Positions 1 through 64,000 of a stretch of 64,000 nt of DNA are shown piece by piece (position 1 is the first letter of the stretch; each line of letters opens with the position of its first letter). Under the pieces are notes generated by a model, which had not been told where the DNA came from, made no database searches, and worked only from the letters and a program-made list of their open reading frames with translations. The position numbers and the translations under genes were made by a program. This stretch comes from Tridacna crocea. Lineage: Eukaryota; Mollusca; Bivalvia; Cardiida; Cardiidae. The DNA lies in NCBI GenBank assembly GCA_943736015.1, contig OX031059.1, positions 59,283,159 to 59,347,158 of the forward strand, written 5' to 3'.

Positions 1-113
1 AACCTTATTTGATGAAAGTGATAGTTACTAGTATTTTCTCCTTTTCCCACAATGTTTTCTGAAGCCTTCTTCTTCAGGGTCATTAAAAGAAGGGATTGTT
101 TGGCAAAGGGTAA
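1..113 (-). mobile_element. TTAA-hairpin MITE, right part, cut by window edge
   Basis: Right hairpin arm and right end of the dominant MITE family. Full copies are about 228 bp. They begin TTAACCC(T/A)TTACC and end GGTAA(A/T)GAGTTAA, with a central palindrome whose arms contain GTGGGAAAAGGAGAAAATGC and its complement around a GGTTACC-like centre. Plus orientation is defined here as CCTGAGAAAGAAGCC left and AATTTGGAC right of the palindrome. Confidence 0.75.
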
Positions 114-238
114 AAAAATTAGTCAAAATTTTCTATTACTGTAGATCTAATGTACTCTGGTTAACAATACAGAGACAGTCCTGGCCTTCCTATTTGTGTT
201 TTTCTTACAGATGATAATATTTTGTTTTTGCTTTACAG

Positions 239-316
239 ATGATGACAGATTTTTATGAAAAAATAAATAATCCTGCATTGAATGGGGCCATTTTTGTTGC
301 TGTTTGCAGAGGAAAG
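239..316 (+). CDS. RTEL1: RTEL1 exon: helicase motif V, first part
   Basis: 78 nt, phase 0 at both ends, 26 residues ending FVAVCRGK, followed by the donor GTAATG. Two acceptor-like TTACAG|ATGAT sites lie 28 bp apart (cut after 210 and after 238). Only the second keeps the frame open, because the first leads to a TGA within 16 codons. The conserved [12 protein letters not shown] segment continues directly into the next exon. Confidence 0.93.
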
Positions 317-3300
317 GTAATGAAGTATACCAAAAATGCATTAGGTTAACCCTTTACCACACAATCCCCACTTAACGACCCTGAAAAAGAAGCCTTCAGA
401 AAATATTGTTGGAAAAGGAGAAGACGCTGGTAACCAGCATTTTCTCCTTTTCCCACAATGTTTTCTTCTCTTCCCAAAATACAAATTTCAAATTTTCAGT
501 CACTTTTATTTTGTTGTCTGCAAATGCTTTCAATTTGGACCAGTGTGAAATTTTTAAAGAGTTCAACTTTACTTTTTATAGAATCAATTTGTGGCTCATG
601 CATGAATTAAATGGACCTAAATATTTCAACTTAAAGTGGTTTTTGGCTGAAACCTTCAGTTGAAAATGGAGAATGTGGATCTAAGGTCAGATTACACAAA
701 TTCTGTATTAACCCTTTCCCAAACAACAAAGTTTTGGACTTAATCAAATTGAAAGGATTTGCAGACAACAATTCAACTCTTGCTGAAAAGATTATTTCTG
801 TCTATGATAGGGTAGAAAACATTGTGGGAAAAGGAGAAAATGCTGGTTACCAGCATTTTCTCCTTTTCCTACAATGTTTTCAAAAGGCTACTACACCAGA
901 CCTGTAAAAACCAGGGATTGTTTGGGAAAGGGTTAAAAAGAACCTTATTTTACTACTAATGTGACTTAATAATTAGAGGCAGAATAATCTTCTCTCACCA
1001 AGCTATTTTAACCGTTTACCAAACAATCCCTTGTTACAGCCCAGAGGAAGAAGCCTTCCGAAAAACATTGTTGGTAAAGGAGAAAATGTTGTTAACTAAG
1101 TCAGGTTTCAATTTTTGAGTCACATTTATTTTCTCCTCTGCAAATACTACAAGTTCAGGCCCATAGTTTTTCTTTAATATCAATGTAGTGATCAGAGGTG
1201 ACCTTAGCAACACTTTCATCAGACATGGCTGTTGTGGAAGGTCCTTCATATCCATTCCGTCATGGATGGAACTTTCTGTTGATGTTCCAAACGCATGAAT
1301 TTTCTAAAATAAATGTCCTATTTGTTTTCGAACTGCACTGTTTTACTCATGTAATGCTTTCATAAGTTCCTTTTTCCTTAAATAGGCTAATTTTCAAGCT
1401 CCCAGTAGAGCCTAATGATTAAGCATTGTCAGCCAGTGTTGTATAAACAAAGTGTCATATGACGTCATTAATGACATCTTACTATGTAACCATTACACTT
1501 TCAAAGATTTTTGTGTACTCTACCCTTAAAAATTCAGATTGTCAGCTTTAAAATGGTATGCATGACTTGTCAATTTCTTTCCATAAAATCACAAATTTTT
1601 TTAACATTAAGCGGACATTATATTTTGGGGCACCCTGTATATCCTTGCTGAACAGTGTAGATCAAAGATCAGACTGTACATCTAGGTTAATCTGAGTTTG
1701 ATCTAGAATATCTGCAAAAGGTCAGTGGGCTGCATTTAGCAGTTTAAGAGTTGTCAAAGGCTCTTTAAGAATGAACATTGACCATAATTTCAAAGGACCC
1801 TTAACCCATTACCACTCAATCCCTACTTTTGACGCCCCTGAGAAAGAAGCCTTTTGAAAACACTGTGGGAAAAGGAGAAAATGCTGGTAACCAGCATTTT
1901 CTCCTTTTCCCACAGTGTTTTCTACCCTTCCCAGAACAAATTTCTATTTTTCAGTCACCTTTATTTTGTCGTCTGCAAATGCTTTCAATTTGGACCTGTC
2001 CAAAATTTTCTCGTTAGGTAATGAGTTAATCAGTTACCATACAGCAAAATTTTAGACCTATCCAAATTGAAAGCACCCACTGACAACATTTCAATGTGCC
2101 TCAAATGGTTCAATTTTGTTTTGATAGGGTAGAAACTGGTAACCAGCATTTTCTCCTTTTCCCACAATGTTTTCAAAAGGCTTCTTCCTCAGGGGTACTA
2201 AAAGTCATCATTGTGTGGTAAAGGGTTAAAAGCCAGCTCATTGAATTACCGGTACATTTATCTCTCCTAAAGGTCAGTGAAGGACTGGACTTCTCGGACA
2301 ACAATGGCCGGGCTGTTGTCATCACTGGTCTACCTTATCCTCCGTACATGGACCCTAAAGTTGTGCTGAAAATGCAGTATCTGGATGAGATGAGAGGCAA
2401 ACAAGGGTTTCAGGTAAGACTTTCAAGTAAAATCATATATATACAGTCAGACATAAGTTAAGCATCACCAAAACTGACCAGCAATAGCCCATGTGCATAG
2501 ACCAGCATTACTCATGCCCACAATTTGCCATTTCTAGGCTGCAGAAAGTTTTCTCTTAGCCATCCTTTCATTTGGCTCATAAAGCAGCCTGTTACTTGTC
2601 TAGTTGTTCCGTGCATAGCTTGAAAATATATCAAGTAAAAGGATATCCATTAAAAAAAGAAATATGACTTAATTTGTTCTGGTGATGCTTATCTTATGTT
2701 TGACTATTATATACACAACATTTTATTAGTTGTACTGTCAGGTGGCAGGGGACTTGGAAACTTATTCACGGCTGTGGTTAATCAAGTTGCCCTGAGCCGA
2801 AGGCGAGGTGGCGACATGATTCACCACAGCCATGAACAAGTTTCCAAGTCCCCTGCCACCTGACCGTACAACAAATTTATTATACTGCAAAGCTTTACCT
2901 TTTTGAAGGGTGTTAAGCGAAATTTTCCTGTTTTATAATTTAATGAATCAAGTGTGCTGGCAAAACAGAAATTCCCTTCCGTGTGCCCCAATTCAATGAA
3001 AACTGATGTCACTGAAAAGTGACGTTACTAAAACGTGCAGTTTGGTGCATAAATGTGCAGTCTGGTGATCAATCAACACCGCCATTTTGGATGTTGTGTT
3101 GCACATGTACAGGGAAGTCAAAAGGGAAACTGGATTTACGAGTTTTTTCCGGGGAACATGATGTTCCCGGCATGTTAACCAATCAGATCACGAAAAATTT
3201 CTTTGCAGTATGATAATGTCTCTTTACAAAAGTTCAGGACTTGCAACCAAATTTAAAGATTTTTACCAACATCAAATTAAATATATTTAACTCGTTACCA

Positions 3301-6300
3301 AACAACACTATTTTAGGCTTACCCAAATTGAAAGCTTTTGCAGACTTCAAAATAAAAGTGACTAAGAATTTGAAATTTGCTTTGTGAAGGGTAGAAAACA
3401 TTGTGGGAAAAGGAGAAAATGCTGGTTACCCACAATGTTTTCTAAAGGCTTCTTTCTCAGGGGGGTCAAAAGTAGGGATTGTGTGGTAATGGGTTAATGT
3501 TCCATAATGTTTTTTGTCTACTGTAGAGTAGAAAACATTGCGGGAGGAGGAGAGAACACTTATGAACACTACATGTACTTTTACCCACATCGTTTTCAGG
3601 GTTGTTAAACTATTGATTGTTGGGTGAAGGGATAATGATCTTCATTCAAAAATACTTCTGAACACATTGTGGGCTGTGGATAAACAGTGGTTTTCATAGC
3701 AAAACAGTTCTTGCTGTTAGCACAGGGGAAAGAACAGAATGAGATCACACAAATACATTATGCTACCCCCAGGATGCAAGGTTTTTTGACTCGCACAAGA
3801 GACTGTCACTTGGAAGTATTTTTCTTTGCAAAAGGTTGCATTAGTTGGAACAAGCACTACCTCATTTTGCTGTTATGTTTTCAATTGTACTTATGTGTTA
3901 AGTATTAGATTCAAGGTGATTATCCATGTTTCACCAGAATGTTTGAAAGATGTCAGCTGCAGATCTTTTTCAGGACTTGTTTGAGGTTAACCCTTTATCA
4001 AACAATCCTGAGTTTTAGCAACACATTTCTGCCATTTCAAAAACAATTTCCAGGGTTTGAAAAACATGCAAATAATTTGAATAGCATTTGCAAAGAAATT
4101 TGATAAAGTTTTTTTTTTTCTATTTTTAGAGTCTGTCAGGAAAGGAATGGTATAAACAGCAAGCAGCAAGAGCAGTCAACCAGGCTATTGGTCGTGTCAT
4201 ACGTCATAAAGATGACTTTGGTGCAATACTACTCTGTGATACAAGGTTAGTTGTTTACGCTTTTCCAAACGACAAAATTTTAGAGTTCTTTAAATTGAAA
4301 GCATTTGCAGGTGATAAATTGTAAAAAAAGAAGCTCAAAAGGTGGAAGTTGTCTTTTATAGGGTAGAAAACATTGCGGGAAAAGGATAAAATGCTGGTTA
4401 CCACGGTATTCAAGGATCATGTGACACTTTTCCAATTTTCCAATTCGACCATATTGATCATTCAACTGCATGTCTATCTTCTGGTAAATAAGAATCATTG
4501 AGGTCTTGTATCTATTCTCTTTTTGACAGGTTCTCTGCCCCAGATGCCATCAAACAGTTACCTGTATGGGTGAGACCACATGTGAACAAATATGAGAACT
4601 TTGGACAAGCGGTAAAGGATACAATGGTTTTCTTCAAAACTGCAGAAAAACTGGTAATAGTTTCAAAGTCTCTCATAGATTTCTATGTATTCATTCCATA
4701 TAAATACCACTTTTCCTGTTGTAGATATTGAAAGTAAAGTTGGAGAGAAACAGTCATTTTTGGTCTTCTTAACCCTTTACCTCATTCTATGGTATCTCTA
4801 ACTGACCCTAAATATCGGCAAGGATGAAGCTGTTTCTTATGTGTATATGACACCTTTTGATAGTGTAGAAAACATTGTGGCAAAAGGTGAAATTGCTCGT
4901 CACGAGCAATTTCACCTTTTGCCACAATGTTTTCCAAAGGCTCCTTCAAGCAATGTGTAGAAATGAGTATCCGTGGAGTAAAGGGTTTTAATATGTGTCA
5001 ACTCTTCTCAGAATGAAGCAAGGTTTATAGCTGACCATATTGAAAGCATTTTCAGTCACAAATAGAATGCAGCTCAAATGTTGATTTTTGTCTGTGAAAG
5101 GGTAGTAAATATTGTGGAAAAAAGGTGTGTTAATCCTTCACCAAATGAAGAAAGATTTGTAACCACCCATATTGAAAGCATTTCAGATAAGAAAGAGATT
5201 GTAGCTCAAATGATGATTTTTGTCTTTGATAGGGTCGAAAACATTGTGAGAGAAGGAGAAAATACTGGTTACCAGCATTTTCTCCTTTCCCCACAATGGT
5301 TTCCAAAGCTTTCTTTTTTAGAGTTGTTAAAAGTTGGGATTATAGTTATGGCAAAGGGTAAAATGCTTTATTTCAAAAATACTTGATGTTCCTTGTATGA
5401 TATGGTTATAAACAATATACATATTTAGTTCTAAGCAGTGAAATCAAGAATTAGGAAATGATGGAAAAAAAAGCATTTTAAATAGAAAGTGACAGAAAAA
5501 CATCACTTTTTTACAAAAATTGGACTGAAGCCATAGTAGCTCTGCTGTTTTTAAAGAAATGTGACATTTCAGCTTTGGTTTTTCTAAACCATCATAATTA
5601 TGCAGCTGTAAATAAACTAAGAATTTTGATTGTTTTTCTTTGCTTACAGATGCCAGCACCTAAACCCAGTAAAAAGGTCACATTGTCCTGCACAGCATCA
5701 GGGGCCGCCTTTATGCCAACACTGTCACGTCAGCAAATCAGCACAGATCAGTTACAACGATCACACTTTGTTGCCAGTCATGTACCAAGTCTAAAGTATC
5801 AAAGTACTTCAGTATTTTTCTTTTACTGTAAAACGTTGTGTATACCACGCAGGCATGTATAACACGCAGGCCTTTTTCAGCATCAGATCCGAGGAAAAAA
5901 GGTTGTTCGGATGTACAACACGCATCAAAAATTGACCAAAATATTGTAACATCTGAAGCTTACGACGCTATCTTGAAAAATTGTAAATGGCAATACTTTA
6001 TCAAAGGGAAACAACCATTTTTAATCAAAGTGGAAATGGTAATGATTTGATGTGTACTCGGGGGATTATAAAAATATGCCAGCTTATGACATGTTGCAAA
6101 TTCACACATTGAACTGACGACCATATCGTAATTAATCTCCTATTTTCTCACCTCCATCGACAAATGTGACAGGTGTGAAATAAACATAGATCTATATGAT
6201 GTAAATTACGGTTTTTGTAAAAAGCAGTGATAAATATACATATTTTTAAATCATTCATTTCTTTCTGTATCATTATTTTACTCTTTAATAATTGTTCAAT

Positions 6301-9300
6301 TTTAGCTATTAACAAAGAATAAAAAAATATGAGACGAATCAGACGATAACAGTAAATCAATATTTATCATTCCGGGGTACGTTCGTCATTGCCAAAATGG
6401 CTGATAGAATCGGGAAATTACGAATCCTAATCCACAAATTAAGAATGTATAAGTACATTTTAACAAAATTAAAACATAACGTTTTTTTATTTAAATCGGT
6501 AAAAGTTGAAATGGGATGATGACGAAAGTTAAGGCTGTGGCGAGAGAACTTTGCCGTTTTGTACCTACGCCCCGCCCCCCACCCACTTTGAACAGGTATA
6601 CGACCGACTTTTAATGAGGAAAAAAAACCATGATTTTGCCTATTGTAGTGTATAACACGCAGTCCCCAGTTTGAAATTATTCAGAGCTGAAAAAATGTGC
6701 GTGTTATACGCACCAAAAAACGGTATGTTTCTTTACCCTGTTAGCACTTTCAAAGTTATATAATTATGTAGTTATCCAGTAAAGATAAAGATCCGGCTGC
6801 ATAAAACATGTGGTTTGGTCTTTGACCTACTCTGTATGGTTTAACTCATTACCACACGAGAAAATTTTAGACTGGTCCAAATTGAAAGCATTTTCAGATG
6901 ACAAAATAAAGGTGACTAAAAAATAGAAAATTGTTCTGGGAAGGGTAGAAAACACTGGGGGGAAAAGGAGCAAATGCTGGTTACCAGCATTTTCTCCTTT
7001 TCCCATAGTGTTTTCAAAAGGTTTCTTTCTCAGGGGCATCAAAGGTAGGGACTGTGTGGTAATGGGTTAATGGGAAATTCTGGCCAAGAGCAACCTTTAA
7101 ATTACAGACATTAAATTTTCAGGTGTTATTTGCTGGACTGAAATACTCTTTTAAGTTTTATTTGAAGATTTAAACCATTACCACACAAAGGTAATGAATA
7201 ATGGAGGTGTTTTGGGTACAATATTTGAGGTTATAGATTTTCTCTATAGACCATGATTTTGGGCGCATATTATACCCCCTGCAAACCAAATGTTTTTAGT
7301 TTAGTTTAAACATATTTTATTCAATATAATATTTACATACATGATACTGTTCTGGTAGGTAAAGTTACGTGAAAAGGATTGGAACGAAAGCTACTAGCTT
7401 ATAAAGTTCCTCTCCTGTTTTTAGGAGTATACTGGAATCAGCCTGTCCGTCTGTGTACAAAATACTAGTCATTTCCTGTTTCTATCAAAGCACTGAAGGG
7501 GGTAGTACGTCACATTCATTGAAAGCTCTAGTTAAAACTGTGTTTCTTAGCCCATTACCAAATGGCAATATTTTAGACTGGTCCAAATTGAAAGCATATG
7601 CAGAAGACAAAATGAAAGTGATTGAAAATTTGAAATTTGTGTTGTGAAGGGCTGAAAAAATTGTGGGAAAAGGAGAAAATGCTGGTTACCAGCATTTTCT
7701 CCTTTTCCCGCAATGTTTTCTTAAGGCTTCTTTCTAAGGGGTGTCAAAAGTAGGGATTGTGTGGTAATGGGTTGAACAATTTAGATAGTATAATATAATA
7801 TAATAATTACATGAACTTATTTTTTTTAATTATTCGGAATTCAATTATGTCTTTTGTTTTTATTAACCTTACAAAACTACAACATTCTATACTGGTCCAG
7901 TTCAAAAGCATCTGCGAACAAATTGAATTTGACTAAGAAACTAAAATTCCTCCTTTGATTGATGGAAAACATAGTGGGAAATGGAGAAAATGCTGGTAAT
8001 TCTCCCACAAAGTTTTCAAAATCTTTCTCTTTTTGGTTTGTTAGAACTGAATTGTTTGATAAAGAGTTAACCCTTTACCACACAATGATGACTTTTAACA
8101 CCTGTGAGGAAGAAGCCTTTTTAAAACATTGTGAGAAAAGGAGAAAATGCTAACTACCATCATTTTCTCCTTTTTCCACAAAGTTTTCTACCCTATCAAA
8201 GCAAAATTGTCAAAGCAAAACTGTCCTCTACAAATGCTTTCAATTTGGATAGGTCTAAAACTTTGCTGTTTGGTAAAAATTTGTCTTGTATCAATTATTT
8301 TACTTCAGATGAAGCAGTCAGCATAAACAAGTTGAAAGAAGACTATAAAGGTGGAAGCACAAGAATGTCAGAGTCTACAGGTGGACTGTTTTCTGCCTTG
8401 GATCATACAGAAGTATGGCATTTATTGTACCATGCAGTAGCAATGGGGGTTTATGGGTCTATGTGATGTACAATGTGTGTGATCACGTATAAATGTATGT
8501 GATTCACATTCAAAATAAAAATATCACATACAATTAATTCCTGTAATATGTACTGGAACATACAAAATCATTAAAATTTAATAAGTTTCAGAAATTTCCT
8601 TAAAGCATACTAATTACAATTACTTCTTGGACAGGTTTTCAGAATCCAAAATTACAATGCTTGCCATCCATCATCGTATGTAATTACCCAATATTGAATT
8701 CATGGGCCATAGACTCCCTAACTCATTGCTGAATATCTTTTGACGTCATCGTTTTTGCAAAGGATGTTCGGCCAATCTCAGCAGGTTCAGTCTTTTAACT
8801 CTTTACCAAACAACAAAATTTTGGATTTGTCCAAATTAAAAGGATTTGCAGACGACAAAAGAAATGTGAGTGGAATTTTGAAGATTGATTTGTGAAGGGT
8901 AGAAAACATTGTGGAAAAAGGAGAAAATACTGGTTACCAGCATTATCTCCTTTTCCCACAATGTTTTCTAAAGACTTTCTCTTTTTCTTTGTGTGGTAAT
9001 GGGTTAATATTAAAGATAGGGGCTGTACTTCTTTATTGGATTTTGGTAGAATTTTGTTTTGTATTCATATGGTATAAAAAGGTTAAATTCGTTTTCAAAC
9101 AATATAATATTAGACATTTCCAAATTGAAAGTATTTGCAGACAACGAAATAAGTGTGACTCAAAAATTAAAACTTGACTTAACTCTGTACCAAATGAGAA
9201 AATTTTAGACTGGTCCAAATTGAAAGCATTTGCAGACGACAAAATAAAGGTGACTGAAAAATTGAAATTTGTTCTGGGAAGGGTAGAAAATACTGTGGGA

Positions 9301-12300
9301 AAAGGAGAAAATGCTGGTTACCAGCATTTTCTCCTTTTCCGGCAGTGTTTTCAAAAGGCTTCTTTCTCTGGGGCGACAAAGGTAGGGATTATGTGGTAAT
9401 GGGTTAGATGAATAGAAAACATCGTGGGAAAAGGAGCAAATGCTGTTTACCGGCAATTTCTCTTTTTCCCCAAAATGTTTTCGGATGGTTTCTTACTATG
9501 GGATGTAAAAACCAGGGATTGTTTGTGAAAGGGTTAGTGTATCTCCATGGTGCATAATCAAGTAAGTTGTAAATATGGATCCATGAAATCAATTTTTGTC
9601 TCACTGAGTTATGAGGTAGACTGATCCTTTCACATGCAGGAAAATGACCAATATCTAAAGGGCTTGATCCAGGTCAGCCTGGCTAACTTGGTTGGCTACT
9701 TTTTGAATTCATTAAGCCCCCTTCTTCACAGAGGATTGCTCATGTACAAATATGTACCTTGTCGTCCTTTTTTTTCCAGAGACGGTTTGACTTATCAGAT
9801 ACACAGGTAAGTTATTTTAATTCTTTACCAAATGACAAAGTCTGAGACTGGTCCATATTGAAAGCATTTGTAGAGGAGAAAATGAATGTGATTAAAAAAT
9901 TATACTTTGTTCAGGGAAAGCTGGGAAAAATTGTCTGATACCAACATTTTCTTCTTTTCCCGCAATGTTTTCTAAAGGCTTCTTTCTCAAGAGTCATGAA
10001 AACCCAGGATTGTTTGGTAAAGGGTTTACCTATTTTGAAAAATTTTGATAGTTGAAATAAAATGTGTAAGCAATATTTGCAAAGAGCTTTCCACAGTAAG
10101 TTTTTACTAAACAACCCATATTATAGACTTGTCCAAATTCATAGCATTTGCACATGACAAATGAAATGTTTCTCAGTGATGACATCTGTTTTTGATAGGA
10201 TAAATACAATCTGGGAAAAGAGAAAATGCTGGGTAGCAGCTTTTTATCTTTTACCAACAATGTTTTGGAAAGCCTTTTTGGGTATTGTCAGGTAAAGGGT
10301 TAAATGCCTGTCTGTATTGGTATAATTTATTTCATATCTCAATCTCTTAGAAGTGATTTGGAAGGTAGGGGGAGAAATCTTTTTTCAAAGAAATAAAATA
10401 TGTAAATTTGTACTGCGAATTGTTAAACATCCAAAGGGCAAAGGTTTTGTTTTAGCCCTGGTCACCTACTGTCTCTGTCTGTCTGTCCATCTTGTCCGTG
10501 TGCAATTTCTTGTGCACACAAATCCTTACACAGTCTTCACTGGGATAGGTTTAAACTTACCACGATGAATCTTCAAAATGTGTAGTTGTGAATATGACTT
10601 TCTGAAAAAATGGATATCTAAAGGCGTTCTAGATTTTAAACCATTTTGCTGACAAGCCCGTTTGGGTTTATATGCGTTGCGAGCTCTTATTGTTTATGTT
10701 TAGAACAAAGTCTATGAAAATGATACTAACAGTTATTCTTTGCTTTTCAGATTCCCTCATACCAGTCTGGGCAAACAAGTGATTTAAGCATGAGAAAGCC
10801 AGTAAATAAGAAGAAAATTGTGATAAAGGTAAGCTTTGTCCATTTGTAATTTCTTTTCTTAACCCTTTACCTGATATGCCAATTTGAGGCTCTTATATTT
10901 CAGTAGCAAGTAAAGATATGATGACAAAATTATGGACAAATGAGGATTCAAATATCTGATTGAGTGGAAAATATTGTGGGAAAAGGAGAAATTGCTCGTT
11001 ATGAGCAATTTCTACTTTTCTCACAATGTTTTCAAAAGCTTTCTGTTGTTGATACGTCAAAATGAGTATCTGTAGAGTAAAGGGTTAACACTTCACCAAC
11101 CAATCCTTTGAACCATCGAATCTGACGTAGCGAGCTTTTGAAAACAAAAAGGAAAATGATGGTTTCCAGCACTTTGTGTGTTTTTATTTGTCCAAAGGGA
11201 TGTATCATATTTTAGCCCCGGACGTCCATCTGTCGTTCAGCGATTTCATGGACAATCTCCTTCAGGCATATAATTATGGGCTGCTTTGCAAAGCTCTTGT
11301 TACAGTGTTTTCTCCCCTTACCCTCTGCCTAACAATCCTGAGTTTTCTTGACCCCGAGAAAGAGGGCTATTGGAAAACTTTGTGGGAAAAGGAGAAAATG
11401 CTGGTAATCCTTCCCAAAACAAATTTCAGTTTGGGTCCCATTTGTATTGTCATCTGCAAGTGCTTTGAATTGTACAAGTTTTGAATTTTGTGGTTTGGTT
11501 AAGAGTTAAGAAGAAGTACAATCGTTTGAGATACATTTATATTGCCAATCTGAAAGTCTGTATTGTATAGACAAGTCAAAAGTTTGGTTGTTTTTGAAAG
11601 GGTTAAATAAAGAGTTATTGTTTGTAGACCCATAAACTTAACACTTTTTTTTACTTCTTTGGAGACAGCCTAGATTGCTGAACCCTTTCCCAAACAACAA
11701 AATTTTTGACAAAACCGAATTGAGATGGTCTTCAGAACAGAAATTAGATGTACCAGTCATTATGATTTCTGTGCACATGTTTGTTAGGGCAGAAAACTGT
11801 GGGAAAAGGAGAAAATGCTGGTTACCAGCATTTTCTCTTTTCTCCTTTTCCCACCAGAATTTCAAAAGGACTCTTCTTGGTTCATAAAAACCAGGGAGAG
11901 GGTTAACTCTTTACCACACAATCCCGACTTTTAATGACCCTGAAGAGGAAGGCATTTGAAAACATCATGGGAAAAGGAGAAAATGCTGGTAACCAGCATT
12001 TTCTCCTTTTCCCACAATGTTTTCCACCCTGCTAGAAACTCATTTCAATCTTTGAATTACGTTTATTTTGTGGTCTGCAAGTGCTTTCAATTTGGAACAG
12101 TCTAAAATTATGTCGTATGGTAAAGAGTTAGCAGAGCTACAGACATTTTCAATCTAGATAAAAGACCAAGATAATTACTGTTGAAAGGCTGCTTTTGACT
12201 GTAGTGTTTCAGCAAAGTGATCAGCGAAGGTAAAAAATCAGACTACATTGTATTGTGGATTCTGATCTTGACCTACACTGGCCACAAAGGCAAAAATAGT

Positions 12301-15300
12301 TGTGAGAGGTGCTTTATGGGTGAAGATCAATCTGCATGGAATATGGAACTATTCAGGTTTGCAGTATTTCTAGAAAAATTTGTTAATGCATGACAGAACT
12401 TGTCGGGAGATAATGTTTTTTTATTCTCCCCGAAGGGCGAGCATTAATTATAGTCGCCGCTTCGTCTGTCCGTCCCTCCTTCCGTCCGTCTGTCCGTCCG
12501 TCCGAAGCGATTTCTCCACAACCTTTGGATCAGATTGGATAAAACTTCATATATGAACTCTTTAAGGTAAGGCGCCGATATTCTTTTCCCACATTTTCAA
12601 TTTGACCCCGTGTCATGGGAAAAAGGGGGCTTAATGCAAAATTGCAATTTTTACCAATATCTCATTCAGTTTTTGTCAGAATATCATGAAACTTCATGGT
12701 TATATTGTTTATGGAAAGTTTTAGCATGTGCCCTCGCTATTTTTAATCTGGGCGTTTTTTAAGTTGACGTTCTGTCATGGAAAAAGGGGGCTTCTTGCAA
12801 AATTCCAATTTTTACTAATATTTCATTCAGTTTTGGTCAAAATTTCATTAAACTTCATGGTTATATTGTTTTTTTCAAAATTTCACCATGTGCTCTTGTT
12901 TCTTTATCTATGTGTTTTTCAATTTGGCCCTCTGTCATGGAAAAAGGGGGTTTCTTGTAAAATGAAAAAGGGGCCCAATGCAAAATTGCAATTTTTACTA
13001 ATATCTTGTTCAATTTTTGTCAACATTTCATGGGCATATCTTGTTTTACAAGTTTCAACATGTGCCCTTTGCTTTTGCAATCTATGAATTATTAATGAGC
13101 AAATACGTCTTTCCTGGTTTCTCAAATTAAGGCTGCATCACGGAAAAAGGGTACTTCATGGAAAGAATTGTTTTTCACTAGGTTCTCCATTATCAGTGCT
13201 CAAAACTTTGTGAAATTTCAAATCTGAACTTGTTGGAAAGTTGCCCAGGTACCTCTCTTCCTTTTTCTCAATTTCAGGCTGCGTCTCAGAAAAAGGGGGA
13301 TTCATGTAAAAAATTGTTTTATGTAATATTTAATACATGACTGCTCAAAATTTTATGAAATTTCGAATTTTGATTTATTATTCAAAATTGCCACAAACCA
13401 CACACCCGTTGTATTTATTGCAATGATCCAATATTGTCTTATGGGAAAAGGGGGCTTAAAGGGGGCTAATTGTCCTTTACAAGTTTGTGTTGGCTATCTC
13501 TAAGATAGTAATTGCCATTTCACTTCAGATTTTGGGGGCCATGAACAGGTTCTTCTAGGATAAAAGATGTGAATTTATATCAATTTCTTATATTTTATGC
13601 TAAGCACTTGTTCGGGGAGCATAACCTGTCTCTGATGGCTCTTGTTTTTTAACAGAAGAAAATCAGTGAAGCAGCCTCAAAAGGAATGAACAGTTGCACA
13701 GAAGTTTCTGACAAAGTATCCATGTCTCATGTAAACACAGCAGAAAACTACATAGCTGAGGTATATTTCTTCAATCTTTACCAAACAGTCGAAAGTTTTA
13801 ACAATCCATAGGTAAAAGGCCTTTGAAAACATAATGAGAAATTTAAAAAATGCTCGTTAACTGCATTATCTCCTTATTCCACAATGTATTCTGCTCTTTA
13901 AATGATCAAAATGTACAAATGTAGCAATACATTTAACTGTTTGGTCAGCCGATGCCTTCAGTTTGGAAAAGACAAATTTTTCTTGACTGATAAATGGTAA
14001 ACTTTTTTATCTAAAAACATTTCTTAGAGCTTGTCAGAGGCAGGCAGAAATTATGCAACAGACAAAATATTTGGACCAAAAAGAAAGAAAATAAGGTTCA
14101 ACAGTCTGTTTTCCTTGTAGGAAAAGGAGTAATTACTATTCAAATCTTTGATTACTCTTACCAGATTTGAATCCACATTTGGGCCCCATTTTGATGAAAC
14201 CTTGTCAGAATGTGTTTAAGAAACCAGCGTTATATCGGTCACCAGCGATAAAAAGTGATTTCTTTTGGCAAGATCTTTGGAAAACTATGTGATTGCAAAA
14301 GAAGTTTGGTTGATTCATAATAAACTTGGTAAAACTGTTAATTTATTTTTGAAATTAATAATTTTGGGTTGAAAACTTTGTCATATGTTCAACATTTTCT
14401 TCTTTTCCCACTTTGTTTTGTTCTCTGTTAAAAACAAATGCCATCAATTTAGCCATGTTTAGTTTGTTGCTTGCAAATGTTTTTGAAATGAGCTATTAGC
14501 AATTTGATAAATTTTTTTGATGAAGACTTACAATTTCATAATGTTATCCAGCTTTGTTTTTCACTTATTTATCCTGGTGTCATCAAGGTAAAAGGAAATG
14601 CTTTTTATTATCCCCCCCCCTTTTGATAAAGAAATGAGGAGCAGAAAATATTAAAAAATACTTGTAAAATCTATTGTAGTTAATCAATATGAAATATGGT
14701 TTTGTACATTAGAACATTTGAAAATATTTTGGCAGTTGAACTTCTTTTTAATTGGCCTAAGCCCGCCCAGGTAGCTCAGTGGTGACCATGTCTGACTCGA
14801 TCTGGTGGTTGTGATTTTGATACCCGGTTGAGGCGGACTTTCTTTCTGGCATATTTTCACCTCTCACCTCTGCTGAAGCATGTGAGAAAAGCAGTCTGTG
14901 GCTTTGGAAAGAAAGTTGTGTTAGTAGTGGTATGAGAAAGCCAGGAAACACATGTGCATCACCCACCGCCATGATATAGCCTTAGCTGTTAAAGTAGCAT
15001 TAAACCCCAATGCAACCAACAACCAATTAATTGGCCTGAATGTTTTTCTTTTTCTTTTTCAAAGAGTAAAAAAAGAGCTGCAAATAACTAAAAAGAAGCT
15101 TGCAATAGAAGATACCATAGAATTTTGATACAAAACTGCTGCAAGATTTAGAAAATAATCTTCAAATGATCTTATGATAGATATTTCATGTTTTCTCGCC
15201 AGTGCTTGTGGAAATGTTTAACCCTTTGAAGACTTTAATTTGATGACCCTGGTAAAGAAGCCTTTTGAAAACATTGTGAGAAAAGAAGAATATGCTGATA

Positions 15301-18300
15301 ACCATCATTTTCTCCTGTTCCCACAATGCTTTCTGCCCTATCGAAGAAAAATTGCACCATTTAAGCCACACTGAAATAGCCATCTACAAATGCTTTCAAT
15401 TTGGAAAAGGCTAAAATTTCGTTGACTGGTAAAGGGTTAATGGTTTAACCCTTTCCCAAACGACTATTCCAAATTGAAAGAGTTTGCAGACGACAATGTT
15501 AACTTTCATAACGATGGCAGAAAATTATCCGAAGGGGCAGAAAACACTGTGAGAAAAGGAGAAATTGCTCGTTATGAGCAATTTCTCTTTTTCCCACAGT
15601 GTTTTCAAAAGGTTTGTACAGCAGACATGTAAAAACAAGGGCTTGTTTGGGAAAGGGTTAATGTTATGTTTAAATTCTGTGTATGCTTGAAAGGAAAGAA
15701 GAGCCAGACTTTGTATAATTTTTTAAACAGGTTAAGAGTACCCTGTCTTCAGATTCCTACAAAAGGTTTTCTAAGGCTTTGTTTGACTACAAGAAAACAG
15801 AGGAGATTGTGAAAGTGTGTGAAGTTCTGGCAGATTTATTTACAGAGAATGAGAATAGAAAACATTTATTTGCTAGTAAGTAACTTTAGATGGAATTGTA
15901 TTTTTTACAATCCAGAACTTTAGTAACACATCAAAATAAGGCTTTTGAAAACATTGTTGGAAAGAGAGTAAATGCTGATAACCACCATTTTCCTCTCAAC
16001 CCATGGTGTTTTTAGCTCACCTGAGCACGAAGTGCTCATGGTGAGCTATTGTGATCGTGCTGTGTTGTCATGCGTTGTCTGTCGTCAACTTTTTACCTTG
16101 TGTACGCTCTAGAGGCCACATTTTCAGTGCGATACTCATGAAAGTTGGTCAGGATATTTGCCTCGATGAAATCTCGGACGAGTTTGAAAATGGGTCATGT
16201 GGTGTCAAAAACTATGTCAAATCTTGGAAAAACCTTGTGTATGCTCTAGAGGCCACATTTTCAGTCGGATACTCATGAAAGTTGGTCAGGATGATTGTCT
16301 GGATGATATCTCGGACGACTTAGAAAATGGGTGATGTGAGGTCAAAAACTAGGTCAGTAGGTGAAATTTTAGAAAAATCTTGTGTACGCTCTAGAGTCTA
16401 CATTTTCAGTCGGATACTCATGAAAGTTGGTCAGGATGTTTGTCTTGATGATATCTCAGATGAGTTCGAAAATGGGTCACATGGGGACAAAAACTAGGTC
16501 ACTAGGTCAAATTTTAGAAAAACCTTGTGTACGCTCTAGAGGCTACATTTTCAGTCGGATACTCATGAAAGTTGGTCAGGATGTTTGCCTGGATGATATC
16601 TTGGAAAGGTTAGAAAATTGGTCATATGGGGTCAAAAACTAGGTCAAATCTTAGAAAAACCTTGTGTACGCTCTAGAGGCCACATTTTCAGTCCAAAACT
16701 CTGGAAAGTTGGTCAGGATATTTGCCTGTATGATATCTTGGACGAGTTAGAAAATGGGTCATGTAGAGTCAAAAACTAGGTCACCAGGTCAAATGTTAGA
16801 AAAACCTTTTGTAGGCTCTGGAGGCCACATTTTCAGTCAAAAACTCTTGTAAGTTGGTCAGAATGTTTGCCTTGATGATATATTAGACAAGTTTGAAAAT
16901 GGGTCATTGGGAGATAAAAACTAGGTCACCAGGTCAAATCTTAGAAAAATCTTGTGTATGCTCTAGATGCCACATTTTCAATCCAACACTCTTGAAAATT
17001 AGTCAGAATGTTTGCCTTTATAATTTCTTGGATGAATTTGAAAATGGGTCATGTTGGGTCAAAAACTGGGTCAATAGGTCAAATGTTATAAACACCTTTT
17101 GTATGCACTGAAGGACACATTTTCAGTCTGATACTCCTGAAACTTGTTCATAATATTTGTCCTGGTGATACCTTGAATGAATTTGAAAATGGGTCATGTG
17201 GACTCAAAAACTAGGTCAATGGGTCAAATATTAGAAAAACCTTGTGTACACTCTAGAGGCTACATTTTCTGCCTGATACTCTTCAGACTTGGTCAGAATA
17301 GACCTTTGGCTGGCAATAGACCCTGCTCCCCCCTCAGGGGGAATTTTGTACACCATGATTTTCTGAAACTACATTATATAAGCTGCAAAATGAGACATGT
17401 TAGCCCTCTGGCGGCTGGGGCGTGTGCATGTAACATTAATGTAATCTACGTAACCCTCAAAATTACATAAAATTCCACGTATAACATACTTAGAAGTCAT
17501 TTTTTATAGTTAGTTGTAGATTTTTACCGGTATGAGCAGGTTCTGCTACCTACATGTATTCAGTAAGTCTTAAGTGCTTGCTCGAATTATGGTCATGTAA
17601 CTGTAAGATCATGTCACAGTACTGTAACATACGTTACCACGGGTTGCTTAGGCTATAATTTAACATTTGACGACAAACTATGAGCAGATTCGGGTCGGAA
17701 TCAAATTCTTATTAAAGATTGTCAAATTGAGAAGAACTGAATGACACCGCAGACTGTAAAAATCTTTTTCAGATATGTGTGGATTATCTACCAAGCACTC
17801 CCCCCCCCCCCGCGATATTTAAGTACGTTTTTGGGTGAAAGCCAAATCTCAAGCAAGGCTAAAGAGCCGCCAACAACTTTTTTTTTCTTTGTTTCAAATA
17901 CTGATCGGAAACAAATGACAGATGATTAGTATGTAATACGTAATTGATGCTCAACACAAGAAAAATGCCTTAATTACATAGCCCTATAGGAAATGCGAAG
18001 GTTCAGGCGAGCCTGCGCATCCGCGCAGTCTCACCAGAACCTTTCTTTTTCGCTCAGGTAATCTATGGGCCTAGTAGAAGCTTCAACCTAAGAAAACAAA
18101 ACCCTGTAGCCCCGCTAAGGGCTGGGCATGCGCGCTTAAAGATTGCAAAGTTCTACTGAGGGTCTTAAGGGTCTTTTTCTTGCGTTGCGCATCTTGTTTT
18201 CTGTGTCGCTGATACACCACGTAGAGCAAGTCTTGAAAGCATATATTTGTGTTCAAACTGAATAGCTACTTGTACCTTGTCATATTTTGGACCACAATCA

Positions 18301-21300
18301 GTAGTTTAAGCCTTCCTATGCCAACGTGATTAGAACTGGCGTTCCTATATATAATCATAGGAATCCACAGTATAGTAAGTATTGATGTGTCATTCAATGT
18401 GTAGCTGTTGGATAATTATTCCAAAACAGACTAAACCAACGTCTTAAATCACAGAAAATCAGATGACGATTATTTAAATCCCCATTACAAACAATTTTGT
18501 TCATTATTCCTTTTATAAAGGTTCTTTTTAGTTATTTGTTACGTACGTTACATAGCTTTTTTGACTGCATTTTGCACAAAAGCAAAACGGCTTTACATGT
18601 ATGCCCGTGCAAATTAATATGTCATTTTATTTTCGTTTGGCTAAGGAGCCATGTAACATGTTCTTATTTCACTTGTAATTTACGTTACATTTTGTGTAAT
18701 ATACAAATGGAAATATGTATTTTAACTGTTCTGTTATAAACATTGAAAAGTATGTTAACAATTATACAGTGCCCAGCTTATTTAAACAATTATTTGGCTT
18801 TTTTATTTATTATTGGAGTTCTAAAACGGCTTCCAGTTTTGGTTCAATGGGAATGAACTGAAATAGGCGTGTTTCTGTATTTCTTTAAGTTTTGGGATGT
18901 AATTATAGTATGGCTTTCGCATCAATAAAAATGAAAATATCTAAATGTAACACACCATTAAGTTTTGCGAGAAATGTCAATTTAAAGTTTGAATAAGCAA
19001 GGATCCTGAAATGATGCAGCCAAATTCTGAACACCAACAAACTCAAAGCACATTCACTCATTCCTGGTTAAACCTTGAAAGGATACAGCTGTCTTTTAAT
19101 CCAAAGCTGCTTCACGTTACATACATTACTTGTTTATTTTCAAGTCATTCAAATACTCGAAAATAAAACTCTTGCTGAAAATAAATACATTTTAGACAGT
19201 TTAGTTGCATTTTATTATCTGAAGACGTAGAAAGTTTCAGATCATTATCATGTTAAAATCGTCATTTTCATGTACAATTTTCTGAAATGGGGTTACCATG
19301 TTTAACAATTCATTACATGAAAAGTATTTAAGATAGAGAGACATAATTTGCAGTTTTAGAAAGGTCATTAATTATTTTTGGTGATAAGAACATCACAGAT
19401 ACCAAAAAGCCAGTGTGAAAAAAATCAGAAGTAACCATTTGAGGCGAATTGGCCAATTTTACCAAATTTCAACAATAAAAGTAACGTAGATTACACCAGA
19501 GTTGACCTTTAACTTTCCTGTAAGTATCATTCATCAGCTCTGTCATAGCTGTGGCACATGTGAAAGTTGATTTTGAAATCAAATAATATCTTTTACACTT
19601 TTTGTAAATTTGATAATGCGCTTCCTTTATTTTGATTATTTAAAGGGTAACGTATATTACAGGCTGTTACACGGTAACGCCCCAGGGGGCAGAGGGCTAA
19701 CATCTTGCAAAATGCTCGCCAGACATCAGGCTTTAAGAAAAATATGGTCTACAAAATTCCCCCTGAGGGGGGAGCTAAACGATACCTAGCCAGCGGTCTA
19801 GAATGTTTGTTTTGGTGATGTCTCAAAAGAGTTTGATAATGTGTAATTGTCGGGTCCAAAACTAGGTCACTTGGTGAAATCTTAGAAAAACCTTTTGTAC
19901 GCTGTAGAGGCCACATTTTCAGTCCAATACTCATGAAACTTGGTCAGAATGTTTGTCTTATTGATATCTCAAAAGTGTTTGATGATGGGTAATGTCTGAT
20001 AAAAAACTAGGTCACTTGGAAACTAGATGGTTCATGTTTGGTCAATAGACTCAGGTGAGCGATTTCAGGGCCATCATGGCCCTCTTGTTTACTCTTTAAA
20101 ACAATTTTGTCCATTTGAAGCACATTTATCATCTGAAAAATACTTTTAGTCTAGACAAATCCAAAGGTTGTAATTTGGTAAAGAGTTATTGCCACTTGGT
20201 TTAGAGGCTTTTGGGTACAGTGTAGATTAGAAGACGGCACAAAAATTGCAATCTCACTTTGGATTTACAACATCATATATTTTGTGAGACTTTAGTTGAC
20301 ATAAAGGATATTTGTTTTTTTTCCACTGGGTTGTGAGGTGTGCACATTTCACCAAGGTAACTAGTCCGCGGGAACAACTGTTTCCGCCTTCAATTGAAGA
20401 GATAGAATATAAAATTGGTATTTTCACTTGTTGTAACCATAAAATATGGAAAAATATTTCACCAGTATTTTCTCAATAACCTACCAGAAACTATGAAATA
20501 AAACAATATATTTTTAGGCCAGGGAATCCCTCTCAAGGGATTCCCTTGCCTATAGGGATCGTAAGCTGTCTATTCAGACAAAAATGTTGGTTGGTGTGTC
20601 CACTCTATATCACTGAGTCCGCCAAAACAACTAGTTTCCCAAGTACATACAGAGATTGCTTATCACACGGTGTGAATGCTTTCCTTTCCTCAAAGCTTTC
20701 ATCTGCAAAATGCCATGGAATTGCAAGGGTATTACAATCCTTTAATAACTGACGAGTGTGTGTTTTTTATCCCGTTTTTGTCATTAACACTGACCTAATA
20801 AAGGCGTAACCTAATGAACTTAGTTTATGCGGCAGTTGTGTATTCCTACGCGCTATGTACGGTTAATATCTATAACGCTCTCTCTTGCACTCCGGATCAT
20901 TCATATTCAGGTATGGTGAGATTAATGAACGACGAATCTGCTCGGAGTTTGTCTATAACGTTGTGTTGACATTTGAACATGTGTGTCACAAAACGCGTCT
21001 CCGCTAAAATGCTATTGTAAATAAAGCAAACTACGTATAGAATATTGGCCCGTGTTATGTTTATCACTTTTTCTTATGTATATAGACTAAATCTAGGGTA
21101 CTTCAGCGGAATGCTGGAGAAGTCGGCCCCTGGAGGAATCGTCCCCAAACTGGTTGGCCCGTGTTATGTTCATCACTCTGGAGAAATTGGCCCCTGGAGA
21201 CCATTTCTTTGGTGAAATCGTCCCCAAATAAAATTTTAGAAAAATCGACCCCAACATCAGATTTCATCCATATTGTTAATCAAGTTGTCTATAAAAATAT

Positions 21301-24300
21301 TTTTGAAATTTCGTTGTCTTTAGTATGTACACTATGTGTATTAGATACCTTTATCCAAGAGTTATTTGGTACTTTTGTCATTGTTTATACTGCCTATTTC
21401 ACACTGATAGGATGTATTTCACACCTTTTACACCTGTCACAAATAGATTACACCTGTGTGATTCTTAAAAATGTCTTTGATTGACCTAAATAAATGCTTA
21501 TATTTTTTTTTCTGTAGTCGTTCGCTTGTCATTTAATGTTGTTTTTTTCTCTCTCTCTACTAATGCCATATGACATACCTGTGACCAATACCATTTAGCA
21601 GGGGCATCTGTGTCTCTGACACACATATTTCTATTGTTCACTAGGGCTTGTGTGCATCCGAATATTTCCGGTCCATAACTTCTTCAATTTTGGATGGATT
21701 TCAAAATAATTTGGCACAACTGACCTCCATCACGGTTAGATGTGCCATTTGAAACATCTGTTCAAGTAGGTTCAAGATCAAGGCCCCATTGAAGGCCAAT
21801 TTTTCGTCCGAACCATAACTCCTACATTTTTGGATAGATTCCGATATAAATTAGCATAATGCATTGTTCTCCATCATGAGTAGAAGTTCCCTTTGAAACA
21901 TTTATTCAGGTCCAGGGTCTAGGTCAAGCTTGAGAGTCAAGTGTTTGCGGGCTTGACACAAGTTGTTCTTGGACAACGATTATGAATTAGGATTAACGTC
22001 TTTTTATATTATGTAGGTATAAGTATCGAAGCTCAAGTCACTGTGACTTGTCCGTAAAATAGGCAAGTAAAATAGGTAAACCGAGCCTAATCGTTTTCCC
22101 AAAACAATCCAACCTTTTTCACAGTATTTTATTGAGAAAATATTTTGGCTAAAAGAGAATTCGGTTGTAACAAGGAATTCCTCCCAATTTCCCCAAAATC
22201 TTACTTTTCAATATACACGAAGAATTACTTTGGATTTTTATCTACAACTTCCTTCAAATATGACCAGTTCAAAATTTCATCAACTTGTGGAAGGTAGAGA
22301 CAACATGACCAACTGCCGTATCACTCCAATATTTATTATTCATTACATTTTACCTTGATATCTATCTTACATTTATTTTCATTGAAATCAATAAAAATAA
22401 ATATGTTCTTGCGTCATAAATGTAAAAAATAACGTCATTCAGGACTACAAGACATCACATGTCTCAGAAAATTTAGATAACCAAAGTTGGTATTGCACCG
22501 ATTGAATACGGTTCAATTTTGACTTGGGATTGTTTACAAGCACGACAAATCACTAAGTATTCTAAGCCATTATCAAGCACCACATAACTGTGAGCACATG
22601 CCTAGCTCTAGCTTAATTAGTTTCTGGCTGGTGCATTCTAGTATCAGTTCAAAATTTCATGATAAAACCAAGAATTCCAGGGGCTTAGTGGAATCCGCTT
22701 GTATCCCTGTCCGTCTACCTGTTTGTATTAATTAAAATTGACCTCATGTGTTGTTTCGTATCCTCAATTTCCTGGCCTTCAGTACTATCAGTACTTTGAT
22801 TGTTGAATAGTGTGGATCAAATTCAAACTATTTATTTGGAGAAGTCTCATGATGATCAAGTTTGTTCTCATTTACAAAGTGGATAATCGTCATCAGGTAG
22901 TTTATTCATGATCATTGTTTTATTAAGTAAACTCATTTCTAATCATTATATTTTTGCATTTTAGTTCAAAAAATGGTTTACCAATTCAAAGATTGCTCTA
23001 GAGACTATGCTGGATTTCTGTATATCAGCAGTCTACTGCCGTCACAGTATTCTCTATAAAACATCTATGTAGATTTAACCTTTTAGCAGACGACGAAATT
23101 TTAGCCTTTGCAAGCAACAATTTCAATGTGGCTTATATTTGCAATTTTGCTTTCATAGGATAGAAAACATTGTAGGAAAAGGAGAAAATGCTGGTAACCA
23201 GCATTTTCTCCTTTTTATACGCCCGTCAAAGACGGGACATATTATGGGATCACCCGTGACGGGCGGGCGGGCGGCGTCCAGTTCTTTGTCCGGAGCATAT
23301 CTCCAAAAGTATACAAGCTAGGGTTATGAAATTTCATGGGTGGATAGATCTCATGGAGGGGGAGTGCAGTGCACAAGAATCATAACTCTTTCTTGTTCAA
23401 TTTTTGAGTTATTGCCCTTTGTTGTTTTTCATACTTGAATTTTGTCCGGAGCATATCTCCAAAACTATAGGAGCTAGGGTTATGAAATTTGATGGGTGGA
23501 TAGATCTCATTTAGGGGGAGTGCAGTGCACAGGAATCATAACTCTTGCTTGGTTAATTTTTGAGTTATTGCCCTTTGTCATTTTTCATACTTGAATTTTG
23601 TCCGGAGCATATTTCCAAAACTATACTAGCTAGGGTTATGAAATTTCATGGGTGGATAGATCTCATTGAGGGGGAATGCAGTGCACAAGAATCATAACTT
23701 TTGCTTGCTTAATTTTTGAGTTATTGCCCTTTACTGTTTTTCATATTTGAATTTTGTCCGGTGAATATCTCCGAAATTATACTACCTAGGGTTATGAAAT
23801 TTCAAGGGTGGATAGATCTCATCAAGGGGGAGTGCAGTGCACAAGAATCATAACTCTTGCTTGCTTAATTTTTGATTTATTGCCCTTTGTTGTTTTTCAT
23901 ACTTGAATTTTGCCCGGTGAATATCTCCAAAACTATACTACCTAGGGTTATGAAATTTTATGGGTGGATAGATCTCATCCAGGGGGAGTGCAGTGCCCAA
24001 GACTCATATCTCTTGCTAGCTTAATTTTTGAGTTATTGTCCATAGTTGTTTTTCATACTTGAATTTTGTCCAGAGCATATCTTCAAAACTATAGTAGCTA
24101 CGGTTATGAAATTTCATGGGTGGATAGATCTCACCGAGGAGGGGTGCAGTGCACAGGAATCATAACACTTGCTTGCTTAATTTTTGAGTTATTGCCCTTT
24201 GTCATTTTTTATACTTGAATTTTGTCCGGTGAATATCTCCAAAACTATACTAGCTAGGGTTATGAAATTTTATGGGTGGATAGATCTCATCCAGGGAGAG

Positions 24301-27300
24301 TGCAGTGCACAGGAATCATAACTTTTGCTTGCTTAATTTTTTATTTATTGCCCTTTGTTGTTTTTCATACTTGATTTTTGTCTGGAGCATATCTCCAAAA
24401 CTATACTAGCTAGGGTTATGAAATTTCATGGGTGGATAGATCTCATTGATGGGGAGTTCAGTGCACAGGAATCATAACTCTTGCACGCTTAATTTTTGAG
24501 TTATTTCCCTTTGGTTTTTTTTTTTTCATACTTGAATTTTGTCCGGTGTATGCCCCAGCTTTACAACTTGGGGTAAGACGGGCGTATCTTGCGACAATTT
24601 GCCGCTCTTGTTCCACGATGTTTTCAACAGGCTTCTTTCCAGGGTCGTTAAAGGTCAGTATTGTGAAATAAAGGTTAAGACAGTATTTTGAATTCTTTCA
24701 GAGTTCTATAAATTTGTCCGGCCAAAGCATAAAAAACAGTTTCATGAGCTATGTGAACAGTTGACTGGTTTACAAACAGATTATAAAGCTGAAGACAGTG
24801 TAAATAGAAAACGATTACAGGAAACAGATAATCAATGTAAGTGCTTCTTCATGCTTTATCTAAACAATTTTCAGAGATGCCAAAACCATTCCAATTTTTG
24901 CATAATCATGCCAATCTTAGAGTCTAATTTCCGCATTATCATCTTGGTTGATGAAATTCTGATAAATTCGGACAGAACGATTTTCAATTGTGCCAAAAAA
25001 AAAAAATGAAAATAATGAACTTCCTTATTATGCAAGGGAGAGTAGCCTGATTACCGATCAATATGAGTAATTTCCCTTTGACAGTCTGGTTTACTTTATT
25101 TAGTCCGGAAGTTCCTCATGTACTTGTAGGATGTATTCCTTTCACCTGTTCTGGCACACTGTTCTGTGTTCTGAAGTGCTATTCTGGAATGTGCCTCATG
25201 TTCCTCATGTATTCGTAGGGTGTATTCCTTTCACCTGTTCTGGCACAATGTTCTCTGTGTTCTGAAGTGCTATTCTGGAATGTGCAAAAGGAGTATTTCC
25301 GGACGCATACACTGTTCCAGAAGTATGTTTTGAATGCAGCATTTTCGGAACATTTTAACCATATCAAAATGAAAGCACATTGCAATAATGACTGTTGCAA
25401 GAGCTATTGCCTTAGCTGTGTTAGTGGAGGATATGATTAGCTGCGGAGAGGGAAAAGAGGTAAGTCTACAATTCTCTTATTTATGGCGTACATATCGTAT
25501 AAAGAGACAACTGCAAGTTTGGTCATGAAGAATAGTCCATTTTTCAGCCATCTTGTATCACCTAGCAGGAGGTGTGCTGCACCTTGTTTGATTTAGAAAA
25601 GTAAGAACATGTTCTGAAGAACACAGCACTGTGTTCCAAAATACTCCATTGAACTAAAACATGTCCGGAGTGTTTGGAGTAGTGTAAGGAATACGCCCCT
25701 AGTAAATAGTTAAATAGTAGTCAATAGTCAAAATGGCTGCACCAGACAAAAAACATCACGTCATACAGAAATTTATCAGAGAATATACTAATCTGTGGCC
25801 TGTTCTCAAGTAAAGGAAATGGGTATGTACTGTGCTCTTTATCCATATTTGGTTAGTCTATATTTACTAATGAAATTACATTTTAAGTGAATGTATATGG
25901 TATTCCGGAAAATATCCTCAGATACCTGAAAAATGCCTTCAAGATTCCGAATAAGTGTCGTTTAGGGTTGGCATCTCTGAATTTGTTGATTTTACGACAA
26001 TTTTTATTAAGAAAGTCATTGACAAAGTTGTGAAAAATTGTCTCTTTTTATCCTTTATCTGAACCATTTCTACTTTTCCAAGAATATTTGCAAAGAAAAT
26101 CATTGACAAAACTTTGAAAAATTATATTTGTATTGCTAATTAACTCTTTACCAAACAACAAAATTTCAGATTGGTCCAAATTGGAAGCATTTGCAGACAA
26201 CAAAATTAATAGGTCTAAAAAATTGAAATTTGTTTTTGGAAGGGAAGAAAACAATGTGGGAAAAGGAGAAAATGCTGGTTACCAGCATTTTCTCTTTTTC
26301 CCACAATGTTTTCAAAAGGCTTTTTTCACAGAGGTGTTAAAAGTCGGGATTGTGTGGTAAATGGTTAAAAAACATTTTTTTTTTGCAATCAGAAAACTCT
26401 TACCAACAATCTACCAACAAATATTGTTACTGTTGAACTTGTAAAAGAAGTTGACTTCTGCAAGAGATACACTCTGTCTTGATTATCATATCTTCATCTT
26501 AAGCTACTGCAAAAAAGATCCGATACTGTCCTCTGCATGCTGTGTTGGTATATAATTATGTTGTATACACCTGAAATATTTTTCCAATAATATACCAACA
26601 TATACAGGTTAACCCTGCACTACACTGTCTGGAGTTCTATAGGCCCTGAAGAGATAGGCTTTTGAAAACATTGTCAGAAAAGGAGAAAATGATGGTAACC
26701 ATAATTTTTTTTCCCCCAAAATGTTTCTATTTTATCATAGATAGGAATCATCATTTAAGTTACTTTTAATTTTTGGTCTTTAAATGTTTTCAGTTTGGCC
26801 CTGTCTAAGATTTTATTGTTGATAAAAAGTAAATCTGTGACTACAATTTCTCTATAATTATGTTCCCACAGCAAATAATGTGGCAAAGAAACAAAAGACA
26901 GAAGATTCAGGATCAGTGACTGATGTGGTAAGCCCATTTCTTTAAATGTTTTTTTTCCCTTTCTGACACAATTCTATCTTTATATGACTGCGAGGAAGCG
27001 AGGAAAAAGGCTTTTAAAAACATTGCAGAAAGTGAGGAAAAGCTGATAACTAAAATGCCTGAAATAACATGGTTCGCATTTATAATAAAAGTAATCACTG
27101 GAAAAAGAAGGAAATGTTGAATACCAGCAGTTTTGGTCTTTTTCCCTCAATGTTTCAAAAGTAAGTTCCCTCTGGAGTTATTGGTACTTTCTATTTGAAC
27201 AGTGTGGATCAAATCAATTGGGCTGCACAGAGTAGTCAAGGAAGCTTTAACCCTTCACATTTATGACTTAAAATGACTTTGAGAAAGAAAACTTTCAAAC

Positions 27301-28807
27301 AAATTGTGGGAAAAGGAGTCAATACTAGTAACCAGCATTTCCTCCTTTTCCAAAATGTTAGATATCCTACAGAAAACAAATTCCGTAATTTTAGCCACAT
27401 ATGAATTTTTGTCTGAATATGCTTTCAGTTTTGAAAAAACTGGAATAAAATTTGGTCATGTGGTAAATGCTTAAAGTTACTTTATTCTTTAGCAGACAAA
27501 GTGCGAGTGTGATTGAAAAACATGCAGATATTAAATTTAGCATTGCTCAAGCTTACCTATTAATTGTGTAAGTATTTGTACTGTATCCTACAGAAAAACT
27601 CCAAGGAGACCAGTAAGTCCAACTGTGCTACTGGCCAAGTGTTACAACAGAATGAAAACTCAAAAAATGTTGAAACTGTCTTAAAATCTACCACTTCATT
27701 GAACAACAGGGACAATATAGTTGACTGTGAAAAACGTCTTCAACAACAACATACCTCAGGTACTTTACTTCTGTATAAATTTTCACCACCTAATGAATAT
27801 CCTATAAAGATGTATTGCCGCAGACAAAGTTTGAAAATAAAACAAGAGGAGAAATTGGTTGTAGCATTCATTTTATAAAAAAGAAGGTTTACAATTTACT
27901 ACGCAATCCAAGTATTTATGACTCAGAGGTAGAAGCCTTTTGAAAATATTGTGGAAAAAGAAGAAAATGCTAGTAACCAGCATTTACTTCTTTTTACACA
28001 ATGTTTTCAACTTTATCTATTTCAAATTTCATTTTTTAGACACCTATAAATTGTGGGTTTAAGTCTACATTTTTTGTGAGGTATTAAAGAGCTTATGGTC
28101 ACAAGTTGACCTTTTAATTGGAATAGAGCACCAAAAATTCTGAAACTCCCTAACTGGGTTTTGAATATTAAGATTTTTAAAAAATCACTCTGTATTCAGG
28201 AGCTCAAGACAAAGTTCTCAGGGTCCATATTCACCAATGATTCTCTAGAACATTCTTTGTCTTATTCTTCAAGATTTTTTAACTGAAAGTAACAGAACAT
28301 CTGATTGGCTAAACCAAATGGTTTAGCCAATCAGAAGTTGTGTTACTTTCAAAATCCAGATTTATATCAAGAATATTCTCAAGAAAGGTTGGTGAATACA
28401 GCTCCTGCTAGACCCATTGCTATTGAAACTGCTGGAAGGTGATAAATTAGATATGGCCCAATATTATCGGGTAATCTGCATTTTCTCCATTCTAACAATG
28501 TTTGCCCTATTTCTAGGGATGGTATAAACCTAGGATAGAAAATATAGAAGATTAGAATAGAGATGGCTGTTACAAGCAGGTGATTATTGATAAAATATTG
28601 ACTCTATTTACAGGTGTGAAATGTTGCATGTGCAGAAATGCTGCTAAAATTCCCTTCAGAGCTCTCTGTGATCATATTTGCTGTATGGAGTGCTGGAGAA
28701 AAGTGTTTGAGACAGATAAACTGTGTCCAGGCTGTGGTCAGGGAGTTCGTCGACGGCATCTTATACAGATATTCTACAAAATGGAAGAGGGGCATCTGCA
28801 GTCTTGA
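239..28807 (+). CDS. RTEL1: RTEL1 helicase, 3' half of the gene (14 exons, gene starts left of window)
   Basis: RTEL1 is a nuclear XPD-family 5'-3' DNA helicase that unwinds D-loops, T-loops and G-quadruplexes at telomeres and forks (family knowledge). The coding path joins 239-316, 2273-2413, 4130-4245, 4530-4653, 5650-5803, 8309-8412, 9780-9806, 10751-10828, 13656-13760, 15731-15875, 24702-24836, 26872-26927, 27594-27759 and 28614-28807. All introns are GT-AG and every junction keeps frame, giving 540 residues plus stop. In order the sequence shows motif V ([10 protein letters not shown]), motif VI (QAIGRVIRH), the WVRPHV region, the conserved HVPSLK and [10 protein letters not shown] segments, a KKKIVIK basic stretch, one harmonin-like domain and a C4C4 RING. 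The iron-sulphur and ATP-binding halves must lie upstream of the window. Vertebrate RTEL1 has two harmonin-like domains; only one is seen here. Introns are rich in MITEs. Identification is very secure; the weakest joins are the donor at 5804 and the 27-nt exon. Confidence 0.96.
346..563 (+). mobile_element. TTAA-hairpin MITE
   Basis: Complete copy; the hairpin reads GACGCTGGTAACCAGCATTT, with one arm change (GACG for AAATG). It lies 29 bp after an RTEL1 donor. Confidence 0.85.
708..936 (-). mobile_element. TTAA-hairpin MITE
   Basis: Complete 229-bp copy with intact palindrome except for one base (CCTACAATG). Both TTAA ends are present. Confidence 0.88.
1008..1180 (+). mobile_element. TTAA-hairpin MITE, right hairpin arm deleted
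   Basis: The left end and left arm are present. The sequence then jumps from the palindrome centre (GTTAACT) to the AAATTTTTGAGTCAC-like internal part; the right end is eroded. Confidence 0.7.
1652..1722. repeat. Degenerate GACAGTGTAGATC hairpin
   Basis: A worn member of the small hairpin family whose better copies are at 42972, 54126 and 63177. The arms ACAGTGTAGATCAAAGATCA and GATCTAGA-like are only partly complementary. Confidence 0.45.
1801..2029 (+). mobile_element. TTAA-hairpin MITE
   Basis: Complete 229-bp copy with a CACTGTGGG arm variant matched by CCCACAGTG in the other arm. Its right TTAA (2026-2029) is also the left end of the next copy. Confidence 0.9.
2026..2229 (-). mobile_element. 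TTAA-hairpin MITE, left hairpin arm deleted
   Basis: Shares its TTAA with the previous copy. The left arm is missing: GGGTAGAA runs straight into CTGGTAACCAGCATTTTCTC. Confidence 0.8.
2273..2413 (+). CDS. RTEL1: RTEL1 exon: helicase motif V, second part
   Basis: 141 nt, 47 codons, phase 0 at both ends. It reads [20 protein letters not shown], then PYPPYMDP and a LKMQYLDEM segment, all hallmarks of RTEL1. Acceptor is CCTAAAG and donor is GTAAGA. A MITE copy ends only 43 bp upstream of the acceptor. Confidence 0.96.
2729..2872. repeat. 144-bp palindrome in an RTEL1 intron
   Basis: The arms start GTTGTACTGTCAGGTGGCAG and end CTGCCACCTGACCGTACAAC. They run about 55-60 bases with few mismatches to a centre near 2800 (TTGCCCTGAGCCGAAGGCGA). 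The sequence is GC-richer than its flanks and is probably a foldback element. No copy elsewhere in the window. Confidence 0.8.
2880..3219. repeat. Short inverted pair flanking 310 bp
   Basis: ATACTGCAAAG near 2884 and CTTTGCAGTAT near 3203 are exact inverted copies. The segment between, ending in AACCAATCAGATCACG, has no gene. It may be the second half of a composite foldback element with the palindrome at 2729. Confidence 0.4.
3287..3497 (-). mobile_element. TTAA-hairpin MITE, right arm mostly deleted
   Basis: Both ends are present. The left arm ends GCTGGTTACC and is followed directly by CACAATGTTTTC, so most of the right arm is lost. Confidence 0.82.
3498..3986 (+). other. RTEL1 intron, degenerate MITE half then no feature
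   Basis: 3498-3634 is a worn MITE half (GAAAACATTGCGGGAGGAGG and a late GGGTGAAGGGATAA). From 3635 to 3986 I see no exon, RNA or repeat structure. Confidence 0.5.
3987..4040 (+). mobile_element. TTAA-hairpin MITE fragment (left end)
   Basis: TTAACCCTTTATCAAACAAT followed by CCTGAGTTTTAGC, then family similarity stops. Confidence 0.6.
4130..4245 (+). CDS. RTEL1: RTEL1 exon: helicase motif VI
   Basis: 116 nt, entering in phase 0 and leaving in phase 2. It encodes [20 protein letters not shown] and [26 protein letters not shown] is motif VI with its arginine finger residues intact. The acceptor is a long T tract ending TTTTTAG. The donor GTTAGT lies 6 bp before the fragment of a MITE. Confidence 0.96.
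4252..4403 (-). mobile_element. TTAA-hairpin MITE, left half
   Basis: TTTACGCTTTTCCAAACGAC through the left arm to GCTGGTTACC; the right half is replaced by unrelated sequence. Starts 7 bp after an RTEL1 donor. Confidence 0.7.
4530..4653 (+). CDS. RTEL1: RTEL1 exon: end of helicase core
   Basis: 124 nt; its first base completes the arginine codon AG|G. It encodes [18 protein letters not shown], then [17 protein letters not shown] and KTAEKL. The WVRPHV and YENFG stretches are typical of RTEL1 just after motif VI. Acceptor TTTTTGACAG, donor GTAATA, phase 0 exit. Confidence 0.95.
4769..4990 (+). mobile_element. TTAA-hairpin MITE, subfamily B (covarying arms)
   Basis: The arms read GTGGCAAAAGGTGAAATTGC and GCAATTTCACCTTTTGCCAC, perfectly complementary to each other and different from the main family. 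The centre is TCGTCACGA. The left flank inside the element (CTCATTCTATGGTATCTCTA) is also distinct. Confidence 0.85.
5002..5128 (-). mobile_element. TTAA-hairpin MITE fragment (left half)
   Basis: CCATATTGAAAGCATTTTCAG to GTAAATATTGTGGAAAAAAG; abuts the next copy. Confidence 0.6.
5130..5362 (-). mobile_element. TTAA-hairpin MITE
   Basis: Near-complete; the hairpin centre is ACTGGTTACCAG and the right arm has CTTTCCCC for CTTTTCCC. Confidence 0.8.
5650..5803 (+). CDS. RTEL1: RTEL1 exon: post-helicase linker with HVPSLK
   Basis: Starts in phase 0 after GCTTACAG with MPAPKPSKK and runs to HVPSLKYQ. The donor is chosen at GTACTT (5804), giving phase 1, because the next exon needs two bases to complete a codon. 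The other nearby GT, at 5796, would shift the frame into a TGA. A TIR element begins 22 bp after this donor. Confidence 0.85.
5825..6725. mobile_element. About 900-bp TIR element with repeated TATAACACGCA
   Basis: The left end reads CTGTAAAACGTTGTGTATAC and the right end is its imperfect inverse (GCGTGTTATACGCACC...AACGG). TA sits at both outer edges, which would fit a TA target. The motif GTATAACACGCA or close variants occurs at 5837-5868, 5919, 6650 and 6698. There is no long ORF, so it is probably non-autonomous. It lies 22 bp past the donor of the HVPSLK exon. Confidence 0.6.
6841..7070 (-). mobile_element. TTAA-hairpin MITE
   Basis: Complete 230-bp copy. The arms contain CACTGGGGGGAAAAGGAG and CTCCTTTTCCCATAGTG, slightly diverged. 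Confidence 0.88.
7172..7545 (+). other. RTEL1 intron, little structure
   Basis: A MITE end fragment (TAAACCATTACCACACAAAGG) at 7172, then nothing recognisable up to the next copy. Confidence 0.45.
7546..7775 (-). mobile_element. TTAA-hairpin MITE
   Basis: Complete, with both arms intact except one base; the right end is GGGTTGA in place of GGGTTAA. Confidence 0.87.
7863..8070 (-). mobile_element. TTAA-hairpin MITE, hairpin eroded
   Basis: Right arm shortened (GCTGGTAATTCTCCCACAAAG). Shares the TTAA at 8067-8070 with the next copy. Confidence 0.8.
8067..8278 (+). mobile_element. TTAA-hairpin MITE next to an RTEL1 acceptor
   Basis: Complete except the last bases (GTTTGGTAAAA). Ends about 30 bp before the exon at 8309. 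Confidence 0.85.
8309..8412 (+). CDS. RTEL1: RTEL1 exon: [10 protein letters not shown] segment
   Basis: 104 nt; AT completes an asparagine codon with the preceding A. It encodes [18 protein letters not shown] then [16 protein letters not shown]. The last ten residues correspond to a short conserved segment found in vertebrate RTEL1 at the same place. The right end of a MITE copy lies about 30 bp before the acceptor TTTTACTTCAG. Donor GTATGG, phase 0. Confidence 0.9.
8413..8794 (+). other. RTEL1 intron, no feature seen
   Basis: AT-rich sequence with repeated GTATGTGAT-like words at 8470-8525 and no recognisable element. Confidence 0.45.
8795..9007 (-). mobile_element. TTAA-hairpin MITE
   Basis: Complete ends. 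The hairpin has ACTGGTTACCAG at its centre and a short deletion right of the palindrome. Confidence 0.85.
9082..9178 (-). mobile_element. TTAA-hairpin MITE fragment
   Basis: Left internal part only (CCAAATTGAAAGTATTTGCA), ending where the next copy begins. Confidence 0.6.
9179..9406 (-). mobile_element. TTAA-hairpin MITE
   Basis: Complete 228-bp copy; the palindrome has one changed base (CCGGCAGTG). Confidence 0.9.
9407..9536 (-). mobile_element. TTAA-hairpin MITE fragment (hairpin and right end)
   Basis: From GAATAGAAAACATCGTGGG to AAAGGGTTAG; the left third is missing. Confidence 0.68.
9640..9760. repeat. Degenerate repeat shared with 59700-59800
   Basis: TGACCAATATCTAAAGGG to AAGCCCCCTTCTTCACAGAG; the end closely matches AAGCCCCCTTTTCACAGAGC at 59788. 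Confidence 0.45.
9780..9806 (+). CDS. RTEL1: RTEL1 27-nt microexon (RRFDLSDTQ)
   Basis: A 27-nt exon, phase 0 on both sides, encoding RRFDLSDTQ. It has a strong pyrimidine-rich acceptor (CCTTTTTTTTTCCAG) and a consensus donor CAG|GTAAGT. Because it is in frame with both neighbours it could be constitutive or skipped. A MITE copy starts only 10 bp after the donor. Confidence 0.7.
9817..10027 (-). mobile_element. TTAA-hairpin MITE, 10 bp after the microexon donor
   Basis: Ends present; the left hairpin arm is degraded (GAAAAATTGTCTGATACC). Confidence 0.75.
10098..10303 (-). mobile_element. TTAA-hairpin MITE, diverged
   Basis: Clear left block (GACTTGTCCAAATTCATAGC) and right end (GGTAAAGGGTTAA); the hairpin is worn. 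Confidence 0.7.
10450..10694 (+). mobile_element. Helentron-like element remnant
   Basis: Starts TTTTAGCCCTGGTCACCTAC, has CTGTCTGTCTGTCCATC typical of these arrays and ends GCGAGCTCTTATTGTTT. It resembles the GCTCTTGTT ends of elements at 11210, 12417, 16012 and 23215 with a small change. Confidence 0.55.
10751..10828 (+). CDS. RTEL1: RTEL1 exon: basic KKKIVIK stretch
   Basis: 78 nt, 26 codons, phase 0 at both ends, encoding [20 protein letters not shown] and KKIVIK. It matches the basic stretch that precedes the first harmonin-like domain in vertebrate RTEL1. Acceptor TTGCTTTTCAG, donor GTAAGC. It could act as a nuclear localisation signal (inference). Confidence 0.88.
10859..11088. mobile_element. 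TTAA-hairpin MITE, subfamily B arms
   Basis: The hairpin uses GGAGAAATTGCTCGTTATGA and its near-complement. Its right TTAA (11085-11088) is shared with the next copy. Confidence 0.82.
11085..11321 (+). mobile_element. TTAA-hairpin MITE split by a short Helentron-like insert
   Basis: The left half runs TTAACACTTCACCAACCAAT to about 11209 and resumes as ACAGTGTTTTCTCCCC at 11302. The insert is the separate 92-bp element. The left half is diverged. Confidence 0.6.
11210..11301 (+). mobile_element. 92-bp Helentron-like mini element
   Basis: Starts TTTTAGCCCCGGACGTCCAT and ends TTTGCAAAGCTCTTGTT, so it carries the same 3' terminus as the larger arrays but has no tandem repeats. It sits inside a MITE. 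Confidence 0.6.
11317..11509 (+). mobile_element. TTAA-hairpin MITE, right arm deleted
   Basis: CTGCCTAACAATCCTGAG through GCTGGTAATCCTTCCC to GGTTAAGAGTTAA; the right hairpin arm is lost. Confidence 0.75.
11679..11906 (-). mobile_element. TTAA-hairpin MITE
   Basis: Hairpin present, with a small internal duplication in the right arm (TCTCTTTTCTCC). The right TTAA at 11903-11906 is shared with the next copy. Confidence 0.82.
11903..12130 (+). mobile_element. TTAA-hairpin MITE
   Basis: Complete 228 bp with a well-kept palindrome (ATCATGGG on the left against CCCACAATG on the right). Confidence 0.88.
12131..12416 (+). other. RTEL1 intron, one degenerate hairpin
   Basis: Around 12235-12290 are worn GATCAGACT and TGATCTTGACCTACACTGGC arms of the small GACAGTGTAGATC family; otherwise nothing is seen. 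Confidence 0.4.
12417..13646 (+). mobile_element. Helentron-like element with about 160-bp tandem units
   Basis: The 5' part is TTTTTATTCTCCCCGAAGGG with a CCGTCCGTCTGTCCGTCCG tract. The body consists of diverged units with the landmark TGTCATGGAAAAAGGGGGC at 12611, 12773, 12932 and, worn, at 13135, 13273 and 13437. The 3' end is TTCGGGGAGCATAACCTG then GATGGCTCTTGTT. It has no transposase gene. The architecture fits non-autonomous Helentrons (HINE type). Its 3' end touches the RTEL1 acceptor at 13655. Confidence 0.75.
13656..13760 (+). CDS. RTEL1: RTEL1 exon: start of harmonin-like domain
   Basis: 105 nt, 35 codons, phase 0, encoding [19 protein letters not shown] to AENYIAE. The acceptor TTTTTTAACAG directly abuts the 3' end of a Helentron-like element (about 12417-13646), so the pyrimidine tract lies at the element boundary. 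Donor GTATAT. Confidence 0.87.
13771..14002 (+). mobile_element. TTAA-hairpin MITE, old and diverged
   Basis: CTTTACCAAACAGTCGAAAG to GATAAATGGTAAAC; the arms have many mismatches. Confidence 0.6.
14003..14760 (+). other. RTEL1 intron, only weak MITE traces
   Basis: A worn hairpin segment near 14385-14500 (CAACATTTTCTTCTTTTCCC) and a C9 run at 14612. No exon or RNA is seen. Confidence 0.45.
14761..15027 (+). mobile_element. tRNA-derived SINE, full length
   Basis: The head GCCCGCCCAGGTAGCTCAGT has an A box (TAGCTCAGTGGT, 14772-14783) and a B-box-like GATTTTGATACCC near 14813. The middle (GTGGCTTTGGAAAGAAAGTT to AGAAAGCCAGGAAACACATG) is a conserved central domain shared with the SINEs at 32531 and 53640. 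The tail is GCATTAAACCCCAATGCAAC. This fits the bivalve Meta-SINE group (family knowledge). Confidence 0.82.
15218..15440 (+). mobile_element. TTAA-hairpin MITE
   Basis: Complete; arms diverged (AGAAGAATATGCTGATAACC). Confidence 0.82.
15445..15661 (-). mobile_element. TTAA-hairpin MITE, subfamily B arms
   Basis: Arms GGAGAAATTGCTCGTTATGA and GAGCAATTTCTCTTTTTCCC. Starts 4 bp after the preceding copy. Confidence 0.85.
15731..15875 (+). CDS. RTEL1: RTEL1 exon: core of harmonin-like domain
   Basis: 145 nt, entering in phase 0 and leaving in phase 1. It encodes [20 protein letters not shown] and a helix-rich stretch ending [10 protein letters not shown]. The [12 protein letters not shown] and LADLFTE segments are the alpha-helical core of the harmonin-like domain, which in vertebrate RTEL1 binds partners such as RPA and SLX4-type factors. 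Donor GTAAGT. Confidence 0.94.
16098..17299 (+). repeat. Tandem array, about 145-bp units
   Basis: The landmark CTTGTGTACGCTCTAGAGGC recurs at about 16098, 16234, 16380, 16524, 16661, 16806, 16951, 17096 and 17241. Spacing is 144-146 in most units and 136-137 in two, where one of two neighbouring AGGTCA words is missing. Diverged units resume after 19805. Confidence 0.85.
17300..19799. mobile_element. 2.5-kb non-autonomous TIR DNA transposon with 5-bp TSD
   Basis: Exactly 2,500 bp bounded by AGACC...GGTCT and flanked by AGAAT on both sides (17295-17299 and 19800-19804). Removing the element and one AGAAT restores the array word GGTCAGAATGTTTG. The terminal inverted repeats are about 155 bp, sharing CCCCCCTCAGGGGGAATTTT and TGTTAGCCCTCTG. 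There is no long ORF. The superfamily is not recognised; a 5-bp target duplication is uncommon among animal cut-and-paste families. Confidence 0.85.
19805..20089 (+). repeat. Remainder of the 145-bp array and element 3' end
   Basis: Two diverged units (GTAGAGGCCACATTTTCAGT at about 19900) followed by the CTCTTGTT terminus. Confidence 0.75.
20188..21640 (+). other. RTEL1 intron with unclassified repeats
   Basis: Near 20518 there is TAGGCCAGGGAATCCCTCTC, a CAGGGAATCCC/GGGATTCCCTTG hairpin that looks like the 5' end of another array element. Around 21048 and 21153 the word TGGCCCGTGTTATGTT repeats about 105 bp apart, with GTCGGCCCCTGGAG and TTGGCCCCTGGAG. No gene is seen. Confidence 0.45.
21641..21975 (+). 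repeat. Two-unit tandem element
   Basis: TCCGGTCCATAACTTCTTCA at 21669 and GTCCGAACCATAACTCCTAC at 21806 begin two units of about 137 bp. It is bracketed by GGGCTTGTGTG and GGGCTTGACACAAGTTGTTC, and has a build like the Helentron-like arrays. Confidence 0.5.
21976..23074 (+). other. RTEL1 intron, no feature seen
   Basis: AT-rich sequence with no exon, RNA or clear repeat. The most structured word is a GAATTCCAGGGGCTTAGTGG stretch at 22671. Confidence 0.4.
23075..24678 (-). mobile_element. TTAA-hairpin MITE split by a second Helentron-like element
   Basis: Left part 23075-23214 ends inside the right hairpin arm (CAGCATTTTCTCCTT). Right part 24613-24678 resumes CCACGATGTTTTC to AAAGGTTAA. Joining them restores CTCC-T-rich-CCAC. 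Confidence 0.82.
23215..24612 (+). mobile_element. Helentron-like element with exact 156-bp units
   Basis: The 5' end is TTTATACGCCCGTCAAAGAC with a GGGCGGGCGGGCGGC run. The 3' end has a CCCCAGCTTTACAACTTGGGG hairpin, AGACGGGCGTATC (inverse of the 5' GATACGCCCGTC-like start) and then TTTGCCGCTCTTGTT. The landmark TTTGTCCGGAGCATATCTCC falls at about 23285, 23441, 23597, 23753, 23909, 24065, 24221 and 24377, each 156 bp apart. Confidence 0.8.
24702..24836 (+). CDS. RTEL1: RTEL1 exon: end of harmonin-like domain
   Basis: 135 nt after an 8.8-kb intron. It encodes [20 protein letters not shown] followed by [11 protein letters not shown]. The [10 protein letters not shown] stretch is the signature of RTEL1 harmonin-like domains. 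Acceptor ATTCTTTCAG, donor GTAAGT, leaving in phase 1. Confidence 0.95.
25111..25285 (+). repeat. Direct tandem duplication, about 88-bp unit
   Basis: GTTCCTCATGTACTTGTAGG to CTATTCTGGAATGTGC is repeated at 25200 with about 94 percent identity. It lies in an RTEL1 intron and is not coding. Confidence 0.8.
25286..26139 (+). other. RTEL1 intron, no clear feature
   Basis: Contains words such as GTGTTTGGAGTAGTGTAAGG related to the duplication upstream; no exon is seen. Confidence 0.4.
26140..26368 (-). mobile_element. TTAA-hairpin MITE
   Basis: Complete 229-bp copy with TTAA at both ends and a nearly perfect palindrome. Confidence 0.9.
26609..26832 (+). mobile_element. TTAA-hairpin MITE, diverged
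   Basis: TTAACCCTGCACTACACTGT to GATAAAAAGTAA; the right arm is heavily altered. Ends 39 bp before an RTEL1 acceptor. Confidence 0.7.
26872..26927 (+). CDS. RTEL1: RTEL1 exon: short polar linker
   Basis: 56 nt, the first two bases completing a serine codon. It encodes [19 protein letters not shown]. Acceptor TTCCCACAG, donor GTAAGC, phase 0. The residues are polar and unstructured-looking, so the call rests on splice sites, frame and position between two secure exons. Confidence 0.8.
26960..27160 (+). mobile_element. TTAA-hairpin MITE, very old
   Basis: GCGAGGAAAAAGGCTTTTAAAAACATTGCAG-like segment (26994 on) and GTCTTTTTCCCTCAATGTTT. No ends remain. Confidence 0.45.
27247..27474 (+). mobile_element. 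TTAA-hairpin MITE
   Basis: TTAACCCTTCACATTTATG to GTGGTAAATGCTTAA, 228 bp. Arms partly changed (AGTCAATACTAGTAACC). Confidence 0.8.
27594..27759 (+). CDS. RTEL1: RTEL1 exon: polar linker before the RING
   Basis: 166 nt, entering in phase 0 and leaving in phase 1. It encodes a Lys/Asn/Gln-rich linker ([15 protein letters not shown] to KRLQQQHTS). No PIP box or second harmonin-like domain is seen. Acceptor TATCCTACAG, donor GTACTT. The frame joins cleanly to the RING exon through a glycine codon. Confidence 0.84.
27892..28062 (+). mobile_element. TTAA-hairpin MITE, right third lost
   Basis: TTTACTACGCAATCC, then AGAAAATGCTAGTAACCAGC and its arm. No right end. Confidence 0.65.
28222..28407. 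mobile_element. Palindromic MITE carrying GATTGGCTAAACCA
   Basis: The arms start GGTCCATATTCACCAATGAT and end GGTTGGTGAATACAGCTCC. The inner arms CTGATTGGCTAAACCAAATG and TGGTTTAGCCAATCAGAAGT form a tight palindrome at 28301-28335. A related copy lies at 52232. Confidence 0.75.
28614..28807 (+). CDS. RTEL1: RTEL1 last exon: C4C4 RING and stop
   Basis: 194 nt ending in TGA. Eight cysteines in CxxC pairs make a C4C4 RING: CCMC near the start, then CDHICC, MEC and LCPGC, followed by [18 protein letters not shown] and stop. Vertebrate RTEL1 long isoforms end in the same kind of RING followed by a short hydrophobic tail. Acceptor CTCTATTTACAG. Confidence 0.95.
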
Positions 28808-28840
28808 TATATGATGAATCCTAACCAAACAACTGATAGA

Positions 28841-29077
28841 AAAAAAGTTGGAAAAGGAGAAAATGTTAGTAATTAGCATTTCTGCTTTTTCCATTTACCC
28901 TTTCCACACAATGACAACTTTCAATGCCCCTGAAGAAGAAGCCTTTTGAAAATATTGTGGGAAAATTTTCTACCCTATCAAAGAAAAAAATGCAACATTT
29001 GAGCCACTTTGAAAGTGTTGTCTGCAAATACTTTCAATTTGGATAGATGTAAAATTTTGCCGTCTTGTAAAGGGTTA
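28841..29077 (+). mobile_element. MITE fragment and TTAA-hairpin MITE in the RTEL1 3' flank
   Basis: 28841-28893 is a hairpin-only fragment. 28893-29077 is a copy lacking the palindrome centre (GTGGGAAAATTTTCTACCC). Confidence 0.72.
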
Positions 29078-29128
29078 ATGACCGACCGTGCATATTGGGC
29101 CTGTTAGATATGTTTTCTGTAAATGCAT

Positions 29129-29355
29129 GATCTCTTTACCACATCACAAAAAGGACACTTGTATTAATTGAAGGCATTTATGGACGACAACCTAAATGTG
29201 GCTCAAATGATGGTGTCTGTCTTTAGTAGGGTAGAAAACATTGTGGTTAAAGGAGAAAATGCTGATAACCAGCATTTTCTCCTTTAACCACAATGTTTTC
29301 AAAAGGCTTCTTTCTTGGGGTTGTTAAACCTTAAGATTGTGTGATGAAGAGTTAA
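29129..29355 (-). mobile_element. TTAA-hairpin MITE with covarying GTGGTTAAAG arms
   Basis: Left arm GTGGTTAAAGGAGAAAATGC and right arm GCATTTTCTCCTTTAACCAC are exact complements although both differ from the family (GGGAAAA). Confidence 0.88.
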
Positions 29356-29396
29356 ATAAGGACAGGCCTAAAATTTTGTGTCAAGTGACAAGCTAA

Positions 29397-29402
29397 AATA
29401 AA
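29397..29402 (+). terminator. RTEL1: Possible RTEL1 polyadenylation signal
   Basis: AATAAA 590 bp after the RTEL1 stop is the first canonical hexamer I noted downstream. The 3' UTR would then carry one to two MITE copies. Transcript data would be needed to place the real end. Confidence 0.35.
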
Positions 29403-29464
29403 ATATTTATGTAGATCTCGATTTTTATTTCTTGTACTTTCCCCCCGATTTAGACATTGACCTT

Positions 29465-29694
29465 GTTAAGTCTTTCCCAAACGACAAAATATTTGGCAGG
29501 TCCAAACTGAAAACATTTGCTGACAACAAAAGAAATGTGAATCAAAAATTGAAAGTTGATTTTGAAACAGAAAAAAACATCGTGGGAAAAGGAGAAAATG
29601 CTGGGTACCAGAATTTTCTCCTTGTCCCACAATGTTTTCTATAGACCTCTTTCTCCGGGTTGTTAAAAGTCGGGATTGTGTGGTAGAGAGTTAA
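29465..29694 (-). mobile_element. TTAA-hairpin MITE
   Basis: Complete, 230 bp. The arm has CTTGTCCCAC, a one-base mismatch to the left arm. Confidence 0.87.
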
Positions 29695-29726
29695 ATCATT
29701 AGCATGCTTCCTGAAACAAAGTAGAT

Positions 29727-30092
29727 GACATAAACTCTTTACCACACAATCCTGACTTTTAGGGACCCTTCACCTGCAAATGCGTTGTTTGCCAAATACT
29801 GATGAAAACTAAGGCATGCATGAATATTCAAGTTATTTACATGATATGACAAAAATAATTATAAAAGTTATTATTATGTCATTGTCCCTTTACCAAACAA
29901 TTTGGTGTTTCTACAAGCATAAGGAGGGCTTTTGAAAACATTGTAGAACAAGGAGAAAATGCTAGAAATCAGCATTGTCTTCTTTTCCCATCATATTCTA
30001 TCCTGAAAAGATAGAAAAAAATCAGCCTTTCAGGTACATGTGACTTATCTGCAATTGCTTTCAATTTAGCCTAGTCCCAACTTTTGTGTTAA
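29727..30092 (+). mobile_element. TTAA-hairpin MITE fragment and an old copy
   Basis: 29727-29770 is a left end (CTCTTTACCACACAATCCTG). 29883-30092 is a diverged copy (CCCTTTACCAAACAATTTGG to CTTTTGTGTTAAAAC). Confidence 0.6.
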
Positions 30093-30639
30093 AACTACAT
30101 GTTTGGTGTTGTTTCTCTAATGAAGGGAGATAAATCTTGCTATCTAAATATGACTAAAGAAAGAGTTATCTTACTAAAGAAATTGTTCCTATCATCTTTT
30201 CAGCGATTCTATGGTGACAGCTTGTCTCCCTTCTCCTGCTGCCAACCTGTAGAATTTCAACAATTTGAAAACAAGTTTAACCCATATCCTGCACAATGAC
30301 TAACATGAAACTTTCAAGTCGATAGTAAAATCTCAAAAGCAAATGTTTCCACTTAAGATTTGTTATACAGGGAAAATATTTTCCATGCAGTCTGATCTTG
30401 ATGTACACTGTCTCCAATAGGACAGTAATTTGAGTTTAACAGCCAAGGGGTTAAGAAAGAATTGAGTTGGATCTTGCAGTGTACCATTATAAAGATGGAT
30501 CTCGCAGCGTACCATTAAAAAGATCATTGCTAGATCTGTAGAAACCTGAAAAAAGGGCAGTAAGTTTTAAATGCAACCATGAGCAGTGGTAATTGACACC
30601 AAATGGTTTTCTACCCAGTGGATACTGCAAATTAACAAT
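30093..30639 (+). other. Intergenic, degenerate hairpin traces only
   Basis: At 30385-30425 there is GCAGTCTGATCTTGATGTAC ACTGTCTCC, a half of the small hairpin family. No exon is seen. Confidence 0.4.
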
Positions 30640-30909
30640 TATATGGATGGCTTGCAACACAGGAAAAGTGCTAACGGACATTTGTGTAAAATGTTGTCTC
30701 GGATCAGCCTGCTTAGTCTGCACAGGCTTATCCAGACAGCACTTTATGACTACATTAGAGTTTGTCTGACAGTAGACTTGCGCAAAACAAAATTACATAA
30801 AAGCAGAAAGTATTGTCTCAGGTTAGTCTGCACGAACCGCCAAGGCTGATCAGAGACAACACTTTACACAAATGTCTGAATATCCCTTTTAGCGTGTTGC
30901 AAACCATAT
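30640..30909. mobile_element. Double-hairpin TIR MITE, copy 1 of a tandem pair
   Basis: Ends ATATGGATGGCTTGCAACAC and GTGTTGCAAACCATATGG are inverted repeats. Two internal hairpins (GTCTCGGATCAGCCTGC..., GTCTCAGGTTAGTCTGC...) are diverged. Confidence 0.75.
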
Positions 30910-31174
30910 GGCCTGCAATACGTGAAAAGGCGCATCCGGACATTGGCGTAAAGTGTCCCCTCGGATCAGCCTGCGCAGTCCATGCAGGCTGATCCGAGAT
31001 GGCACTTTACGACTTTATTAGATTTTGTGCAAAAGTAAACTTGTGCTAAACGAAAAATTACATAAAAACGGAAAGTGTCGTCTCAGATTAGTCTGCGCGG
31101 ACCGCCGAGGCTGATCAGAGACGACACTTCACACAAATGTCTGAAAATCCCTTTTCGCGTGTTGCAAGCCATAT
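30904..31174. mobile_element. Double-hairpin TIR MITE, copy 2
   Basis: Shares CATATGG with copy 1. The hairpins are CTCGGATCAGCCTGCGCAGT against TGCAGGCTGATCCGAG, and GTCTCAGATTAGTCTGCGCG against GAGGCTGATCAGAGACGAC. A third copy is at 60748. Confidence 0.82.
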
Positions 31175-31278
31175 GCGGATTACTTCGGCTCATTCTAGCT
31201 TAGATATGAGCCACACTCTAGCAAAAGGGGGTTAAATGCATCTCTGTGATGTGTTTTACATTGAAAGTCATCAGATTA

Positions 31279-31506
31279 TTAACCCATTACCACACAATCC
31301 CTTCTTTTGACGACCCTCAAAAATAAGCCTGTAGAAAACATTGTGGGAAAAGGAGAACATGCAGGTAACCAGCATTTTCTCCTTTTCTAAAAATGTTTTC
31401 TACCCTTCACAAAACAAATTTCAAATTTTCAGTCACTTTTACTTTGTCGTCTGCAAATGCTTTCCATTTGGACCAGTCAAGAATTTTGTTGTTTGATAAT
31501 GAGTTA
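31279..31506 (+). mobile_element. TTAA-hairpin MITE
   Basis: Complete 228-bp copy; the right arm is shortened by changes (CTCCTTTTCTAAAAATG). Confidence 0.88.
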
Positions 31507-31521
31507 AGCGTAGATCCATTT

Positions 31522-31787
31522 GTGACCCATCACTCAAAAAGGGACCATCTGGGAATTCTGTACATCAATTACATGAAAACAGATTAATGATAGTGCAGGT
31601 CAGTTTAAGCTGATAATTCAAAAATGATTGTATAACAAGGTACAATGACCACTTTTCATACAGAAAATGTCATGAAAGCAAAAAGTGTCAACCCTGGTCA
31701 GCCTGCGCAATTCATGCAGTCTGACCAAGGTTGACACTTTTCACAGTTCACAATTCCCAGAAGGTCCCTTTTTGTGTAATGGGTCAC
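31522..31787. mobile_element. GTGACCC-ended hairpin MITE, about 265 bp
   Basis: Ends GTGACCCATCACTCAAAAAG and TTTTTGTGTAATGGGTCAC. The internal hairpin AAAGTGTCAACCCTGGTCAG meets CTGACCAAGGTTGACACTTT around GCGCAATTCATGC. Five copies are in the window. Confidence 0.85.
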
Positions 31788-31958
31788 ATTGTATATAAAC
31801 ATTTACTAGAATTGGGGTTAGAATGGTCCTTAGCAATGCAGAAAATTTACAAATAGCAAGAAGTTTTCACAAATGCATTAAGCGACCTTTTCACATAGCA
31901 TCGCTCAATTATATTTATTCAGTCTTATTCAAAGGTTGAGTGTACAATAAAAGTGAAT

Positions 31959-32221
31959 CAGGGTGTCTGGAAAGTATGGTAACACTTTTGTATATGTGAA
32001 ATATAGCTTTTAATTTCAGATAAGGAGATAAAGATTTATTTATAATTCTGATATGAAATGTATATAAAAGTTTTACATATTAAATTAAAATTGAGTAAAC
32101 ATATCTTACAAAATTACTTACACATTTTATACATATGTATATAAATTTTCATCTCTTTAAATGAAATTTAAAGTCATATTACAAATGTACAAAAGTGTTA
32201 CCTAACTTTCCGGACACCCTG
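31959..32221. mobile_element. CAGGGTGTC-ended TIR MITE, 263 bp
   Basis: Ends CAGGGTGTCTGGAAAGTATG and CTAACTTTCCGGACACCCTG. The inverted arms extend about 34 bp with five or fewer mismatches (GGTAACACTTTTGTA). No ORF; a clear target duplication is not visible. The termini resemble IS630/Tc1/mariner-type ends, but that is only a resemblance. Confidence 0.75.
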
Positions 32222-32417
32222 TTCTACTGAAACTAAAAAACTCGGAAAGAACTTTAACATATATAAGTGACTCAGTAGCTGACAGTATAGATCTGAGATC
32301 AGACTGCACATTTTCTTAAATCTTGATCTATGCTATCCGGCAAACGCCCTTCTTTACACATGTGGTATTGAAAGAGTTACAGAGAAAAGGCCTTGTACTG
32401 CTATCCAAAATTAATCC

Positions 32418-32530
32418 TATACCACAATCCCGCCTTTCTACACCCCTGCCTTTCTACACCCCTGCCTTTCTACACCCCTGTGAAAGAAGCCTTTTGAAAA
32501 CATTGTTGAAAAAGGAGAAAATGCTGGTAA
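32418..32530 (+). mobile_element. TTAA-hairpin MITE fragment with a triplicated 16-bp word
   Basis: Left internal part and left arm. GCCTTTCTACACCCCT is repeated three times exactly (32432-32479) where a single CACCCCTG is expected. Confidence 0.7.
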
Positions 32531-32740
32531 CCATTCCAGGAATCTTCTTTTACCAGTACTAAGCACACTTTTCTTTCTAAGCCACTAGCTGCTTTCCCAC
32601 ATAATCATCGTCGAAACAATGGTCAGTGGTGGGAGAGGAATGAATCCTGTCGCACTGACTATGGTCATGGTTGGGGAACGAACCTTGGACCTTGTGTTCT
32701 CAAATACTGAACACTAACAACTGAGCTGCCGGGGCTAGGT
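32531..32740 (-). mobile_element. tRNA-derived SINE, minus strand
   Basis: Read on the minus strand, the head GCCCCGGCAGCTCAGTTGTT has an A box, and AAGGTTCGTTCCCC (about 32670-32685) is a good B box. The following part includes GTGGCTTAGAAAGAAAAGTG, the central domain shared with the SINE at 14761. Confidence 0.75.
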
Positions 32741-32997
32741 AAAGTACGAATAAAGGCTAAATGATAAATAAACAGGTGTGTGTACATGCAGTAGTATTTA
32801 TCTACAATAATACCTGATGAATATTTAGATTAAATGGTACCGGTATTTTGTGGCCTAGGGATAATGCAGTTTTCTTCTCTTGAGACGTAAATCTTAAAAT
32901 AATACACAAACAGTGGAGAGATCAAATCGCCCGTCACTCTTCATTGAAAATACAGAGAGCTACAAAGGCTCATATTTGTAGTACTGTTGATCCACTG

Positions 32998-33224
32998 AAT
33001 TCTTTACCTAACTACGAATTTTTAGACTAATCCAAAGAATTTGCATACGACGAAATACACGTGACTCACATATTGAAACTTATTTTAGAATGGGAAGAAA
33101 ACATTGTGGGAAATAGAGAAAATGCTGGTTACCAGCATTTTCTCCATTTCCCACAATGTTTTCAGTAGGCTTTTTCTTCCAAGATCGATTTCAAGAAACT
33201 TGTGATAGTGTGGTAAAGGGTTTA
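32998..33224 (-). mobile_element. TTAA-hairpin MITE
   Basis: Arms GTGGGAAATAGAGAAAATGC and GCATTTTCTCCATTTCCCAC; the A-for-A change is paired at one position and one mismatch remains. Confidence 0.85.
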
Positions 33225-33387
33225 GTCGCTGCGTCCATTAGCAAATTTACAATAGTTGACTTTAGAAGCACCTTTGTGGTTGAAGGAGAAAGTGTTATGT
33301 CTACGAGAACTTCACTCATTTAACGGCATGTCTTGCAAAAGTCATCTGTGACAGGAAAAAGATGAATGCGGATTGTAATTAGTGTGC

Positions 33388-33472
33388 TAACTCTACCAAA
33401 CGAAAAAAAAAAATCAGACTTGTCCAAATTCAAAGCATTTGCAGACGACAAATTAAAGGTTGCACAAATTAA
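33388..33472 (-). mobile_element. TTAA-hairpin MITE fragment
   Basis: Left end to GGTTGCACAAATTAA; followed at once by the next copy. Confidence 0.62.
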
Positions 33473-33810
33473 CTCATTACCAAACGACAAAATTTTAGGA
33501 TTGTCCAAATCGAAAGCATTTGCAGACGACAAAATAAAAGTGACTGAAAATTAAAATTTGACATTTGTTTTGTGAAGGGTAGAAAACATTGTGGGAATAT
33601 GAGAAAATGCTGGTTACCAACATTTTCTCCTTTTCCCACAATGTTTTCTAAAGGCTTCTTTTTTAGGGTCGTCAAAAGTAGGGATTCTGTGGCAATGAGT
33701 TAAGACATTTTTCTTTGATAGGGTAGAAAACATTATGGGAAAAAAGGGGAAAATGCATTATCTCCTTTTCCCACAATCTTTTCAAAAGTCTCCTTCCTTG
33801 AGGGACTTTA
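33469..33810 (-). mobile_element. TTAA-hairpin MITE plus a following hairpin fragment
   Basis: 33469-33703 is complete (arm change GGAATATGAG, unpaired). 33714-33810 is a separate hairpin-and-right-side fragment with a shortened centre (AAAATGCATTATCTCC). Confidence 0.8.
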
Positions 33811-34349
33811 TTTTTGACAAACCTTGCCTATCTATTCATAATGAATAATGCTTGCCGAGCAGAACGTGCAGTCTGACCTGAAGTCTACGCTCTCCGATAA
33901 GATGTCTCCCCCCTCCCCCCCAAATGCATTTCAAACAACAATGATTGGATTTTTTCTGTTGGCATAAAAGTTTCATTTCTTTTATCTAGCAGCATAAGGG
34001 TGATATGACAGCGGAATCTCTTTGAATTATAGTAGACTGGTTTATTATAAATGTACTGGACCTACTGCTTCTTTGGTAACCCACTTTCAAGGCATTGAAT
34101 TTTGGCATGAAAGGCAGAGTAAAAAGATAGTAGAACATGTATTGCCCCCCTATCTTGTATGTTTTTTCTGGTATATAAACATAGCGGTGCATCTAAGGTT
34201 TTGTTTTATAAACAAGTTTGTTTACACAAATACTTGTTTTTTTTTTCGCAGTTTCTGTTTGATCTTGTCGAACATACAGCTGCTTAGATGCAGCGTCTCG
34301 GATTACCCATAATTCTTTTCTGGCACTAGGTGGCGTTTGATGTACAATA
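33811..34349 (+). other. Gene-poor stretch, possible 5' flank of the exon at 34350
   Basis: Contains a C-rich run (CCCCCCTCCCCCCC, 33908) and T runs. No clear promoter motif; one worn GACAGTG-type hairpin near 33865. Confidence 0.35.
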
Positions 34350-34415
34350 ATGGATGGACTGGTACCTTGTCTTATCCTCAGAGAAATAATTTACAGAAGT
34401 GAAGCCGAGAACCAG
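34350..34415 (+). CDS. Candidate first coding exon of an unrecognised gene
   Basis: ATG in the context ACAATAATGG opens 22 codons (MDGLVPCLIL ... SEAENQ) ending at CAG|GTAACC, a good donor. It is not made of any repeat family in the window. The donor's TAACC lies at the left end of a worn TTAA-hairpin MITE, so the intron may start in the MITE. I find no convincing next exon, and the protein is not recognised. Chance is a real alternative. Confidence 0.28.
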
Positions 34416-34580
34416 GTAACCCTGTACTAAATGATTCCAAGATTTATAGACTCTGAGAAAGAAGGCGTTTGGAAACACCCGCTTTTAACCAGCATTTCTA
34501 TTTTTTTCCCACGGTGTTTTGCACAATTTTATGACCAGTCAACTCGTTTAGGCTTTTGTTTGTAAATGTTACCAATATGG
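34415..34580 (+). mobile_element. TTAA-hairpin MITE, old
   Basis: GTAACCCTGTACTAAATGATT then ACTCTGAGAAAGAAGGCG; the left arm is lost and the right arm is TTTTTTCCCACGGTGTTTT. Confidence 0.6.
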
Positions 34581-34846
34581 GCAACCTTAAACTATAATAA
34601 AAGTATGTCTGGTAGAGCATGTTTTACGATAATGAAGATTTGAGAGTGGGTAAAGCTATGTGATATATCACGATAATTCTATCCTTATCACGCATTTCTA
34701 GCTGAAGAAGAATTTATTCCAGATTAGAGTAATCTGTCAAATGGTGCTTAATTTGTAGATTTCTAGGCGATAAAAGCCATCCGAACCCCTTTTATCCGTC
34801 TTGCACGCCGTCTGCATGTCTCGTTTGGTCGCAGCTGACAAGCCCC

Positions 34847-35037
34847 TCAACCTTTTACCTCACAACCCCGACTTTCAACGACCCTGATAAGCCTTTTGAA
34901 AACATTGTGGGACAAGTAGAAAATGCTGATAACCAACATTTTCTCCTTTTCTCACAAAGTTTACTACTGCCCTTTTGTCGTCTGCAAATGCTTTCAATTT
35001 GGACAAAATTGAAATTCTGTCGTCTTGTAAAGGGTTG
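34847..35037 (+). mobile_element. TTAA-hairpin MITE
   Basis: AACCTTTTACCTCACAACCC to TCTTGTAAAGGGTTG; internal deletion right of the hairpin. Confidence 0.8.
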
Positions 35038-35051
35038 ACCTGCTATGTAAC

Positions 35052-35275
35052 TTAACACAGTACCAAACGACTATATTTTAGGCTTGTCCGAATTGAAAGC
35101 ATTTGCAGACGACAAAATAAAAGTGACTGAAAATTTGAAATTTGTTTTGTGGAGGGTAGAAAACATTGTGGGAAAAGGAGAAAATGCTACCAGCATTTTC
35201 TCCTTTTCCCACAATGTTTTTAAAGGTTTCTTTCTCAGGGGCGTCAAAAGTAGGGATTGTGTGGTAATGGGTTAA
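35052..35275 (-). mobile_element. TTAA-hairpin MITE
   Basis: Complete ends; the palindrome centre is shortened to AAATGCTACCAGCATTT. Confidence 0.87.
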
Positions 35276-35403
35276 ATGAAACCCTCTTTGTTTTAAAAAT
35301 CACAAATAATCATGCTCCTATTTCAAAGTTATCTGTTGGGGTGACAATGCCCCATTCGGACAGTTTAGATAAAAAATCGGACTGCATATTATGTGATATG
35401 ATA

Positions 35404-35631
35404 TTAACTCATTACCAAATGACAAAATTTAGACTGGTCCAAATTGAAAGCATTTGCAGACGACAAAATAAAGGTGAATGAAAAATTGGAATTTGTCCTT
35501 GGAAGTGTAGAAAATACTGTGGGAAAAGGAGAAAATGCTGGTTACCAGCATGTTCTCCTTTTCCCGCAGTGTTTTCAAAAGGCTTCTTTCTCAGGGCCGT
35601 CAAAAGTAGGGATTGTGTGGTAATGGGTTAA
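35404..35631 (-). mobile_element. TTAA-hairpin MITE
   Basis: Complete 228-bp copy with an almost perfect palindrome. Confidence 0.9.
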
Positions 35632-35680
35632 TCTACGCTATCCACAAAAGGTCCTTGGATCGTGCCTTTTAGGCTAAGGG

Positions 35681-35912
35681 TTAACCCTTTACGCCATAAG
35701 GCATTTCTATCGTATCTGTAATTGACCCTAAATAGCAGCAAAGATGAAGCCTTTTCTTTTCTTATGTGTACATAACACCTTTTCATAGTGTAGAAAACAG
35801 TGGCAAAAGGTGAAATTGCCCGTCACGAGCAATTTCACCTTTTGCCACAATGTTTTCCAAAGGCTCCTACAAACAAAGCTTAGAAATGAATATCTATGGA
35901 GTAAAGGGTTAA
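35681..35912 (+). mobile_element. TTAA-hairpin MITE, subfamily B (covarying arms)
   Basis: Same arm set as the copy at 4769 (AAAAGGTGAAATTGC and GCAATTTCACCTTTT) and the same internal flank (GTATCTGTAATTGACCC). Confidence 0.86.
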
Positions 35913-36244
35913 AGAATTGTGTACATTTGCTTTGGTTCAGTAGGCTAACAAATGTATATAGCCTTTTGCTGTCTTTCATATCGTATATAGTGAAGTCGCA
36001 ATTTACTCAAAAGCGAGTACATGTACGATATCAGATTGAAAAAAATCAGTGAAAACGGACCATCGAACATCACTTGAAACTGGACTCTTTAGCTCTCGAC
36101 TTTATCACAGCTCTCCAACTTCGCAGGCGGTAAAAGAAACGCTGCTCGGTTGATAATAGTTGCTTTGAAAGGGTAGAAATCCATAGAAGTGTTCATGCGC
36201 CGACTTCTGCAACGTCATTGAAGCCATTGCCGAAAGAAAACGTT

Positions 36245-36450
36245 TTAACTCATTACCAGACGACAAAGTTTTTGGCTTGTCCAAATCAAAGGCATTAAAT
36301 TTTGCAGATGACAAATTACAAGTGACTGAAAATTTGAAACTTGTTTTGTGAAGGGTAGAAAACATTGTGGGAAAAGGAGAAAATGCTTGAAGATTTGAAA
36401 TTTGTTTTGTGAAGGGTAGAAAATATTGTGAGAAAAGGAGAAAATGCTGA
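36245..36450 (-). mobile_element. TTAA-hairpin MITE, left half with an internal duplication
   Basis: TTTGTTTTGTGAAGGGTAGA with the left hairpin arm is present twice in tandem (36332 and 36397); the right half is absent. Confidence 0.75.
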
Positions 36451-36455
36451 TGTCT

Positions 36456-37486
36456 ATGCAGTCTGATCTTGATCTACACTGTCCCCAAAAAGGGCAGTAA
36501 ATCGCGCGTAGCAGCCCAAGGGTTAAAGGTGGGTTTTCAGATTTTGGGACGAAAATTTTACAGAAATACAAAAAATAATCTTATACTCCCAAAGCCTTAT
36601 AATTTTCATTCGAAAACCATCCGACAGCTAGATAAGTTAGAGATTTACTACTGAAGGGAAATACGGTCTATTTTTACATGAGCAACTCATTCATTTACAT
36701 ACCGGAAATATACAGACGAAGCTTCAAACATAGAAATCCGAAGTTCTAGACATTATGGAAACTAATTACATAATTATTTGTTATGTTATGGAATTTAGTA
36801 GTCATAATCACGTGCAAGTCACTTAACATTCCCACAATGCTTTTTTGATTTTGGCGGGAAATCTAAAATAGCTTAAGAGGCTACGTAGCCTTTTAAAGGA
36901 ATACCACCAAAATTTTTTTGTTTGTAATTTTATGATTCTTTATTACTGATGATTTGTATTGTTTTTTCATATAATTTTCAGTCACATATATATTTTTTAA
37001 TTTTGTGTGATGTGAAAATTCTAAATACCCACCTTTAAGTTGCGTCGTTGGGTAAGAAATTACAAAAAAAAACAGATAAATGTTCTGTACAGTTTTATAG
37101 ACATGCTCTATTGTTTTATCTTACTATTTAAGTCTTCTTCGGAATAGATGGGAAGGCTATGATTTATTGCACAAAAATTACCATAAAAAAATTAACGACA
37201 GTAAATTACAGCATAATTAGTCAACCCTCGCCTTGTTTTACATTTTGCCTCATGGACGCCTTGGACTACATCTTTGATGTCTTAGACGAAATATATCATT
37301 TTTTTTGTATGATAATGGTTCCATCAAGATCAAACTGCACAGAAAGTACGGTCTGACTTTGGATCTATTCTCTCTGCAACTATACATATTCGTAAATATG
37401 ACCAAAAATTCTATTGGATTGTAGTGACAAGATACTTTTATTCAACGTTTTGTTCAAATTCTTTATTTATTTTTTCACGAGTAAGA
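36456..37486 (+). other. Intergenic, one half-hairpin then nothing clear
   Basis: 36458-36525 is a half copy of the small hairpin family (GCAGTCTGATCTTGATCTAC). 36526-37486 is AT-rich with no exon I can support. Confidence 0.4.
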
Positions 37487-37708
37487 GTAAACTCTTCACC
37501 AGATAAGCCCGAGTTTTAACGACCCGGAGGAAGAAGCATTTTGAAAACATTGCGGGAAAAGGAGAAAATGCTGGCAACCAGCATTTTTTCCTTTTCCCAC
37601 TATGTTTTCAACCTTATCAAATACAGAAAATATAAATTATTATTTCGTCTGCAAATGCTTTGAATAAGGATCCGTCTGAAATATATGTTGTTGTCTGATA
37701 TAGAGTTA
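37487..37708 (+). mobile_element. TTAA-hairpin MITE
   Basis: Complete; the hairpin is well kept (GCTGGCAACCAGC centre). Confidence 0.85.
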
Positions 37709-37995
37709 TCTCTATAACTCGTAAAGGCAAGTATGATGAATATTTGCTGAGAGAGTAGATCAAAATCAGTCTATACATGCTGTCAAGTCTGATCTCGAAT
37801 CTACACTCAGCGATATTCTTGGCAGATATTTTTTAGCCAAGACCTTTGGACCTGATATATCTCGTTAAATGATTGACTTGTCTTTTAAAATATTCCAAAA
37901 ACATTTTGACATTTTGGAAAAGGAGAAAATGCTTGTTACAAGTAAAACATTTTTCCTTAGATAAATACAAACATGAAATCGTTCGGGAAAAAAAT

Positions 37996-38254
37996 GTGAC
38001 CCGTCACGTGAAAAGGGGTTTTCTGGAAATTCCGTACACCAATTAGATTAAAACAGATCAAAGACAGTGCACGTCAATTTAAGTTGATAGTTAAAAAATG
38101 ATTGTATAGTAAGATAGAATGACCACTTTACATACAGAAAATATCGTGAAAGCGAAAAGTGACCATCCTGGTCAGTCTGAGCAATCTGCGCAGGCTGACC
38201 AGGTCGACACTTTTCGCAGTTCCCAGATGATCTCTTTTTTGCATGACTGGTCAC
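37996..38254. mobile_element. GTGACCC-ended hairpin MITE
   Basis: GTGACCCGTCACGTGAAAAG to TTTTGCATGACTGGTCAC; hairpin AGTGACCATCCTGGTCAG against CTGACCAGGTCGACACTT. Confidence 0.8.
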
Positions 38255-38302
38255 AAATGCAGAATGAGTGTGTGTGACCATGAAGTTTTGCTCTGGATCG
38301 AG

Positions 38303-38450
38303 TTAATCCTTTACAACACAATTCCGAGTTTAAACGACTCACAGGAAGAATTATTTTGCAGACGTTGTGGGAAAAGCAGAAAATGCTTTTAACCAGTGAA
38401 GCATTTTCCCTAGCGTCATACTGAGGCGAGATCGTTCAGCAAAGCGTTAA
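38303..38450 (+). mobile_element. TTAA-hairpin MITE with shortened hairpin
   Basis: TTAATCCTTTACAACACAAT to CAGCAAAGCGTTAA. Confidence 0.68.
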
Positions 38451-38521
38451 TCCATATCCTGCCGAATAGCTTAAATGGTAGATTCAAGTCAATAGTTTTA
38501 AAATTCAAAAGTTGCAATTTT

Positions 38522-38633
38522 ATGTGTGTGTGTGTGTGTTTTTGTTTTTCAAAGGAGAAATACCTATTAATTCGACAGTGTAGATCCAGTGTAGATTCTG
38601 TGCAGTTTGATCTTGATCTACACTGTCCGCAAT
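38522..38633. repeat. (TG)n microsatellite and GACAGTGTAGATC hairpin
   Basis: (TG)8 or so at 38522-38539, then GACAGTGTAGATCCAGTGTA and TTGATCTACACTGTCCGC at 38573-38630. Confidence 0.65.
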
Positions 38634-39099
38634 AGGTGATAGAGTCGCTCTTGGAAAGACAAGGGTGAAGTCAGCGTGTGTGAGCATGACGTTTAACGCT
38701 GATGTAGGTAGCCCATCAAAACGTCGGACGTGACAAGTTTTGATGTATGTGCCCTGAAAATCGACGGCAACAGCGTAACGTAGACTCCTCAACTGGCAAA
38801 GGTAGCCGCGCGTTAAACTCGTTTTGTGAACATGGTTGCCCTTTGCGATAAAACGTGCCGTCTTATATTTGATCTTTATCTTAAAATATAGGGTCAAAAC
38901 AGCATGGAAGATGCATAAACTTTTTTTTCCCCACTGTTAATCCATTAAGCTCCTTTCTCAAATGAAGTTTCCTTGCAGCCAGTGTAGATCAAGATCTGAC
39001 TACACATTTCGTCCATCTACCGGCCTTTGGAGTCAGATTTCTTTTTATCACAAAGTAAGACATAGACACCCTTTCGCTGTAAAGGTTGGTCCGTAAGCC
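38634..39099 (+). other. Intergenic, no feature seen
   Basis: A half-hairpin near 38975 (CAGTGTAGATCAAGATCTGA). An open frame on the minus strand reads through this and the hairpin but has no family features. Confidence 0.4.
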
Positions 39100-39317
39100 T
39101 TAATCAATCTTTACCACACACTGAAGACTTTTAACGAGATGATGAAAAGTCCTTTTGAAAACACTGTGGAAAATGGCGAAAATGCTGGTAACCAGCATTT
39201 TCTCCTTTTCCCACAAAGTTTTCTATCATATCAAAGCAAAATTGCACCATCTGAGCCACTTTGAACAATGCTTTCAATTCGGATCGGTATAAAATTTTGC
39301 AGTGTGGTAACGGGTTA
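39100..39317 (+). mobile_element. TTAA-hairpin MITE
   Basis: Hairpin intact; the right internal block is shortened. Confidence 0.82.
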
Positions 39318-39487
39318 AAAAGAAAACATACAAAAATCACTTCTAGATTACTCTCACACTGGCTTTAGAGTAAAGACCGCTTCAGGAAGATAGCCAGGTT
39401 CACAGTTAAGTTTTAACTACTGAGCAGCACCTTGGCAAAAAGGGGTTTAATGCCTTTTCGTGATGTACTACACCAAAGCACCACCAT

Positions 39488-39571
39488 TATTTCCTCCTTT
39501 TCTCACAATGCTTTTAAATACCTATTCCTTCAGGATCGTTTAAACACGGGATCGTTTTATAAAGCGTTAAA
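39488..39571 (-). mobile_element. TTAA-hairpin MITE fragment (right end)
   Basis: TCCTCCTTTTCTCACAATGC to ATAAAGCGTTAA. Confidence 0.6.
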
Positions 39572-39993
39572 TTCTGAAATTGATTGTAGAAACCCCACTG
39601 ATTGGCTGGGACAGCATATGTCGCCCAATCAGACGTCTAGTTCTGCATTTGAGAATTTAAATCAATTTTAGAAATGGAGATAGATTTGGTTCTTGAGATG
39701 GCAACAGGCGGGTAACTAGTCTATATAAAAAAAGAGAAGGTAGAAAAGATGAAACATGTATTTATGATTTTTCATTTACAAAGACACATAAAGTTTATAT
39801 AGCACATGAACACACTCAACAAAACCTCTGAACTGCCACTTTCAAACTGTTATTTCCCGTCCAGAAAAGAGACAATTTAAGTCATTCGGCTTTTTTGCAG
39901 AATAATTGACCAATGAAATGTTATACCTCAGCCCAAGTTTGAAAAGAATCGATTGACTTGTTGGCCATCATATTAGGTATTTATTTAGTGCTT

Positions 39994-40231
39994 GTGACCC
40001 ATAACGCAAACAGGGACCTTCTGGGAACTGCGAAAAGTGTCAGCCCTGGTCAGACTGCGCGAATTGCGCAGGCTGACCAGGGTTGACACTTTTCGCATTA
40101 ATGACATTTTCTGTATAAAAAGTGGTCATTTTTGAATTATCAACTTAAACTGACCTGCACTGTCGTTGATCTATTTTCATCTACTTGATGTACAGAATTC
40201 CCAGATGTTCCTTTTTTTGCGTGTTGGGACA
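39994..40231. mobile_element. GTGACCC-ended hairpin MITE, inverted
   Basis: GTGACCCATAACGCAAACAG with the hairpin close to the left end (GTGTCAGCCCTGGTCAGACT against CTGACCAGGGTTGACAC). Confidence 0.82.
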
Positions 40232-40394
40232 TTTATTCTTTAAACATTGAAATGGTTTAACAATCGAATTCTTGAAAATTCCATGCTCGTTTTCTCGGAT
40301 TATATGTTAGTGTGGAAAATATTTTTTATATTTTACTTACGGTTGACTTAATTTCAGTAAGTTTTTAACCATTTGCCGGACAATCCTGAATATT

Positions 40395-40470
40395 TACTTA
40401 AAAACCTCGTAACTATAGCTTGAAACAAGCTGTAGTTACGAGGTTTTCGAAGTAAACCAACGATATATCA
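40395..40470. repeat. Palindrome, partner of 45342
   Basis: AAAACCTCGTAACTATAGCT TG meets CAAGCTGTAGTTACGAGGTT around GAAA. The outer left arm is lost, while the right arm keeps AGTAAACCAACGAT. Confidence 0.75.
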
Positions 40471-40851
40471 AAAATTGTTTCCATGTAACTGTCTATTGAG
40501 TGGTCAAATTTGGAGCAAAAACAAGAGTGGCGGTTTAGAAGTTTTACTGAGTGTGTAATATTCTATGACATATTCACAGAAGTCACAAAGTACAAGTGTT
40601 TTTGAATGAAAATAAAATAATTATATGCAGTCGTTTTTGTGCTAAGTTACAACAATGAAATTAAATAATAATGGATCTGAGACCGCTCAAGAATCGAAGA
40701 TTTTGCAGTAATCGTATACATGATTCTGACCATTGAATTTACAAAAAAAAAAAGAAGTGGACCCTAACCGAAACAGGGAGCTGCAGTAAATTTGTAAATT
40801 TAAAAAAGAAATTGTAAGAATTAGACATCTTTGATATTTGCAGAACTTGCT

Positions 40852-41064
40852 CAAACTCCTTACAAAACAACACTGAAACTTTAGACCGGTCCAAATTGAA
40901 AGCGCTTTCAGATAACAAAATAAACCTAACTAATAAATTGAAAATTGTTTCCAGCCGGGTAGAAAACATTGTGGGAAAAGGAGAAAATGCTGGTTACCAC
41001 AATGTTTTCAAAAGGCTTCTATCTCAGGGTCGAAAAACCCAGGGATTGTTTGGTAAAGGGTTAA
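40852..41064 (-). mobile_element. TTAA-hairpin MITE, right arm deleted
   Basis: The left arm ends GCTGGTTACCACAATGTTTT; the right end GGTAAAGGGTTAA is present. Confidence 0.82.
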
Positions 41065-41441
41065 CTCAGAAACAGACTAATTGTGTATGCTTTTCAACAA
41101 CCCGAATACCAGTAATCACTATGAAACAGCACTGCACAAGTTTTAGACAAATTTTCTCTTTTTTTGTATTGCGCCTCAGGGTATTGACATTTTCCTAGCT
41201 TTACAATCGAGGGAACAAAGATATGGATTAAAAGAGCTGATAAATGTTTAGTATAGTGGGGGAAAATGATCAGTTAGATCTATAGAGCTCTAAGCAAAGG
41301 ATATTGTTTTGATTTCAAGATTAAAAGTATCATCGAGACGATTCTAAGTATCGACAACATAGGGGTTGAAAAGAAATAATGGATTTAGAATACCTGGAGT
41401 TCTAATTAAACTATCTGCAAGTACCGCACTTTGCTATTGCT

Positions 41442-41587
41442 GGTGTAATGCAGAGAAATGACCCTCCCCTACAAAATGACCCGGGTCATTATTCTACCTA
41501 GAGCAATTACCCCAGAAGTCATTTCTCTACGTAGAGGAATGGCCATGGGTCATTTTGTAAGGGAGGGTCATTTCTCTCCATTTCACC
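41442..41587. mobile_element. 146-bp foldback element
   Basis: Left arm GAGAAATGACCCTCCCCTAC then AAAATGACCC; right arm GGGTCATTTTGTAAGGGAGG then GTCATTTCTC. About 40-bp arms with few mismatches, around a centre with TACCTAGAG and CTCTACGTAGAGG. Confidence 0.8.
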
Positions 41588-41921
41588 GGCATCAAGAAAG
41601 TTGATGTGTCGAAAGCGTATCCTTGGAGACGTTACTTACTAACCACACAAAATAAATTACTTGCTAACCACATAAAATAAACCACTGCATCCTAGAACGA
41701 AATAGATATCCTATATGAATTACCTTATTCAACACGTTTGGGGCTGAAATTAAAGTCAGCATAATATAACATTTACTGCATTGGCCAATGAAAAAAAAAA
41801 CATAACATATTTGTGAGCCGACATGACGAAAGGAGAGAGGGTGGGGCGGCAAATATGTTTCGCCTCCTCTTGGCCATACTCAATCCATTTCCAAATAAGG
41901 CCTGCAATTTGTTTTAAGCAA

Positions 41922-42146
41922 TTAATTCTATAGCAGACGACAAAATGTTGGACTAATCCAAATTGAAAGTATTTGCAGGCGACAAAATAAATGGAGTCAA
42001 AAAACGATTTTTTGAATTTGGGAGGGTAGAAAACATTGTGGGAAAATGAGAAAATGCTGGTTTACCAGCATTTTCTCCTTTTCCCACAATGTTTTCTAAA
42101 GCTTTCCTTCTCAGGATCATTAAAAGTCGGGATTGTGAAAGAGTTA
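41922..42146 (-). mobile_element. TTAA-hairpin MITE
   Basis: Near complete; centre GCTGGTTTACCAGC. Confidence 0.85.
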
Positions 42147-42523
42147 AAAGCACTCATACTGTGTAACCCTTACACTTTCAAACTAGATCTACCGTGGTAA
42201 GTTTCAAATTATTCAATTTTCGTTTATTAAATGTGATGTAGTGAGATTACTTAAAAGCTTGAAGAGCAGCACGTGACGACTCTTGTCCAATGAAATTGCT
42301 AGACTCTTGATGAGGATAAAGCAGTATCACGAGATAATGAACAGATAAGCAAAACAGAAAATGGTCGTGTGTAGCTATCGTGATACAAAGTTTTGGTGAC
42401 TCAGTTGGACAATCTTTGAATACGGACAGCCTCATGAATACAGCTTTTTTTTTCTTTGCAATGTTTCTTATTCAACATCATTCATTAACTCGTTACTATG
42501 CGGCAAAACTCGATTATATTTTG

Positions 42524-42597
42524 CGAACAGTACAGATCAAGCCATGATCAGACTGCACAAAACGTGCTGTCTGATCTCTGATCAACACTGTCTGATA
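42524..42597. repeat. GACAGTGTAGATC hairpin
   Basis: GAACAGTACAGATCAAGCCA through AGACTGCACAAAACGTGC to GATCAACACTGTCTG. Confidence 0.65.
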
Positions 42598-42971
42598 AGG
42601 AGATTCACAATTCACATTACACTTTTTGGGTTTTTACTTAAACTTATTGCTTACGTATTTTACTTAAGTTATTTAGCAGGAAATGGATTACGAGTCGTCC
42701 AAGCCGAAAGCTCTTGGATAAGACAAAATAAATGTGTCTCAGATACAGGTATTTGTCTTTGACAGGGTCAAAACATTGTGGGGAAATGAAAAAAAGAAAT
42801 CTAGTTACTCATATTTTTTTTTCTGTTCTAACAATGCGTTCAAAAGTTTTCTTTGGTCAACTCTATCTAAGCTGCTAATACAATGAAACGAAAATTTCCA
42901 CTCATTAGTAGAAACCCAAATACATTGTATTGCTATTTCATAGTTCATTTCACCGAAAATAAAATACCAGA

Positions 42972-43040
42972 TCGGACAGCGTAGATCAGAGATCAGATTG
43001 CACGTTTTGTGCAGTCTGATCTTCATCTACACTGTCCGCA
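42972..43040. repeat. GACAGTGTAGATC hairpin, well kept
   Basis: CGGACAGCGTAGATCAGAGA, centre GCACGTTTTGTGC, right arm CTTCATCTACACTGTCCG. Total 69 bp. Confidence 0.75.
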
Positions 43041-43854
43041 AAGGTGCTCCAAGTAGCCCTTAGCAGAAAAAGAATTTATATTCGGTCATGTGTTTTAGAC
43101 AGCCAATGCCTACAAAAGCTCAAAATTGGCTGCGAATGATGGTTTAACCCATCGGTCATTTCTTACTAAAATGTTGAAAAGCAAAATTTACTCCGAAGAC
43201 CTTTTTATATTAAATACATCCAAGTTAAAATAACAATACAGATCTTTATGCCATAAGGCAATTGTCATAATAAATATCCACACAATACCCCATTTTTTTT
43301 TTATTTGAAATTAACGACGTATATAACAAATGTTCGCGCGCATTCTACTGCATATGTATTTTTGTCGTGAATATTGAATCAAAAGTGCACCTATGCATTT
43401 TTTACACATAATGGTAATACTATCTGTGCACTGAAACAAGTAACACTTTCTTCGGGTAGTATTCGTGAAGAAAAAAAATGGCTCTTTGAAATGTCACCGA
43501 GAAATGATTAAAATGGTGTTGACACGGTGTTACACACCTAACAAGGAAACAAAGGCAGGAAATTTAAATCTGTGGAAGTAAAGCTGTTTTCCGCTTTAGA
43601 ATCTATTGTTGGAAAGGAGAAATCACTTTTATTGAGCAATTTCACCTTTTTCCACCATGTCTGTTGAGCTTTTATCCCATTTGTTTCCTTAAAAAAGTAA
43701 TTTCCACAGCGACCTTCAACCTTGTTTTCTGACAAAATTAGCAATTAATGATGCCATTTTTATCTTTTGCCGATTGTTTAGAATTATAAATACTATATGT
43801 CTGGAAATTTTTAAGAAAATTCTGTCCGTTAGAAAGTATGTATTTTTCTAAGAT
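43041..43854 (+). other. Intergenic, no clear feature
   Basis: AT-rich. A worn hairpin GGAGAAATCACTTTTATTGA at 43617 resembles subfamily B of the TTAA-hairpin MITE. No exon. Confidence 0.4.
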
Positions 43855-44225
43855 TAACCCCTACTTCGATCAATTCCCCGTGGGGTCCCGGGGGTTTTTT
43901 ACTTTATAGAATAGGACCTCGGCCTTTCTCTATGGCATGTCGTAGAAGGCGACTAAAATTAGAGACAAACGGCTGCTTTCCTCGTAATTCGTAGGATTGC
44001 AGCAGGCTGGGTAGTTCTTATTCCAAATCCTATATTTTTTTTCTTGATGTAAATAGGGTTTGGAATGGGAATCAGTTGGCCTGTGGGACCCCGTGTGGTT
44101 TAATCGGGGGTATAAGAATAAACCACTGCAGTCCCGCGATCGTCACATCTGCCATTTCATCTGGCGGAACAAAAGTGACAGCATGCATGTCGTAAAAGGC
44201 GACAAAAGGGGCATCATTTTGTGTT
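43855..44225. repeat. Unclassified repeat-like segment with paired words
   Basis: GGCATGTCGTAGAAGGCGAC (43934) and GCATGTCGTAAAAGGCGACA (44184) are near-direct copies. GTGGGGTCCCGGGGG and GTGGGACCCCGTGTGG are partly inverted. Likely an old element; no known family recognised. Confidence 0.4.
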
Positions 44226-44945
44226 TCATCCATTCCTCATTTATCATGTTTGTCTTATGTTGTTGCACATGTATGTTATTTTCACCTCGCATTATTGTTT
44301 ACTAAGTAAGTGCGCCCAATATGACCTAAGTTGTCGACGGGCCATAACACACTATTCATTCATTTATTCATTCATTACTTCGATCAAATTATCTCCCTTT
44401 TTAACTCAATGGTCTTTAGTGTATATAACATGCGTATTTGTACATTTATCATGCTAAAAACCAGGCTTTCACATATTTTTTGTGCAAATGTATATGAGTC
44501 TTCATTAAAATGATGTACATTTGTATATTTTTCTTGTATTTTTTCTGTTTAACTTACTATTAAAGAAAAACGCTATAAATCCAATGTAACCCGGACTTTG
44601 GATTTGTACATACCCTTTTCAAAGGCAAATTTCTTAGAAACGAGCATGGCTACCCACATCATTTTCTATTGTTAATCTCCCAGAGCCATTATTAGCTTTG
44701 TGCGTGCAAAGTTTTTTTTTTTTTAAAAATTCTAAAGAAAAATTTGTCATATACGTCCTTAAGTAACGTTACATGTATTTGGAAAAGTAAATTTACACTG
44801 TACACAGCCTTTGGTTGTCAAAACAATTGTAACTGCTTTGCAGTGCAGATGCAATTTTATATCTTCAGTAAATCTTCACTAATCGCCTTCTTAAAATTTC
44901 TCAAGATATGCCACATTTCATATCGTATGCGGACGGCCTATATTA

Positions 44946-44998
44946 ATATCAGACTGCACAAACCATGCAGTCTGATCCTAATTCTACACTATCCGCTG
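44946..44998. repeat. GACAGTGTAGATC hairpin, short copy
   Basis: ATATCAGACTGCACAAACCA and GCAGTCTGATCCTAATTCTA; ends ACACTATCCGC. Confidence 0.55.
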
Positions 44999-45341
44999 TC
45001 TGATGCTAATCTTCTACCGAAACAGTTTCAACTGAAATAAAAAAGATACACATAGACCTCAGGAAAAGTCGGTTCTGGTTGGCTGGCAGCGAGAGAGTTA
45101 AAAAATGTACCTGTACTGCATGGATTTGGTGCATGAATAAAGATCTTGCACAAGGGTACACTACAATAAACAAGACGCAACTGCAACACTTTCTCATGTA
45201 TAAATGTTTCGCAGACAATGTAGGTCAAGACGAGACTGCACAGAACGTGCTTCCTGGTCTTAGATTTCTTTTTACCGTTTGCTTGTTTAGTCATTCAGGC
45301 GATTGTATTACAGCAGTCGAAAGAAGTCGAGATTGTAAATA

Positions 45342-45421
45342 TCGTCGGTTTACTTCAAAAACCTCGTAACTACAGCTTGTAACAAGCTGTAGTTACGAGG
45401 TTTTCGAAATAAACCGACGAT
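45342..45421. repeat. 80-bp near-perfect palindrome
   Basis: Two 39-base arms with two mismatches: ATCGTCGGTTTACTTCAAAA then ACCTCGTAACTACAGCTTG, loop TA, then the complement. A diverged second copy is at 40395, so this is a small dispersed foldback family. Confidence 0.88.
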
Positions 45422-45526
45422 ATGGTGCTGAGGCAGTCAAGAAGACACGATGAAAGCGGCCTCCATCAGATTTACCATCAGGTAGATTTGTTCTTTAGTC
45501 AGAAACACTGATAAAGGAGAAAGAGT

Positions 45527-45643
45527 CTAAATCCCAACCAGATCGTCTAAATTTCGGTCGTCCGACATGTTGCTGTCCTGGTCACTCTTGCCTGTTTCCA
45601 TTGACGAGCCCTCCATCTTGGATTGAAAACTGAAAGGCCACGT
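45527..45643 (-). CDS. Candidate last exon of an unrecognised minus-strand gene
   Basis: On the minus strand a good acceptor (TATTCATTTTCAG) is followed by 38 open codons and TAG. The peptide starts TWPFSFQSKMEGSSMETG and ends acidic (SDQDSNMSDDRNLDDLVGI). Residue bias and splice context look like a real C-terminus, and no repeat family covers it. Alternatively the internal ATG could start a tiny ORF. The LINE at 46027-51600 lies in the same orientation just upstream, so it would be in the preceding intron. No other exon was found. Confidence 0.38.
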   Translation of the reverse strand, partial: TWPFSFQSKMEGSSMETGKSDQDSNMSDDRNLDDLVGI

Positions 45644-46023
45644 CTGAAAATGAATATAATAAAATAAGAATTAATTTTCAAACATTTGATCATTTTGATG
45701 TAACACTTAACTTTGAATAACTTACTGATAAAGGGGCTGGTTTCTTGAAAAAAAAAAGTCTTTTATTTTGTTCAAATCTTTTAATGAATTTACCGCTTAA
45801 AGTTGATTTATTATTTTGGACGCATTTGACTAACATAAAAGACTTCTGTAACATTCTCACATTCTATGTAGACCTAACTATTCGACTAAACTCAGCAAAA
45901 TAACAGACCTGAAGTCTGTGAAATAAGTTAAATCTGTTTATTTTGCTGATTTGAGTCTGGTACAATGTAGCATGACACGTGAATACAGCACAGTGCAACG
46001 CGACTGTGGTAATACCAAGGCCA

Positions 46024-46215
46024 TTATAATAATAATAATAATAATAATATCTTTATTTAGTGAAGGTTAAAACATTAAGACATATTTCAAAGTCTTTTTT
46101 ACAATGTTGCCTTCAAGATGGGTGGAACAACGACAGTAAAAACCATAATAATTAGGAGAACAATAATAATGATAATAATAATAATGATAATGATGATAAT
46201 AACAATGATGATTAT
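46024..46215. repeat. LINE 3' tail and trinucleotide repeats
   Basis: (TAA)n at 46024-46052 forms the LINE tail. An imperfect TAA/TGA/GAT tract at 46148-46215 lies within the presumed 3' UTR. Confidence 0.8.
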
Positions 46216-46353
46216 GATGATTGGTGATACTGATAATTATGGTGTTTGAAAATAAAAAGAAGATAAATTCATGGCAAAATATTGTATGTTGGAATAATGA
46301 GTTATACGGACAGACACACGTTTTTATTTTTGTACAGATGTATAATTACGTAG

Positions 46354-49300
46354 CTATAATGAGGACTGTACGTTCAATAAATGTTGTTTGAACTGTTTTT
46401 TGAAGCTTATTATTGAATTCGCATCTCTGATGGAAGTAGGAATTTCATTCCACACATCCATGCTGAAATACGAGAATGCCCGTTTCTTGTACGATGTATT
46501 GAATCTAGAGTTTACGATGTCACTACGAGTAGATGACCTTAAGTTATAATTTGTGTTACTCGAAAACGAAATAATGTCACTCATATATCTAGGCGATAGG
46601 TTATTACGACATCTGTAAATTAAAACGCCGGTGTGATACTTACATCTGTTATCGTATGTTAACCACTTAAGTTGAGAAAAAAGATTTTTCGACGGTGTTC
46701 TTGGGGTAACGCCTAGAATAATGCGAGCGATTCTTTTCTGGAGGACGGTTAGCTTAGCGGATTTATATTTGGTGTTCTTCCACCATACTGTACAACAGTA
46801 GTCAAAGATTGGGAGTATGTAAGAGTTATAAAATAACTGTTTCATTTCAAATGTGAGATACATGGAAATTCTCTTTAGCAATGTTATCTTACTGTTAATC
46901 TTAGATACAGTTTTATCAATATGAAAATTCCAGGATAAATGCTTATCAACATATACACCTAATATTTTATGAGATTCAACGTTTTCAATGCAAAAATTAT
47001 CAATATTTAAATCTAGATTAGTAGACCTTAATTTATATTTAGGTCCTATAAGCATACATTTTGTTTTATTTGGGTTTACAAGCATATTGTTAACAGTGCA
47101 CCAACTGAGTATACATTCTAGACTATTCTGGAGATCAGCTTGTATTTCTATAAGGTTTGTTCCGGATGTATACAATGTCGAATCGTCCGCATAAAGGTCT
47201 AAATTAGACTTACCGACGTGTAAGCCTATGTCATTTATGTAAATTAAAAAGAGTAATGGTCCCAAAATAGAACCCTGAGGGACCCCGCTAGTTAGAATTC
47301 GTGGCGAAGAAAATTCATTGTTATACCTAATAAACTGTTTTCTGTCACTCAAGTAGGATTTGAAAAGTGCCAGAGACTTTTCAGAAAAATGGTGCAGCCT
47401 CAGCTTGTGTAACAAAATCTCATGGTCAACTAAATCGAATGCTTTCTTAAGATCAACAAAAACTGTGCCAATAATTTTCCCTGAATCGATTTCTTTAAGC
47501 CATTCATCAATCAACCGAATAAGTGCCGTCTGACATGAGTGTCTTTCTCTAAACCCTGATTGGTGCTTAGTTAATATATCAAATTTATTTAGAAAGGACA
47601 GTAATTGGTTAGATAAATGACGTTCAAAAATCTTTGATACAGTTGGTAGAATAGATATTGGTCGATAATTGTTTGGATCTTCCTTTTCGAACCCTTTATG
47701 TAGAGGGAGCACATAAGCCTCTTTCAATGCATTTGGAAAAACACCTTTCGCGATGCTGTTATTTATGATCGAAGTTATTGGTAAAACTATATGATCACCA
47801 CAATGTTTCAAAATAGTTGCGCTTATTCCGTCCATTCCTGTAGCTTTATTTGTATCCAGTTTTTTAATCATTCGGCAAACCTCAAAAGGTGTAATAAATT
47901 CTATGTCAAAAACTTGGTCTTTTAATACGTTATTCAAATGTGACTGTAAATATAGGAATGTACTCTCCTTAAATTCTGATCTATTTACTACGTTTGCTAT
48001 ATTAATAAAGTGATCATTGAATGAGTTAAGAATATGATACTTTCCTTCGATGTTTTCCCCGTTAAATACCATTTGTGAAGGTAGGACAGCTTGTTCATTA
48101 TCTGAGTTATCATTGTTTTGTACTTTTCTTAGATTTCTCCACAGATCTTTACTATTTGCGCCATTCTTGATAGCTTTATTATAATACTCCTTCTTATTTT
48201 TACGAATAAGATGCAGTACTTTATTTCTCATCTTTTTAAAATTATCCCAATCTTTTAACTTGTGAAATTGATCTCGTTTATTCATCGCTTGTTTCACTTC
48301 AGCATTAAGCCATTGGGGTAGATGATTACTCTTAACACGTTTACATTTGACTGGAGCATGTTTAGATAAAACTTTATTTAGAGTATCGTAAAATAACGGT
48401 AGTGCGCGTTCTGGGTCGTGCTCGGTTTCGATAAGATGAACTTCTGAAACACTTAAATCATTCTGAAATTCAGATATATTGAAATTTCTAAAACTTCTAT
48501 ACTTCAAATGTGAATGAATACCACCCTTATCACGTCGGTTTCTTATTTTTCGCGTCATGCAAACTGGAGAATGGTCACTAAGTGAAAGAGAAGAAACAAA
48601 TATTTCACTTAGTCTTTCACATCGATTTGTATAGACATGGTCAATAATCGTAGCCGATTTTTTTGACGTTCGTGTGGGTTTATTAACCATCTGTGAAAGA
48701 CCGTATTTTAAAACGAATTTCGACCATTCTTTGCAATCAAAACTTGTTTTATCTGTGAAGAAATGAAAGTTAAAATCGCCCAGTATGTGATATTCAGTGC
48801 GTAATTCCTCTACTTTTTTCAGTTGTTCATCAAAATTGGAGATCCACCCTTTGTAAGAATTTGGTGGACGATAAACAAAACACACTAGAAAAGATTTCGC
48901 ATTTTTGTGACATATTTCAAACCACAAAGATTCAACATCGTCTGATTCTAAATCAGGTCTATGCTTAAAAGGGACATGGTTTTTTATGTAAACTAAAATC
49001 CCTCCTCCCTTTTTATACTTCCTGTCTTTTCTTATATATCTAAAACCAGGAATGTTGAGATTGAAATCAACCAATGATTCATTAAGGTAAGTTTCACACG
49101 CTCCAAATATGTCTACCGCACTCGCAGATAAAATGTATTTAATTTCATCAAATTTCGGGATAAAATGTTGAATATTCATATGAACAATGTGTAATCCTTT
49201 TTGTTTAAATTGTAATGGATGCTCTAACTTACCATATGACATATCGAGATGATACTCGTTACAACTAGTAAGCGTGGAATTTTTAATTGCATTATTTGAC

Positions 49301-49425
49301 TGTGTTTTATCAAAATCGTAATATTTTGTTGATTGCTCAACATCAGTGTTTACCTGATTGCATGTACATGGGCATTTGAGACAAATAGAACATATTTTGT
49401 ATAAAGTTTCGAATCTGTTTTTCAA
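46354..49425 (-). CDS. LINE ORF2: endonuclease and reverse transcriptase
   Basis: 1,023 residues. An N-terminal cysteine cluster (CSICLKCPCTC, residues 12-22) comes first. The endonuclease follows, with HMNIQHF near 82, the catalytic glutamate in ACETYL near 111, LGDFN near 214-218 and SDHSPV at 283-288. The reverse transcriptase has NYRPISILP near 588, FVDLKKAFD at 656-664 (first catalytic Asp), GVPQGSILGP at 714-723 and YADD at 745-748. The C-terminal part (CCTVWW, RIARIILGV) is typical of this clade. No RNase H is seen. It nicks target DNA and copies the element RNA in the nucleus. Confidence 0.96.
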   Translation of the reverse strand: MKNRFETLYKICSICLKCPCTCNQVNTDVEQSTKYYDFDKTQSNNAIKNSTLTSCNEYHLDMSYGKLEHPLQFKQKGLHIVHMNIQHFIPKFDEIKYILSASAVDIFGACETYLNESLVDFNLNIPGFRYIRKDRKYKKGGGILVYIKNHVPFKHRPDLESDDVESLWFEICHKNAKSFLVCFVYRPPNSYKGWISNFDEQLKKVEELRTEYHILGDFNFHFFTDKTSFDCKEWSKFVLKYGLSQMVNKPTRTSKKSATIIDHVYTNRCERLSEIFVSSLSLSDHSPVCMTRKIRNRRDKGGIHSHLKYRSFRNFNISEFQNDLSVSEVHLIETEHDPERALPLFYDTLNKVLSKHAPVKCKRVKSNHLPQWLNAEVKQAMNKRDQFHKLKDWDNFKKMRNKVLHLIRKNKKEYYNKAIKNGANSKDLWRNLRKVQNNDNSDNEQAVLPSQMVFNGENIEGKYHILNSFNDHFINIANVVNRSEFKESTFLYLQSHLNNVLKDQVFDIEFITPFEVCRMIKKLDTNKATGMDGISATILKHCGDHIVLPITSIINNSIAKGVFPNALKEAYVLPLHKGFEKEDPNNYRPISILPTVSKIFERHLSNQLLSFLNKFDILTKHQSGFRERHSCQTALIRLIDEWLKEIDSGKIIGTVFVDLKKAFDLVDHEILLHKLRLHHFSEKSLALFKSYLSDRKQFIRYNNEFSSPRILTSGVPQGSILGPLLFLIYINDIGLHVGKSNLDLYADDSTLYTSGTNLIEIQADLQNSLECILSWCTVNNMLVNPNKTKCMLIGPKYKLRSTNLDLNIDNFCIENVESHKILGVYVDKHLSWNFHIDKTVSKINSKITLLKRISMYLTFEMKQLFYNSYILPIFDYCCTVWWKNTKYKSAKLTVLQKRIARIILGVTPRTPSKNLFSQLKWLTYDNRCKYHTGVLIYRCRNNLSPRYMSDIISFSSNTNYNLRSSTRSDIVNSRFNTSYKKRAFSYFSMDVWNEIPTSIRDANSIISFKKQFKQHLLNVQSSL

Positions 49426-49455
49426 ATTAAGAGATGTGTATCTGTCCGTGATTTC

Positions 49456-51399
49456 CTAATGCGATTTATTTTTCCTACATTCATCCGTAAAATGGTTGTT
49501 CATGCCACATTTCATACAATGGCGATAGGAAACTCTGAGATTTCTCCAGCCGCCAGTTCTGTGAAACGTGTTATTCCTTTTTTGTCTACAATATTCTATT
49601 TTATGATCTTGCTGTCCGCAATAAAAGCAACACATTCGCTGATTATATTTTTTCAGTCCAGAATCTTTTTTGAGTATTGATATGTGGTCATTGTACGTTT
49701 TAAGCAAAACGGCAGTCCCTTTGTCCGATAAATGGATCTGATCTTTCCAATATGAACATGTATTCAGTTTTAATCTTTGACTGGTCGGGATACAGACAGC
49801 TTCATTGTCCTTGCACAAGAAATTAATATAATTGTTCATATCGGTAACATCTGCATCTTTTCTAGGGGTAATTTCTGATATGTACACTTGAGTATCGGGA
49901 GACTGAGTTTTGATGTATTTTACAACATTTACAAAATCATTCTCGACCGCCTCTTCATTTCTCCCCGAAGCTAAATCGTTTCCACCAACCTGTATTACGA
50001 TAGCTCGATAGGTCGAAATGTCCAGATGTTCTAGCCGTCTCTTGAGGGTTGTTATTCGTGCTCCACGAATTGTCATGACATCTACATTTCGGGCCAAACC
50101 CCTCTTATGTACTCGTTGTAGAATAGAGCTTCCAATGAGTAGAATTTTCTCTTTAGTGGGTTTGGAATATGGTTGGACAGATGTCTGGTTTGAAAGAGCT
50201 TTCTCAGTATATTTGATCGTAGTACTTTTTTCATGCTTAGGCTCATTCTTCTTTTCTATACATGTTTCATGCGAAGGCGTATTCTTCTTTTCTGTATCTG
50301 TTTCATTCAACATTGTAGTTTTTGTACTTTTGCTGTCAACTTTATCTTTGTTCTGCTTGGCTTGCACTATGCGATCTGTAATTGACTGTAGCCGTTTTTG
50401 TATTTTAGATGATTCGGTTGATAATTCATTTTTTATGCTATTTGTTGAATTCGTAACATCTTCAACTTTTGCTTGTAATACATCCGAGCGAACTTTACAC
50501 ATGTTCTTAATAGACGTAATTTCATCTTTAATCCCTCCAATTGCCTTGGACGTGGAATGCACATGCGTAAGTAATATGTCCTTCACCTTCCGAATTTCCT
50601 GAAATATGGCATTCAAACTAACATTTGTGTTAGATAGATCACCAGAAGAATTTGGTGTCATTTGCCCATCATTACGGCCATGTATGGTGAGATCGACATA
50701 AGACTCAGTTTTAACTTTTGACTCTGTAGTATTAGGGTTGGGTCTTGTTGCTGAATCATCTGAATCTATGCTTATATTTGTAGCTCTCCGTGAATCTTTT
50801 GAGGTACTTGGGAGGCAAATACACTTATTTTGGGTTGTAGCTGTAGGTGTAGAGTCCGAATCTGTGTTGTTACAGTTGTTTGTATGACCACATTTCAGTA
50901 AAATAGCTCTTATTTTACTGTTTACTTCCTCCACTGATGTGTTTGACATATTCACAGACTTTTTGATAGATTCTAGAATTGACAACAAATGGGTTTTCAT
51001 AAACAGAGCTGTATTTTTACCATTCACTAAACTCGTGCTCCGGGTATGGTACATGTTCACAGTATATAGATGGCCGTCAGTGCCATATAACTTGTAAATG
51101 CTTTCTGTAACATTGCCCTTGTTGTCAGTGACTGGAATTCTTACACATTTGAGTGGGTTTTGCAACAAAGAAAAATACTTTTCCAATGCACCTTTGAAAA
51201 TTTCGTAGAATCCGGTATTAAATTCAATCTTTACACCACCACCAGTCTGTACAAAATTAATTTGATCCCTTTCTGTGGCTTCGAGTTTTTTCAGCAGGGA
51301 TTTTTCCTTGTTTAGTTCGTACTGTCTCTTTACAATGTTATGTTCTGCACTTTTGAAATGATCCACAATTTGTAATTGCCGTTTAAGTTTTTTATTCAT
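49456..51399 (-). CDS. LINE ORF1: SGNH esterase and zinc knuckles
   Basis: 647 residues, and the putative RNA-binding partner of ORF2. Residues 1-50 are charged and helical, with a conserved-looking stretch around 60-175, then a Ser/Thr/Asn-rich linker. A helical, coiled-coil-like region spans about 262-350. The SGNH hydrolase-type domain is at 418-575, with block I GSSIL (Ser near 424), block III GGND (472-475) and the Asp-His pair in DQIHLSD (D553, H556). Two CX2CX4HX4C knuckles lie at 591-604 and 628-641. Esterase-type ORF1 proteins are known from CR1-like LINEs. All catalytic positions appear intact. Confidence 0.9.
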   Translation of the reverse strand: MNKKLKRQLQIVDHFKSAEHNIVKRQYELNKEKSLLKKLEATERDQINFVQTGGGVKIEFNTGFYEIFKGALEKYFSLLQNPLKCVRIPVTDNKGNVTESIYKLYGTDGHLYTVNMYHTRSTSLVNGKNTALFMKTHLLSILESIKKSVNMSNTSVEEVNSKIRAILLKCGHTNNCNNTDSDSTPTATTQNKCICLPSTSKDSRRATNISIDSDDSATRPNPNTTESKVKTESYVDLTIHGRNDGQMTPNSSGDLSNTNVSLNAIFQEIRKVKDILLTHVHSTSKAIGGIKDEITSIKNMCKVRSDVLQAKVEDVTNSTNSIKNELSTESSKIQKRLQSITDRIVQAKQNKDKVDSKSTKTTMLNETDTEKKNTPSHETCIEKKNEPKHEKSTTIKYTEKALSNQTSVQPYSKPTKEKILLIGSSILQRVHKRGLARNVDVMTIRGARITTLKRRLEHLDISTYRAIVIQVGGNDLASGRNEEAVENDFVNVVKYIKTQSPDTQVYISEITPRKDADVTDMNNYINFLCKDNEAVCIPTSQRLKLNTCSYWKDQIHLSDKGTAVLLKTYNDHISILKKDSGLKKYNQRMCCFYCGQQDHKIEYCRQKRNNTFHRTGGWRNLRVSYRHCMKCGMNNHFTDECRKNKSH

Positions 51400-51414
51400 C
51401 TTTCCTTTGCTGTT

Positions 51415-51480
51415 TCATTCATGTAGGCTGTGGTTGTCATTCACGGCACAAAACACACTATCCATCGGCATTCTCATCAT
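51415..51480 (-). CDS. Short upstream ORF in the LINE leader
   Basis: A 21-codon frame (MMRMPMDSVFCAVNDNHSLHE) ends 15 bp before the ORF1 start codon. It could limit ORF1 translation, but a frame this short can occur by chance. Confidence 0.3.
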   Translation of the reverse strand: MMRMPMDSVFCAVNDNHSLHE

Positions 51481-51554
51481 TTTTGTTAAATTTCTTGTTA
51501 AATATCGGTAATAAATGACTGAACGTTAGAGTAACAATAGATAATTGTTTTCCG

Positions 51555-51562
51555 TGACGTCA
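51555..51562. promoter_or_regulatory. CRE-like TGACGTCA palindrome upstream of LINE ORF1
   Basis: A perfect CREB/ATF consensus about 155 bp upstream of ORF1. A second ATGACGTCACTG lies at about 51942. It may be part of the LINE internal promoter (inference). Confidence 0.35.
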
Positions 51563-51600
51563 TCTACGTGCTGTGTAGCGCTATTCCACAAAAGCCGTTT

Positions 51601-52116
51601 TTACTTCAAATCACCTCTTTTTTTTTGTCTCTTTTGGGGGGAACGTCCAGTCTAATAATAATGAAAATTATGGTTGACCTGTACTTGAAAATCCTGGCAC
51701 TTACTTGTTTTATAATGTCTTTCCAAAGAAGTCCATTTTCTGTCACTGGCGCGAACACATAAAAATTGCAATATCACAGAAAGTCAAAAACTTTATGGAA
51801 TGAGTCTTACACCATTTTGCGTGTTTTCGAACAGCTGATTTACAAGCAAATTTTTGTCGCTTTGCATATTAAAAGAGATTTTTACTTCGAAAAAAAAACT
51901 CATTTTCAAGTTACCCGTTAATTTTTTCAGTTGTTTATTTCATGACGTCACTGCCGAAGTCGTCCGTGGCTGTTATATGTCTCCGCCCTCCGATACTTAT
52001 TTTCAATGAAAGTCACTTAAAGTAAACAAATCGTCCTCTACATGACCAAGAAAGATGAAAAAATCAGGGATTTACTAGTATAGAGTTATGTTTTTGATCA
52101 AATTGACACTGGTAGC
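51601..52116 (-). other. LINE 5' flank or leader, no gene seen
   Basis: T-rich; it may hold the true LINE 5' end. No target duplication could be matched with the 3' flank. Confidence 0.35.
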
Positions 52117-52190
52117 ATTCTTTATCAAGCGACAAAATTTTACACTGGGCCAAATTGAAATTATTTGCACACGACAAAATAGATAGTGAA
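52117..52190 (-). mobile_element. TTAA-hairpin MITE fragment
   Basis: TTTATCAAGCGACAAAATTT to GCACACGACAAAATA; no hairpin. Confidence 0.55.
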
Positions 52191-52231
52191 TTTGAGTAAA
52201 ATAAGAAACTTAAGATTTTCAAGAAACAAGG

Positions 52232-52460
52232 GCCCATAGCCAACTACCATCCTTAAGAACGTTCTTTGTCTTTTTTCCCCAGAATTTTCTATATTTGAAA
52301 GTAACAAATCTCCTGATTGGCTAAACCAATGGCTAGCCTATCAGAAGTTTTGTTACTTTCAAACTTTGAATATCTTGGAGAATAAGATTAAGAATATTCT
52401 TAAGAATGGTCGTTGAATACAGACCCAGGGTACGTATTCAACAACCATTCTCAGTTTCAT
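52232..52460. mobile_element. Palindromic MITE, copy of 28222
   Basis: TCCTGATTGGCTAAACCAAT meets GGCTAGCCTATCAGAAG, with outer arms AAGAACGTTCTTTGTC and AAGAATATTCTTAAGAATGG. A second partial copy seems to follow from 52428. Confidence 0.7.
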
Positions 52461-52608
52461 TTTCAGTCTAATTATAGATTTAAAAACTGTAAGGAGCCTT
52501 CTGATTGGCTTTTGGACTTTTATAAGTCTCCACTGACGTTTAAATGATCATCAATATAAATGATAATGGTGATGTTGATGACGTCGACAGGAAAGTTGAT
52601 CTATAAGG

Positions 52609-53074
52609 CAGGGCCGTAGGAACAGGGGGGGGGGGGGGGGCCAGGGGGGGCCGGGCCCCCCAATAATTTGATCACCAATGAAATGACTGTGACAGTATTT
52701 CGCTCAATATTGCTAGACAATCATCGTGCATAAAGAGAATGAAATTATAGAAAATTTGGAACGATTTAAAATAGTTCTAAACAAACAGCGGCGAGCCATG
52801 AAAATTTTTCTTCTACTTTTGTTATCTGACAGACACCAAACAATTTCTGACATCACATTTCATTTCGTGTGATTTTCTGCTTTATTTTTTCTCCAAATCT
52901 CCTTCTTTTTCGGTCATTGGTATTAGTAGGTGGGTTATTTCTCACTGTATAACCAAACGCAATATATGTAAAATCAGGACAAGCCGATTCTAAAATGATG
53001 TTGCCCCCCCCCCCCATCCAAAATTGAAAATGATGTTGGCCCCCCCCAATCCAAAATTGCTTCCTACGGACCTG
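52609..53074. mobile_element. 466-bp TIR element with G16 tract and 5-bp TSD
   Basis: Ends CAGGGCCGTAGGAAC and TTCCTACGGACCTG (one mismatch), flanked on both sides by TAAGG (52604-52608 and 53075-53079). Near the left end there are 16 consecutive G (52625-52640) and then G7; near the right end are C runs. No ORF. Confidence 0.8.
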
Positions 53075-53639
53075 TAAGGTATTGAAGAAATTATAGCTCT
53101 ATAAGATGCCAAACAAAACTGCAAGAAAGAGAAAGTCATCACACAGGAATTACCATGTATGATCTAATAAGCCATGCTCGTTGACATGCGGGTTAAATCA
53201 TCTGCAAAGAGTAATCACCCATGTTCGTCTATACAGTTCGTTAGATACCCGGTTGCGGCCATCTTCGCGAGCCAAGTTTACTATCACTTCGTGGATCTTA
53301 CCTTGGCTGATTGAGCCCGATTTCGAGATTCCTGCCATGCGCCCTCTATTGGATGCTGGTTGTTACCCCCCCCTCCTTTTACATCATATTTCTAAAATCA
53401 AATGAAATATCGTTTTACAAACCGCTTACGAATACACATGAAGCGATAAGCAGACATCCACGTGGGTTTCCATGTTTACCTTCTATTCGAAAGTTGTTCT
53501 ATTTTTATCAAAGATGAAATGCTACGAGCGATTTCATTCATTGCAGCTAGAGCTGGCTGCATCCAATGAAAAAGCGTATTGGGTGAATGTAAAAATCAAG
53601 CTCGATCCGCCAAGGGTAGAGTAGCGCAGTGAATCGTCA
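53075..53639 (+). other. Intergenic, no clear feature
   Basis: Some open frames (53181, 53311) without family features or splice logic; C8 run at 53366. Confidence 0.4.
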
Positions 53640-53830
53640 GCCTTGGCTTGCGAAGATGGGTTGCGGCAAGCTTTCTTTTGTCGCCTCTCACATCTGATGC
53701 AGTCAGTGGCTTTGGAAAGATAGTTGTGTCGGTACTGGTGTGAGAAAGCCAGGAAACACATGGATGCGTCACTGACAGCCATGATATGATTTTAGCTATT
53801 AAAATGGCGTCAAACTCCAATACAATTCAA
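53640..53830 (+). mobile_element. SINE, 5'-truncated
   Basis: Lacks the tRNA head. Carries AGTGGCTTTGGAAAGATAGT, TGTGAGAAAGCCAGGAAACA and the tail CCATGATATGATTTTAGC then GCGTCAAACTCCAATAC, matching the SINE at 14761. Confidence 0.72.
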
Positions 53831-53880
53831 ACTGTGCAGTCTGCATTCCTTACTGCAGGTCATTTTTCTACATGAAAAAG

Positions 53881-54023
53881 GTAACCAGCATTTTCTCCTT
53901 TTCCTACATTGTTTTCTACCCGTCACAAAATAAATTTAAAATTTTCAGTCGCTTTTATTTTGTCGTCTGCAAATGCTTTCGATTTGGACAAACCAAATAT
54001 TTTGTCATTTGGTAATGAGTTAA
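53881..54023 (+). mobile_element. TTAA-hairpin MITE, right half
   Basis: Begins at the palindrome centre (GGTAACCAGC) and runs to GGTAATGAGTTAA. A break exactly at the centre suggests loss at the hairpin tip. Confidence 0.78.
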
Positions 54024-54125
54024 CCCTTGTCCTGCTAAATATGTGAAATGAAACTTTCCAGAAGCTAGTTAAAAACACAAATTTGCTACTTAAAAGTGAA
54101 TTTTGGGGAAAACAATACTTTTTCA

Positions 54126-54193
54126 TCGGACAGTGCAGATCCAAGATCAGACTGCATGTTCCTTGCAGTCTGATCTTGATTTACACTGTCCGC
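54126..54193. repeat. GACAGTGTAGATC hairpin, well kept
   Basis: CGGACAGTGCAGATCCAAGA to CTTGATTTACACTGTCCG, centre GCATGTTCCTTGC. Confidence 0.75.
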
Positions 54194-54596
54194 AAAACGT
54201 GGATGAGTCGAGCTCATCAGGCTTAGGAATAAGAGACTCAAAGAAAGTTATCCGTGCGATTACTTTGATTTATAAAGGGGTCTGCTTTTTGTAGTGATTA
54301 AAGTGGTCGTTAACAGCACGTCGTAAACGCTTTATTACCGCCAACGTTGATATACGGCGACTGGAGTCTGGACCTGACTTTTATTGACGTTTTACCACGG
54401 TCTGGTAAACGTGCGCTCTCGTCCTACCGCAGCGTTAGGGGGCGTATGTAGACAAGTAAACTCATTTACATACAAGTTTGATCTAGTCGCGAAAAGACAT
54501 TTTGTATTAAGGATAGGTACTACCCTAATGGGATGCGAGTAACATTGTCTTTCATCTCCATAAAACGCTTGGATTCGGCAAAGACTCCGGTAAAGG

Positions 54597-55016
54597 CCCT
54601 GTCACAACAAACCAGTTCTTAGAAAGTTTTAGCTCGTCATGACATAATCGGAAAACAGGTTGCGGTCGGGGTAAAACGTGTTACTGATAATGCATGAAAC
54701 CCTTGTCACACCAAACCTGTTCTTAAAAAGTCTTACCCCGGTCAACAAAATCGTAAAACGGGATCCGGTCGGGACAGTACGCGCAATAGCATTCGGTAAA
54801 ATGCAATCGCACCCCCAATTGATGCCGGACTGTACACGTCTTTATAAGGATCGAAATACGACTGTTCCGCTTAAAGATCGTCCATCTCGTTCTGAGTACG
54901 TTTTCACTGTATGTAATGTCACTGCACTGACTGTACGGGATGGAAGGCAAAAACTTGAGCAAGGTCAAAGTCCTGGGGCACCCCAACGAAGTGAGAACGA
55001 GTTCGGTGTGACGGGG
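54597..55016. mobile_element. Candidate TIR element, about 420 bp
   Basis: CCCTGTCACAACAAACCAGT at the left and GAGTTCGGTGTGACGGGG at the right are inverted. The left end is present a second time at about 54700 (CCCTTGTCACACCAAACCTG). A 114-codon open frame crosses the element but shows no domain. Confidence 0.5.
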
Positions 55017-55518
55017 ATATAATCCGTAAACGATGCAGAAAACCAGCGTCTCTCGGCCGATCGATACCGGATTACCCGAATCTTAGCCGAATCCGTTCGT
55101 TTTTCGGCGATGAAACGCATTGTTACACGATTTCCATTAGGGTACTCTATCTCGAACTAATTTTGATGCTAGGCATCGTTGTATAAGGAGAAAATGAGCT
55201 ATAACCAGCTTTGCTAGATCTAGTGTTTTTTATCCTTTCCATACCATAGCATAGACAACACCAGAGGCTCAGCTACCGATTTTCACGTTCTTGTTGCCTA
55301 GGTAAATTGCCTGACAGCCAGATAGGAAATATGACGTCGTATATCTTACATTTCTCGCGCGTGATGTAATATTGTAATGCGTTGCTATGCGGAAGGGGTG
55401 TGCCACGGGAAATAACGGAAAAGAACTGTACTGAATTTTGATAAAGCTCCTCCCAGAAAGGGTTAAAAGCATAAAATAAATAGAATATTTGTTTTTTTCG
55501 GTGAAAAATCGAAATTTA

Positions 55519-55610
55519 TTTCATCTCGTGAACACCATCGGTAATATTTTCACTCGTGGCTGCGCCACTCGTAAGAATAATACCGATGGTGTCGTGTCCA
55601 CTCAATGAAA
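55519..55610. repeat. 92-bp palindrome
   Basis: GAACACCATCGGTAATATTT TCACTCGTGG meets CCACTCGTAAGAATAATACC then GATGGTGT around CTGCG. Confidence 0.75.
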
Positions 55611-55758
55611 AAAAATCGATCTTACACGGAAAAAGATCGAAAATATCCCCTATTCCATCTGTGCTTCTGCATGTACAATAATGAAAAACTTTGAAAACTT
55701 TATCTATAAGGTGTATCAAATCGACTCTGTATGATTTTGATATTTCATGTTCGATTGA

Positions 55759-55985
55759 GTGAACCCTTTACCATACAATCCCGAATTTTAACGACCTTGG
55801 AAAAAGACAGCATTTAAAAATATTGTGGGAAAAGGAGACAATTCTGGTAACCAGTATTTTCTCCATTTCCGACAATGTTTTCTACCCTTTCCAAATCAAT
55901 TTCATTTTTTGATTCACATTTATTTTGTCGTCAAATGCTTTCAATGTAGACTTGTCCAAAGTTTTGTCGCTAAGTAAAGAGTTAG
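55759..55985 (+). mobile_element. TTAA-hairpin MITE
   Basis: GAACCCTTTACCATACAATC to AAGTAAAGAGTTA. Right arm CTCCATTTCCGAC, partly unpaired. Confidence 0.84.
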
Positions 55986-56039
55986 GCATAACGTTAAGAT
56001 TTATAAGCGCCTTCCAAGTTCGGTCGGACAGGGGCGGCA

Positions 56040-56716
56040 TACACAAGAAAAAAACAAAACTAGAAGGCCCTGAAGGGCCTGATTATGCTCTACTGGCAGA
56101 GATTTTGATTTTGAACAAAGCAATCATTAGGTATTCATTATGCAAAACGACAAAAAAATTGACATTTTCAACTCAAAATGGCTACTTTTCCATTGCTGTT
56201 TGTTGATTTTTTCAAACTCAACAGGGTTAAAAAGCTATTGATGGGATAAACAAGCTGAAAAACTAAAAAAAAAATCTGATCACAAATAAATACTTTATCA
56301 TGTAAACAGCAATGAAATTGTTCAATTTGAAATGGCTACTTCCCATACTGTTTGTCGGATTTTTATCAAAATTGATAGGGTATGAGATAAAGTAACTATT
56401 TAAGTTTCTCGGAAATCTGACCAAAAATGAAGACTTTATCGCGTAAACAAGAAATGAAAGTTTTCAACTTGAAATGGCTACTTTTCTCATACTGTTTGTT
56501 GGGTTTTTTTTAGAATCAATAGAGTTGAAGCTATTGATAAGATAAACAAACTCTGCAAGTTTCATGGAAATCTAATAAAAAATACAGACTTTATTGCGTA
56601 AATAAGAAATGGAAATTTTAAACTTGAAATGGCTACTTTTCCCATATTAATTGTTGGATTTCTTTTTTCAAAATCACTTATAGGGTTAAAGGTATTAATG
56701 AGATAAACACAGCCAG
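56040..56716 (+). mobile_element. Tandem-array element with about 150-bp units
   Basis: The start has an AGGCCCTGAAGGGCCT hairpin (56064-56079). The landmark AAATGGCTACTTTTCCCAT recurs at about 56175, 56331, 56472 and 56627. The build resembles the Helentron-like arrays, but the 3' GCTCTTGTT end is not seen. Confidence 0.6.
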
Positions 56717-57001
56717 TAGAGCTAACAATTACCGCGTGGCAAAGACTTGCGCTCTCTTCTCTGCGACTTAAATGGATCTATTCAGATCTTTTTGTCGTTA
56801 ATCAGAAATATCTTTTAACTAGCTAATAAATGCCACAAGTATGCTTTTTCTTTGCGAGCTTAAGGAAACTTGGTTGTTGTCTTCTGTAAAAGTTACATTT
56901 TGGCATGTTAATTACATAATGGCCCGTCTGATATCCGTATCTCCATCTTTATGTTTGATATTAAATATGACGTCATCATGTATTTTTGGATACGATCCTG
57001 T

Positions 57002-57229
57002 TTAACCCTTTCCCAAACAAGCCCTTGTTTTTACGTGTCAGCAGTACAAGTCTTTTGAAAACACTATGGGAAAAGGAGAAATTGCTCGTAACGAGGAATT
57101 TCCCCCTTTCCCACAGTGTTTTCTGCCCGTTCAGATAATTTTCTGCCATTGATATGAAAGTTGAAATTGTCGTCTGCAAACTTTTTCAGTTTGGAAGCGT
57201 CTGAAATTTGTCGTTTGGGAAAGGGTTAA
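57002..57229 (+). mobile_element. TTAA-hairpin MITE, subfamily B arms
   Basis: Complete 228 bp; arms GGAGAAATTGCTCGTAACGA and a worn complement. Confidence 0.86.
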
Positions 57230-57432
57230 TCGATGCGTGTTTTTGATCATGTAGTTAATATTTCAACTAATCATTACGAAATTCTGGCACAAAACAACAT
57301 ATGCTTCAAGAAGCTTCCTGTCACACAAAAGAAGAATAATCTGCCAACGAGTTCAGATATTTTTTGTGTTTATTCCACGTCCCATAGGGTTGAATACTTG
57401 TTTCTCTCTAAAGAGCTTGCCGGGGGTTTTAG

Positions 57433-57483
57433 GCTCTCTTTTCGTGACAAGTTTATTCTCTCTCTCTCTCTCTCTCTCTCTGT

Positions 57484-57526
<43 letters not shown>

Positions 57527-57545
57527 AACTTGTCACGAAAAGTCT
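57433..57545. repeat. Palindrome built on (TC)n and (GA)n
   Basis: CTTTTCGTGACAAGTTTATT then (CT)n, a TGTCACAGAG-like turn, (AG)n and AATAAACTTGTCACGAAAAG. The unique outer 20 bases match exactly, so the arms are about 50 bp. Confidence 0.9.
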
Positions 57546-57886
57546 GTCTGTCTCTCTCTGTCTCTTCCCATATTGATATGCAAAACATGGCAAAACAAAT
57601 TATTATTTTATTATGGGCCTCCATGTTCAATTCATGTTAGGATTACGAATCCCTTTGAAGGTAAATGTCACTGCATTAAGATTGATATAGCCTATATGGT
57701 ATACATGTAGTATCTTCGAAAAATGTACTTTTTATGTATTTTGAATTTGTGAATCTAATTTGCATACACATAGTTTGATCTCACAACTATTAAAGTGCAT
57801 ATATCTAATTAATAATAATTTGTTCCTCTTCGTCGAGCCTAGTCGGAGCCATCGACTGATATTGACAACGGCCAATAAAACATAAT

Positions 57887-58146
57887 GTGACCCCTAAGGC
57901 AAAAAGGGACCTTCTGGGACCTGCGAAAGGTGTCGACCCTGGTCAGACTGTGCGCGGATGCGCACGGTGACCAGGGTCGACACTTTTCGCTTTTATGATA
58001 CTTTCTGTATGAAAAATGGTCATTGTACATTGTAATACAATCATTTTTGAATTATCAGCTTAAACAGACCTGCACAATCTTTGATCTGTTTTCATCTAAT
58101 TGGTGTACAGAACTCCCAGACGGTCCCTTTTTGCGTGATGGGTCAC
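57887..58146. mobile_element. GTGACCC-ended hairpin MITE, inverted
   Basis: GTGACCCCTAAGGCAAAAAG to TTTTTGCGTGATGGGTCAC, hairpin GTGTCGACCCTGGTCAGACT and GTGACCAGGGTCGACAC near the left end. Confidence 0.84.
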
Positions 58147-58344
58147 ATATTGACAATTTCAATTTGCAAAATGCATCCCAAAGCTATGAATTCAAAACTC
58201 CCACTTCGTCTTACAACCCGCTGAGTCATGTAGTAACCTAAATATTTTTCTTTGACATACAGAAAACAGACCAGTAGCAAAAAATACAAACGCAAGTAAG
58301 CCTTCGAGAACTGGGTCGGTTCTTTAAAAAAAAAAACCATTAAT

Positions 58345-58488
58345 ATTTTATTGACGAACACTATACAAGGTTTTCGTCATCAACAAAAAATATATGATTA
58401 AATCTATTACGGTAATCGATTTATTTATATATTTCTTGTTGATGACGAAAAACTTGTATAGTTTCAGTCAATAAAATATTCCGTATTC
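58345..58488. mobile_element. 144-bp foldback element
   Basis: AATATTTTATTGACGAACAC, TATACAAGGTTTTCGTCATC and AACAAAAAATATAT are mirrored by TATATTTCTTGTTGATGACG, AAAAACTTGTATAG and CAGTCAATAAAATATT. Confidence 0.85.
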
Positions 58489-59295
58489 TGTACTTTTAAA
58501 GACGCATCAAACTCCATTTTCATAGAGCATGGCCTATTTATGAATACAATATGCAAACAGAGCAATTGTCAGAAAAACAATTAAAAATAAAACAGAAATC
58601 ATTTCAATTTTGTCTCTCGGTAAAAGTTCCCGTTGTTGTTGATTATTAGAAAGCTTTTTTTCAATTGCAGAGAATCTATCAGTTATAATAATGATCATAT
58701 ATGAACTAACCACGTTTTCGTTGAGCTGACCAGGGAATACTTTTGGCTAATTTTTACGCTGGTCAATCATTTATTTTGACACTGTCTCAGAACACTGTCT
58801 CAGATTATAATTACCTTGTATGTTATCTACAAGTGGGATGATACCCATGATAGAATCGCTGATATGTTGGTAATGAACGTGACTTTTTTTTTTCATCTAA
58901 AAAACCGTAACCCTAGGTAAGTCAAACAGTGTTTAAGAAAATATAATACATTATACAGAAAGTAAGTTTAACTCCTTGACAACAAACATGTCATAATTCT
59001 TTTTAAATCAGAACTGAGCAAAATGGATTTAAAAGAAATAAACAAAGACTGGGTGATCTTTATTTCATGATATTGAGAACAAGTTAAACATTTCAATCCC
59101 TACAAGCTAAGATGCCAAGATGTTCTTATTGAATGGGGGGGGGGGAATCCCCAGCCAGTCAAGGGCAAGCCATAACTGTTTTTGCCCTTGGGTGCCAGAA
59201 TTATGCTCATTTAAATATAAGAAATCAAGTCTCGAGACGAGTAATCTGTTTCGGCGCAGCCAAGAAGATGGCGAATCCTGCAGTTATTTAAATTT
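58489..59295 (+). other. Intergenic, no clear feature
   Basis: G10 run at 59137. No exon or RNA recognised. Confidence 0.4.
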
Positions 59296-59559
59296 GCGAC
59301 CCATCACGCAAAAAGGGACCATCTAGGAATTCTGTACACCAATTAGATGAAAATAGATCAACGAAAGTGCAGTTTAGTTCTAGTTGATAATTCAAACATG
59401 ACTAAACATCAAGGTTCAATCACATCACCACTTTTCATACAGAAAACGTCACGAAAGCGAAAAGTGTCAACCCTGGTCAGCCTGCGCAATTGGCGCAGTC
59501 TGACCAGGGTTGACACTTTTGGCAGTTCCCAGAAGGTACCTTTTTGGGTGATGGGTCAC
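59296..59559. mobile_element. GTGACCC-ended hairpin MITE
   Basis: GCGACCCATCACGCAAAAAG to TTTTTGGGTGATGGGTCAC. Hairpin AAAGTGTCAACCCTGGTCAG and CTGACCAGGGTTGACACTTT, exact over 20 bases. Confidence 0.88.
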
Positions 59560-59810
59560 ATTTACAAAAATAACAGAACCATTCTCTGAAAACCGGGAGC
59601 TTAATTCATCTCCGTGATGTGTGATACCAAGCAAGACATAATATATTCATAGATCCATAAAATCTGTGTTTTCCAACAATCGACTTAATTATGAGGTCCA
59701 CTGGTCCTTTGACATACAAAAACATTGACCGATATTGCAAAAAGTTTCGCCGGCTGACATGATTCGGAACTTTTTGTGGATGCAGCAAGCCCCCTTTTCA
59801 CAGAGCATAG

Positions 59811-60041
59811 CTCAACTCATTACCAAACGACAAAGTTTTAGACTGGTTCAAATATAAAAGCATTTGCAGACGACAATATAAAGGTGACTGAAAAAATGAA
59901 ATTTGTTCTGGGAAGGGTAGAAAAAACTGTGGGAAAAGGAGAAAATGCTGGTAATCAGCATTTTCTCCTTTTCCTACAGTGTTTTCAAAAGGCTTCTTTC
60001 TCAGGGGCGTCAAAAATAGGGATTGTGTGGTAATGGGTTAA
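59811..60041 (-). mobile_element. TTAA-hairpin MITE
   Basis: Near complete; centre GCTGGTAATCAGC and arm ACAGTG/CACTGT changes paired except one base. Confidence 0.88.
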
Positions 60042-60747
60042 TTGTGCATTTCTTTTTCGTAAAAAGGTATGTCCCGCAGAGATTCTCTGGTAATTAATCG
60101 TTAATGCCATTTTAGTATCCGTTTGCTAGAATATGCTGTACACTGTTTATAAGACGACGCATGCGCGCATTCCGAAAATTTCGTCGGCTGATATATTCGA
60201 TTAATTATCCTTAAAAACTACTTAAAACATCTATGTTTACAGTAAGCTTTCATCACTTTAGTTTATCAGAAGGTAGAGTTGAATTGGGAGTCAAGATTTC
60301 TATCATGTTAAACTGGGACATTTTCGTCCTCATCCGTTAGGAATAAGGTTGTAATTCAGGAGAGAACGTTCATTTTTTTGCCAATCGTTTGTTACCATGG
60401 AAACAAAAAATAGAATTTTAGGAAGATCTAGTCCAAGATCAGACAGCACAGAATATGATTAAAAGCATTTTATTTTAATCTTTTCGTGGAATTACATTTT
60501 TACCTCGTTAATAAAACAGGCATTTCATTATTCAGTCACGCCATTCATTTCCCCGACAGGATAATGCTCAAGATTACGATAGACCTAAACGAAGATTCGG
60601 AACCGGGTAAACGACAAAACATTACAATGTGAAGGTCATCATGCACATGTAAAATATAATGGAATTGATTTATTTTCTAGCAGAAAAAATATAAAAATTT
60701 AATCATACACATAATTATTAGTATATTATAAGATATTATATTATGTT
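60042..60747 (+). other. Intergenic, one weak exon-like segment
   Basis: 60560-60606 is bounded by CCGACAG and GTAAAC and open in two frames, but nothing links it to a gene. Otherwise AT-rich. Confidence 0.35.
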
Positions 60748-61018
60748 ATATGGCCTCCAACCCGCGAAAAGGGGCATTTGGACATTGGCGTAAAGTGCCG
60801 TCTCGGATCAGCCTGCGCAGTCCGCGCAGGCTAATCCGAGACGGCACTTTACGACTACATCAGATTTTGCGCTACAGTAGACTTGCACAACACAGAAAAT
60901 TACATAAAAACGGAAAGTGTCGTCTCGGATTAGCCTGCGCGGAGTGCGCAGGCTGATCCGAGACGACGCTTTTTAAGCAAATGCCCGAATGTACGTTTTC
61001 ACGTGTTGCAAACCATAT
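60748..61018. mobile_element. Double-hairpin TIR MITE, best copy
   Basis: Ends ATATGGCCTCCAACCCGCGA and CACGTGTTGCAAACCATAT. Hairpin 1: GTCTCGGATCAGCCTGCGCA against TGCGCGGACTGCGCAGGC. Hairpin 2: GTCTCGGATTAGCCTGCGCG against CGCAGGCTGATCCGAGACG. Both stems are nearly perfect. Confidence 0.88.
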
Positions 61019-62111
61019 TATATTATTATATGAAAAGAAAACTTCTTGGGTTTTCTATCAAGAAGCTCTGCATTTCCTGAAAAGCTGGACAGAGTTTGCA
61101 GTTTTTTTTCTGTGACTCCTTATGATATATACGGTACTCTGGAAAAAGTGGATGGGTTTTGATGCGTATTAATAATACATTGTACCGAATAAGTCGTTTT
61201 ATGTCATGGACCGACTTTGTTCTAACAATCGACTCCATTTTTGGAGAGGTCATCAGACCTCTCTAACTGTGGTGAGTTTAAAAGGCAGACTGTCACAGAA
61301 TTTGCAGTCTAATTCTATTCCTTCCAGCGTAATTGTTCTGATACACAGTCTGTTTCGTCATGGTTTTGTAAATAAAGCAAAATAAAAAACTGAAACAGGA
61401 CATTGACGTGGTTTATTTTTTTTATATATTTAGTAATTTGCCATGGCTGCAAATAACCTCTCTAATAATTGTAGTTTTTTATTAAGCAAATATTCCAAGC
61501 AGAAGAAAAAAATAAGAAGAATTTCGTTAAAAAAAATAGAAAGAAGACCGCTGGACAAGAACATGCAACTTAAAAACGCAACAAGAAGGTCAAATTACCG
61601 TCATGGAAAGCATAATGAGGTTTCTACGCGGCGGCTTTTTTTACTCGTTTGTTTACATGTACCAAAATATATTGAAATTGAAAGCCAATAAACTATTTGA
61701 AAACATTGATGTTGACTTCTCCTGGCTTCTCTTTTAAAGAAGCCAACTTGTTAGGTACCATGTCACGCAGAAATTTAAACAATAGCAAAAAGTTTGATTC
61801 ATATCAGTCTGCGCGGACTGTGCATGCAGGCTAACAGGGGTCGATAGTTTTTGCAAATGCAACAAGCCTCCTTTTCGAGACTGATGATAAAAACATTTTG
61901 ATCCTTATTGCACAATTATAGTTATTGTAACCGTTTATTCTCTCTTTCTTTTTTTTTCTTATAAGTCTACCTAGATTAAGAAAATGTTTATAAGTTGTTT
62001 TTTTTCTGTTTTCTCAGACACTTTGAAATTCACGAGACTTTTTAAATGAGACATTTTACGTAAGACTTTTACACTGTTCAATTGACAAAGTTGTTTGTAA
62101 CCGTTCTATTT
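61019..62111 (+). other. Intergenic, one degenerate hairpin element
   Basis: Around 61757-61880 (GTCTGCGCGGACTGTGCATG) is a worn relative of the hairpin MITEs; no gene. Confidence 0.4.
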
Positions 62112-62340
62112 TTAACCCATTACCATATAGTCCCTAATTTTGACGACCCTGAGAAAGAAACCTTTATAAAACATTATAGAAAAAGGAGAAAATGCTGGTA
62201 ACCAACATTTCTCCAATTCCCACAATGTTTTCTATCCTTCACAAAAGAAATTTCGAATTCTCAGTCGCTTTTATTTTGTCTTTTGCAAATGCTTTCGATT
62301 TGGACAAACCTAAAATTTTGTCATTTGGTAATGAGATAAT
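62112..62340 (+). mobile_element. TTAA-hairpin MITE
   Basis: Complete ends; the right arm is damaged (ACATTTCTCCAATTCCC). Confidence 0.86.
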
Positions 62341-62727
62341 AACAGCATTTTCATCTTGCAGCACGCCATTTCTTCAAACGGTGTTAAAAGGGGAAGTTGT
62401 ACTTGAGTCTTGCAAAAGTACTTTTATATTTCTTATTTTAAAAAATATGAATGAGTAAACTCATGGAAAACAGATGCCTGAAAATTTTCTTTTTTTTCTA
62501 GAAATGTTTGAATACATTAACTACATGTACTTTTATTCAGGGTTGTTTTTATTTTTTTTTTAATATCTTGAATATTGCAGCAGGTTTCGATCAGAAGACT
62601 TTTGTCGTATTTACTAATACTGAGCTAGCTCGAGATAATTGGACATGGATTGTGACCTGTCCCCGTGATATACGCAAAAATAGACGGCAAGCAAATTCTC
62701 TACCCCCTTGTTATTTCTTTATTATAT

Positions 62728-62864
62728 TGTCCCCTTTTCCCGCAATGTTTAATACCCTATCAAGGACATATTATAATGTAATCATTTGAAACAGCTTTAT
62801 TCGTTTTCTGCAAATACTTGCAATCTGGACAAGTCTGAAATATAATCTTGTGATAAAGAGTTAA
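62728..62864 (+). mobile_element. TTAA-hairpin MITE, right half
   Basis: CCCCTTTTCCCGCAATGTTT to GATAAAGAGTTAA. Shares the TTAA at 62861-62864 with the next copy. Confidence 0.75.
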
Positions 62865-63090
62865 CCCATTACCACATAATCCCTACTTTTGACGCCCCTG
62901 AGAAAGAAGCTTTTAGAAAATATTGTGGGAAAAGGAGAAAATACTGGTAACCATCGTTTTCTCCTTTTCCCACAATGTTTTCTACCCTTCACAAAACAAA
63001 TTTCAAATTTTTGGTCACTTTTATTTTGTCGTCTGCAAATGATTTCGATTTTCGACACGCCTAAAATATTGTCGTTTGGTAAAGAGTTAA
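62861..63090 (+). mobile_element. TTAA-hairpin MITE
   Basis: Complete 230 bp; the hairpin is well kept (ACTGGTAACCATCG centre with two mismatches). Confidence 0.9.
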
Positions 63091-63176
63091 GACAGCATAG
63101 ATCTACTTTATTCGACCACTTGCTATGTCTTATTCATTACGCAATAAAACCCTCTACGCGCGACTTAAGAACCTTT

Positions 63177-63243
63177 TGCAGACATTGTAGACCAAGATCA
63201 GATTGCACAGAACGTGCAGTCTGATCTTGATCTACAGTGTCCG
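63177..63243. repeat. GACAGTGTAGATC hairpin, well kept
   Basis: GCAGACATTGTAGACCAAGA to CTTGATCTACAGTGTCCGG, centre GCACAGAACGTGC. Confidence 0.75.
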
Positions 63244-64000
63244 GAAAAAGATATTTTTCACCACCAAAATAACAGTGGCAATTGGTAATACATGTATTTG
63301 TGGTTTATTTTTACACTCCGTCAGAAAGTGTCATTTAAATCAACTAGCAGGATAGTAGTTAATGTTAACTCTCTTCTCCCAAAGAACCTGTCTTTTTTCT
63401 TTCTTTTACAGAATCTTTCTATTTCCCTGACTTCGCATCCGTAGAAACAGTTTTTCTTCATGATGGTGTCGTTCACAGGGCCCCGTATACAAATTGCAAG
63501 CCGAATTTAATCTCAGGAACAGTATATTTTGCTCGGCTGTTTATTTGATTGGAGAGCTGATAAGCCCAGAATGTGTTCTGGTTTTGTCGTGGTGTCAAAA
63601 TGTTTACATGTTGTAAGAATTACTACACGGATCGAGCATTACCTATTTATCACCATCACTTCAAGGGTTTATCAGACAATTATTTTATTGTTTCTCCCAC
63701 TTTTTTTCTCCCTATTTTTTGGGATTTGGAGGAATAGTTACTGCCAAGCCCCTGTGGCAGAATTTTAGAGCTAGGAATTTAGGGCTATTAATGAAGAGGT
63801 ATTCAGTTCAAACCCCAGAGCAGCCAAAAGTTTTTTTTCCAAACAAAAAGACAGGTATGACTTGTCTCTTTGCATTAAAGGAAACACCTACAACTTAGAC
63901 ATGCAGTATGTTGTATATGCTCTGTGCACGATACAAAACAATATCTGCCCCAAATTTTATTGTCACCCTGGATTGATTTGGACCATAACTTACGAAGAAG
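63244..64000 (+). other. Right end, no supported gene
   Basis: A pyrimidine-rich acceptor-like site at 63411 and a following open stretch are discussed as rejected. GTTCAAACCCC at about 63808 resembles a Pol III B box without a matching A box. Confidence 0.35.

Follow-up and report, generated by a model that had tools for sequence, protein, structure and literature searches.

Paired substitutions in a 67-bp palindrome that lies inside a MITE of the clam Tridacna crocea appear to go beyond what was inherited from founder elements. The best explanation for them is probably that template switching corrects the quasi-palindrome copy by copy, which would be a known mechanism observed on an exceptionally large natural sample. 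A point change in one arm would sometimes be carried over to its partner in the opposite arm (template-switch mutation), most likely during a replication stall at the hairpin in which the polymerase turns for a short time to that arm as its template. This copying event would recur in separate insertions. Where it took place in a mobile lineage, the paired state would be inherited by a whole subfamily, as in A2, B and C. The analysis started from a stretch of 64,000 nucleotides (the window) and was extended to the whole genome.

The element and its copies

The profile model of the element gives a consensus of 229 bp with TTAA at both ends and an internal inverted repeat, the 67-bp palindrome, with arms of 33 bp and a 1-base centre. 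The consensus ends, CCCTTTACCACACAAT and CTCTTTACCAAACGAC, match by eye at 12 of 16 positions. Being short and of high copy number, with terminal inverted repeats and TTAA at both ends, the element is classed as a MITE on its sequence features. It covers 18.7% of 25 sampled 10-kb stretches of the 1.05-Gb genome, and extrapolation from these stretches gives a copy number of about 1.1 million. Local copies have a median matched length of 210 of the 229 bp, with a lower quarter of 132 bp or less. Chance is excluded for the 14-mer motif, since exact matches number 747,851 in the genome compared to 11 for a reversed control, and matches with up to 1 mismatch number 82 in the window compared to 0.72 expected.

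The consensus ends agree with the TTAA target site of the piggyBac superfamily, but they are not decisive for it because Kolobok also uses TTAA. The genome contains 118 matches to PF13843 (DDE_Tnp_1_7 transposase). Beside the four best piggyBac transposases, end-like matches were found only with 3 mismatches of 14, and one inward-facing pair of these flanks the L035 gene. An autonomous partner with matching ends was not identified beside these four.

The copies in the window that bear on the question are given in Table 1. All arm sequences quoted in the original prediction are present in the window. The positions given with them mostly mark starts of the element and not palindromes; the element model starts at 1801, 9180, 29132 and 59814. 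For the two GGCAAAAGGTG copies the model starts at 4854 and 35780, which is 85-99 bases after the positions first given.

Table 1. MITE copies in the window and the state of their palindromes
Feature	Positions	Strand	Core, pairing and remarks
Full-length MITE copy, A2 subfamily	1801..2028	+	Profile match, pairing count; 33/33 palindrome pairs formed
67-bp palindrome of the 1801 copy	1856..1922		Single hairpin, -38 kcal/mol, z -13.8
C-subfamily copy	4854..4987	-	Palindrome ~4868-4934, GGCAAAAGGTGAAATTGC arms, GGCAAAAGGTG core 4879-4923; 33/33 pairs formed; founder state
C-subfamily palindrome copy	35780..35912	-	Core 35802-35846; 31 readable pairs, 1 broken; founder state
A2 copy (CACTG/CAGTG)	9180..9406	-	3 broken pairs; founder state
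A2 copy (CACTG/CAGTG)	59814..60041	-	3 broken pairs, centre T for A; founder state
MITE copy, paired dinucleotide TT/AA at palindrome 13-14/52-53	29132..29355	-	GGTTAAAGG core 29245-29289; 1 broken pair, centre T; not a large founder family
MITE copy, recurrent paired transversion T17/A49	32999..33222	-	Core 33108-33152
MITE copy, two paired transitions A13/T53 and A19/T47	27895..28056	+	Chance possible
B-subfamily copy	10860..11088	-	Pairs 25/41 and 30/36 changed; founder state
B-subfamily copy	15446..15661	-	Founder state
B-subfamily copy	57002..57228	+	Founder state

Double changes at partner positions

Genome-wide counts were made in a 35-base core that was otherwise intact, and the individual states were read from the first 100 places, which follow contig order and are not a random sample. 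The intact core occurs 166,719 times, and 4013 cores are changed at offset 6 only. At the partner pair 6/38 there are 652 double changes, compared to 40 at the non-partner control 6/32 and about 97 expected if the two changes were independent, assuming that right-only changes are as frequent as left-only changes. By eye, the first 100 of the 652 comprise 49 T/A, 31 G/C, 4 C/G and 16 non-complementary doubles; the first 100 single changes at offset 6 are T (54), G (34) and C (12). Non-complementary doubles at 6/38 also exceed independence, about 1.9-fold, which indicates that copies differ in mutation load and that the complementary enrichment is nearer 7-fold than 13-fold.

At the G-C pair 10/34, 407 doubles were counted (first 100: A/T 38, T/A 22, C/G 16, non-complementary 24), compared to 201 at the control 10/36 (first 100: A/T 40, T/A 2, C/G 3, other 55). 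Scaled to these totals, T/A reaches 90 versus 4, C/G 65 versus 6, A/T 155 versus 80 and non-complementary doubles 98 versus 111. Over the control, which rests for T/A and C/G on 2 and 3 of 100 places, complementary transversions are enriched about 11- and 22-fold, and non-complementary doubles are not raised. The 125 doubles at pair 18/26 (first 100: C/G 40, A/T 36, G/C 3, non-complementary 21) show a complementary majority, without a non-partner control. All three complementary states occur at each of the three pairs. At two of the pairs, the counts point to a change in one arm being copied as its complement to the partner position.

Paired dinucleotides were observed as well, namely TT/AA and TG/CA at 13-14 and CA/TG at 8-9, and half-paired states also exist.

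The centre base and the probable mode of copying

In 10 of the 91 copies that have 0-1 core mismatches, T stands at the centre in place of A, compared to 5 of 1820 at other core A/T sites, although choosing copies with few core mismatches inflates this contrast. With 2-4 core mismatches the values are 9 of 67 versus 40 of 1340, and with at least 5 they are 11 of 64 versus 127 of 1280. On a star-like tree of 133 rows, built without the palindrome columns, the centre T is scattered (12 changes, shuffled 13.4). The change may represent inversion of the spacer; with a spacer of a single base, a plain A-to-T substitution looks the same in each copy.

This bears on how the arms are copied. Polymerase template switching is not the only process with this outcome: the same paired substitutions would follow from gene conversion between the arms or from mismatch repair in a hairpin or extruded cruciform. 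Arms of 33 bp are short for recombination-based conversion, which speaks against gene conversion. If the centre change is an inversion, it fits intermolecular template switching as described in PMC8604942, and by our reasoning does not fit mismatch repair. Polymerase template switching appears to do the copying, and repair or conversion in its place is rather unlikely.

Founder subfamilies and probable recurrence

Part of the paired states is inherited. The nearest neighbour by flank belongs to the same subfamily for 17 of 20 A2, 6 of 7 B and 8 of 8 C copies, and A2 needs 7 changes on the tree compared to 19.6 for shuffled labels. A2, B and C are founder subfamilies, and the CACTG/CAGTG (A2) and GGCAAAAGGTG (C) copies, put forward in the original prediction as changed on both sides, carry inherited founder states with clustered flanks. 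These subfamily states may themselves have arisen by the same arm-to-arm copying. The proposal that all paired changes are founder events was right for the three subfamilies and not adequate for the rest.

Flank sequences were read at 6/38 only, of the three pairs. T/A at 6/38 is found in 11 rows of the tree (10 fetched and 1 from the window) that need 11 changes, compared to 10.7 for shuffled labels, and the 4 C/G rows need 4 changes. The comparison of flank distances labelled 24 of the 26 fetched paired loci, all but L044 and L056, and kept 19 of these 24; distances and tree cover only copies with enough flank columns, and L064-L066 are not on the tree. The flank distances among T/A copies are no smaller than those among intact-core copies drawn at random (0.90 of the random sets are at least as close). 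G/C copies lie closer together than random sets do (0.0045), with L052 and L055 sharing a lineage, and a tree that groups the G/C copies together is better by 9.9 log units. In AU tests a single clade is not rejected for T/A (p 0.24), C/G (p 0.073) or G/C (p 0.60). Copies that share a paired state at 6/38 mostly do not cluster by flank, and the star-like tree allows one clade.

Three exact A2 57-mers carry the T/A state too, and an A2 flank mark accompanies two of them. This is rarer than the roughly 29 predicted from the A2 share (4 of 44 local intact cores); a younger age, or inheritance of most T/A copies, would explain the scarcity. With at most 1 mismatch allowed in a 45-base core, three places in the genome show the TT/AA state seen in the 29132 copy. 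Across contigs, the states among the first 100 places are evenly distributed for 6/38 (p 0.40) and for 10/34 (p 0.96), and at 18/26 the complementary states are spread unevenly (p 0.007 with all three states, 0.049 for C/G versus A/T), which hints at some inheritance or local spread.

Inheritance only, with each paired state arising once in a mobile copy and spreading by transposition, thus holds for A2, B and C, as their flank neighbours and the clustering of A2 show. The common lineage of two G/C copies, the AU tests and the unevenness at 18/26 also fit it. However, it needs up to nine separate paired founders at three arbitrary pairs, and those at 6/38 would look like the family consensus elsewhere. 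T/A at 6/38 is unclustered and present in A2 palindromes, and TT/AA lies at three places. As an account of all paired states, inheritance only is unlikely. Just two or three founder events with nothing new inside subfamilies, the outcome named at the outset as contrary to correction, does not describe the data, because there are three states at three pairs, a paired state in A2 and the TT/AA places. We infer that scattered copies each acquired their own paired state in place.

Arm divergence and pairing of local palindromes

The arms diverge by 11%, compared to 25-26% in the flanks, and the drop starts at the edge of the palindrome; the element ends, at 16-19%, are also conserved. Among near relatives, divergence of the arms runs at about 0.3-0.7 times that of the flanks, depending on base class. 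A nearest-neighbour comparison that gave near-equal rates for close pairs was biased because the neighbours had been picked on the same columns, and it was replaced by split-column comparisons. Such slower divergence should not be expected from neutral correction alone. The pattern would suit selection for the folded form, in which only paired palindromes are mobilised or kept and second changes that restore pairing are favoured, and PMC11707139 describes piggyBac-type transposases binding short palindromes near the ends.

Pairing in the copies themselves argues against such selection. The palindrome was originally described as kept perfect, but of the 35 ungapped 67-bp palindromes that the window contains, only 2 have every pair formed. 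In all local samples 13 of 178 do, counting only 67-bp palindromes without gaps in the profile alignment, and the other 165 have broken pairs. The mean number of broken pairs is 4.1, compared to 5.2 when arms are redealt among copies. Moreover, many copies are diverged or truncated and could hardly be preserved one by one, and selection would have to act through amplification, which leaves clusters; T/A and C/G at 6/38 show none. We regard folded-form selection as distinctly unlikely. It is not needed for the further paired changes, even though the arms diverge more slowly than the flanks, and is possible for the mobile lineages.

In the local copies, 77 complementary doubles were found in 238 copies compared to a shuffle expectation of 54.6, and 0 of 1000 shuffles reach 77. 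This test used 238 of 356 hits, leaving out too-gapped hits and copies of the L011 tandem-array repeat. The excess is real but small, as pairs of transitions also come about by chance in old copies; the test was not accepted as proof by itself, and the genome-wide counts of intact cores were added. Chance coincidence of frequent transitions in old copies would account for 54.6 of the 77 doubles, and A/T doubles are common at the non-partner control 10/36 too, but it cannot yield 652 versus 40, nor transversion pairs, and is extremely improbable as the whole explanation. Of the covariation first proposed, the excess beyond founders stands and much of the local double change is chance; correction from arm to arm is supported, mostly not by the copies cited for it.

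Meaning and comparison with known systems

Base-pair covariation is the usual ground for regarding a nucleic-acid structure as selected. In this family it is strong in mostly decayed transposon copies, and a mutation process explains it best. From an assembly alone, one could measure how often template switching happens in a eukaryote germ line, in which direction, over what tract length and with which base preference. We tentatively propose, at roughly even chances, that a million near-identical palindromes form a natural assay in which mutation alone creates covariation at roughly ten times chance in decayed repeats, with A2, B and C stemming from the same neutral copying, at a per-mismatch rate of the order of point substitution. 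Judged by titles and the openings of abstracts in partial listings of the literature, no earlier report of arm-to-arm correction in a MITE family was found.

MITEs of the piggyBac type are short and have TTAA target sites, short terminal repeats and an inner palindrome, and the clam element resembles them in all of these. Its palindrome of 67 bp is much longer than the palindromes of 14-19 bp described for piggyBac ends in PMC11707139.

In bacteria and yeast, quasi-palindrome correction by template-switch mutation (PMC7202029, PMC8604942) likewise makes imperfect inverted repeats more perfect, with one arm serving as the template; the spacer is inverted as the arms are homogenised, and the same event can recur independently. 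Those systems are reporters or single genes with few events, whereas the clam MITE offers one palindrome in about a million replicas (extrapolated) within the genome of a single eukaryote, and paired copies run into the hundreds at two of the three pairs that were counted. In great apes, many quasi-palindrome conversions are said to end up as non-significant, since a single event alters few bases (PMC7954356); a million replicas get round this problem. Template switching that creates and maintains RNA hairpins (PMC8794818) is similar in that compensatory changes are put down to one copying event in place of two mutations and selection. There it concerns functional RNA genes, and the authors describe its role in hairpin maintenance as less clear and the evidence as circumstantial, whereas the clam copies are short and mostly decayed transposons. 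In the mitochondrial palindromes of nematomorphs (PMC6649704), paired substitutions also keep long inverted repeats matched, and template switching is one proposed mechanism. The nematomorph repeats are nearly all perfect, whereas most clam MITE palindromes are imperfect, so that correction lags behind mutation.

The element and its copies

The palindrome (33-bp arms and a one-base centre) is the inner portion of a 229-bp element with short terminal repeats and a TTAA at either end. Sampling the 1.05-Gb genome (31 contigs) in 25 stretches of 10 kb gave 267 copies of this MITE family, occupying 46,729 of 250,000 bases (18.7%), which extrapolates to approximately 1.1 million copies genome-wide. 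The window carries 79 copies that cover 21% of it. Upon folding as a single strand, one palindrome formed one hairpin of −38 kcal/mol (z −13.8). The joined palindrome pairs of ~430 bp from the initial inverted-repeat scan can be two head-to-head elements. In the genome, 118 matches to the piggyBac-type transposase family PF13843 were observed, many with open frames and frequently on contig C18. The transposase gene at locus L035 comes with two MITE-end-like sites that point inward, each differing at 3 of 14 positions. Tandem arrays and exon-like stretches are included in the table.

Coordinates of the features, in the window unless a contig is named
Position	Feature	Detail
~231-315	exon-like	reads like RTEL1-type helicase (by eye)
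2270-2412	exon-like	reads like RTEL1-type helicase (by eye)
1801-2028, 2027-2229	head-to-head elements	example of joined pair
1856-1922	palindrome	folded copy
4769	MITE copy	C or A2 palindrome
35681	MITE copy	C or A2 palindrome
1801	MITE copy	C or A2 palindrome
9179	MITE copy	C or A2 palindrome
59811	MITE copy	C or A2 palindrome
29132	MITE copy	TT/AA state
16095-17296	tandem array	units ~145 bp
23285-24546	tandem array	units ~156 bp
C1:25000000-25009999	tandem array (L011)	~1.67-kb units, same MITE copy in each, six per 10 kb
C9:35000000-35009999	MITE copies ~920 bases apart (L032)	identical flank and arm columns; suggests further MITE-bearing tandem array

Paired changes among local copies

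The sequences quoted in the original prediction are present in the window. Its claim that the palindrome is kept perfect was not confirmed: palindromes are usually imperfect. Among 178 ungapped copies, 13 form all 33 pairs; for the window alone the figure is 2 of 35. The 178 copies have a mean of 4.1 broken pairs per palindrome, compared to 5.2 after the arms were dealt anew among copies. Double changes were counted in 238 local copies, scored against four subfamily consensuses with 1000 shuffles. Both sides were altered in 136 pair cells compared to 119 expected (22 of 1000 shuffles reach 136), and 77 of these were complementary compared to 54.6 expected, a number reached by none of the shuffles. 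There is a genuine excess of complementary doubles, yet the majority of those seen locally are expected by chance.

Four palindrome types were distinguished: the consensus A; A2, marked by CACTG/CAGTG; B, which is A2 plus two further paired changes; and C, with four paired changes and mostly a G at the centre. Judged by distance between flanks, 17 of 20 A2, 6 of 7 B and all 8 C copies have a copy of their own type as closest neighbour. On a palindrome-free tree, A2 requires 7 changes compared to 19.6 for shuffled labels. Five window copies cited in the original prediction bear C or A2 palindromes, so their paired changes are most likely inherited.

Divergence from the consensus is 11% in the arms, 25-26% in the flanks and 16-19% at the element ends. 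Between near relatives, picked on half of the flank columns, arm divergence was 0.032 compared to 0.070 for the flank. This holds within base classes, where the arms (columns 0-66, local copies) diverge ~1.4 to 3.5 times slower, with the drop beginning at the palindrome edge. Neutral correction leaves the divergence rate unslowed and does not fit this observation. Any one of three causes could account for it: selection acting on mobile lineages, conversion by other copies, or misalignment of the flanks.

Double changes at partner positions across the genome

Doubles were counted genome-wide in a 35-base core with the remaining positions consensus; breakdowns by state (left/right) rest on the first 100 doubles listed per pair of core offsets. 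The core is intact in 166,719 copies and altered at offset 6 alone in 4013. Partner pair 6/38 showed 652 doubles compared to 40 at non-partner 6/32. Independence predicts ~97, of which ~41 complementary, taking right-only changes as equal to left-only. Among the first 100 listed, 84 were complementary (T/A 49, G/C 31, C/G 4) and 16 were not. The latter scale to ~104 compared to 56 under independence, which indicates heterogeneous copies and places the complementary enrichment nearer 7-fold than 13-fold.

Pair 10/34 showed 407 doubles and its non-partner control 10/36 showed 201. The first 100 listed included 76 complementary ones at 10/34 (A/T 38, T/A 22, C/G 16); at 10/36 they included A/T 40, T/A 2 and C/G 3. 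Scaled to totals, this gives T/A 90 versus 4, C/G 65 versus 6 and A/T 155 versus 80, with similar numbers of non-complementary doubles (98 versus 111). Near the centre, pair 18/26, for which partner doubles alone were counted, showed 125; the first 100 listed included 79 complementary ones (C/G 40, A/T 36, G/C 3). With at most one mismatch in a 45-base core, the full TT/AA state of the copy at 29132 occurs at three genome places, namely this copy and one each on contigs C15 and C5; the remaining matches are half-paired.

Recurrence or inheritance of the paired states

We fetched 26 copies with paired 6/38 states and labelled 24 (13 T/A, 7 G/C, 4 C/G), of which 19 had sufficient flank for distances (T/A 10, G/C 5, C/G 4). 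Outside the palindrome, T/A copies resembled each other no more closely than did random intact-core copies (equal or greater closeness in 0.90 of random sets), and likewise C/G copies showed no excess closeness (0.145). The G/C set was closer than random sets (0.0045), with one lineage common to two copies. The 133-row tree requires 11 changes for the 11 T/A rows, one of which is from the window (mean with shuffled labels 10.7), 4 for the four C/G rows and 4 for the five G/C rows. Its shape is star-like, and single clades are not rejected in AU tests (T/A p 0.24, C/G 0.073, G/C 0.60), so that the result is an absence of clustering with A2 as positive control, short of formal proof. T/A occurred inside three exact A2 palindromes, fewer than the ~29 predicted from A2 making up 4 of 44 intact local cores; two of the three carry the flank C at column 103 typical of A2.

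Among the first 100 listed places, states are evenly spread over contigs at 6/38 (p 0.40) and 10/34 (p 0.96). The spread is uneven at 18/26 (p 0.007 for three states, 0.049 for C/G against A/T), and some 18/26 paired copies may therefore reflect inheritance or local spread.

Mechanism and comparison with known systems

Templated copying between arms would yield an enrichment that tracks complementarity, transversions included, with three complementary states per pair. The observed enrichment tracks complementarity and includes transversions, and each pair tested shows all three complementary states. Repeated arm-to-arm template switching is probably the best explanation of the further paired changes. 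A further reading, about as likely as not, is that base-pair covariation arises by mutation alone in decayed repeats; A2, B and C would then be products of the same neutral copying. The contig unevenness at 18/26 slightly lowered our confidence in both statements.

At 6/38, ~507 excess complementary pairs compare to ~8000 single-arm changes, a figure that takes the right-arm number to match the measured left-arm one, and by these counts ~6% of changed pairs are carried by both arms. If reversion to the old base is equally frequent, ~11% of single-arm changes are resolved; as a rough estimate, correction per mismatch would be of the order of the substitution rate.

Where the core has 0-1 mismatches, the centre A is replaced by T in 10 of 91 copies, compared to 5 of 1820 for this change at other core A/T sites; picking intact cores exaggerates this contrast. 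It is smaller, in the same direction, with 2-4 mismatches (9/67 compared to 40/1340) and with at least 5 (11/64 compared to 127/1280). Centre T is dispersed over the tree and was found in 4 of 24 paired 6/38 copies. In PMC8604942, template switching between the arms of an inverted repeat is described as inverting the spacer along with homogenising the arms.

The template-switch mechanism is already known. Among the titles and abstract openings listed, we found no report of arm-to-arm template switching in a MITE family. Two features are unusual here: the scale, and the occurrence in repeats that are for the most part decayed.
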